Source of the DNA: Roseateles toxinivorans
GTDB taxonomy: Bacteria; Pseudomonadota; Gammaproteobacteria; Burkholderiales; Burkholderiaceae_C
Assembly (NCBI GenBank): GCA_945898095.1
Contig: CAMDHE010000045.1
Span: 1-35,408, forward strand
Length of the DNA stretch: 35,408 nucleotides
Direction: 5' to 3'
Shown: positions 1-35,408 of the stretch, one piece after another
How positions within the stretch are numbered: the first letter of the stretch is position 1
Layout of the letters: the number at the start of each line of letters is the position of its first letter
The notes under the pieces: generated by a model
What the model was told of the DNA's origin: nothing
What the model saw: only the letters and a program-made list of their open reading frames with translations
Databases searched by the model: none
Position numbers and translations under genes: made by a program

Positions 1-175
1 GCAGCGCGCGCGCGTTGCCTGAGGTCGCAGCCAGGACCGGGGTCAAGCGTGAATCGTTGGACTTGTTCGGTGGCAGATCATTTGTCAGCAGGCATGCATC
101 ATGGGCAAGACCTTAGACGAAGCCATGTCCGCCTGCATTAGGCCGGGCCAACTATTATTTAGGAGCAACGACCGC

Positions 176-1228
176 ATGACGCTTGCACCCACCGAAAAGC
201 AGCCATCGCCGGATGAAACATGGTCGCCGCTCGACTTCGACCGGGAATCATTTCGCGTCTCCACAGTCGAAGGCTCGTTCAAGCGTTTTGCTCGCAACGG
301 GGTGCGCACATTCCACCATGTGGTGGGCGGCAGGGGCATCTCCGACACGGTGCGCTTTGACGACGGTGTACTGCTCACGGTCGTCAATTGCGTACTGCCC
401 CTGATGGCCCGATGGCGCTATGAGAACGATGAGCCGCTGATCATGTTGCGGGCGTCGCTGAGTTGCGAGGTCGCGTTCCGCTATGACGGCATTGCGCCGA
501 TCATTTTCAACCGGCCCGAAGTCACCCTCGCTTGCCAGCCCGCAGGGCAGCACCTGACGGTCGACGTGATCGGCGGAGCCCGGCAGCAGGGCTTGATCGC
601 CCTGTTTCGGGCATCAAGCTTCGCCGCCCGCTACGGGCTGCAGCCCGATGACCTGCCACCGGCGATGCGCGATGCGCTCACCGGCGATCGACCGGTGGGC
701 CGGATCGCCTCGTTCCCGCTGGACCAGCGCATCGCCGGCCTGGTGGCAGATACCATCGACAGCCGGCTCGATGGCGAAATGCGGGTGGTGCAGTACGCCG
801 GGCGCCTGGCCGAGTTGGTGGCCTACACGATCGACGCGATGCAGCACACGCCGACATTGCGCGGTGGAGCACTGCATCTGCGCCGCGATGTCCAGCTGGC
901 CCAGGCCGCGCTCGAACGACTGCAGCATGATTACCGACGACCACCGCTGTTTGCCGAGCTGGCGCACGAGGTCGGGACCAACCAGAACAAGCTCAAGACG
1001 GTGTTCAAGGACGCGTTCGGCCTGACCATGGCCGAGTACTGCCTGGAGCGGCGCATGCGCGAAGCACAGTTGCTGTTGATGGAGGCAACGCTGACCATCG
1101 CACAGGTTGCCGATCGCGTCGGCTACGAACACCAGAGCAGCTTTGCAGCGGCGTTTCGAGGTCACGTCGGCATGTCAGCGCGCGAATATCGGCAGCACCG
1201 CGCACCCTTCCGCCAGACTTTGGAGTAA
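176..1228 (+). CDS. AraC family transcriptional regulator, PchR-like
   Basis: This is a DNA-binding regulator of 350 residues. Residues about 250-340 hold the AraC-type pair of helix-turn-helix motifs: helix set 1 lies in FAELAHEVGTNQNKLKTVF and set 2 in TIAQVADRVGYEHQSSFAAAF, followed by the usual FR-hydrophobic-S-REYR end. The N-terminal 230 residues would form the ligand-sensing part but show no motif I recognise. The TNQNKLK turn resembles PchR-type regulators, which often control TonB-dependent receptors, and a receptor gene follows 212 bp downstream on the same strand. I chose the ATG at 176 because AGGAG lies at 161-165; an in-frame ATG at 101 would add 25 residues without a clear ribosome binding site. 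Control of the downstream operon is inferred from position. I recognise nothing in the 175 bp before the gene. Confidence 0.85.
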   Translation: MTLAPTEKQPSPDETWSPLDFDRESFRVSTVEGSFKRFARNGVRTFHHVVGGRGISDTVRFDDGVLLTVVNCVLPLMARWRYENDEPLIMLRASLSCEVAFRYDGIAPIIFNRPEVTLACQPAGQHLTVDVIGGARQQGLIALFRASSFAARYGLQPDDLPPAMRDALTGDRPVGRIASFPLDQRIAGLVADTIDSRLDGEMRVVQYAGRLAELVAYTIDAMQHTPTLRGGALHLRRDVQLAQAALERLQHDYRRPPLFAELAHEVGTNQNKLKTVFKDAFGLTMAEYCLERRMREAQLLLMEATLTIAQVADRVGYEHQSSFAAAFRGHVGMSAREYRQHRAPFRQTLE

Positions 1229-1440
1229 GCAATCGGCGTTACTTCCAAACCAGATAAGGGTTCACCCGCAGAAAGGAAGCGTGAGGGGCCATAGTCGGTA
1301 CGATCGCCTAAATTTTCGGTGCAAGTGCAAATGCGCTCGGTATTGGGCTTCCGATATCGTTTGACCGTTCGATCTGGTGCCATTTTTTTGGTGCCGCCGA
1401 TCAGTCACTCATGTCAGCCTACTTGAGAAGGAACCGCAAA

Positions 1441-3624
1441 ATGACGACCCGCATGATTTTCAACCTCCATAGTCTCGCGGCCGCTCGGCCCAAGCTTATC
1501 GTCCAGGCGTTGGTGGCTGCAGGGTTGATCTCGGCCCTGCCGGTGAGCGCGCAGCAAACGCCGACGGAAGTTGATACCGTCCTGCCAAAGGTGGTCATCA
1601 CCGCCAACAAGCGCGTCGAAAGCCAGCGCGAAGTCGCGGGTACGGTGTCGGTGTTGCAGGGTAGTGATCTCGAGCGCAGTGGTGCGCGCGACCAGGAAGA
1701 CTTTTTGAAACTGACGCCTGGCGTGCAACTCAACCGCGGTGACCCCAACAGCAGTGGCATCACCATCCGGGGCTTGAGCAGCCAGGCATCACCCGAGAGC
1801 GGCGGTGGACAACAGAACGCGAGCGGCTCGTACCTGGAAGACGTGCCTCTGGCATCGCCCATCGGCAAGGGCATGGTGGCAGACATCCTGCCTTTCGACC
1901 TGGACCGCATCGAGGTGCTGCGCGGGCCGCAGGGCGCTCTGTTCGGTTCGGGGTCGCTTGGGGGCGCTGTGCGCTATCTATTGGCCAATCCAGACCTGAA
2001 ATCTTTCGGTGCAGCGCTGCAGGTCGGGGCCAGCAGCGTGTCAGAAGGCAAGACCGCCGCATCGCTGTACGGCATGGTCAATGCGCCCCTCAGTGACAAG
2101 GCTGCGCTGCGCGTGGTGGTCTATGACCGGACGGCACCGGGCTACATCGACAACAAGGGCACCAAAACAAACGACGCCAACGAGGTGCGCCAGACCGGCG
2201 GCAGAGTGCTGTTCACCGTGAAGCCCTTGCGCGAATTGACGGCCACCGTCGTGGCCAGCACGCAGAAGACCACGCAGGATGACTTCAGCTATGTCTTTGG
2301 TGACCCGAAGAAGTTGGAGCATGACAACCCCTCGCTCGGCCGCGGCACCTCGCAGTTCGACTTCTCCAGCCTCACGGTGGACTACGACCTGGGCAGCATG
2401 ATGTTGACTTCCGTCACCGGTTACTGGAAGACCCAGGCCAACTCCAAAGGGGACGACACAAGGCTGTTTGCCACGCTGGGGCTGCAACTGCCGCTGGTGG
2501 CGCGCGTCGCCGCTGGCAGCAGCGACGCCAAGTCGCAGGAGCTGCGACTCAGCAGCAAGCCCGGTGGCGCGCTCAGCTGGGTGGCCGGCGTGTTCTACCA
2601 GACCAACAAGGGCAGTGGTGCTGCGAAACAAAGCGACGCCTCGGCAGCGTTCGGCGTCGTGGATCTGGTGGACTTGAAGACGACCTCGGAAGGTACCGAG
2701 AAGGCGGCCTTCTTCGACGGTGAATATGGTCTGGGCGGCGGTTGGAGCGCAGGGCTGGGCGGACGTGTCTACAAGACCAGCACCGCTTTCCAGCAGACCG
2801 GCACGATCTTCGGCGGCCCGAGCAACGGGCCCTTGCTGGCCGGCGGCGACAGCGGCAACACACCGAAGGTCAGCGTCAAGTACCGTTTCGGTGACAACCT
2901 GTGGTACGCCCTGGCCTCCAAGGGCTACCGTTATGGCGGTGTGAATGAAGGGCCGCCGCAGACGACCTTCAAGTCCGACAGCCTGTGGAACTACGAGACC
3001 GGGGTTCGTCTGTCACCGGCAGCGGGTGTACAACTCGACCTGACCGCCTTCATGCTGGACTGGACCGACGCGCAGTTCACCTACTTCGAGCAACGCGGCC
3101 AACTGGCCTTCTCGGGCATCGGCAATGTCGGCAAGGCCAGCAGCACCGGCCTGGAAGCTGCCCTGCGCTGGCGCATCAACCCGGCCTTCGACGTGGCAGC
3201 CTCGCTGGCCAGCATCGACGCCAAGACCACCAAGGACGTGAAGACACTGGCGGGCCGCGCACCGGTGACTATCGCTTCCGGCGCACGCCTGCCCGGCACC
3301 GCCAAACTGCAGACTGCCTTGCAGGGCAACTACCGCTTCACGGGTCCGATGGACTCTTCGGGGCGGTTCAACATCACGCACACGCATGTCGGTGAACGGG
3401 TCATCGACCTGACAGCCTTCTACAAGGCACCCGCCTACGACACGCTGGACCTGGGCGTGAACTTCAACAAAGGCAACTGGACCCTGGCGGCGGGCTTGAG
3501 CAACGTGACTGATGAGCGGGGCATCATGAACATCCAGGGCACCCCGGACGGCAGCAAGGTCTTCCAGCAGTACTACCTGCAGCGCCCTCGCACATTGGAT
3601 GTGTCGTTGCGCTACGACTTTTAA
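1441..3624 (+). CDS. TonB-dependent outer-membrane receptor (operon 1)
   Basis: This 727-residue protein is an outer-membrane beta-barrel that imports a ligand using energy passed on by TonB. A signal peptide covers residues 1-37, with a probable cut in VSA-QQT. A TonB-box-like stretch, LPKVVITANK, follows at about 48-57. The plug domain comes next, with the typical IRGLSS and DRIEVLRGPQGALFGSG motifs, and then a long barrel ending in RYDF with the terminal aromatic expected for BamA recognition. I chose the ATG at 1441, preceded by GAGAAGGA, over an in-frame upstream ATG at 1411. It is the first gene of an operon whose later members are a transporter and hydrolases, so the ligand is probably a degradable nutrient rather than only a siderophore. 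That reading is inferred; the ligand cannot be read from the sequence. Confidence 0.93.
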   Translation: MTTRMIFNLHSLAAARPKLIVQALVAAGLISALPVSAQQTPTEVDTVLPKVVITANKRVESQREVAGTVSVLQGSDLERSGARDQEDFLKLTPGVQLNRGDPNSSGITIRGLSSQASPESGGGQQNASGSYLEDVPLASPIGKGMVADILPFDLDRIEVLRGPQGALFGSGSLGGAVRYLLANPDLKSFGAALQVGASSVSEGKTAASLYGMVNAPLSDKAALRVVVYDRTAPGYIDNKGTKTNDANEVRQTGGRVLFTVKPLRELTATVVASTQKTTQDDFSYVFGDPKKLEHDNPSLGRGTSQFDFSSLTVDYDLGSMMLTSVTGYWKTQANSKGDDTRLFATLGLQLPLVARVAAGSSDAKSQELRLSSKPGGALSWVAGVFYQTNKGSGAAKQSDASAAFGVVDLVDLKTTSEGTEKAAFFDGEYGLGGGWSAGLGGRVYKTSTAFQQTGTIFGGPSNGPLLAGGDSGNTPKVSVKYRFGDNLWYALASKGYRYGGVNEGPPQTTFKSDSLWNYETGVRLSPAAGVQLDLTAFMLDWTDAQFTYFEQRGQLAFSGIGNVGKASSTGLEAALRWRINPAFDVAASLASIDAKTTKDVKTLAGRAPVTIASGARLPGTAKLQTALQGNYRFTGPMDSSGRFNITHTHVGERVIDLTAFYKAPAYDTLDLGVNFNKGNWTLAAGLSNVTDERGIMNIQGTPDGSKVFQQYYLQRPRTLDVSLRYDF

Positions 3625-3630
3625 GACTTG

Positions 3631-4941
3631 ATGGACGCGACCGCCACAACGTCTTCACCACAGGTCCCGGCCCCCGACACCGCAGCCAGCTGGCGTGCTC
3701 TGGCGGGCAGCGGTGTACTGGCGATGTTTGGCGTGTCCGCCCTATACGGCTCCACGTTCGGTTTGTTCCTGCTGCCCTTGCAGCAAAGCCTGGGCTGGAG
3801 CCGCGGCGAGATTGCCTTCTCGCTCACTCTGGCCACCTTGTTCACGCCGCTGGTAGCGCCACTGACTGGCTGGGTCATCGACAAGGTGCCGCTGCGTCCG
3901 CTGATTCTGGCGGGGGTGGTGCTGCAGTCGGCCAATTTCGCCGCCTTTTCGATGATGCAGGGCAGCGTGTGGGTGTATTACGGCTTGTGTCTGGCGCTGA
4001 TGGTGACCGCGGCCGGCGCGTCCTTGCTCAGCCTGGCCAAACTGGTGCAAGGCTGGTTCGACCAATCTTTGGGCCGTGCCTTGGGCCTGCTGTTCGCATG
4101 CGGCGGCATCGGTGGCATCCTGCATCCGCTGTGGACGCAGGCCGTCATCAGCCAGTTAGGCTGGCGCCAGGCCTTCATGGTCATGGCGGGGCTGAGTTTG
4201 CTGGCATGTGGCGCGGCGGCGCTTTTGTTGGTGCGCGAACGCGAGCCGGCGGCGCGCCGGGAGCCCTTGGCAGGGCTGGATGCGCGCAAGCCTGTTTCCA
4301 CCGCGGCGGCCGCCAACGGTAAGGGCCCCGATTCGATGGCCGCATTCATGCGCGACGCGATCTGGTGGAAGCTGGCCTTGTTCAACATGCTGTTCGCGCT
4401 GGGTGTGGGTGCCATCTTCATGCATTTCGCTGCGCTGCTGCAGGACCGGGGTGCCACCCCCGGGCAGGCGGCGTTCGCGATGAGTCTGGTCGGCCTGGGT
4501 GGCCTGACCGGCAACCTGCTGGCCGGTTGGCTGGCCGACCGCATGCCGGCCTCGCGCCTGGCGGTGATTGTGATGGCCGTGCCCATGCTGGCCACCTTGA
4601 CGATCTATGCCGGTGGCGGGCTGTGGGTCAGCATCGCGGCGGGCGGCTTGCTGGGACTGTGTTCGGGCGGAGACAACAGCGTCAGCCTGCTACTGGCGCG
4701 CCGCTACTTCAGCGCCGATACCTTTGGACGTGCCAGCGCCACGCAAATGGTGGCCGCGGCCGCGGGTGGCGGCGTGTCGCCATGGCTGGCCGGCTTGGTG
4801 CACGACCGCACTGGCAACTACGACCTGGCCTTGATCATGGCTGCGGCCTGCATGGGTGCCGCGGCCCTAGCTGCCTGGTGGCTGCCCGAGCATCGCGCAG
4901 CCACCAGACCTGATGGCGACAACGTCGCTTTGGGTGCCTGA
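3631..4941 (+). CDS. MFS transporter, monocarboxylate-transporter-like
   Basis: This 436-residue inner-membrane carrier has about twelve hydrophobic segments. The start resembles the OFA/monocarboxylate branch of the major facilitator superfamily: LPLQQSLGWSRGEIAFS near residue 50, and GWFDQSLGRALGLLFACG followed by glycine-rich GGIGG near 140-155. A hydrophilic central loop (about 200-240, rich in R, E and A) separates the two six-helix halves. It starts 6 bp after the receptor stop, and a GTG-started hydrolase follows 3 bp after its own stop, so it is part of operon 1. It probably moves the receptor's ligand, or a product of it, across the inner membrane. The branch suggests a carboxylate-bearing substrate, but this is a weak inference. 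Confidence 0.87.
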   Translation: MDATATTSSPQVPAPDTAASWRALAGSGVLAMFGVSALYGSTFGLFLLPLQQSLGWSRGEIAFSLTLATLFTPLVAPLTGWVIDKVPLRPLILAGVVLQSANFAAFSMMQGSVWVYYGLCLALMVTAAGASLLSLAKLVQGWFDQSLGRALGLLFACGGIGGILHPLWTQAVISQLGWRQAFMVMAGLSLLACGAAALLLVREREPAARREPLAGLDARKPVSTAAAANGKGPDSMAAFMRDAIWWKLALFNMLFALGVGAIFMHFAALLQDRGATPGQAAFAMSLVGLGGLTGNLLAGWLADRMPASRLAVIVMAVPMLATLTIYAGGGLWVSIAAGGLLGLCSGGDNSVSLLLARRYFSADTFGRASATQMVAAAAGGGVSPWLAGLVHDRTGNYDLALIMAAACMGAAALAAWWLPEHRAATRPDGDNVALGA

Positions 4942-4944
4942 ACC

Positions 4945-6114
4945 GTGCAGCGCTGGCACAACGCCCTGCTGGCCCTGCTGAGCCGCGATGCGGCAGGGCT
5001 GTTCATCGCCGCGCTAGTGAGCCTGCTCTTCTGGGGCATGGCGCTGGCGGTACCCACCGCGTTGCGCTGGCCAGTGACCACAATGGGGCTCGTGCTGGGC
5101 GGGTTGCTCGGTTTGGCCTCCATCAAACATCTATGGGTCTTGTCGCGCACACGCCGGGCAACGCCGCCGCCGGGCCGCATGATCGATCTCGGCGGCTACT
5201 GCGTACACCTGCTGGCCGAGGGCGACGCGCGCGATGGTCGCGTGCCGATCGTCTGGTTCGCCGGTGGCCACGCCAGCGGCTTCGCCATCCACCACATGCA
5301 CCGGATATTTCGCGACGAGACACGCTCGATCCTGATCGACCGCCCGGGCACCGGATGGAGCGACACCGGGCCGTTTCCACGCACCACAGCGCGTGAGGCA
5401 GACGAGATGGTGTTGGCGCTGGAACTTGCCGGGGAGACAGGGCCCTTCATCTGGGCCGGTCATTCCTTCGGCGGATTGCTGTGCGCCAACATCGCAAGGC
5501 GCCGACCGGACCTCGTGCATACGCTGGTCCTGCTGGACCCGACACCGCTGGAGACGATCCTCTTCGGCCCGCGTTTTGGCGCCATTCGCGAAATGCAGCG
5601 AGGGGCGGTACTCAGTGGGCTGGCGCATTTGTTCGGCATCGACCTCGCGGTACGTTTGCGAAAGAAGCAGGCCGAGAATCCTGTCTATGCGAAGGTGATG
5701 CAGGCTGTCGATGCCGTGCTGGGCGTGGAAGTTGCAGCCGCACGCGGCGTCGAAGCGCGTGCTGGCGTTTCCTTTGCCGCGGCTTCGATCTATCGCGAGC
5801 TCAGCCCCGAGGGCGCCCTGGCTTGCGCCTGGGATACCTTGGTCTACGACGGCGACCTGGGCGATCTGCCGGTGCTCCTTGTTGCGCCGAAAAATGACAT
5901 CGATGTCGATGCCCTGCCCGAGGTGCAAGGCGTGGCCAAGGGCGACGCGCAGCGCATCGTGCACCGGCTGGCGGCCACACGTGAGCGTTATCTCGCCACC
6001 TCCACCCGGTCGCAGCGCGTGATCGCTCCGGCCGGCACTGGCCACAACTTTGTCTATGAAGTACCCGACTGGCTGGCCGATGTGATGCGCGGCGTGCTGC
6101 AGCGAAAGGACTGA
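4945..6114 (+). CDS. membrane-anchored alpha/beta hydrolase
   Basis: This 389-residue serine hydrolase has two N-terminal hydrophobic helices (about residues 18-40 and 44-66), followed by an Arg-rich stop (SRTRRATPPP). They look like a membrane anchor rather than a cleavable signal. The catalytic domain follows. PIVWFAGGHASG is in the oxyanion position, the nucleophile elbow GHSFGG contains Ser174, and His367 lies in GTGHNF. The acid is probably Asp318 or Asp320 in NDIDVD. The start is GTG at 4945, 3 bp after the transporter stop, and the next gene's ATG lies 3 bp beyond this stop, so the gene sits inside a coupled operon. The substrate is unknown; ester or amide hydrolysis close to the membrane is inferred. 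The active site would face the cytoplasm if the two helices form a hairpin with both ends inside. Confidence 0.85.
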   Translation: MQRWHNALLALLSRDAAGLFIAALVSLLFWGMALAVPTALRWPVTTMGLVLGGLLGLASIKHLWVLSRTRRATPPPGRMIDLGGYCVHLLAEGDARDGRVPIVWFAGGHASGFAIHHMHRIFRDETRSILIDRPGTGWSDTGPFPRTTAREADEMVLALELAGETGPFIWAGHSFGGLLCANIARRRPDLVHTLVLLDPTPLETILFGPRFGAIREMQRGAVLSGLAHLFGIDLAVRLRKKQAENPVYAKVMQAVDAVLGVEVAAARGVEARAGVSFAAASIYRELSPEGALACAWDTLVYDGDLGDLPVLLVAPKNDIDVDALPEVQGVAKGDAQRIVHRLAATRERYLATSTRSQRVIAPAGTGHNFVYEVPDWLADVMRGVLQRKD

Positions 6115-6117
6115 GTG

Positions 6118-7845
6118 ATGGCCGCGACCGAAATCAACACCCCTGCCTTGCTGGCCGACCTGGCCGAGCGCTACTGGCGGTTCGAGTGCCACGAAATTCC
6201 CCTGTCGGCTGCGCTGGCCGGGCAAGCGACCAACGATGCGGTGCTGTTCCGCGAGTCGGCAGCCGATCATGCGCGGCGCGACTTTGGCGCCGGTGCATTG
6301 CTGGCTGAAGTCGACGCGCTCGATGCAGCGGGCCTCGATGCGCAGGGACGGGCCACACATGCCCTGCTGCGCCGGGAACTGATGGGGCTGCGCGAGCAGT
6401 ACGCCGTCGACGCGCACCTGCGGCCCTGGCTGTTTCCGGCCGGTCCCGACTTCACGGCGGTGTTTTGGGCCAATGCCAGCGGCGTGGGTGACGCGGCAGC
6501 CGCCGCGCAATATGTTGATCGACTGGCTTCACTGCCGGCCTACCTTGGCGATGTGCAGGACAACATCGAGGCCGGCCTCGCACGCGGCTACCGCTACCCA
6601 AGGGTGGTACTGCAAAGCGCCATTGGCAATACCCGCGGCACGCTCGCCGCTGCCCCCGAGGCATCGCCCTGGATGGGCGCATTCAAGCGTTCGGCGGTGG
6701 CGGCGCAGCCGGCCGTGAAGGCGCAGGCCGATCGCGCCCTGGTTATCGTGCGCGAGCAACTGGTTCCGGCCTTGCAGCGCTGGGCCGATTTCATGTCGGG
6801 CCTGATCGAGCGTGGCTCGCGCGAGACCCTCAGCTGTATCGACGGCCCGGCCGGCGCCGACTATTACCGCACCTGGGTGCGCAACTTCACCAGCAGCGAG
6901 CTCGACCCTGAGGCCGTGTATGCACTGGGTCTGACCGAAGTGGCAAGGATCGGGAACGAGATCGAGGCGGTGGCGGTCGATGCAGGCTTCGCCGGCAACG
7001 TCAGCGGCTACCGCGCATTTCTGGCCAACGCGCCGGAATTTATCGCTGCCTCCAGTCAGGCGCTGCGCGAGAGCATCGAAGTGCTGTGCAAGCGCATTGA
7101 CCGCCGCATTCCCGACTTCTTCAGCCGCATTCCGCGCATCACCTACGGTGTCGACAGCATGTCCGAGGCGGTGTCGGCGCGCATGCCACCGGCTTATGCA
7201 CAGCCAAGCCCCGCCGACGGCTCCTCTGCGGGCGTCTTCTGGATCAGCGGTCTGCCGTCCAAGGCACCGAGTTATCTGCACCCGGCGCTGGTGGTACACG
7301 AGGCCTGGCCCGGCCACTTGATGCACATGGCCTTACTGAACGAGCAGCAGGACCTGCCTGCCTTCCGCCGCTATGGCGCGGTCAAGTACACCGCGTGCGT
7401 CGAGGGCTGGGCGCTGTATTGCGAAACGCTGGGCATCGAGATGGGCATCTACACCACACCGCATCAGCAATATGGCCGGCTCGAGATGGAACTGTGGCGG
7501 GCGGTGCGCCTGGTGGTGGACACCGGCATCCACTGGAAGGGCTGGTCAAGGCAGCAGGCCATCGATTACATGGCCTCGTTGCTGACTTTGTCGCGCGACA
7601 CGATCGAAGGCGAGGTCGATCGATACGCTGCCTTGCCGGCCCAGGCCTTGGCCTACCAGATCGGCAACCTGAAGCTGCGCGAGTTGCGCCAGCGTGCCGA
7701 AACGCAGTTGGGTGGCCGCTTCAGCCATCGCGCCTTCCACGCAGCGGTGATGACAGCCGGCGCGGTGACGCTGCCGGTGCTTGACGATCTGGTCAGCGAC
7801 TGGCTCCATCACGAACTGCGAGGAGCGGCCAAACATGCCGCTTGA
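6118..7845 (+). CDS. DUF885 family metallopeptidase-like protein (first copy)
   Basis: This 575-residue protein belongs to DUF885, a family of presumed zinc-dependent hydrolases. The hallmark HE-x-x-PGH motif is present as HEAWPGH, with His394, Glu395 and His400, followed by the conserved helix containing EGWALYCE near 430 and the YMASLLTLSRD and PAQALAYQIGNLKL segments near the C terminus, all typical of the family. No signal peptide is visible, so it is probably cytoplasmic. The start is ATG at 6118; GTG at 6115 is an alternative one codon earlier. The next gene overlaps the end of this one by 11 bp, indicating translational coupling. A second, clearly diverged DUF885 gene lies at 16213. 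The substrate is unknown; peptide-bond hydrolysis is inferred from the family and the neighbouring peptidases. Confidence 0.9.
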   Translation: MAATEINTPALLADLAERYWRFECHEIPLSAALAGQATNDAVLFRESAADHARRDFGAGALLAEVDALDAAGLDAQGRATHALLRRELMGLREQYAVDAHLRPWLFPAGPDFTAVFWANASGVGDAAAAAQYVDRLASLPAYLGDVQDNIEAGLARGYRYPRVVLQSAIGNTRGTLAAAPEASPWMGAFKRSAVAAQPAVKAQADRALVIVREQLVPALQRWADFMSGLIERGSRETLSCIDGPAGADYYRTWVRNFTSSELDPEAVYALGLTEVARIGNEIEAVAVDAGFAGNVSGYRAFLANAPEFIAASSQALRESIEVLCKRIDRRIPDFFSRIPRITYGVDSMSEAVSARMPPAYAQPSPADGSSAGVFWISGLPSKAPSYLHPALVVHEAWPGHLMHMALLNEQQDLPAFRRYGAVKYTACVEGWALYCETLGIEMGIYTTPHQQYGRLEMELWRAVRLVVDTGIHWKGWSRQQAIDYMASLLTLSRDTIEGEVDRYAALPAQALAYQIGNLKLRELRQRAETQLGGRFSHRAFHAAVMTAGAVTLPVLDDLVSDWLHHELRGAAKHAA

Positions 7846-8596
7846 CGCAGCCAGTGGCGTGTACTACGAGGTGCAGGGCCAGGGCCAGCCGCTGCTGATC
7901 GGCTTGCCGCTGATGGCCTCTTTCACTCAGCTCTTTGGCAGCGAGTTGCAGCCGATTCTGGACGGTTATCTGGACCGTTTGACCGACCGCTACCGCGTGC
8001 TGCGGGTGGACTACCCCAGCATCGGCGGCAGTCGCGACATCGCACCCGATGCGCTGACGGCCGACCGGGTCTGCGCCGATTTGCTGTCAGTGGCCAGCGC
8101 TGCCGGCTTCGACCGCTTTGCCTACTGGGGCTATTCCTGGGGCGCCGCAGTCGGCCTGCAACTGGCCGCCCGCACTGACCGCCTGACCGCGCTGGTACTG
8201 GGAGGCTGGCCACCATTGGGCGCGCCCTACAAAGGCATCCTGCAGGCCACCCGGCTAAAGCAGCCCAACCCGGAACCGTCTTCGCTGAAAGTGCTGCGCT
8301 CCAAGGAACAGTACCGGCAATGGGAGACCTGGTACGCCAGCATGCTGGACTGGCCCGAAGCGGAATCGGTGGCAAGTATCGGCTGCCCGAAGATGCTGTA
8401 CTTCGGAGGCGATGGTGACCTCGTGGAAGCAGGCATCCCGATCCGCATCGCGTCGATCATCCGCGAGCGCCGCATCGAACTCGAGGCGCAAGGCTGGCAA
8501 GTAAGCGAGATAGAGGGCCAGGGCCATGGCGTATGCATGGTGCCAGAGCTGGTGGTGCCAACCGTGCGAGACTTTCTGGACAGGGTGCTGCCTTGA
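7835..8596 (+). CDS. alpha/beta hydrolase
   Basis: This 253-residue single-domain alpha/beta hydrolase has the nucleophile elbow GYSWGA with Ser101, an acid candidate in GGDGDLVEAG, and catalytic His231 in GQGHGV near the C terminus. The fold order (VDYPSIGGS strand-turn, elbow, late acid and His) is standard. It has no signal peptide or membrane segment. The ATG at 7835 is preceded by GAGGAG and overlaps the DUF885 stop by 11 bp; upstream in-frame starts lie inside the preceding gene and lack a ribosome binding site. The stop TGA overlaps the TTG start of the next gene. It is a second serine hydrolase in operon 1, of unknown specificity; esterase or amidase activity is inferred. Confidence 0.87.
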   Translation: MPLDAASGVYYEVQGQGQPLLIGLPLMASFTQLFGSELQPILDGYLDRLTDRYRVLRVDYPSIGGSRDIAPDALTADRVCADLLSVASAAGFDRFAYWGYSWGAAVGLQLAARTDRLTALVLGGWPPLGAPYKGILQATRLKQPNPEPSSLKVLRSKEQYRQWETWYASMLDWPEAESVASIGCPKMLYFGGDGDLVEAGIPIRIASIIRERRIELEAQGWQVSEIEGQGHGVCMVPELVVPTVRDFLDRVLP

Positions 8597-10680
8597 ACGC
8601 ATCCACGGCCACCTCATCCGAAACCCAGGCCCTGATGGCGCCTTGGGCAGGACCCCATGGCGGCCTGCCACCGCTGGCTGGCGTGAACCCGACGGCGCTG
8701 GAAGAAGCAATGCGCTCCGCTATCGAAGCCAAGCGCGCCGAGGTGCAGGCCATCTCGTCGAACACCGCGCCGCCCAGTTTCGAAAACACCGCCGCTGCGC
8801 TGGAAAACTGCGGCCGTGCCTTAGGGCGAGTTCTTTGTGTGCACCGGGTCTATGCCAATAGCCTGAGCCTGGGCGACATGCCAGGCGTCGAGCAGCGCAT
8901 CGCGCCCATGCTGGCCGCACTGGATGACGAGATCGCGCACGACGAGCGCCTGTACTCTCGGCTCAACGCAGTGTGGGACCAGCGCGCGGCGGCCGGCCTG
9001 ACACCCGAGCAACAACGGCTGCTCGAAGTGCAACGAAAGCGCATGCAACGCAAGGGTGCGGGCTTGGCGGTATCGGCCAAAGCGCGCTTGGCGCAGATCA
9101 ATGCACGGCTGGCCTCACTGTCGACCCAGTACAACCAGAACCTGATGCACGAGGCAGGCACGCAGGCGGTCTTCATCGAAGACCTGTCCGGCCTGGACGG
9201 CCTGCCCGAAGCCCAGCGCCAGGCCGCAGCAGCCGCGGCGGCAGACAAGGGCCGGCCCGGCATCTGGGCCATCCCGAATGCCCGCGGCGCGGTCTGGCCC
9301 TTCCTGACGCTCGCCACCCGACGCGACCTGCGCGAACAGGTCTGGCGCATGTGGACAAACCGCGGCGACAACGCCGGTGCGTTCGACAACAAACCCATCG
9401 CTGCCGAGATCCTGCTGCTGCGCGGCGAACTGGCGCGGCTGATGGGCTACCCGAGCTTCGCCCATTACGCGTTGGCCGAGCGTATGGCGCGCACGCCCGA
9501 GACGGCAATGGCGCTGCTGGAAGGCACCTGGACGAGCGTGAAAGCGGCTGCGCATGCGCAGATTGCCGACTACCAGGCCATCGCCGACAAAGATCCCGCT
9601 GTCGAAGGCGCACGGCTTGCACCCTGGGACCGCCAGTTCTATGCCGAAAAGCTGCGCCGTGAACGTTTCAATCTGGACGGTGACGCCGTCAAGGCGCACC
9701 TGCCGCTGGAAGCGGTGCTGCAAGCCATGTTTTGGGCCGCCGGTCGTGTTCATGGCCTGAGCTTCAAGCCCATCGCCGATGCGCCCTTGGTCCATCCCAG
9801 CGTGCGCGTTTACGAGGTCAGCCGCGACGGCGACGCGGTGGGCGTCATCTACTTCGACCTGTTCAACCGCGCGGGCAAAGCCCACGGCTCGTACCAGATG
9901 CAGTACCGCGAAGCCGAGAACTTCCGCGGCCGGGTGCTGCCGATTTCTGGCATTTACTCGACCTTTGCGCCGCCACCCGAAGGCCAACCCGCCTTGCTGC
10001 CCTGGGAGTACGCCAACGTTTTCTTTCACGAATTCGGCCACGCGCTGCACATGCTGCATTGCACCTCGTCCTACGCGTCATTGGGCAGCCAGCATGTGGC
10101 CTGGGATTTCGTCGAACTGCCAGCGCTGATCAACGAACGCTGGCTGCGCGACCGTGACTTGCTGGGTCGTTTCGCCCGTCATCACATCACCGGTGAGCCG
10201 ATGCCCACTGAGCTGATCGACCGCATCGAACAGGGCCTGAAGTACGACCGCATCTTCAGCCTCAATCCCGACTTCCTGCTGCCGGCCATCGTCGACATGC
10301 GACTGCACCTGATGGCCGACGGCAGTGGCCAGCCCATCGACCCGGTGCAGGTCGAGAACGATACGCTGGCCGAACTGGGCATGCCGCCGGCCTGGGACCT
10401 GATCATGCGCGTCACGCACAACTTCCACATCTTCATCGGCGGCTATGCCGCCGGGCTGTATTCATACCTGTGGGCCGACGTGATGGCGGCCGACGCGGTA
10501 GAGACTTTCGAACGCTCGCCGGGCAGCATCTACGACGTGGCCACTTCGAAGGCCTGGATCGACAACATTCTGAGCGTCGGCCACCGGGTGCCGGCCGACG
10601 AAGCCTTCCACCACTTTGCCGGGCACGACCCCGACCCGTCGCCGCTGCATCGGCGCTTCGGCCTGCAGACGACTCCCTGA
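8593..10680 (+). CDS. M3 family zinc oligopeptidase, dipeptidyl-carboxypeptidase (Dcp)-like
   Basis: This 695-residue protein is close to the usual length of about 680 for Dcp and oligopeptidase A. The zinc motif HEFGH (His479, Glu480, His483) is followed by Glu508 in WDFVELP, the third zinc ligand. The N-terminal PSFENTAAALENCGRALGRV stretch matches the M3 Dcp pattern. The family removes dipeptides or cuts short peptides in the cytoplasm, and no signal peptide is seen. The most likely start is the TTG at 8593, which shares TTGA with the stop of the preceding gene; ATG at 8635 is an alternative that would lose 14 residues of low conservation. It probably completes the degradation of peptides imported by operon 1. 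Dcp versus oligopeptidase A cannot be decided by eye. Confidence 0.92.
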   Translation: MNASTATSSETQALMAPWAGPHGGLPPLAGVNPTALEEAMRSAIEAKRAEVQAISSNTAPPSFENTAAALENCGRALGRVLCVHRVYANSLSLGDMPGVEQRIAPMLAALDDEIAHDERLYSRLNAVWDQRAAAGLTPEQQRLLEVQRKRMQRKGAGLAVSAKARLAQINARLASLSTQYNQNLMHEAGTQAVFIEDLSGLDGLPEAQRQAAAAAAADKGRPGIWAIPNARGAVWPFLTLATRRDLREQVWRMWTNRGDNAGAFDNKPIAAEILLLRGELARLMGYPSFAHYALAERMARTPETAMALLEGTWTSVKAAAHAQIADYQAIADKDPAVEGARLAPWDRQFYAEKLRRERFNLDGDAVKAHLPLEAVLQAMFWAAGRVHGLSFKPIADAPLVHPSVRVYEVSRDGDAVGVIYFDLFNRAGKAHGSYQMQYREAENFRGRVLPISGIYSTFAPPPEGQPALLPWEYANVFFHEFGHALHMLHCTSSYASLGSQHVAWDFVELPALINERWLRDRDLLGRFARHHITGEPMPTELIDRIEQGLKYDRIFSLNPDFLLPAIVDMRLHLMADGSGQPIDPVQVENDTLAELGMPPAWDLIMRVTHNFHIFIGGYAAGLYSYLWADVMAADAVETFERSPGSIYDVATSKAWIDNILSVGHRVPADEAFHHFAGHDPDPSPLHRRFGLQTTP

Positions 10681-10705
10681 CAACGCCTAACCATTCTTGA
10701 ACGCG

Positions 10706-11419
<714 letters not shown>

Positions 11420-11490
11420 GCCGACTTTTCCTCGCTCGCTGGACTTCCTGGCCCCCGGCTGAAGGCGATCTGCGCCCGGTTTGCCGGAAC

Positions 11491-11621
11491 TTCTCGGTAA
11501 GGCAGTACGAGCAGTTGGCGCAGGAGCTCAACTTCAACATCATGTTCAGCCAGCGTGGGGTGATGACGCTCGCGCATTCGCACCACGACCTCGATTCGCA
11601 GTCGCGTTGGGCCAATGCGAT
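11491..11621 (+). pseudogene. soxB: 131-bp internal relic of sarcosine oxidase beta subunit (copy 1)
   Basis: This short stretch translates in one frame as [19 protein letters not shown] and continues through SQRGVMTLAH to RWANA. It matches the same part of the longer soxB relic at 27960-28090. By eye about 122 of 131 bases are identical, with no gaps. Homology stops abruptly at both ends, inside what would be the FAD-domain region of SoxB. It has no start codon of its own and sits in non-coding DNA between two operons, so it is a dead fragment. Both copies lie on the plus strand as a direct repeat 16.3 kb apart. Confidence 0.82.
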
Positions 11622-11864
11622 ACAGGAAGCCGATCCAACGGAGCAGCGGTTCTGGGGCCACGCGCGGTATCCTGGCGAGCGCCTGAGTGAACCGGCCGGG
11701 AGGAAATCAGTCTCTGCGACACCCTCAGAAGAGGTCTCCCAGCGTACGAATTGGTGCATTGGTAATGCGACACTTTCGAGCCGGAGCGTCGGCTGTTCCA
11801 AGGGGTGATGCCGGGCTCACGCGGTTGAAATGACGATCCGGTCTCCCCAGCAGGCAGGGTGATG
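11622..11864. other. intergenic stretch with no recognised gene
   Basis: Between the soxB relic and the promoter region of the second receptor I see no convincing coding sequence. The only open frame is a run-on of the relic frame, ending near 11808, with no family resemblance. Together with 11420-11490 and the relic it forms a 550-bp gap between the two plus-strand operons. I found no obvious hairpin followed by a T-run. Confidence 0.6.
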
Positions 11865-11911
11865 CCTAGCATGTTCTTGATATAGCAGCGCACACTGGCT
11901 TTGTCTATTCT
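11865..11911 (+). promoter_or_regulatory. candidate promoter and operator of the second receptor operon
   Basis: TTCTTGATAT at 11874-11883 lies inside a 20-bp window (11865-11884) that matches 13 of 20 positions of the dyad at 27467-27486 read on its minus strand. A TATTCT -10 candidate lies 23 bp downstream of TTGATA, at 11906-11911. The same long spacing is seen in the two other copies. Matches to the left arm are weak, so this is the least certain copy. Confidence 0.35.
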
Positions 11912-11969
11912 GCCGTACGCGCCGCTGATGTCGGCGAGCCGATTTCGACAACGACAGGGACCCACAATC

Positions 11970-14180
11970 ATGACCAATGACCTGGCCCCGCGCCGCCTTG
12001 CAACAACAGCCACGTCGCACGCCGTCCGCATTGCCTGTGCGCTTGCAGCGCTCACCCCCGCGTCTGCTGCCTGGGCGCAGACGACACCACCACCACTCGC
12101 CGCGCCTGTCACTGCTGCCGGTGACGCCACCGTCCTGGAAACCGTCACTGTGACTGCGCGCAAGCGTGAGGAGCGGGGCCAGGACGTGCCGCAGTCGATG
12201 AACGTCTTCTCAGGCGCAGCCCTGGAAAGCAGCGGCGTCACCCAGTTGGAGGAGCTGCAGTTCCGCACGCCGGGCTTGAAGGTGGTCAACGCGCTCGGCC
12301 AGGCCAGCGTGTCGATCCGCGGCATCAGCAATAACGCCAGTCCCCGGGGCGGCTCGGCGTCGACTGCGGTGCACCTCGACGGCGTGTACCTGCCGCGCCC
12401 GATTCTTGCGCTCGGGGAAGTGTTTGATCTGGAGCGGGTCGAAGTCCTCAAGGGGCCCGAGGGCACGCTGTATGGCCGCAACGCGACCGCCGGCGTCATC
12501 AACTACCTTACGCGCGATCCGCGTGGCGGAAGCGGCTTCGATGGCTTTGTCGGTGGCGGGTCGTACGGCCTGCTGCGGGCGCAGGCCGGTTTCAATGTCA
12601 ACCTGGGCGAGGCAGCCGGGCTGCGAGTTAGCGCGGTGCACTCCAAGGACGACGGCTACACCAAGAACATCGGCAAGGGCGGTGGCGACATCGATGCCCG
12701 TGATTTCTCGGCCTTGCGCTTGAAGGGTGTGTTCGAGCTCACCAAGGACGTGCAACTCAAGCTCACGCTGCAAAGCGTCAATGACCGGGGCACGCAGGGA
12801 ATGGGCGCCAGCCACAATCCTGCAACGACGAGCGCCTACGTTTTCCAAGCCGGTGCGCCGCAGCGCGAATCAGCGCGTCGAATCCGTCTGGATACGGCGG
12901 CCGATTCGTCACGGCAGGGCACCATCGCCTCTGCCGAGGTCAGCGCCAACCTCGGCAAAGACCTCGAATTCAAGTCGATCACGGGATATGTGGGATACAG
13001 CAGCCGGAGCTTATTGGATGCCGACGGTGTCGGGGGGTTCATCGAAAATGCGTCCGCAACAGACAAATCGACCTTTGTTTCGCAGGAGTTTCAACTCTCC
13101 GGTCGGTTCGGACCGGCTGTGAGCTGGACCTCGGGCGTGTACGTCTCGCGCGAGACGACCTCTGGCACATCCTTGATCGCGGACTCGAACTACTATCCTG
13201 TAGACCTGTCACCGTTCACCCTATTTGAGCTTGCGTATGACTCCACCGCACGCAACACCGCAGTCTTTGGCGAAGCAACCTGGCAGTTTGCCGACAAAAC
13301 GTCGCTGCTGGTCGGCGCGCGCCAGACGAATGAGAGTCAGGAGGGTTCTTCCAAAGGCTACCTGCTCGATTTCGATACCTTCATGCCGGTTCCATTTGGC
13401 GGCGCACCGAAAGTCAGCGCCAGTAGTTTCACGCCGAAGGCCCTGCTGCAGCACCGATTCGACAAGGACACGATGGTCTATGCCAGTGCCACGTCGGGAT
13501 TCAAGAGCGGCGGCATAAACTTCAATCCGCCGTTGTCTAAGTACAGTCCGGAAAAGGTCAAGTCCTACGAGCTGGGGACGAAGCTGATCACGGCTGGTGG
13601 CAAGGTCGAATTCGCCGCGGCAGCCTTTTACTACGACTACACCGACCTGCAACTGCGCACCGTGGTCGGCAACCAGACGCCCATCTCCAACGCGGCCAAG
13701 GCGGAGATCAAGGGCCTGGAGTTCACATTGATCGGACGGCCGACTCGCGAGCTGAGCCTTGACCTGAACGCGGCATATGTCGACAGTGCCTTGAAGAACT
13801 ACATTTCGCCGGCCACCAAGACTGACTTGAGTGGCACGCCGCTGCCGTTGACGCCGAAGGCCTCCGCCACCGCTGGGGCCGAGTACCGGTGGGCTTTGGG
13901 CGGTGGTGCACTCACGATGCGTGCCGAGGTGAACCATCAGGGAGCGGTCATCTTCCCGGCATTCCAGAACACTGCCTTCGAGCGCCAGGACGCGGTGACG
14001 CTGGTCAACGCCAATTTGCGTTATGCGCTATCGGGCGGCAAGACTTATGTGTCCCTGATTGGCCGCAACCTGACCGACAAGACCTACCTGTCGAACCGCA
14101 ACTACACCCGAGGTTTCTACGACTTGCAGACCTTTGCGCCGCCGCGCACGTTCGAACTCCGCCTGGGGACCAAGTTCTAG
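11970..14180 (+). CDS. TonB-dependent outer-membrane receptor (operon 2)
   Basis: This 736-residue outer-membrane receptor has a signal peptide at residues 1-36 with a probable cut in AWA-QTT. A TonB-box-like stretch, LETVTVTARKREE, follows at about 57-69. The plug carries SIRGISNNASPRGG and DLERVEVLKGPEGTLYGRNA, and the barrel ends in RLGTKF with the terminal Phe. KGPEGTLYGRNATAGVINY is characteristic of the receptor group common in biopolymer- and natural-product-degrading proteobacteria. The ATG at 11970 is preceded by AGGGA; a further in-frame start at 11901 would place non-signal sequence before the signal peptide. It opens an operon of S9 peptidase, DUF885, SRPBCC and LuxR genes, so it probably imports a peptide-like ligand. 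The ligand is not known. Confidence 0.93.
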   Translation: MTNDLAPRRLATTATSHAVRIACALAALTPASAAWAQTTPPPLAAPVTAAGDATVLETVTVTARKREERGQDVPQSMNVFSGAALESSGVTQLEELQFRTPGLKVVNALGQASVSIRGISNNASPRGGSASTAVHLDGVYLPRPILALGEVFDLERVEVLKGPEGTLYGRNATAGVINYLTRDPRGGSGFDGFVGGGSYGLLRAQAGFNVNLGEAAGLRVSAVHSKDDGYTKNIGKGGGDIDARDFSALRLKGVFELTKDVQLKLTLQSVNDRGTQGMGASHNPATTSAYVFQAGAPQRESARRIRLDTAADSSRQGTIASAEVSANLGKDLEFKSITGYVGYSSRSLLDADGVGGFIENASATDKSTFVSQEFQLSGRFGPAVSWTSGVYVSRETTSGTSLIADSNYYPVDLSPFTLFELAYDSTARNTAVFGEATWQFADKTSLLVGARQTNESQEGSSKGYLLDFDTFMPVPFGGAPKVSASSFTPKALLQHRFDKDTMVYASATSGFKSGGINFNPPLSKYSPEKVKSYELGTKLITAGGKVEFAAAAFYYDYTDLQLRTVVGNQTPISNAAKAEIKGLEFTLIGRPTRELSLDLNAAYVDSALKNYISPATKTDLSGTPLPLTPKASATAGAEYRWALGGGALTMRAEVNHQGAVIFPAFQNTAFERQDAVTLVNANLRYALSGGKTYVSLIGRNLTDKTYLSNRNYTRGFYDLQTFAPPRTFELRLGTKF

Positions 14181-14194
14181 CATTAGCATTCGGC

Positions 14195-16216
14195 ATGCCT
14201 TTGCGAGACCCCCAACCGTTCTATGCTGCACTCCAACGGTTCGCGGCTTTGCGTCGGGCCTTGGCGTGTCGCTTTGAATGGTCTGAAGATGGACAAGAGC
14301 TGCGCTGGTCGCTAGGCGACAGCGCAGCGCAACAACAGGTCAGCTACAGGATCGGCGACACCGAACCTCAGGTGACGGCCGCAATGACAAGCCAGCCGGT
14401 CGCGGCGTTGGCGGTTCGGCGGACGTTCATGCGCGAGACCTACCTTGTGCCTGAGTTTCCCGCGCCCGAAGCGCTGTCTCCGGATGGGGGCTGGCTCGCT
14501 TCGCTGCGCCACGGCGAACTGCACCTGCGCAGTGCCGTCGGCGATGCGGAGAAGCAGCTGACCACCGGCGCTACCGAAGATGTGGCGTGGGACCTGGAAA
14601 CGATGGGTGTCGACCCGTGGTCACCCGACGGGCGCTGGCTGTTCGCCAATCAGATGGATCGTCGCGCCGTTTGGCGGGGGGTGCGCACGCGCTTCGATGC
14701 CGATGGCAGCGTGCGGGTCGATCACCCGCGCACACAACGCGCAGGCACGCAGATCGACATCGTGCAGCCCCATCTGATTCCTACCGATGGTGGGCCCGTT
14801 CGTCGCATCGACCTGGGTGACATGCGCGACAGTTTTGTGCGCCTCGTGGGTTGGCTGCCTGACGCCAGCGCCGTTGTGCTTTTGCGTTTGTCTCGCTTGC
14901 TCAATCAGGCTGAACTTTTTGTCGTCAACACTGCGGACTGCCGCGCACGCGCTGTACTGCGCGAACATTCCGCCACGTTCCTGCGCCCGGACACCGTGAT
15001 TTGGGGCGGTTCCTTGGGTTGCGATCTGATGCCGGATCGGCGCTTCCTGTGGCACTCCGAGCGCGACGGCTGGAAGCATCTCTACCTGGGCCGCCTGGAT
15101 GGTGATCCAACCGCGGCGCTCACCCAGTTGACCCGGGGCGAGATCGTGGTTGACGACGTGGTCCGCTGCGACGCCAACTGGGTCTGGTTCCGTGCCCGGG
15201 CTGCCGGGCCCCGGCCTTATGACTTGCATCTATACCGTGTGCCGCTGGCGGGTGGGGCCGTACAGCGCCTGTCGGAGGGCGACGGCGAACACGATGTTCT
15301 CTTCTCGCCTGACGGCTCGCACTTTGTCGATACCTTCTCGACCCCGTCGATGCCGCCATGCAGTGTGCTGCGCCTGGGCAACGGGGCGCTAGTGACCGAG
15401 CTTGATCGTGCTGAGGTGAACGTGCAGCTGGGTGCCCGCTGGACAGCCCCCGATGAGATCGTCGTCACCGCAGCCGATGGCGTCACTGCCCTGCACGGCG
15501 TGCTGTTCAAACCACCCGGCTTCGACCCGTCGCATCGATACCCCTTGCTGCACTGGGTCTACGGCGGCCCTCAGATGCGCATCGCTCCATCTGCCTTCGC
15601 GCTGCGCGGCGACAACGACCTGTTGCACCATGCGCTGGCTGACGCCGGCTACCTCGTGCTCGTGCTTGACGCACGCGGAACGCCACAGCGCTCAAAAGCC
15701 TTTCAGGACCTGGTCTGGCGCAGTTTCGTGGACCATGTCGTGGCTGACCAGGCCGGCGCACTGCGCCAACTGCTCGCACTGCACCCTTGGATCGACGGGC
15801 AGCGCGTCGGCGTGCTGGGGCGATCTTGGGGTGCCGCCTTTGCCCTCCACCTGCTCGCCGCTGCACCTGATCTCTATCGCGCGGCGGCCTGTACCGTGCC
15901 CGGTTTCGACCCATATGGCGGCCTGATCTACGAGCCCTACCTGGGATTGCCGCAAGACGACCCGAGGCCCTACCAGGCCGCCGAACCCTGGGCGCTGCCA
16001 CAACGCATCGACAAGCAGGCGCGGGTGCTGTTGATGGCCGGCACGCTGGACTCGCCACAGCAATGGGATCTGCAGCGCATGTCGCGCCTATTGGTCGAGG
16101 CGGACATCTCGCACCAGACCCTGGTTTTCGCCGAACAGGAGCATGTGTTCGAAGCCGATGCATTGCGCTTTCACCAGCGCGCTCTGCGCGACTTCTTCGA
16201 CGAGGCTTTGGCATGA
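14195..16216 (+). CDS. S9 family serine peptidase (prolyl oligopeptidase / DPP-IV type)
   Basis: This 673-residue protein has an N-terminal propeller-like half with repeated SPDG blocks (SPDGGWLAS, SPDGRWLFA, SPDGSHF). A C-terminal alpha/beta hydrolase half runs from about 440, with HWVYGGPQMR and the DARGTP turn. The catalytic triad is Ser544 in GRSWG, Asp619 in GTLDSP and His650 in EQEHVF. The elbow is unusual: most DPP-IV/acylaminoacyl peptidases have GWSYGG, whereas here Arg precedes and Trp follows the Ser. No signal peptide is visible, so it is probably cytoplasmic. The start is ATG at 14195, 14 bp after the receptor stop. The stop overlaps the next ATG as ATGA. It probably releases dipeptides or acyl-amino acids from small peptides; the specificity is not readable. 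Confidence 0.9.
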   Translation: MPLRDPQPFYAALQRFAALRRALACRFEWSEDGQELRWSLGDSAAQQQVSYRIGDTEPQVTAAMTSQPVAALAVRRTFMRETYLVPEFPAPEALSPDGGWLASLRHGELHLRSAVGDAEKQLTTGATEDVAWDLETMGVDPWSPDGRWLFANQMDRRAVWRGVRTRFDADGSVRVDHPRTQRAGTQIDIVQPHLIPTDGGPVRRIDLGDMRDSFVRLVGWLPDASAVVLLRLSRLLNQAELFVVNTADCRARAVLREHSATFLRPDTVIWGGSLGCDLMPDRRFLWHSERDGWKHLYLGRLDGDPTAALTQLTRGEIVVDDVVRCDANWVWFRARAAGPRPYDLHLYRVPLAGGAVQRLSEGDGEHDVLFSPDGSHFVDTFSTPSMPPCSVLRLGNGALVTELDRAEVNVQLGARWTAPDEIVVTAADGVTALHGVLFKPPGFDPSHRYPLLHWVYGGPQMRIAPSAFALRGDNDLLHHALADAGYLVLVLDARGTPQRSKAFQDLVWRSFVDHVVADQAGALRQLLALHPWIDGQRVGVLGRSWGAAFALHLLAAAPDLYRAAACTVPGFDPYGGLIYEPYLGLPQDDPRPYQAAEPWALPQRIDKQARVLLMAGTLDSPQQWDLQRMSRLLVEADISHQTLVFAEQEHVFEADALRFHQRALRDFFDEALA

Positions 16217-17898
16217 CAGTGCTGGCTCAACTGCTGGCCACCGCGGATGGCGTGCTCGCCCGGCGCGAGAGCGTTGAGCCGGCACTGGCCTTGAGCCTGG
16301 GCCGACCCGTGCACGGCCTGGCCACGCTGGACCCGGCACGCCAGCAAGCCGATGCGGCATTCTTCCAGGAGGCACGCACCCATCTGGCAGGGCTCGCTGC
16401 AACCGAGCTGAGCCCAGCTCAGGACGGCTTGCGCCGTGCCTTGATGGTCGACTTGACGCACCGTATCGACGGCGCCGCATTCCGCAATCTGGACTTCGTG
16501 GTCGCGCCCTACACAGGGGGTGACCTGCATGCCGAGGCACAGCAGGCGCTGGCCGCACAGCCTTTGGCGTGCAAGGCCGACATCGAAGCCTATGCCGCGC
16601 TGGTGCGTGACTATGCCCGGCTGGCGCGCGAGATGCTGGCGCACACCACGCAACAGCAAGCCCAGGGTCTATACCTGGCGGCGCCGGCTTTGCCCGCAGC
16701 ACGGGCCACGCTCCGAGACGTGATAGACGCACTGCCTGCTGCGGTGAGGCCGGCGGATGCACGTCTGACTGCGCTTGGTCCTGCGGCCGGCGAGGCCTTG
16801 CAAGGCACATTGGCAGCGCTGCTGCATCGCGAGTTGTTGCCGCCACTGCAACAACTCGCATCCCTTCTTGGCGATGCCTGCGCCGCGCGCGCGCCACAGG
16901 GCGTCGGGTTGGGTCAGTACCCGGGCGGCGATGCCTGCTACCGGTATCTGGCGCGTCGCCACGCCGACTGCACGCTTGAGCCTGCAGAGATTCACCGGAT
17001 CGGCCTGGACACGCTGGATCGGCTGCGGGCTGTCAAGGACAGTTTGCGGGCCACACTGATGCCCGGCATGGCCGCTGACGACTTCGACTGTTTGGTGCAG
17101 AACGACCCGCGTTGGAAAGCCACCACGGCGGCCGAGGTCGAAGCCTGTTTTACCGGCCACATGCAACGCCTGGAGCCGCTGCTGCCGAACTGGTTCGGTC
17201 GCCTTCCACGCAACCCTTGGGCGGTCACGAGGGCAAACCCCGCGTTCGAGGGAGGCATGACGTTCGGCTACTTCCAGCGCGCCACGCCAACAGACCCGGT
17301 CGGACGTTATCGCTACAACGGCAGCGACCCGGGTGCACGCTCGCTGATCGGCGCCGCGCACCTGATCTATCACGAGCTGCTGCCGGGGCACCATTTGCAG
17401 TTGTCGCTGCAGGATCAGGCGCAGATGGTGCACCCGCTACAAGGCAACCTGTTTTCCACGGCCACCATCGAAGGCTGGGCGGTCTATTCGTCTGAGCTGG
17501 CCTGCGAAATGGGCGCCATCATCGGCTTCGATCTGTATGGGCATGCCCAGATGCAGAGTTTCATGGCCGCGCGGCTGGTCGTCGACAGCGGCCTCAATGC
17601 CCTGGGCTGGACGCTGGAACGGGCACGTGCCTTCATGCGCGCTCACACGGTTGAGAGCCCCGGCGTGATCGACAGCGAACTACTGCGCTACAGCACCGAC
17701 ATCCCGGCTCAGGCGCTGGCTTATGAACTGGGCCATATTGCCATCAACAAGCTGCGCCAGGATGCACAGCGGCGCTTGGGCAACGCATTCGATGTGCGCG
17801 GCTTTCACGATGCCTTGCTGGCCAACGGTGGCTACCCGCTGCCGGTGCTGGCCGACCAGATCAATCATTGGGTCGCGTCGAGCACTCAACTGCCATGA
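16213..17898 (+). CDS. DUF885 family metallopeptidase-like protein (second copy)
   Basis: This 561-residue DUF885 protein has the hallmark HELLPGHH (His387, Glu388, His393), followed by the EGWAVYSSEL helix and the DIPAQALAYELGHIAI and LRQDAQRRLG segments near the end. The layout matches the first copy at 6118 in length and motif order, but the sequences are clearly diverged, so they are paralogues rather than a recent duplication. No signal peptide is seen. The start ATG at 16213 overlaps the S9 stop as ATGA, and its own stop overlaps the next start as ATGA, so it is strongly coupled. Its role is probably a metal-dependent peptidase in operon 2, parallel to the first copy in operon 1. Confidence 0.9.
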   Translation: MTVLAQLLATADGVLARRESVEPALALSLGRPVHGLATLDPARQQADAAFFQEARTHLAGLAATELSPAQDGLRRALMVDLTHRIDGAAFRNLDFVVAPYTGGDLHAEAQQALAAQPLACKADIEAYAALVRDYARLAREMLAHTTQQQAQGLYLAAPALPAARATLRDVIDALPAAVRPADARLTALGPAAGEALQGTLAALLHRELLPPLQQLASLLGDACAARAPQGVGLGQYPGGDACYRYLARRHADCTLEPAEIHRIGLDTLDRLRAVKDSLRATLMPGMAADDFDCLVQNDPRWKATTAAEVEACFTGHMQRLEPLLPNWFGRLPRNPWAVTRANPAFEGGMTFGYFQRATPTDPVGRYRYNGSDPGARSLIGAAHLIYHELLPGHHLQLSLQDQAQMVHPLQGNLFSTATIEGWAVYSSELACEMGAIIGFDLYGHAQMQSFMAARLVVDSGLNALGWTLERARAFMRAHTVESPGVIDSELLRYSTDIPAQALAYELGHIAINKLRQDAQRRLGNAFDVRGFHDALLANGGYPLPVLADQINHWVASSTQLP

Positions 17899-18410
17899 AC
17901 TCACCGCCGTCTCCTGAACAGCCCACCCCGACGTTTGGCACGCATACGTTCGGCGCACTCAATTGCGCCCGAATAGACCTGGCTGCGGATGCCGATGAAG
18001 TCTGGCCATTGCTTTTCGACCGCGAGCAATGGATGCCCAGATTTGTCAGCAAGGAAAGGCTCGACGGTCCGGCGGACGCAGTGGGTGAACGGGCGCTGTA
18101 CACGAGCCGGGATGCAAGTGGGCAAGCGCACACACGTATCGACGAGATCCTCTGCCTGGAGCCGCAGCGCCGGCTGGTGTTCCGGCTGGCGCTTTTGGAC
18201 GAGGGCGCCACCACCGCCTTCGCAGATTGGCGCTTGGTCCCCACTGCCGCGGGTTGCACGCTGGAGCTGAGCGTATTCTGGCTTGACCTGCCCGGACCGG
18301 GCATGAACTGGCCGGCGGTGCAGACGCTGCGGCAGAGCTACGTTGCGGCGACACAAATCGTCATTGAAGGGCATCTCACGGGCATTCGTGATGCGCTTGC
18401 CAAACACTGA
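17895..18410 (+). CDS. SRPBCC / polyketide-cyclase-like protein
   Basis: This 171-residue protein looks like an SRPBCC (START-like) ligand-binding fold. ARIDLAADADEVWPLLFDREQWMPRF is the typical first strand, helix and turn. RIDEILCLEPQRRLVFRLAL and GCTLELSVFWLDL are the later antiparallel strands, and a long C-terminal helix follows with REST-like spacing (LRQSYVAATQIVIEGHLTGI). Such proteins bind a hydrophobic ligand or catalyse dehydration or cyclisation. The ATG at 17895 overlaps the DUF885 stop as ATGA. Binding of a lipid or aromatic part of the imported compound is inferred. The function is otherwise unknown. Confidence 0.75.
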   Translation: MNSPPSPEQPTPTFGTHTFGALNCARIDLAADADEVWPLLFDREQWMPRFVSKERLDGPADAVGERALYTSRDASGQAHTRIDEILCLEPQRRLVFRLALLDEGATTAFADWRLVPTAAGCTLELSVFWLDLPGPGMNWPAVQTLRQSYVAATQIVIEGHLTGIRDALAKH

Positions 18411-18453
18411 GGCCAGGGGGGCTCGCCCGGCTGGTTTACAGTGCTTGCCACAA

Positions 18454-19272
18454 ATGCCTCAAAAGCTGGCCACCGTAGCCCCTCCCGCACGCCCGCTGGC
18501 CTGGGCTTCAGCTTGGGCTGCGCGGCTGCTGCGCGCGCAACAAGAGCCTGCCGCCATCAGCCTGCTGCACCAGGCTTTGAGCGCCTTGGAGCCACTGAGC
18601 AACTTCATCGTTTTCGAGTTCGCGCTCGATCACCAGCCCGAGCTGATCGATTGCAATTACGAGCGCGACTACATGCTGGAGCACATGGCGCAGTACCGGC
18701 GTGGCTTGTATCTGCTCGACCCGTTCTGGCGGACTGTCGTTGAAGGCCGCGCGGGGCTGGTGCGGATGGAAGACATCGCGCCCGAGGACTTTCGGCAGTC
18801 GGAGTATTTTCAGCGTCACTACCAGGCAACCGGCGTGGTCGACGAACTGCGTTATGTCGTACCGCTACAGCCGGGGCGCAGCGTACATGTCTTCGTCGAA
18901 CGCGAGGCGCCGCTGCCGGTTTTCGACGCTGAAGAGCTGCAGCGGTTTGGCGACGTTGAGCCGCTGGTCCGCGCCTTCATCGAGGCCCACTTCATCTGGC
19001 GCGACCGGCAGCGCCTGCAGGCTACGCCACCTCGCCCGGCGTTCGACCTGCGCGTGCAGATCCACGCCATGCAGCCTGGCGAGATCACGCTGCGCGAGAC
19101 CGACATCATCGAGCTGATGCTCAAGGGTCATTCTGCCAAGTCGATGTCCAGTGCGCTGAATATCGAGGAGGGAACGGTCACCAACCACAAGCGCAACATC
19201 TACGCCAAGATCGGCATCCATTCGCAGGCCCAGTTGTTCGACCGGTTTCTGCGCACCCTGACTTCGCACTGA
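18454..19272 (+). CDS. LuxR family transcriptional regulator
   Basis: This 272-residue protein has a C-terminal GerE/LuxR helix-turn-helix (about 205-265: ITLRETDIIELMLKGHSAKSM, then ALNIEEGTVTNHKRNIYAKIGIHSQAQ). The N-terminal part, about 40-190, looks like a GAF-type or autoinducer-type sensor: FIVFEFALD, RYVVPLQPGRSVHVFVE. The ligand is unknown. The start is uncertain. ATG 18454 has no clear ribosome binding site; an in-frame ATG at 18391 would overlap the SRPBCC gene by 20 bp and add 21 residues that look unconserved. As the last gene of operon 2 it is a natural candidate to control this operon, and perhaps the convergent and nearby operons that share an upstream element. The convergent gene ends 20 bp away. 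Confidence 0.85.
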   Translation: MPQKLATVAPPARPLAWASAWAARLLRAQQEPAAISLLHQALSALEPLSNFIVFEFALDHQPELIDCNYERDYMLEHMAQYRRGLYLLDPFWRTVVEGRAGLVRMEDIAPEDFRQSEYFQRHYQATGVVDELRYVVPLQPGRSVHVFVEREAPLPVFDAEELQRFGDVEPLVRAFIEAHFIWRDRQRLQATPPRPAFDLRVQIHAMQPGEITLRETDIIELMLKGHSAKSMSSALNIEEGTVTNHKRNIYAKIGIHSQAQLFDRFLRTLTSH

Positions 19273-19292
19273 AGGCGTTGCCGCGCAGGCCG

Positions 19293-21170
19293 TCACTCAA
19301 TGATTGGCAACTCGATGCAGGTGGCCATACCCGGGCTGCGGAACACGCGCTGGGTCGCCTTGCGATAGTCCTGTGGCTGGGCAAAGGCGATGCGCGGCAC
19401 GTAGCGCTGCGGATTGCGGTCGTACAGCGGGAACCAGCTGCACTGCACCTGAATCATCAACCGGTGGCCCGGCGCAACGCTGTGGCTCACCTGGGGTAAC
19501 GCAATCCGGTAATGCACGACCTCGCCACTTGGCACGGGGCTTGGCCTGGCCGGGGCGTCGCGGTAGCGGCCGCGCAGGATTTCCATGGCCAGCGGCAGTT
19601 GGTAGCCGCCCAGACCTTCATTGCCGGGCACTTCGTCGGGCTGAACGTCGATGAGTTTGACGATCCAGTCCACGTCGCTGCCGGTGGTGGCGGCGAAGAG
19701 GTGGACGACGGGTTGCCCAGCCAGGCGCAAAGGCATCGTCAGCATTTCGGAGGTGTAGGTCAGCACATCCGGGCGGTCGCCGGCAAAACGCTGATCATCC
19801 ACCAGCCAGCGCTCCCACGCATAACCTGGGGCGGACTTGGGGCGGATCGGGCGCGGTTGGTACGTCACCGGCTTGGCGGGGTCGGAGACAAATTCGTCGA
19901 AGTCAGGTGTTAGCGCCGCTTCTGCCGCATCCGGCGTATCAAAGTTCAGCTTGAAACCGGCTTTCAGAAACAGCCGCCGGCAAGGCACTGCGGCCGTGCC
20001 GGCCCGTGGCCAGGCATCGTATTCGTGCCAGGTGTTGCTGCCGGTCTCGAAGGCCACCACGCGGGGGATGGACACACCGGTCTGGCCGTCCTTCAGATGT
20101 GCGTTCAGGAACGGCAAGAGCACGCGCTGTCGGAACCAGACAGCGGTGTCGCTACCGAACTTCAGCGCACCGAGCTCGGCACCGTCCAGGAAGAACGGCG
20201 CCGGGTGGCTCCAAGGTCCGATGACGAGGTGGTTGTCTTCACGGCTGGCCGGGCTCGCTTCCATGGCCGCGTGCGCTGCGCTGGCGCCGTAGATGTCCTC
20301 AGCATCCCACAGGCTTTGCACGTGCAGGGTGGGCACGACGGGCGCCTTCTCGCGCAGCAGTCGATCCAGCGCTTGGCCGCTCCAATGCGCGTCATAGTCA
20401 GGATGCGCCAGCACGCGTTGCCAAAAGGGCAGGCGATCCAGGCCAAGGGCCTGCCCCATCGCGGCGGCCGAGCCGGCCAGCAGCCAGCTTTCGTACTCGT
20501 CGTGGCGTTGGCCGGGCCAGCTGCCGACAACCGACTTGCCACTGGTCTGCCGCACAGCGTACTCAGCCGTAGGCAACTGCCTGAAGGCGCCGTTGTGGAA
20601 AAAGTCGTCGCCTGTCCAGCAGTCGACCATCGGGTTGATTGCCACGCAGGCCTTGAGCGCCGGATGAGGCTCCAGCAAGCTCATCAAGGCGGTGAATCCG
20701 TCGTAGCTCAGGCCGAGCGAGGCCACACGGCCGTTGCATTCGGGCAGGTTGGCCAGCAGCCACTCGATCGTGTCCCAGGCGTCAGTGCTGTGGTCGGCGG
20801 GCCCGTCGTTGAGCGGGCCGCACACAGGCAGGTTCAGCACGTACTCACCTTCGGAGCCGAACTTGCCGCGCACGTCCTGTACCACCAGGATGTACTGGCT
20901 GCGCACGAGATCGGCATGCAGCGGATGCAGCGCCCCGGCGGCGTCGGAGCTGCCGGTTACTTGTGTCAGCTCGGCCGCGTTGTAGGGCGTGCGTTCGAGC
21001 ACCACCGGCGCCGGCGCAGCGCCGTGCGGCACGATGATGAGGGTGTGCAGTCGCACGCCGTCGCGCATGGGGATCATCACTTCGCGCCGGTCATGATCGG
21101 CGGCTCGGCGGGTGGCCGAGAACAATGCGGGAATGTCGCCGCCCGCTTGCGGTTTGCTGGCGTCGATCAT
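19293..21170 (-). CDS. CocE/NonD hydrolase, alpha-amino-acid ester hydrolase-like
   Basis: This 625-residue serine hydrolase has the nucleophile elbow GLSYDGF with Ser155. Asp289 or Asp292 lies in SLWDAEDIYGA, and His322 in VIGPWSH. The GDDFFHNGAFRQ block near 187-198 and the W-D-x-E-D block are, from memory of the family, hallmarks of alpha-amino-acid ester hydrolases, the enzymes that acylate and deacylate cephalosporins. A C-terminal jelly-roll (PepX_C) domain follows from about 420, with LFAATTGSDVDWIVKLIDV. AEHs are normally exported, but no signal peptide is visible here. The ATG overlaps the stop of the upstream serine-hydrolase gene as ATGA. It is the last gene of a four-gene operon. 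Amino-acid ester or amide hydrolysis is inferred; the substrate is unknown. Confidence 0.88.
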   Translation of the reverse strand: MIDASKPQAGGDIPALFSATRRAADHDRREVMIPMRDGVRLHTLIIVPHGAAPAPVVLERTPYNAAELTQVTGSSDAAGALHPLHADLVRSQYILVVQDVRGKFGSEGEYVLNLPVCGPLNDGPADHSTDAWDTIEWLLANLPECNGRVASLGLSYDGFTALMSLLEPHPALKACVAINPMVDCWTGDDFFHNGAFRQLPTAEYAVRQTSGKSVVGSWPGQRHDEYESWLLAGSAAAMGQALGLDRLPFWQRVLAHPDYDAHWSGQALDRLLREKAPVVPTLHVQSLWDAEDIYGASAAHAAMEASPASREDNHLVIGPWSHPAPFFLDGAELGALKFGSDTAVWFRQRVLLPFLNAHLKDGQTGVSIPRVVAFETGSNTWHEYDAWPRAGTAAVPCRRLFLKAGFKLNFDTPDAAEAALTPDFDEFVSDPAKPVTYQPRPIRPKSAPGYAWERWLVDDQRFAGDRPDVLTYTSEMLTMPLRLAGQPVVHLFAATTGSDVDWIVKLIDVQPDEVPGNEGLGGYQLPLAMEILRGRYRDAPARPSPVPSGEVVHYRIALPQVSHSVAPGHRLMIQVQCSWFPLYDRNPQRYVPRIAFAQPQDYRKATQRVFRSPGMATCIELPIIE

Positions 21171-22240
21171 GGTGAGGACAAGGATACGGCAAAGTCGTCG
21201 AGCAACTCATCCGGTCCGTAGGTGCCCTCTTGTCGCGACCGGTTGAAGGTGGCGCCAAGCACCAGCCCTCGCGCGGGTATGCAGGCCGCCAGAACACCCC
21301 AGAAGCCAGTGTGGCCCCAGCAGTCGAGCCCGGCCAAGGACCGATGGAACATCAGGCCGTTGTGGCTGAAGTCGTCGAACCCGCATGGCGTGCGCTGGGC
21401 ATCGAGCAAGCGCTTCAGCGTGTCGGCCCGCTCGAACACCCGGCCGTCAAAGAGCGCACGAAAAAACCGGTCGAGGTCGGCAAGCGTGCTGACCAGCCCA
21501 CCGCCGCCGAAGAGGTCGAAGCTGGCGTCGAAGGCGCTGGCGTCGATGTCTCGAAAAAACTGCGGCGCGCAGGCCGGTAATCCCGGCACAGCGGGCTCGA
21601 CGGCATCGAGCCAGGTTCGATGCAGCCCGAGTCGCTCAAACGACAGCAAGCTGCGCAGCGCAGCCGCCAGGCTCAAGCCACTGGCCTGCTCCAGGATCTC
21701 GCCCAGCAGGATGTAGCCGGTGTCGCTGTAGTGGAAAGTCTCGCCGGGGGCGCACAGCGGCGCACCCAGAGCCATCGCAAGCTGAACCTGTTCGAGCCGG
21801 CTCCAGCGGTGCGCCGGTTCGCGCAGCAATCGGTCAAGAAAGGCATCGCATGAACAGTGGTCACGCAGGCCGCTGCTGTGCCGCATCAATTGTGCGATTG
21901 TGATGCTCTGCGGGTCGTAGCCCCCGCCAGTCAGCAGGTGCAGGGTCGGCGCCGTCAGCCAGGCCGACAGCGGCGATTCGATCTGCAAGCCACGAGTTTC
22001 GGCCATCCGCATCAGCGCGGCGGCCACATGGACCTTGGTCACGCTGGCGATGCGAAACGGTGTTGTGTCGGGTAAGGCTGGCGCTGCAGTTGTGCCTTCG
22101 CGCGCGAGGCTGCGGATCCAGGCGCCGCCGCGGCTGTCGGTTACATGAAGCATCAGCGGGTCTCGCCAACCGGTGCTCTTCATCCGCCTGAGCAGCGTCG
22201 CGTCGAAGCGTTGCAGCCAATCGGGTTGGTTGGTGCTCAC
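21167..22240 (-). CDS. class C beta-lactamase / D-aminopeptidase-like serine hydrolase
   Basis: This 357-residue protein has the three motifs of the penicillin-recognising serine hydrolase family: SVTK (Ser66, Lys69), Y-S-D at 171-173 in HYSDTGYILLG, and HTG at 310-312 in place of KTG. MRHSSGLRD near 119-127 is also typical. Family members include D-aminopeptidases, DD-peptidases, esterases and beta-lactamases; HTG is common in the esterase and peptidase branches. No signal peptide is seen. It starts with GTG at 22240, sharing GTGA with the stop of the acyl-CoA ligase, so translation is coupled. A second member of the family starts at 34800. Substrate inferred: a D-amino-acid amide, ester or peptide. 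Confidence 0.87.
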   Translation of the reverse strand: MSTNQPDWLQRFDATLLRRMKSTGWRDPLMLHVTDSRGGAWIRSLAREGTTAAPALPDTTPFRIASVTKVHVAAALMRMAETRGLQIESPLSAWLTAPTLHLLTGGGYDPQSITIAQLMRHSSGLRDHCSCDAFLDRLLREPAHRWSRLEQVQLAMALGAPLCAPGETFHYSDTGYILLGEILEQASGLSLAAALRSLLSFERLGLHRTWLDAVEPAVPGLPACAPQFFRDIDASAFDASFDLFGGGGLVSTLADLDRFFRALFDGRVFERADTLKRLLDAQRTPCGFDDFSHNGLMFHRSLAGLDCWGHTGFWGVLAACIPARGLVLGATFNRSRQEGTYGPDELLDDFAVSLSSP

Positions 22241-23835
22241 AGTGCGGCCACCGCCTGAGCGCTCAGGGCGACCCGGTCCACTTTGCCGATGGACAGCATT
22301 GGCAGTTCCGGCAACAACACAAATTGCTTCGGGCGCTTGTAGTCAGCCAGTTGTTCGCGGCATTGGATGTTCAGCTCGCCAATCAGCATCGATGTCTGGG
22401 CCGACTCCTTTGCGACGACGAAAGCCACGCCCACTTCAAACCAGATGGGGTGCGGTGCTGCCACCACCGCGGCGATTTGCACGCCGGGGTGAGCTGCGAT
22501 CACTGCCTCCACCTCCGCCGGGTAGACGTTGTAGCCACCCGACTTGAACATCTCCTTTTTGCGGCCAGCAAGTCGCAGCCGGCCATCTGGCAGCATTGCG
22601 CCGAGGTCGCCGGTGCGGAAGTACCCATCCCCGGTGAACGCAGCCGCGCTGGCCGCGGAGTCGCGCCAATAGCCGAGCAGGCAGCGCGGTGAGCGCACTT
22701 CAATCTCGCCGATGTCACCTGCGACCACGGCACCGGCGATACGCAGCTCGGTGGCAGGCATCGGGTAGCCCACACTGCCCGTCAACTCGGCCAAGGACCG
22801 GGTCGGCGCCATCGCCGTGATCGCGCTGGTGGTCTCGTTCATGCCGTAGTTGGTCGCGATGGGTGCGATTTTGCCCAGTGCCTCGGCGAGCTCGGCCGGG
22901 ATCGGTGCACCTTCGATCGCGATGACCTGCACGCTGCTCAGATCGGTGCTGTCGAATTCTGGCAAGGCGCGCTGCAGGATGAAGGTGCTTGGCACCGAGC
23001 CCCAGAACGTGACGCGCTCTGTGGCTATCAACTGCAAGGATGCCAGCGCATCGAACTTTCGCTGGAACACCACGCAGCCACCAGCCAGGATAGTGGGCAG
23101 CGTCAGGTCGATGATCGACCCGACATGGCTGATGGGCAGGAAGTTCAAGGTACGTAGAGGGTCCATCGGCCACAGAGCGTTTTGCGCGCGGCAGAACGCG
23201 ACGATGGCGGCTTCCTGCAGCATCGCTCCCTTGGGCAGGCCAGAGGATCCAGAGGTGTAGACGATCACACAGGGCTGCGCAGCGGTGCAGGCCGAGTTTG
23301 TGGAGGCCGTTGTATCCGGCGGTGCCGAAACAAGGCCGGGCTGCGCAAGAAAACTCGCCAATGACACAGCAGCGGGAGGTGAAGTGGCGGCGTCAGCACC
23401 GTTGTCCTCGACCACGACAAGTTGTGCTTGCAGCGCGTGCTGCGCCAGGATGGCAGCGATCTCGACCGGATAGTCCCGCTTGCCCTGGCGCCCAAATGAA
23501 AACACCAGGCGTGCCTGCAAGTTGCATAGCCGGTGCTCGAGTTCCTGAGGCTGGCAGCGCGGATCGAGGCCACACCAGATGGCACCCAGCGACACGGTGG
23601 CCAGCAGGCACACCAGGCTTTCGCGGCCGGGTGGCGCCAGCATGGCGACACGGGCACCCGAGCGCACACCCTGTGCGGTCATGGCCGAGGCCCAGTGCTG
23701 GACCTGCGCTTGCAACTCGCCGAAATTCATGCGGCCGAGTTCGTCGACCAGCGCTTCACGCAAAGGATGTCGTTCGGCCCACCAGGCCAGGTGGGCCGAC
23801 AAGGTGACGGGCAATAAAGCGGGCGCAAGGGTCAT
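22237..23835 (-). CDS. AMP-dependent acyl-CoA synthetase / ligase
   Basis: This 532-residue ANL-superfamily enzyme activates a carboxylic acid with ATP to an acyl-adenylate and then transfers it to CoA. All core motifs are present in order: VIVYTSGSSGLPKG near 193-206, YGMNETTSA near 330, GYFRTGDL, GRKKEMFKSGGYNVYPAEVE near 425-444, and the catalytic lysine in LSIGKVDR near the end. ATG at 23835 lies 14 bp after the MaoC stop; GTG at 23865 is an in-frame alternative that would overlap MaoC. The operon also carries a MaoC hydratase and two serine hydrolases, which fits release, activation and beta-oxidation-like processing of an acyl group. Chain type (fatty, aromatic or short) is not readable by eye. 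Confidence 0.92.
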   Translation of the reverse strand: MTLAPALLPVTLSAHLAWWAERHPLREALVDELGRMNFGELQAQVQHWASAMTAQGVRSGARVAMLAPPGRESLVCLLATVSLGAIWCGLDPRCQPQELEHRLCNLQARLVFSFGRQGKRDYPVEIAAILAQHALQAQLVVVEDNGADAATSPPAAVSLASFLAQPGLVSAPPDTTASTNSACTAAQPCVIVYTSGSSGLPKGAMLQEAAIVAFCRAQNALWPMDPLRTLNFLPISHVGSIIDLTLPTILAGGCVVFQRKFDALASLQLIATERVTFWGSVPSTFILQRALPEFDSTDLSSVQVIAIEGAPIPAELAEALGKIAPIATNYGMNETTSAITAMAPTRSLAELTGSVGYPMPATELRIAGAVVAGDIGEIEVRSPRCLLGYWRDSAASAAAFTGDGYFRTGDLGAMLPDGRLRLAGRKKEMFKSGGYNVYPAEVEAVIAAHPGVQIAAVVAAPHPIWFEVGVAFVVAKESAQTSMLIGELNIQCREQLADYKRPKQFVLLPELPMLSIGKVDRVALSAQAVAAL

Positions 23836-23848
23836 GGGGTGTCGACTA

Positions 23849-24328
23849 TCAGGAGGGTGCGGCACCGTCCATCAGCGCGAGCCAGTCGGCTGCAAGCGCC
23901 AACTTGTCGGCACCCAGCACCTCCACCTCGGCCGCGATGTGGACGCGAACCCCGCCTTTCGATCTGCATTGCACGCCCTTGATCGTGAAGCGGCCGCGGA
24001 TCTGCGCACCGGCAGGAATGGGGCTGGTGAAGCGCACCCGGTCAAACCCGTAGTTGACAAGGTCTGCATCGATGGGAATGACGCGGGCGGACTTGGCAAG
24101 GCAGGTCAGCAGGGCCAGCGTTTGAAACCCGAAAGCGATCGGCCCACCAAACCGGCTGTGCGCCCGCGCCCAGGCCGGATCGACGTGGTTGGGGTCGGGG
24201 TCCCGGGTGACACGACCGAAGTCGTTGATGTCCTCTTGCGGCACAAGCATCCAGTCAGACAGTCGGGGCTCGCGCGGCCAATCGCCGATCAGGTCGGCAA
24301 AATGGAGTTCGGGTCTTGGATCTGTCAT
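23849..24328 (-). CDS. MaoC family dehydratase
   Basis: This 159-residue hot-dog-fold protein is of the (R)-enoyl-CoA hydratase type. INDFGRVTRDPDPNHVDPAWA carries the conserved Asp and His of the active site, followed by SRFGGPIAFGF, the family's glycine-rich helix start. The length matches single-domain MaoC or nodulation-N-like hydratases. ATG at 24328 is chosen; an in-frame start at 24394 would add 22 residues rich in R and W that look like leader DNA. As first gene of the minus-strand operon it precedes the acyl-CoA ligase by 14 bp, so the two probably act one after the other on a CoA thioester. The family identity is clear; the substrate is not. Confidence 0.87.
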   Translation of the reverse strand: MTDPRPELHFADLIGDWPREPRLSDWMLVPQEDINDFGRVTRDPDPNHVDPAWARAHSRFGGPIAFGFQTLALLTCLAKSARVIPIDADLVNYGFDRVRFTSPIPAGAQIRGRFTIKGVQCRSKGGVRVHIAAEVEVLGADKLALAADWLALMDGAAPS

Positions 24329-24358
24329 AAGGTGCAGCGCGCGAGTGAAGCCTGAACG

Positions 24359-24406
24359 AGGGTAGCATCGCCGCCGCAACCACGTCCATGTCAAGAAGCT
24401 GCCATC
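24359..24406 (-). promoter_or_regulatory. candidate operator and promoter upstream of the MaoC operon
   Basis: On the plus strand 24387-24406 reads CATGTC-AAGAAGCT-GCCATC. It shares its first 12 bases, and 16 of 20 overall, with the perfect dyad at 27467-27486. Read on the minus strand it contains TTGACA, with a weak -10 candidate TACCCT 24 bp downstream at 24364-24359. The asparaginase gene starts 53 bp away on the other strand, so the element could serve both directions. This is a pattern match by eye, not a proven site. Confidence 0.45.
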
Positions 24407-24458
24407 TTCAAGCCTCGCTTGGCCGGTTCATACTTCGGCTCCAGAGGAGCGATTCAAG

Positions 24459-25406
24459 ATGCAACTATTGATACATGCCGGAGCCGGCAATGTGAGCCGC
24501 GACAGCGACCTGGGCCAACTTGAGCCGCAGATGCTTGAAGGGCTGAAGGCCGCGCTCGAAACAGGCTACGCCATCCTGCGCGCTGGCGGTAGCAGCCTGG
24601 ACGCCGTGACCGAAGTCGTTGCCTGCATGGAAGACAACCCGCTGTTCAATGCCGGACGCGGCTCGGTGCTGAGTCGCGAGGGCCGGGTAGAGATGGATGC
24701 GGCCGTCATGGATGGTCGTGGCCGGCAGGCGGGTGCCGTGGCGTGCGTGGGCAATGTCCGCAACCCGGTGCGGGCCGCACGCTGCGTGATGGAACGGTCG
24801 CCCCATGTGCTGTTAGTCGGGGCAGGTGCTGAGGCCTTTGCGCGCGACAGTGGCTGTGCGATCGTGTCGCCTCACTATTTTGTGACGCCGGAAATGTATG
24901 CCTACTGGTCGTCGCTGCGCGGGCCGGGCAAGCCAGAGCTTGAAATCTCGGCCGGTGGCATCGCCAGCAAGCATGGCACGGTGGGTGCGGTGGCGCTGGA
25001 TCTGCACGGCAATGTGGCGGCGGCTACTTCGACCGGTGGCATGACCAACAAGATTGCCGGCCGGGTGGGCGACGCACCGATTCCTGGCGCCGGCACCTAT
25101 GCCTGCAACCGCAGCGTGGCGGTTTCGTTCACCGGAACCGGAGAACATATCCTGCGCACTGCCGCCGGGCACCAGCTGGCCGCGTTGATTGAGCACAAGG
25201 GCCTGTCGGTCCCTGACGCGATGACGGTCTTGTTGGCCGAGTTGACCGCTATCGGCGCAGAGGTCGGAATTATCGCCATCGGGCCTCAGGGCGGCTGGTG
25301 CATTGACTTCAACACCACCGGCATGTTGCGCGGCAGTGTCGACGCCAGCGGCAATATTGTGACTGCCATGTTCATTGATGGTGCGGTGCGACGGCTGGCC
25401 GGTTGA
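24459..25406 (+). CDS. isoaspartyl peptidase / plant-type L-asparaginase (Ntn hydrolase)
   Basis: This 315-residue precursor would cut itself before Thr174 in KHGTVGAVAL to make an alpha subunit of about 173 and a beta subunit of about 142 residues, with Thr174 as nucleophile. The LIHAGAG start, NAGRGSVLS near 64-72 and AATSTGGMTNKIAGRVGD-PIPGAGTYA are family hallmarks. The family hydrolyses beta-aspartyl dipeptides and asparagine in the cytoplasm. AGAGGAG upstream of ATG 24459 is a strong ribosome binding site. The gene is transcribed alone, and its last 35 bp overlap the tail of the convergent MFS gene. In this setting, cutting of iso-linked Asp bonds in imported peptides is plausible. Confidence 0.93.
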   Translation: MQLLIHAGAGNVSRDSDLGQLEPQMLEGLKAALETGYAILRAGGSSLDAVTEVVACMEDNPLFNAGRGSVLSREGRVEMDAAVMDGRGRQAGAVACVGNVRNPVRAARCVMERSPHVLLVGAGAEAFARDSGCAIVSPHYFVTPEMYAYWSSLRGPGKPELEISAGGIASKHGTVGAVALDLHGNVAAATSTGGMTNKIAGRVGDAPIPGAGTYACNRSVAVSFTGTGEHILRTAAGHQLAALIEHKGLSVPDAMTVLLAELTAIGAEVGIIAIGPQGGWCIDFNTTGMLRGSVDASGNIVTAMFIDGAVRRLAG

Positions 25407-26727
25407 CGCCCGCTCGCCCGACCCCGCGGGCACAGGCGGCCAGGACAAGCGCCGCCAACACACTGCTCGCCGCGCCGACCAGAGCGATCGACTGCGGCAG
25501 CGCCATTGGGCCGCTGAGCAAATGCTGCGATGACAAGGCGACCAAGGTCGGGCCTGTCGATGCCACCATGTAAATGGTGGCGCTGATCATGCCAGTGCCC
25601 AGGCCGCGGCGATTTTCCGGCAACAGCGCCTGTGCGTTGACATAGGTCAGAGACAGCGCGGCCACGGTGCACACGCCGCTGAGCGTGAGGGCGACAGCCA
25701 GCCAGGCTGGGGCAGGTACGAGGTACACGGCCAACAATGGCCCGCAGCAAAGCGCTGCCGCGGCGGCCAGCCAGACCCGGCCCGCCAGGGCATGACGGCG
25801 GTACAGGCTGTCACCGAGCCAGCCTCCGATCAGCGGCCCGCCGCTACTAGCGATCAAGGTAATGATGCCGAAGGTGAACCCCGCCTGTTGCGCGTCGTAT
25901 CCAAAGTTGCGTGTGAAGACCGTGGGCATCCAGCTCAGGCTGGCGGCGTCGACAAGGGCCACGAGCGCTGCGGCGCTGACCAGGGTGACGATCAGCTTGA
26001 CCGGCAGCGCGGGCGCGGGCTGTACCGACGGCGCAGCATGGGTACCCTGGGCCATCGGCTGACCGCGTCGGTCCCGCAAGCCGAAGACCAGCGGCAGCAT
26101 CAGCAGACCCGGCAGCGCCAGCAGAAATGTGGTCGCGCGCCAGGGCTCGGGGCCAAGCACTGAAGCCCAGGCGATGAATGCGCCGCCCTCCGCCAGTCGC
26201 TGTACGACGCCGGCCAGCATGATCGCCAACGATGGGCCAGAACCAAGCACCACAAAAAATACACCCACCGCCCGGCCACGCTGCTCGGGCGGGAATGCAT
26301 CGTTGACCCAGGTCATCGCCAACGGCAGCTTCATGCCGGCGCCGACGAACAGCAGCAAACGTCCGACCACCAGCAACTCGAAGCTGCCGGCGAGAGCGCT
26401 GGCCATGGCGCCAAGCGTCCAGATCACGATTGCAATCGACATCAGCAGGCGCCGCGAAAAACGGTCGCTGAGCCAACCGCCAACCAGACTCATCACGACA
26501 AAGGGGACGGCGCCGACGGCGCCGAGCAGCAGGCTGATCTGCACGTCGCTGATGCCCAGCGTCTTGCGGATCGGGTCGACCATGACGTTCATCGGAAGTT
26601 TGGCCAGATCCAAGCTGACGGTGACCAGCACCATCATCGCGAGTACTGCATAGGCCTGCCAGCGGCTGTAGAGCTTGACCTGCTTGGCGCCGGCCTCAGA
26701 CCCGGGCATCGCTTCGTGCGATTCCAT
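25372..26727 (-). CDS. MFS transporter (second)
   Basis: This 451-residue inner-membrane carrier has about twelve hydrophobic segments. The loop 2-3 motif is GGWLSDRFSRRLL near 80-92, with PEQRGRAVGVFF near 145. A second-half copy of the motif is GGWLGDSLYRRHAL near 305. The overall pattern fits the anion:cation-symporter-like branch that carries organic acids. The ATG shares one base with the stop of the upstream cysteine hydrolase (TGATG), so they form a two-gene operon. The 3' end overlaps the convergent asparaginase gene by 35 bp. Probable role: uptake of the substrate of the cysteine hydrolase or of peptides. Confidence 0.87.
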   Translation of the reverse strand: MESHEAMPGSEAGAKQVKLYSRWQAYAVLAMMVLVTVSLDLAKLPMNVMVDPIRKTLGISDVQISLLLGAVGAVPFVVMSLVGGWLSDRFSRRLLMSIAIVIWTLGAMASALAGSFELLVVGRLLLFVGAGMKLPLAMTWVNDAFPPEQRGRAVGVFFVVLGSGPSLAIMLAGVVQRLAEGGAFIAWASVLGPEPWRATTFLLALPGLLMLPLVFGLRDRRGQPMAQGTHAAPSVQPAPALPVKLIVTLVSAAALVALVDAASLSWMPTVFTRNFGYDAQQAGFTFGIITLIASSGGPLIGGWLGDSLYRRHALAGRVWLAAAAALCCGPLLAVYLVPAPAWLAVALTLSGVCTVAALSLTYVNAQALLPENRRGLGTGMISATIYMVASTGPTLVALSSQHLLSGPMALPQSIALVGAASSVLAALVLAACARGVGRAGVNRPAVAPHHQ

Positions 26728-27413
26728 CAGCAGGCTACCGGCTTGAGCGTCGACAGGCCGGTGAGCACATCGTCGAGTGACGCCAACACGCCAAAGATGC
26801 CATCTTCTACCGTGACCATGTGGAGCGCAGCGCTATGGGCATAGGCGTCGGCGCTGGCGCAGGCATCTTGCACCAGCAGGCATTGGTACTTGCGGTCCAC
26901 CGCCTCACGCAAGGTCGTGTGTACACAGACATCGGTCGTACAGCCGGAAAAAATCAAGTGTGTGATGCCGCGCGCGCGCAGCACCAGCTCGAGGTCGGTC
27001 TGGTAGAACGCTCCGTTGGCGGTCTTGTCAACGATGACGTCCCCCGCAAGCGGCGTCAGTTCCGGAACAATCTGGTACCCGGGGCTGCCACGCAACAGCG
27101 AGCCGGGGTCGCCGCGTTTCATCTCGATGCCAGCACGCCTGGCACGCCAATGATCATAGGCATTGGCGTCGGCGAGGTCGGCCCGGTAACCCTGGCAGGT
27201 CCAGATCACCAGGCAGCCTGCCGTTCGGGCAGCGTCGGTCAGCCGCTTGATGGGAGCGATCACCGCGCGCAGCGGCGCCGGGTCGTAGCCCTTCTTCGCA
27301 AAGTACCCATCGGTCGATAGAAAGTCAACCTGCAGGTCGATCGCCAGCACGGCAGTTCGTGCTGGGTCAAGTTGACCGTCGTAGGGGTAGTTGAAGGGCC
27401 GGGCCTTGATCAT
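26727..27413 (-). CDS. isochorismatase-like cysteine hydrolase
   Basis: This 228-residue amidase-type hydrolase has the catalytic triad Asp26 in AIDLQVDF, Lys130 in VDKTANGAF and Cys163 in GCTTDVCVHTT; the cis-peptide region precedes the Cys. The GCTTDVCVHTT form is that of ureidoacrylate (RutB-like) and biuret-type amidohydrolases rather than true isochorismatase. It starts with ATG at 27413 behind AAAGGAG, a strong site. It is the first gene of an operon with an MFS carrier, which suggests import and cleavage of a small amide or carbamoyl compound. The substrate is inferred only at that level. Confidence 0.88.
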   Translation of the reverse strand: MIKARPFNYPYDGQLDPARTAVLAIDLQVDFLSTDGYFAKKGYDPAPLRAVIAPIKRLTDAARTAGCLVIWTCQGYRADLADANAYDHWRARRAGIEMKRGDPGSLLRGSPGYQIVPELTPLAGDVIVDKTANGAFYQTDLELVLRARGITHLIFSGCTTDVCVHTTLREAVDRKYQCLLVQDACASADAYAHSAALHMVTVEDGIFGVLASLDDVLTGLSTLKPVAC

Positions 27414-27439
27414 TGGGTTTTCTCCTTTGCCATGACTGG

Positions 27440-27486
27440 TTTATAGCCGGGAGTGCGCCGGGCGGCCATGTCAAGAAGACGACATG
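27440..27486 (-). promoter_or_regulatory. dyad operator and promoter candidate upstream of the cysteine hydrolase
   Basis: Plus strand 27467-27486 is CATGTC-AAGAAGAC-GACATG, a perfect 6-bp inverted repeat around an 8-bp spacer. On the minus strand it supplies TTGACA at 27474-27469, and TATAAA lies 23 bp further on at 27445-27440. A 23-bp spacing is too long for an unaided sigma-70 promoter, so an activator bound to the dyad is the natural reading. Related copies lie at 24387-24406 and 11865-11884. The other 180 bp up to the soxB relic show nothing I recognise. Confidence 0.5.
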
Positions 27487-27668
27487 CGTGATCGCCGCGG
27501 CCCATGCACAATGCATCAACAACGCACCACCTGTTTCGCCTATCGTCGCGATGCTTTGTCATGCGTATTGCTCGGCTTGCAACCCGTTAGCCGCCCTAAA
27601 ACTAAGTGTGACCCGCCTAAAGCGGTACCAGCGCGAACACATATGCTGCCACGTTGCACCGCACGCAC

Positions 27669-28108
27669 ATGAACTCACGCACCCGCTACTCTGCCTGGAA
27701 CCTCTTGGCCTCGGCCCTGCACGGCCAGGCCGACTGGGCGCCGGCGTGGCGCGATGCCGAGCCCAAGGCCCGCTACGACGTGGTCATCATTGGCGGCGGC
27801 GGCCACGGCCTGGCCACGGCCTACTACCTGGCGAAGAACCACGGCATCACGAATGTGGCGGTGCTCGAAGCCGGCTGGATCGGCGGCGGCAACATCGGCC
27901 GCAACACCACCATCGTGCGCTCGAACTACCTTTACCCCGAGAGTGCCCGTCTGTACGACTTTTCGGTGCGGCAGTACAAGCAGTTGGCGCAGGAGCTCAA
28001 CTTCAACATCATGTTCAGCCAGCGCGGGGTGATGATGCTCGCGCATTCGCGCCACGACCTGGATTCGCAGTCGCGCTGGGCCAATGCGATGCTGTCAACG
28101 GCGTCGAT
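27669..28108 (+). pseudogene. soxB: truncated and frameshifted sarcosine oxidase beta subunit (copy 2)
   Basis: The first 140 or so residues of SoxB are present: the leader [20 protein letters not shown], the FAD-binding [19 protein letters not shown], then [27 protein letters not shown] and [11 protein letters not shown]. Intact SoxB has about 410 residues and, with SoxA, D and G, oxidises sarcosine to glycine. After RWANAM the expected LNGVDA reading continues in another frame (VNGVDA at about 28091-28108), which points to a small deletion, and then homology ends. The open frame runs to a TAG at 28176-28178. No other sox gene is nearby. The reading as a remnant is secure, and no function is expected. 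Confidence 0.87.
27960..28090 (+). repeat. direct-repeat partner of 11491-11621
   Basis: This stretch of the soxB relic aligns without gaps to 11491-11621, with about 9 mismatches counted by eye (about 93% identity). Both copies end in the same GCCAATGCGAT, after which they diverge. They flank about 16.3 kb that holds operon 2, the acyl-CoA operon and the asparaginase region. Homologous recombination between them could delete or circularise the interval. Confidence 0.8.
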
Positions 28109-28132
28109 GCCGCACAGCACGCGGCCGAACAC

Positions 28133-29503
28133 TCAGCCTGCCTCGACGGCGCGCGCGGCGCGCGCGGTCTGCACATAGCCACGACCGCAAAGCAGCATCA
28201 GTCCGGCGGCGATCATCAAGGCGGTCGTGGATGTGGCCGTCATCGCCAACATCAGGCCATCGGGGCGCGGCTTCAGCGCATCGGAGATGGCGCCCACGAC
28301 TGCAGGGCTGAGCGAACCGAGGACCATGTTGAACATGATGATCAGCGAGATCAGCCGTGCACGCAGTGGCGCCGGGGTCATCTCTTGCAGGGCTGTCGGA
28401 AAGACCATCGTGCCGGCCATCAGGAAGGTGTGGTGCAAAGCCATCAGCGTGAACAGCTCCACCGGTGTTCTCGCCAAGAAAAGCGTTGCCGCAAAGACAC
28501 CGCTGGCTGCCGCGGCGAAGGCCAGAACCCGCACGGGCAACAACGGGCCCAGCCGCGGTGCCAGCCACTTCATGCCCACATTGGCGATCAACAGCCCCAC
28601 GACCGATGACGCGAACGTGGCGATGCCCATGGCATTGCCCAGGTCCAGCGCCGTCACGCCCATCTGCCGCATGGCCACTACGGGGATGAAAGCGCCGGTG
28701 GCGCCAAAGCCGAACACCAGCAGGCCCACCGACAACATGAAGGTGGCAAACGAGAAACGCTGGCTGCGCAAGAACGGCCAGACAGACGGCTGTTTGGCTT
28801 GCACCGCCGTCGCGACACCCGGGGGCGTTCGGGCCGGGTTGCGCTTATTGAGGGGCAACAACAGGATCATCGGCACGAACACGATGCCTGGCAGGGCCGT
28901 TGCAAAGAATGCCAGTCGCCAGGTCGGCAAGGCTTGCAGCAAGTCGGGCAGCAGCGGTCGCCAGAGATCAATGGCGTGAATCATCCACCCGCACATTGCG
29001 ATGACCAGGCCGACCACCAAGCGCCCGGTGACGATGAACAAGGAATTGGCCAACTGCCGCTGGCCGCCGCGGAACAGTTCGGGAATCAGGGCATAGGCGA
29101 TGGGCAGCAAGCCGGCCTCGGCCGCACCCACCAAGGCGCTGGTGACAAACAGTTCATTGAAGTCACGCGCCAGGCCGCAGGCGCCAACGGCCAGGCTCCA
29201 GGTAGCGATGCAGCCGGCCAATACCGTGCGGCGGTCAAAGCGGTCTGACAACCACGCGATGGGGTAGCCGACCACGGCTGCAAACAAGGCCACACTCACC
29301 CCCTGCAGCAGGCCGAACTGCAGGTCAGACAGCCCCAGCGCCTGGCGCAAGGGCTCGGCCTGCAGGCCAAAGATCTGCCGGTCCATGTAGGTGTACAGGC
29401 CCAAGGCCACCAGCACCAGCAGGCTGACCCATGCGGACATCGGTGCCCGCTCAGATTCATCGCTGGCGGGTGGCGCCACGACGGCCTCAGTTTGAACGGC
29501 CAT
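28133..29503 (-). CDS. MFS transporter, spinster-like (third)
   Basis: This 456-residue inner-membrane carrier has about twelve hydrophobic segments. [22 protein letters not shown] near 30-50 and [19 protein letters not shown] near 75-93 fit the spinster-type branch. The second half carries [23 protein letters not shown] at 29503 is preceded by TGGAGC and overlaps the end of the M32 gene by 17 bp; GTG at 29524 is an alternative. It is the last gene of the dgcN operon and ends 25 bp from the soxB relic. It probably carries a product or substrate of the upstream peptidase, esterase and D-glutamate enzymes; the direction of transport is unknown. Confidence 0.87.
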
Positions 29504-30986
29504 GGCGTTGCTCCAGTTGTGCACGTAGTGCGTTGTCGGACAGCGGTTCGCCAGTGGCTTGCCGCATCATGGCGTCCAGATCGTGGCGCGCGCCTTGCTG
29601 CCAGATGCGAGGCGACAGCCAGTCGCCGATGGCCTTGCAGTCGCCAAGCGCCACCTGGGCTTGCAGGTCAGGCACGTCACGCCGCAGGGCAGCGAAGCAC
29701 TGCGCCGCCGCCATGGCGCCCAGAAGGTAAGCCGGGAAATAGCCGAACATACCCTGCACCCAGTGCGGGTCTTGCATGGGGCCCTGACTGAACAGCGCTT
29801 GCGGGCCCACGCCCAGTAGCCGCTGCATGCGCTCGTTCCACCAGGCGGGCACGTCGTCAACCTCGATCTCGCCATCAACCAGTGCCTGCTCGATCTCGAC
29901 GCGAAGGATGACATGCAGCGGATAAGTCAACTCATCGGCCGCGACGCGGATACGTCCAGGCCGGACGCGGCGCAGCAGCCGCGTCAGGTTGTCCGGCTCG
30001 AACGCCGGCTGATGACCGAAGGCCTGGTGCAGTAGCGGCGAAAGGGCCTGGCAAAAAGCTGGCTCAGGCGCCAGCTGGCGCTCGAAGATCAGCGCCTGGC
30101 CTTCGTGCAGGGCGGCCGAATGCGGCCCGGCCAGCGGCTGACCCAGCCAGGCGCGCGGCAGGTTCTGCTGGTAGCGCGCGTGGCCGGTCTCGTGCATGGT
30201 GCCAATCAGTGCGGGCACAAAATTACTCTCGTCGAAACGTGTGGCCAACCTCACGTCTTCGGGCACGCCGCCGGTGAAAGGGTGCTGGGTGGTGTCCAGT
30301 CGCCCGGCATTGAAGTCGAAGCCCAGCATCCCCATCACCTGTTCGCACAGGCGCTGCTGTGCTGCGGCCGGGAACGGGCCAACCGGTTCGAGCAGTGGCG
30401 CAGCACCCGCCTGCGCGGCCAGCGCCTGCTCAAGCAGCGGCGGCAGCCACCCTTGCACGCGCGCGAACAGCGGTGCCACCCGGGCCATGCGCAAGCCCGG
30501 CTCCGAGCGTTCAAGCAGCGCGTCCATGGGCTGCAGACTCAACGCGTCGCCAAGTCGCATGGCTGATTCGCGCACCACCGCCACCAGCGGCGCCCATGCG
30601 GGGGCGAAGCGAGCCCAGTCATTGTCCTGGCGCGCCACGCTCCAAGCTTGCATGGCGACGCCGATGGCAAGTTCGCGGCGCTCGGCCAAGGCCTCGGGAA
30701 TGCTCGCCTCGATGCGGCGCGCCTGCTCCATGCGTGCGAAATTGAGAGCGGTGTCGCCCTGCAGTGGTTCTTGCCTAGCCGCCTCGAATTGCCCGGCCAA
30801 GACGTGACCCGCTTGAAGCTGCTTGATCAATACCGTGAGCGCCGCCTGGGCTGCCGCGCGCGCGGACGCGCCTGCGGGCGGCATGTGGGTCAGTCGGTCC
30901 CAGGTGGCGACGGCCTGCAGGTGCTCCAGATCGTGGATGCGCCGGTGATGGACCACCAAAGCGTCATAGGCAGGCGTCAGGCTCAT
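29487..30986 (-). CDS. M32 family metallocarboxypeptidase (Taq-type)
   Basis: This 499-residue protein has the usual length of M32 carboxypeptidases. The zinc motif HETGH (His265, Glu266, His269) lies in IGTMHETGHARYQQ, and the M32-specific blocks DVRLATRFDESNF, HEGQALIFE and RVRPGRIRVAADELTYPLHV are all present in order. The family removes C-terminal amino acids from short peptides in the cytoplasm. It starts at ATG 30986, 38 bp downstream of the esterase stop in the same operon. With DgcN/DgcA upstream it may liberate free amino acids, perhaps including D-glutamate, but M32 enzymes are known to act on L-residues, so that link is speculative. Confidence 0.93.
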   Translation of the reverse strand: MSLTPAYDALVVHHRRIHDLEHLQAVATWDRLTHMPPAGASARAAAQAALTVLIKQLQAGHVLAGQFEAARQEPLQGDTALNFARMEQARRIEASIPEALAERRELAIGVAMQAWSVARQDNDWARFAPAWAPLVAVVRESAMRLGDALSLQPMDALLERSEPGLRMARVAPLFARVQGWLPPLLEQALAAQAGAAPLLEPVGPFPAAAQQRLCEQVMGMLGFDFNAGRLDTTQHPFTGGVPEDVRLATRFDESNFVPALIGTMHETGHARYQQNLPRAWLGQPLAGPHSAALHEGQALIFERQLAPEPAFCQALSPLLHQAFGHQPAFEPDNLTRLLRRVRPGRIRVAADELTYPLHVILRVEIEQALVDGEIEVDDVPAWWNERMQRLLGVGPQALFSQGPMQDPHWVQGMFGYFPAYLLGAMAAAQCFAALRRDVPDLQAQVALGDCKAIGDWLSPRIWQQGARHDLDAMMRQATGEPLSDNALRAQLEQRHGRSN

Positions 30987-31024
30987 TCAGACCCCAAGGC
31001 AGCGCAAATGCATTCGCATATCCG

Positions 31025-31918
31025 CTAGCGCCGAAACGCGAATCGAACGCCGCGCGCGATACCTGCGGGCGGCACCATATTGTGGTCGTCGCCCTCGTGA
31101 ACCACGGTTTCCACATGCAAGCCAGGGGATGCGAGCGCGGCGAGCCTGGCCCCGAGCTCGACCGTGTTGGGCACCATACGGCACTCTTCGGTCATATCGC
31201 GGAAGTCTTGCTCGCCAGCGGGCAGGCCGGGTACAAAGCGAAACGTGGACTCCAGAGCGCCCACCGTGATCAATGCCCGGGCCTTGACCTCCCCAGCCCG
31301 CACGCGATCGCTGAATGCGGCTTCGTGCGCCAGCACCGCTCGGTCGTTGTACCAAATGGATGGGCTGATGGCCACGAACTGCTGGAACATCGCGGTGTGC
31401 CGGAACAGCGCATGCAAAGTGGTGAGTCCGCCCAAGGAATGTCCCATCAGCACTTGCTCCTGGCGGTTGATGGCCACCATCGCCTCGACACGCGGCTTGA
31501 CCTCTTCCTCGATAACGCGAAAGTAGTTGTCCATGCCGCCCCAGCCTTCGGACGGCCGAGGCATCTTGGCGATGAATCCTTTGTTCAGTCTCTCTTCCGA
31601 GATGGGCGTGGTCAGGTCGATCATGCGCAGGTCAAGCGCGGTGCTGACGCTGTCGGTGGGGTAGCCAATGCCGACCACGACAGGGTCGATGACATCGGGC
31701 CAGCAAGCCTGGATGCGGGCGGTGTCGACTGCGATGCCGAAGTGCAGGTTGCCGTCGATCAGGTAGACCACCGCATGCCCCTCGGGCGGTGTCGGCCGCC
31801 GCGTGGGAATGGAGACGTAGAGCCGGTAGGCACGGCCGTTGACCTTGGATGTGAAGTCTATGACTCGGGCGTTCAGCGCCATCTCGGAGCTGGGTGCGGA
31901 TGTCGAGGCTGTTTCCAT
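31025..31918 (-). CDS. Fes/IroE-type alpha/beta esterase
   Basis: This 297-residue hydrolase is of the enterochelin-esterase-like family. VVYLIDGNLHFGIAVD near 50-65 is the family's first strand, PVVVGIGYPTD follows, and the nucleophile elbow GHSLGG contains Ser161. The late His is His279 in GDDHNMV; the acid is probably in the TVGALES region. The long insert RPSEGWGGMDNYFRVIEEEVKP is typical of this family. ATG at 31918 is chosen over the in-frame ATG at 31999, which would overlap the dgcA gene by 38 bp. A GGAAG ribosome binding site is seen. Family members hydrolyse cyclic or linear esters and some peptides. Its place in the dgcN operon suggests a depsipeptide or peptide ester, but this is inference. 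Confidence 0.87.
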   Translation of the reverse strand: METASTSAPSSEMALNARVIDFTSKVNGRAYRLYVSIPTRRPTPPEGHAVVYLIDGNLHFGIAVDTARIQACWPDVIDPVVVGIGYPTDSVSTALDLRMIDLTTPISEERLNKGFIAKMPRPSEGWGGMDNYFRVIEEEVKPRVEAMVAINRQEQVLMGHSLGGLTTLHALFRHTAMFQQFVAISPSIWYNDRAVLAHEAAFSDRVRAGEVKARALITVGALESTFRFVPGLPAGEQDFRDMTEECRMVPNTVELGARLAALASPGLHVETVVHEGDDHNMVPPAGIARGVRFAFRR

Positions 31919-31961
31919 GTGTAGCTTCCAGTTGTGGTTGTGTCGAGATGAGTAGGCCGGG

Positions 31962-32948
31962 TCAGCCCCAGAGGGCCGGTTGTGGGGGGTACACCACACC
32001 CTGGCTGAAGGTCATGGCGTGCGTGCGGTCGCCCACTTGCAGCAAGGGTCCGTCGAGATCGGCCCAGCGGGCCAGCTGAGCCACCAGAAAGGCCGGTGCC
32101 ATGCCCAGCGAGGTGCCGCACATATTGCCCACCATCAGGTCAAATCCGAGTGCAAGAGCCTCGTTCGCCAGCCCCAGCGCCTCGGTAAAACCACCGCACT
32201 TGTCGAGCTTGATATTCACGACCTGGTAACGCCCTTGCAGGTCGGACAACGACGCCCGGTCAATGCAGGACTCATCGGCGCAAATCGGGATCGGGGCGTG
32301 CAGGCCCGACAACGCCTCGTCCGCGCCCCTCGGCAAAGGCTGCTCGATGAGTTCGACACCTGAGGCGAGTAGATCGGCCATCAGATCGGTCAGCAACGAG
32401 AACGTCCAGGATTGATTGGCATCGATCAGCAGGCGGGCGGCAGGCAGCTCTTCGCGCACGATGCGCACAAGCTCGAGATGGCGCTGCGCGTCAACCTTCA
32501 GCTTGATCAGCGGCAGACCACGGGCTGCGCGCGCCCGGCGGCGCACTTCTTCGGGGCTTCCCAGTCCGATGGTGAACGCTGTGACCACGGGCTTGGGCTC
32601 CTGCAGGCCGGCCAAAGCCCACACAGGCAGACCGCGCTGCTTGGCACGCAAATCCCACAGCGCGCAGTCGAGTGCGTTACGGGCACCGCCGGCAGGCAGC
32701 AAGTTCAGAAGGTCTTTACCGTTGAGGTCGTCATGCAGTTGCGCCGCCACGGCATCGATCTGCGCCAACATCAATGCGGGGGTCTCACCGTCGTAGTCGA
32801 CTCCCGCCGCTTCGGCTCGACCCACGTGGCCGTCGCCGTCGGTCAAGGCGACGGCGATCATGGGCAGGTCGTGCATCACCACGCGGGCGATCTCGAAGGG
32901 CTCGCGCAGCGGCCAGCGCTCAAGCAGGACCGCGACGCGCAGCGTCAT
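31962..32948 (-). CDS. dgcA: N-acetyl-D-glutamate racemase / dipeptide epimerase (enolase superfamily)
   Basis: This 328-residue enolase-superfamily enzyme has the catalytic KLK pair with Lys151 and the metal ligands Asp176 (DAN), Glu202 (IEQPL) and Asp225 (ADES). A second catalytic lysine, Lys247, lies in NIKLDKCGG. These positions equal those I recall for E. coli L-Ala-D/L-Glu epimerase YcjG. The C-terminal GNMCGTSLGM block is typical of this group. Family members adjacent to DUF1611 have been reported as DgcA, which racemises N-acetyl-D-glutamate in D-glutamate catabolism. The ATG shares ATGA with the dgcN stop, so the pair is coupled. A dipeptide epimerase (L-Ala-D-Glu) is the main alternative; the DgcN neighbour favours DgcA. 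Confidence 0.85.
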   Translation of the reverse strand: MTLRVAVLLERWPLREPFEIARVVMHDLPMIAVALTDGDGHVGRAEAAGVDYDGETPALMLAQIDAVAAQLHDDLNGKDLLNLLPAGGARNALDCALWDLRAKQRGLPVWALAGLQEPKPVVTAFTIGLGSPEEVRRRARAARGLPLIKLKVDAQRHLELVRIVREELPAARLLIDANQSWTFSLLTDLMADLLASGVELIEQPLPRGADEALSGLHAPIPICADESCIDRASLSDLQGRYQVVNIKLDKCGGFTEALGLANEALALGFDLMVGNMCGTSLGMAPAFLVAQLARWADLDGPLLQVGDRTHAMTFSQGVVYPPQPALWG

Positions 32949-33949
32949 GCCAGCAAGGCCCTTGCAATCTCGTCCACGCCCCCGCGCATCGGGTCACACA
33001 CCGGCAGGTCCAGTTCGTCTGCGACCGCTTGGCGATAGCGGGTCCAGGCCGTGTCGTCGAGCGTGGACGAGTTGATGGCCACACCCACGCAACGTACCGA
33101 TGGATTCGTCAACTGCGCGGCCTCGACGTAGCGGCGGATCGCCTCCTTCAAGCTCGGCAGCGGAATGTGCGGATAGTCCTCGATGGTGCTGCGCGAAGGA
33201 TCGTGACACAACACGATCGCATCGGGCTGCGAGCCGTGCAACAGACCCAAGGTCACGCCAGCATAGGCAGGGTGGAAGAGTGCGCCCTGGCCCTCGATCA
33301 CGTCCCAATGGTCGGCGGTGTTGTCAGGCGACAGCAACTCGGCCGCGCCTGAAATGAAATCGGCCACAACGGCGTCGATGGCAATGCCTTCGCCGGCAAT
33401 CATGATGCCGGTCTGGCCGGTAGCCCGGAAGCTGGCATCCGCCCCAAGGGCCTGGAGCGCTCTTGTCAAAGCCAACGCGGTGTACTTCTTGCCCAGCGCA
33501 CAGTCGGTGCCGACGGTCAACACACGTCGACCGCTTCGCTTGCGCCCCGTACCTGGGGCCAAATACCGGTCCGCGTGGCGCACATTGACCAAGCGTGCGC
33601 CGCTGCGTGCAGCGGCGCTGACCAAGGCCGGACAGGTTTCCAGCCGCGTGTGCAAACCGCTGACGATGTCCAGGCCGGCGTCCAAGGCCTGCACCAATGT
33701 GGGTATCCATGACTCTGGGAGTTGCCCGCCGACGGGCGCCACACCAATGAGCAAAGAGCCCGCACCCCTTGCCGCCGCATCCGCGGGCGTGACGACCTGC
33801 AGACCCAGGCTCACTGTGGCTTGCGGCAAGGCCCATTCACCGATCACATCGTCAGGACACCAATCGCGCAATCCAAATCCAGTCTTGGCGTCTGACTTCA
33901 GCGTGACGCCAGCTAGAAAGAGGAGATAGGGTTTTCGCAGATTTCGCAT
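32945..33949 (-). CDS. dgcN: D-glutamate N-acetyltransferase-like DUF1611 protein
   Basis: This 334-residue DUF1611 protein starts with KPYLLFLAGVTL...AKTGFGLRDW, the family's N-terminal signature. It has a P-loop-like GTDCALGKK at 147-155, with FRATGQTGIMIAG after it and VIEGQGALFHP near 218-228. The family includes DgcN, reported to acetylate D-glutamate as the first step of a D-glutamate catabolic pathway with DgcA. ATG at 33949 has no Shine-Dalgarno sequence; an extended -10 lies only a few bases upstream (see operator entry), so the message may be leaderless. It is first in a five-gene minus-strand operon ending with an MFS carrier. I am sure of the family and fairly sure of the D-glutamate role, given the adjacent dgcA. 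Confidence 0.87.
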   Translation of the reverse strand: MRNLRKPYLLFLAGVTLKSDAKTGFGLRDWCPDDVIGEWALPQATVSLGLQVVTPADAAARGAGSLLIGVAPVGGQLPESWIPTLVQALDAGLDIVSGLHTRLETCPALVSAAARSGARLVNVRHADRYLAPGTGRKRSGRRVLTVGTDCALGKKYTALALTRALQALGADASFRATGQTGIMIAGEGIAIDAVVADFISGAAELLSPDNTADHWDVIEGQGALFHPAYAGVTLGLLHGSQPDAIVLCHDPSRSTIEDYPHIPLPSLKEAIRRYVEAAQLTNPSVRCVGVAINSSTLDDTAWTRYRQAVADELDLPVCDPMRGGVDEIARALLA

Positions 33950-33953
33950 GGAC

Positions 33954-33971
33954 TGGATAATATATCATCCA
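33954..33971 (-). promoter_or_regulatory. operator candidate over the -10 of dgcN
   Basis: The plus strand reads TGGATAATATATCATCCA, an 18-bp near-perfect palindrome (one mismatched pair). On the minus strand it covers an extended -10, TG-A-TATATT (33967-33959), which would place the transcription start within about 5 bp of the dgcN ATG. A related 18-mer covers the -10 candidate of the regulator gene. Binding here would block transcription of the whole operon. Confidence 0.55.
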
Positions 33972-34024
33972 TCCATTTTAGTAAAGCCTGCAGGCAATGG
34001 CTCGCCGTAACGGCGCCAATGGTT

Positions 34025-34690
34025 CTACAGAGGTGGTGTATTGGCGCTAACCACCACGGCTTCAGCCTCACCAACGTTACGGAAGCGATGGGGCAGGCGA
34101 CTCGAAAACAGATAGCCATCACCGGGACCCAACACCTTCGCGATGCCGCCGACAGTGACTTCGACCTGCCCTTGAATGACCACACCCCCTTCGTCACCTT
34201 GGTGGCTGTAGGGCTGCGCGGCCGTTTCGGCACCCGGCGCATATCGCTCCAGAAGAATCTGCAGCGGGCGGCCCTTGAGATTGTGACCAACCTGCTGCAA
34301 GGAGATGCCGCCTGCCCCTACCTCGAGCAGTTCTTCGCGCGGGAAGAATACCTGCGTCTCGGTTCCCGGATCCAGAGAGAAAAACTCGGACAGCGTCATT
34401 GGCAGGCTGTCCAGGATCTTGCGCAACGAACCGACTGATGGCGAGATGGTTTCCTTCTCGATGCACCCGACTGTGCCGTGATTGAGGCCCGCGCGCCGAG
34501 CCAGTTCGCGCTGTGACAGGCCGTGCAACTCACGAACATAGCGAAGCCGCACGCCAACGCCGGCGCCCGGCTCATCATTGACCATTGCTGCATCAACACT
34601 CGCGGGCGCGCCTTTATCGACAACGTGGACCGTTTTGGCCAATGCCGATCTCTTGCGCGGCTTGGTGGCTTGGGTTTTCTCGGTCTTCAT
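34025..34690 (-). CDS. XRE-family regulator with C-terminal cupin domain
   Basis: This 221-residue protein has an N-terminal helix-turn-helix of the XRE type at about 46-103 (LRYVRELHGLSQRELARRAGL, then GTVGCIEKETISPSVGSLRKIL). A small cupin domain follows at about 145-218 (HQGDEGGVVIQGQVEVTVGG, GPGDGYLFSSRLPHRF). This is the PuuR-like layout, in which the cupin binds an amino acid or small metabolite. It lies on the same strand as dgcN, 75 bp upstream of it. Its own promoter region holds an 18-bp site related to the dgcN palindrome, which suggests autoregulation and control of the D-glutamate operon. The Lys/Arg-rich first 20 residues are probably disordered. The ligand is inferred to be D-glutamate or a derivative. 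Confidence 0.9.
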   Translation of the reverse strand: MKTEKTQATKPRKRSALAKTVHVVDKGAPASVDAAMVNDEPGAGVGVRLRYVRELHGLSQRELARRAGLNHGTVGCIEKETISPSVGSLRKILDSLPMTLSEFFSLDPGTETQVFFPREELLEVGAGGISLQQVGHNLKGRPLQILLERYAPGAETAAQPYSHQGDEGGVVIQGQVEVTVGGIAKVLGPGDGYLFSSRLPHRFRNVGEAEAVVVSANTPPL

Positions 34691-34715
34691 GGGTTGATTC
34701 CGTTGCTAATTTTCA

Positions 34716-34733
34716 TGGATATTTTAACGACCA
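34716..34733 (-). promoter_or_regulatory. second copy of the dgcN-type operator, over the regulator's -10
   Basis: The plus strand TGGATATTTTAACGACCA matches the dgcN palindrome at 13 of 18 positions, keeping both outer half-sites (TGGATA and CCA). On the minus strand it covers a TAAAAT -10 candidate (34726-34721) with TCGACA as a -35, 19 bp upstream. The regulator start is 26 bp beyond the site. It fits autoregulation by the XRE-cupin protein. Confidence 0.45.
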
Positions 34734-34744
34734 GCCAACAGCAC

Positions 34745-34773
34745 TTGTCGACGCCGCTCCTACTGGATAAAAT
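34745..34773 (+). promoter_or_regulatory. sigma-70 promoter candidate of the right-edge serine hydrolase
   Basis: TTGTCG at 34745-34750 and TAAAAT at 34768-34773 are separated by 17 bp, close to consensus spacing. Transcription would start near 34780, about 20 bp before the ATG at 34800. The -35 overlaps the TCGACA proposed as the -35 of the divergent regulator gene, so the two promoters may compete for polymerase. Confidence 0.55.
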
Positions 34774-34799
34774 ACTGAACACATAACAGAGCTCTTCAC

Positions 34800-35408
34800 A
34801 TGCCTGAAACCACACCGCTACCGCCAACACTGGCCGCGACTCTGAGCAAGAAAGCACACGAATTCGGGATTCCCGGCTTGGCTGTGTGCTTGCTGGCACC
34901 CGGACGCAAGAGCGTATTCACCACCGGCGTCGAAGCCGCGGGCTCTGACCGGCAGGTGACCGGCAACACCTGGTTTTCGGTCGCCTCTTTGGGCAAGCAT
35001 GTCACGGCCTGCGCAGTACTGGATCTGGCTCAGGCCGGGGCAGTCGATCTGGCCGCACCGATTGGCCGCTATCTGGTCGATCTGCCGGCCGCTTGGTCGC
35101 AGCGCCCCGTGCTCTCCCTGTTGCGACACACCAGCGGGCTGCCCGAGTACTTGGCCTATACCGAGGCTGAGACGGTGCCCGAACGCCGCGCTTCGTTCAT
35201 GCAGATCTACGGTGCCATGGCCACGGCCTTTGAGCCCGACGAGGGCTGGATCTACACCAACACCAACTACATCCTGCTCGGTTTCCTGATCGCTCAAGTC
35301 GCGGGGTGGTCCTACGCTGCGGCGGTGCAGTCGCTTTTTGACCGCTTCGGCTGCGTCGGCGCCACGGTGGCCAGCCCGCAATGGACCCGGGAGGCCAACG
35401 CTCAGAGC
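34800..35408 (+). CDS. class C beta-lactamase-like serine hydrolase, cut by the window edge
   Basis: The frame opens at ATG 34800 and stays open for 203 codons to the right edge. SLGK in FSVASLGKHVTA is the SxxK motif (Ser62, Lys65). LLRHTSGLPEYL follows, and Y-T-N in YTNTNYILLGFLI is the second motif. The third (KTG-type) motif would lie beyond the window. No signal peptide is visible. It is transcribed away from the dgcN regulator gene and may share its control region. The family includes D-aminopeptidases, DD-peptidases and esterases. A D-residue-specific peptidase next to D-glutamate genes would be logical, but the sequence alone does not show it. The ribosome binding site is weak. Confidence 0.85.
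   Translation, partial: MPETTPLPPTLAATLSKKAHEFGIPGLAVCLLAPGRKSVFTTGVEAAGSDRQVTGNTWFSVASLGKHVTACAVLDLAQAGAVDLAAPIGRYLVDLPAAWSQRPVLSLLRHTSGLPEYLAYTEAETVPERRASFMQIYGAMATAFEPDEGWIYTNTNYILLGFLIAQVAGWSYAAAVQSLFDRFGCVGATVASPQWTREANAQS

Follow-up and report, generated by a model that had tools for sequence, protein, structure and literature searches.

Two conserved operons of a Burkholderiales genome as possible accessories to the breakdown of microcystin-type peptides

Gene content of the locus

The window, the whole stretch of 35,408 nucleotides analysed here, was found to contain two gene sets, module A (g01 to g08) and module D (g22 to g28), which are separated by a 16-kb block lying between two fragments of soxB (Table 1). 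The block encodes, in order, a TonB receptor (g09), an S9 peptidase (g10), a DUF885 protein (g11), an SRPBCC protein (g12), a LuxR regulator (g13), a CocE enzyme (g14), an S12 hydrolase (g15), an acyl-CoA ligase (g16), a MaoC protein (g17), an isoaspartyl peptidase (g18), an MFS transporter (g19) and a biuret-hydrolase-like amidase of the isochorismatase fold (g20).

Table 1. Features of the window with their coordinates and the evidence for each assignment
Feature	Assignment	Position	Strand	Evidence
g01	AraC-type regulator	101..1228	+	PF12833 1.8e-21; orthologues 52-75%, conserved position
g02	TonB-dependent receptor	1411..3624	+	Plug 9.9e-19; orthologues 56-88%
g03	MFS transporter	3628..4941	+	PF07690 2.8e-36
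g04	Alpha/beta hydrolase, N-terminal hydrophobic segments	4945..6114	+	PF12697 1.1e-11; hydropathy; GHSFG; 39% relative beside mlrABCD
g05	DUF885, HExxPGH metallopeptidase-like	6115..7845	+	PF05960 1.2e-127
g06	Alpha/beta hydrolase, start picked by eye	7835..8596	+	PF12697 4e-9; orthologues 59-93% in A loci
g07	M3 oligopeptidase, HEFGH, start picked by eye	8593..10680	+	PF01432 7.2e-85
g08	Iodotyrosine-deiodinase-like flavoprotein	10697..11419	+	5ko7 E 2.9e-67; 59% relative beside mlrABCD
soxB fragment 1	Codons 100-144, left edge of inserted block	11488..11622	+	tblastn 80%, 7e-20
g09-g20	Block between soxB fragments, outside conserved A/D unit	11623..27640		Families; soxB scars; absence between A and D in relatives
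soxB fragment 2	Codons 7-146, right edge of inserted block	27678..28097	+	tblastn 84%, 2e-73; DAO domain piece
g22	MFS transporter	28133..29524	-	PF07690 3.2e-30; conserved in relatives
g23	M32 carboxypeptidase, HETGH	29487..30986	-	PF02074 4.3e-129
g24	Fes/PF00756-type esterase, start picked by eye	31025..31918	-	PF00756 6e-12
g25	DgcA, N-acetyl-D-Glu racemase family	31962..32948	-	NF042940 408.6 bits, cut-off 400
g26	DgcN family	32945..33949	-	NF041892 436.7 bits, cut-off 480
g27	HTH-cupin regulator, PuuR-like	34025..34690	-	PF01381, PF07883; conserved next to DgcN
g28	S12 beta-lactamase-fold hydrolase, truncated by contig end	34800..35408	+	PF00144 1.2e-33

Family searches bore out much of the inventory given in a preliminary description of this DNA, namely two TonB receptors (g02 and g09), three MFS carriers (g03, g19 and g22), two DUF885 proteins (g05 and g11), peptidases of the M3 (g07), M32 (g23), S9/DPPIV (g10) and isoaspartyl (g18) types, a CocE/S15 enzyme (g14), an acyl-CoA ligase (g16) and a MaoC protein (g17, PF01575). 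The two penicillin-recognising hydrolases named there, g15 and g28, both have the beta-lactamase fold, but g28 begins beyond the span then delimited and runs off the end of the contig. As for the DgcN/DgcA pair, DgcA passed its NCBIfam cut-off but DgcN fell below its own, and the match of the Fes-type esterase g24 was weak. Pfam gave three regulators, of the AraC (g01), LuxR/GerE (g13) and HTH-cupin PuuR-like (g27) types, instead of four. The claim that the enzymes have no signal peptide roughly held in a hydropathy scan, the sole check, except that g04 looks membrane-anchored. The genes g04, g06, g08, g12 and g20 and the two soxB pieces were missing from that inventory.

In an alignment of 28 sequences, H395, E396, P399, G400, H401 and E430 of g05 were invariant. 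The best solved relative of g28 was the D-amino acid amidase 2dns (3.4e-16), and the identity of g15 and g28 to MlrB, 34-36% over ~135 residues, may amount to no more than S12 family likeness. The g08 product resembled the bacterial iodotyrosine deiodinase 5ko7, presumably from Haliscomenobacter hydrossis (230 bits over 198 residues), and its Glu, Tyr and Lys positions lined up with those of 5ko7 and 4ttb, which we take to be the zwitterion-binding residues of the deiodinase. Unlike the deiodinase, g08 is encoded within what appears to be a peptide operon, and an iodinated substrate is not evident.

Assignment of g10 as a lasso-peptide isopeptidase was rejected: its product reached only 23.6 bits with the NCBIfam lasso_peptidase model, whose cut-off is 400, and its closest solved sequences were dipeptidyl peptidases IV. 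Both receptors were under the TonB-siderophor cut-off (110.5 and 152.5 versus 223.5), which speaks against siderophore uptake. With regard to cyanophycin use, no cyanophycinase family was found among the window genes, and g18 sits in the inserted block.

Conservation and linkage of modules A and D

Module A, consisting of genes for an AraC regulator, a TonB receptor, an MFS transporter, two alpha/beta hydrolases, a DUF885 protein, an M3 peptidase and a deiodinase-like flavoprotein, was found at 16 of 45 loci when presence was scored as at least four genes at 50% identity or more; the diverged relatives G213-G217 were left out of the count of A genomes. At 1e-60, g05 had relatives in 15 of 200 genomes of the order, its own included, and besides its own genome only G189 gave an orthologue-level match (73%). 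Part of A lies on a 5-kb contig in G481, and an M19 dipeptidase gene normally adjoins A.

Module D (DgcN at 73% or more) was present in 7 of the 16 genomes bearing A. In four of the five relatives in which the distance could be read, D lies at most 28 kb from A: the two are adjacent in G200, G202 and G203, and in Roseateles toxinivorans (G210) they lie within ~28 kb with sox in between. On the other hand, they are on separate contigs in G218, and the arrangement in G201 was not readable. In loci L109, L115, L118 and L120 of the relatives, a TonB receptor gene follows the counterpart of g28. As in known D-glutamate catabolism, DgcN and DgcA are encoded by an adjacent pair of genes matching both NCBIfam models; unlike in that system, the pair keeps company with genes for an S12 hydrolase, an M32 peptidase and an esterase, and DgcN is below the equivalog cut-off.

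The soxB gene was found in 13 of the 16 A genomes, in 10 of these 13 on the same contig as A. In a relative, soxB scored above its cut-off and the soxA model was matched (1085.7, cut-off 1164), as for the heterotetrameric sarcosine oxidase soxBDAG. Unlike in the known system, sox is linked to peptide uptake in the relatives, and in the window it is broken. The two soxB fragments share a direct repeat of 133 bp (93%), and no intact soxB was detected in the window genome, where the window holds two fragments only and the genome gave no match at 1e-100. The 16-kb block appears to have replaced most of sox.

The preliminary description had proposed a check of conserved neighbourhoods. A and D do recur in order in other genomes, which is more than chance clustering, but the g09-g20 block was absent between them in G200, G202, G203 and G210, nor did it turn up next to them in the relatives covered. 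Membership of the block in the conserved unit was rejected: its DUF885 protein g11 matched only its own genome among 200 of the order at 1e-60. The CocE enzyme g14 matched in 4 of the 200, its own included, and the ~4-5-kb loci around those matches contained no orthologues of A or D genes.

mlr-type genes in Sphingopyxis, R. toxinivorans and the window genome

In Sphingopyxis G673 and G637, whose MlrA proteins are identical so that the two come near to one observation, mlrA is surrounded by mlrB, mlrD and mlrC. Within ~30 kb of mlrA there are soxB (59%), soxA (43%), relatives of g04 (39%), g07 (42%) and g08 (59%) and a DUF885 gene. Much of the same cast is present in the mlr region, and the earlier remark that no known pathway with such genes came to mind calls for revision.

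The microcystin degrader R. toxinivorans, which PCR had classed as mlr-negative, has A, sox and D as well as a diverged mlr-type locus. Its MlrA homologue showed 37% identity (E ~1e-60), and the homologues in G200, G201, G202 and R. toxinivorans together 37-38% (~1e-60). According to the alignment, E172, E173, H205, H260 and N264, which we take to be the catalytic residues of MlrA, are kept in the complete homologues of these four genomes. When the two published mlrA primers were placed on the homologue of R. toxinivorans, their best sites had 6 and 8 mismatches. A MlrA homologue was found in 4 of 7 genomes with A and D, 0 of 9 with A without D and 0 of 52 controls; these counts are not independent events, because the homologues are 94-97% alike among themselves. 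G217 gave a weak MlrA match (1.9e-9), and none was obtained in G481, G220, G221, G439 and G547, which are outside the 52 controls.

R. toxinivorans also has an MlrC orthologue (50% identity). A tree was built from 32 M81 proteins after nine short pieces had been dropped; in it, the proteins of the window genome (G000 C64) and of R. toxinivorans C16 grouped with authentic MlrC (100/100). Among 200 genomes of the order, the window genome has the most MlrC-family places, a point in favour of the microcystin reading. MlrC-family genes occur in 53 of the 200, so that the family alone is no proof. Further R. toxinivorans genes have relatives near mlr in G673: ACL (50%), S58 (63%), DAO (55%), class III aminotransferase (64%), SDR (73%), ECH (41%), thiolase (67%) and C26 (47%). 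Part of this mlr-type locus is present in the window genome at 68-93% identity and in the same order, with SBP, C26, MlrC, TBDR, sigma, OppD and OppF genes on C64 and the OppF end, thiolase and M81b on C206; the binding protein shows 83% identity over 501 residues.

The MlrC orthologue, receptor, C26 and thiolase of the window genome are related to genes of the sphingomonad mlr island (Sphingopyxis sp. USTB-05, C-1 and m6), where relatives of g04, g07, g08, DUF885 and sox are found in the neighbourhood of mlr. Unlike in that island, A and D stand apart from the mlr-type genes, and no MlrB or MlrD orthologue was shown in the mapped R. toxinivorans loci; with the best query taken per place, the only MlrD match in the mapped loci was in G211 C159 (47% over 375 of 426). 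Blastomonas fulva T2 is described as a microcystin degrader that likewise combines a MlrA homologue (~38-42%) with PCR failure; its genes form one compact mlrBDAC-type cluster (PMC9505733), in contrast to the dispersed locus of R. toxinivorans, which includes Opp, S58, aminotransferase and DAO genes. In the open-licence PMC literature, covered mostly at listing level, we came across neither mlr genes described for R. toxinivorans nor a part for sarcosine oxidase in the degradation of microcystin.

Discussion

From these sequence comparisons, we consider it moderately probable that A and D are two accessory operons of a dispersed system which imports and breaks down microcystin/nodularin-type cyanobacterial peptides. 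The idea of the preliminary description that a nonribosomal-type peptide, possibly with D-Glu, is taken up and dismantled is supported for A and D by their conserved neighbourhood, the sarcosine oxidase linkage and the relatives beside mlrABCD in Sphingopyxis. There is no such support for a single 35-kb island serving one compound, in that the iso-Asp, CocE, S9, ligase and second DUF885 genes are all in the 16-kb block, which the relatives lack at that position.

From the conservation, linkage, homology and soxB scars observed here, we infer the substrate, every reaction and the order of steps as follows. TonB receptors (g02 and another expected just past g28) would carry the peptide or its linear fragments across the outer membrane, and MFS or Opp carriers would bring them into the cytoplasm. 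In relatives, by means of genes elsewhere in the genome, a MlrA-type membrane protease would open the cyclic peptide, an S58 peptidase would join MlrC in releasing Adda, and a C26 gamma-glutamyl hydrolase would cleave the iso-linked Glu bond. The peptidases of A and D (DUF885, M3 and M32) and the M19 dipeptidase may trim the remainder, DgcN/DgcA would convert D-Glu to L-Glu, and sarcosine oxidase, lost in the window, would strip the N-methyl group derived from the N-methyl-dehydroamino acid.

Several observations count against microcystin as the substrate. MlrA is lacking in 12 of the 16 A genomes, and 9 of the 16 have no close DgcN. The window genome, whose completeness is 97% and whose smallest contig measures 3,060 bases, gave no MlrA match at E 1e-8, and its sox is broken. 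The mlr region of Sphingopyxis, as far as mapped, showed no Dgc genes, and the microcystin reading does not account for g08.

Some of these points fit an alternative that is unlikely: the substrates of A and D may be different peptides of cyanobacterial or nonribosomal origin (cyanopeptolins, anabaenopeptins or lipopeptides) that contain N-methyl and D-residues as well as halogenated tyrosines, and the mlr-type locus would then be a mere co-resident of the same scavengers. The scarcity of MlrA among A genomes is in keeping with this, as is the likeness of g08 to a halotyrosine dehalogenase, and any amino acid carrying an N-methyl group would suit sox. Strain 2C20 of R. toxinivorans degrades microcystins, and the species is reported to degrade many peptides, including anabaenopeptins and cyclosporin A (PMC8068134); the phenotype therefore does not single out microcystin. 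In contrast, the confinement of MlrA to A genomes with D (4/7 versus 0/9) argues against mere co-residence, and so do the relatives of A genes and sox at most ~30 kb from mlrABCD in Sphingopyxis; a genomic island described there in other strains is considered probably exclusive to microcystin degraders (PMC6563193).

General oligopeptide nutrition, in which ordinary peptidases and receptors cluster with no dedicated substrate, seems improbable. Every family is common on its own and receptor/MFS/peptidase clusters are recurrent in these genomes, but the gene set is fixed at 16 loci, rare in the order as judged from g05, and linked to sox and DgcN/DgcA. Scavenging of gamma-D-Glu and D-Ala peptides from peptidoglycan is very improbable: although g25 also matched the model for L-Ala-D/L-Glu epimerase, at 253 bits with a cut-off of 343, and DD-peptidases appear further down the list headed by the D-amino acid amidase for g28, no classical muropeptide enzyme family occurs among the A and D genes, the sarcosine oxidase linkage makes no obvious sense for muropeptide catabolism, and relatives of A and sox lie beside mlrABCD. 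Least probable of all is the earlier version of one 35-kb island for one compound, for although all the genes lie together in the window, contig 22 of the window genome has a similar cast within 46 kb (CocE, 58%; S9-like, 29%; S12; DgcA, 45%; MlrC-family; ligase, 38%; MaoC, 40%) and CocE-type genes are near MlrC-family genes at 7 of 32 loci (27-30%), the four relatives named above lack the block between A and D, soxB scars flank it on both sides, and its DUF885 gene matched no further genome at 1e-60 among 200 of the order. The block may nevertheless be related in role to A and D, since its families (CocE, S9, S12 and ligase) recur near MlrC-family genes in several genomes (27-41% identity).

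Returning to the microcystin reading, a bolder extension of it, which we regard as rather doubtful, is that 'mlr-negative' degradation is largely a primer artefact. A diverged mlr-type island with the satellite operons A, sox and D would then use every building block, and g08 would reduce N-methyldehydroalanine to N-methylalanine, which sarcosine oxidase would then demethylate; such a reduction would be new to the g08 family.

Microcystin removal by bacteria in which mlr genes are not detectable is a puzzle according to two reports (PMC5127115, PMC8068134), and a third describes the genes acting after MlrC, above all on Adda, as still to be elucidated (PMC6563193). Candidate genes can now be named for opening the ring, for releasing and catabolising Adda, for using D-Glu and for N-demethylation, and the diverged genes provide markers that standard primers would miss. 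R. toxinivorans, a standard strain for the mlr-negative problem, appears to hold a diverged mlr-type locus together with the satellite sets A, sox and D, and relatives of A and D travelling with mlr genes may explain microcystin degradation in bacteria thought to be mlr-free.

Gene content of the window and conservation of modules A and D

The window is contig 45 of the 209 contigs of its genome (4.7 Mb, 97% complete). Family searches bore out nearly all of the genes named in the preliminary description; of the four regulators counted there, three were found. The g20 product resembled biuret amidohydrolase, scoring 248 bits against a cut-off of 370, and that of g04 looks membrane-anchored. HExxPGH and a Glu residue, invariant in an alignment of 28 DUF885 sequences, would represent a metallopeptidase-like signature. 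In g08, an iodotyrosine-deiodinase-like flavoprotein, the residues that we presume to bind the substrate were aligned.

A pattern-based, non-exhaustive scan for g05 in one genome per species (84,980 species) yielded 45 loci. Module A (g01 to g08), defined as at least four of these genes at 50% identity or more, was present in 16 of them. The A-bearing relatives were labeled Rubrivivax, Ideonella, Roseateles, Pelomonas, Rhodoferax, Rhodocyclaceae, Burkholderiales, or only beta-/Proteobacteria, so the window organism probably belongs to the Burkholderiales. Five A proteins of the closest relative, WB8_3_330, were 82-97% identical to those of the window. Module D (g22 to g28), judged by DgcN at 73% identity or more, occurred in seven of the 16 A-bearing genomes, including that of the window. 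A adjoined D in G200, G202, and G203. In the R. toxinivorans genome (G210; DSM 16998, which we take to be strain 2C20), module A, the sarcosine oxidase genes soxBDAG, and module D followed one another over about 28 kb. The two modules were on separate contigs in G218, and their placement was not resolvable in G201. None of the relatives examined had the 16-kb block g09 to g20 between or next to A and D. The neighborhood check proposed in the preliminary description thus upheld the recurrence of A, and of D with it, but divided the supposed 35-kb peptide-uptake island into A, D, and an inserted block; the window is not a single new island.

In many A loci, an M19 dipeptidase gene (family assigned from one representative) was located beside the AraC gene or just upstream of the DUF885 gene; judging from L035, L038, L043, and L044, it would be expected immediately beyond the window's left end. 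Because a TonB receptor gene follows g28 in L109, L115, L118, and L120, the window was probably cut just before another receptor. A VanA-like Rieske oxygenase gene, missing in the window, was found between the M3 gene and the g08 orthologue in L036, L037, L043, and L113, and a beta-eliminating lyase gene, presumably threonine-aldolase-like, was near module A in L041 and L044. After a second M19-DUF885-hydrolase set of the window genome (L155, contig 188; DUF885 identity, 49%) came a DAO gene and the beginning of an M81 gene, which may continue on contig 22. L054, L055, and L061 had a gamma-glutamyltransferase gene adjoining or close to a DUF885 gene, and L054 and L061 also carried sox, PurU, and FolD genes.

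Sarcosine oxidase genes and the inserted block

A soxB match at 1e-100 was obtained in 13 of the 16 A-bearing genomes, and none in G208, G209, or the window genome. In 10 of the 13, soxB was on the contig of module A, in several different arrangements. G201 had one copy beside D and another beside a partial second A; soxB was on a 6.3-kb contig in G200 and beside a DUF885 paralogue in G211.

Fragments of soxB in the window
Feature	Position	Location
soxB fragment	11488-11622	shortly after g08
soxB fragment	27678-28097	right before g22

These fragments share a 133-bp direct repeat (93% identity) and bracket g09 to g20. Since, in addition, soxB follows g08 in L041 and L043 and adjoins the g22 orthologue in R. 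toxinivorans, the simplest history is an original order A-sox-D in which the 16-kb block replaced most of sox. An assembly error could possibly leave such scars, but the two repeat copies differ at 7% of sites.

The DUF885 gene of the block had no match at 1e-60 among 200 genomes of the order except in its own genome, and its CocE gene matched in four of the 200, its own included. Within 46 kb, contig 22 of the window genome carried a CocE gene (58%), an S9-like gene (29%), and DgcA (45%), ligase (38%), and MaoC (40%) genes, together with S12 and MlrC-family genes. CocE-type genes (27-30%) were also near MlrC-family genes in seven of 32 loci. Because CocE, S9-like, ligase, and MaoC relatives recur near MlrC-family genes, the block may serve related peptides. 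L159 and L156 on this contig make up another large peptide cluster of the window genome, with M81 and S9-like genes, a ligase-MaoC pair, two Fes-like esterase genes, DgcA, two MFS genes, two CocE genes, and one receptor gene.

A diverged mlr-type locus in R. toxinivorans

R. toxinivorans encodes a homologue of the microcystin-degrading enzyme MlrA (37% identity over 314 residues; E value, about 1e-60), in which the positions that we take to be catalytic are kept. Its MlrC orthologue formed a clade with authentic MlrC (support, 100/100) and is about 23 kb from a DAO oxidase gene. Between them are genes for a receptor, an ECF sigma factor, Opp proteins, thiolase, CoA-transferase, a second MlrC-family protein, ECH, MaoC, SDR, acyl-CoA ligase, a class III aminotransferase, the MlrA homologue, and an S58 peptidase; a binding protein gene and a C26 gamma-glutamyl-hydrolase-family gene are on the other side of MlrC. 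Near mlr in Sphingopyxis G673 were relatives of the thiolase (67%), S58 (63%), DAO (55%), aminotransferase (64%), SDR (73%), ECH (41%), ligase (50%), and C26 (47%) genes. The first 38 kb of the contig (G210:C16; L167, L220) is a diverged mlr-type locus in a strain described as mlr-negative. It would fit microcystin chemistry: C26 could act on iso-linked Glu, S58 and MlrC on Adda release, and Adda could then pass through the transaminase, CoA ligase, and beta-oxidation.

Strain 2C20 was obtained from DSMZ and degrades microcystins, anabaenopeptins, and other peptides (PMC8068134); PCR with specific primers classed it as mlr-negative (PMC5127115). The MF and MR primers, with sequences taken from PMC6563193, had 6 and 8 mismatches at their best sites in the R. 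toxinivorans mlrA homologue, compared with 2 and 1 for the G673 locus. B. fulva T2, a PCR-negative degrader with an MlrA of about 40% identity (PMC9505733), provides a precedent.

MlrA was searched in 80 genomes: 16 A-bearing, five diverged relatives, five from R. toxinivorans family and genus searches, 52 controls, and two source genomes. A homologue (about 1e-60) was present in both source genomes and in four A-bearing genomes, all among the seven with D. None was detected in the nine genomes with A without D, the five diverged relatives (G217 gave a weak match, 1.9e-9), the five family and genus genomes, or the controls. Exact tests gave p values of 0.019 (4/7 versus 0/9) and 0.002 (4/16 versus 0/52); these cases are not independent events, because the homologues are 94-97% identical to that of R. 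toxinivorans. Relatives of the R. toxinivorans receptor at 64% or more occurred in five of 399 family genomes, itself included (two candidates scored per genome).

MlrC-family genes in the window genome

With nine MlrC-family places (one gene may be split in halves over two of them), the window genome had the most among 200 genomes of the order (next, six), of which 53, itself included, had any. R. toxinivorans had seven, one being a short fragment. A cluster of TonB receptor, MFS, S12, and M81 (MlrC-family) genes recurred in these two genomes (L158, L163, L165, L166/L149, and L122), with DgcA in four of five and DgcN in one. This recurrence points to D-Glu peptides as frequent substrates of M81 enzymes. 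L176 (G211, contig 159) has an MlrD relative (47%) beside receptor, S12 hydrolase, and M81 genes. Sphingomonas colocasiae (G217) has eleven DgcN-family genes (L088, L093, L097, L100-L107), with DgcA seen near only some within loci of roughly 4 kb.

Contigs 64 and 206 of the window genome keep the R. toxinivorans gene order, with identities to that genome of 83% (SBP), 74% (C26), 81% (MlrC), 73% (receptor), 68% (sigma factor), 70% (OppD), and 81% (OppF) on contig 64, and 73% (OppF end), 93% (thiolase), and 82% (second MlrC-family gene) on contig 206. MlrA was not found in a whole-genome search, nor were the remaining genes of the locus in the contigs examined. As the smallest contig has 3,060 bases, they may have been lost in binning.

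The mlr region of Sphingopyxis

Of 80 Sphingopyxis genomes searched with PF07364 (the MlrC family), 10 had matches; two of these, G673 and G637, had mlrA. The G673 order, mlrB-mlrD-mlrA-mlrC (names from order, family, and length), agrees with that in PMC12474180. G637 had the same MlrA and the same mapped neighbors in mirror order. Sphingopyxis sp. USTB-05 degrades microcystin and nodularin (PMC9144602). Directly beside the G673 mlr genes were MFS, acyl-CoA ligase, and TonB receptor genes. Two DUF885 genes (35-44% to g11), soxA (43%), and soxB (59%) lay within about 30 kb of mlr, as did three consecutive genes related to g04 (39%), g07 (42%), and g08 (59%). This trio was seen only in mlr flanks; no relative of its genes was found at the cut-off used in 32 loci, mostly around MlrC-family genes. 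Strains C-1, B-9, and THN1 carry mlr on a genomic island that is likely unique to mlr-type degraders and is expected to hold further pathway genes (PMC6563193). We infer that the region mapped here corresponds to this island.

Proposed pathway

The receptors would import the peptide and the carriers move it onward, with MlrA-type ring opening in the relatives. MlrC, S58, and C26 could cut the special bonds, the peptidases of A and D the remaining ones, and DgcN/DgcA could handle D-Glu; sox might handle the N-methyl group, perhaps after dehydroamino acid reduction. By family, g08 would act on halotyrosine, pointing to cyanopeptolin-like substrates, or have another role. The window organism, in which MlrA and sox were not found, may live on linear fragments, or its genome may be incomplete. 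With conserved linkage, homology, a diverged mlr-type locus, and soxB scars established, modules A and D look like two satellite operons of an unrecognized, non-sphingomonad form of the microcystin catabolic system, a function that we infer. The problem of 'mlr-negative' degradation becomes directly testable.
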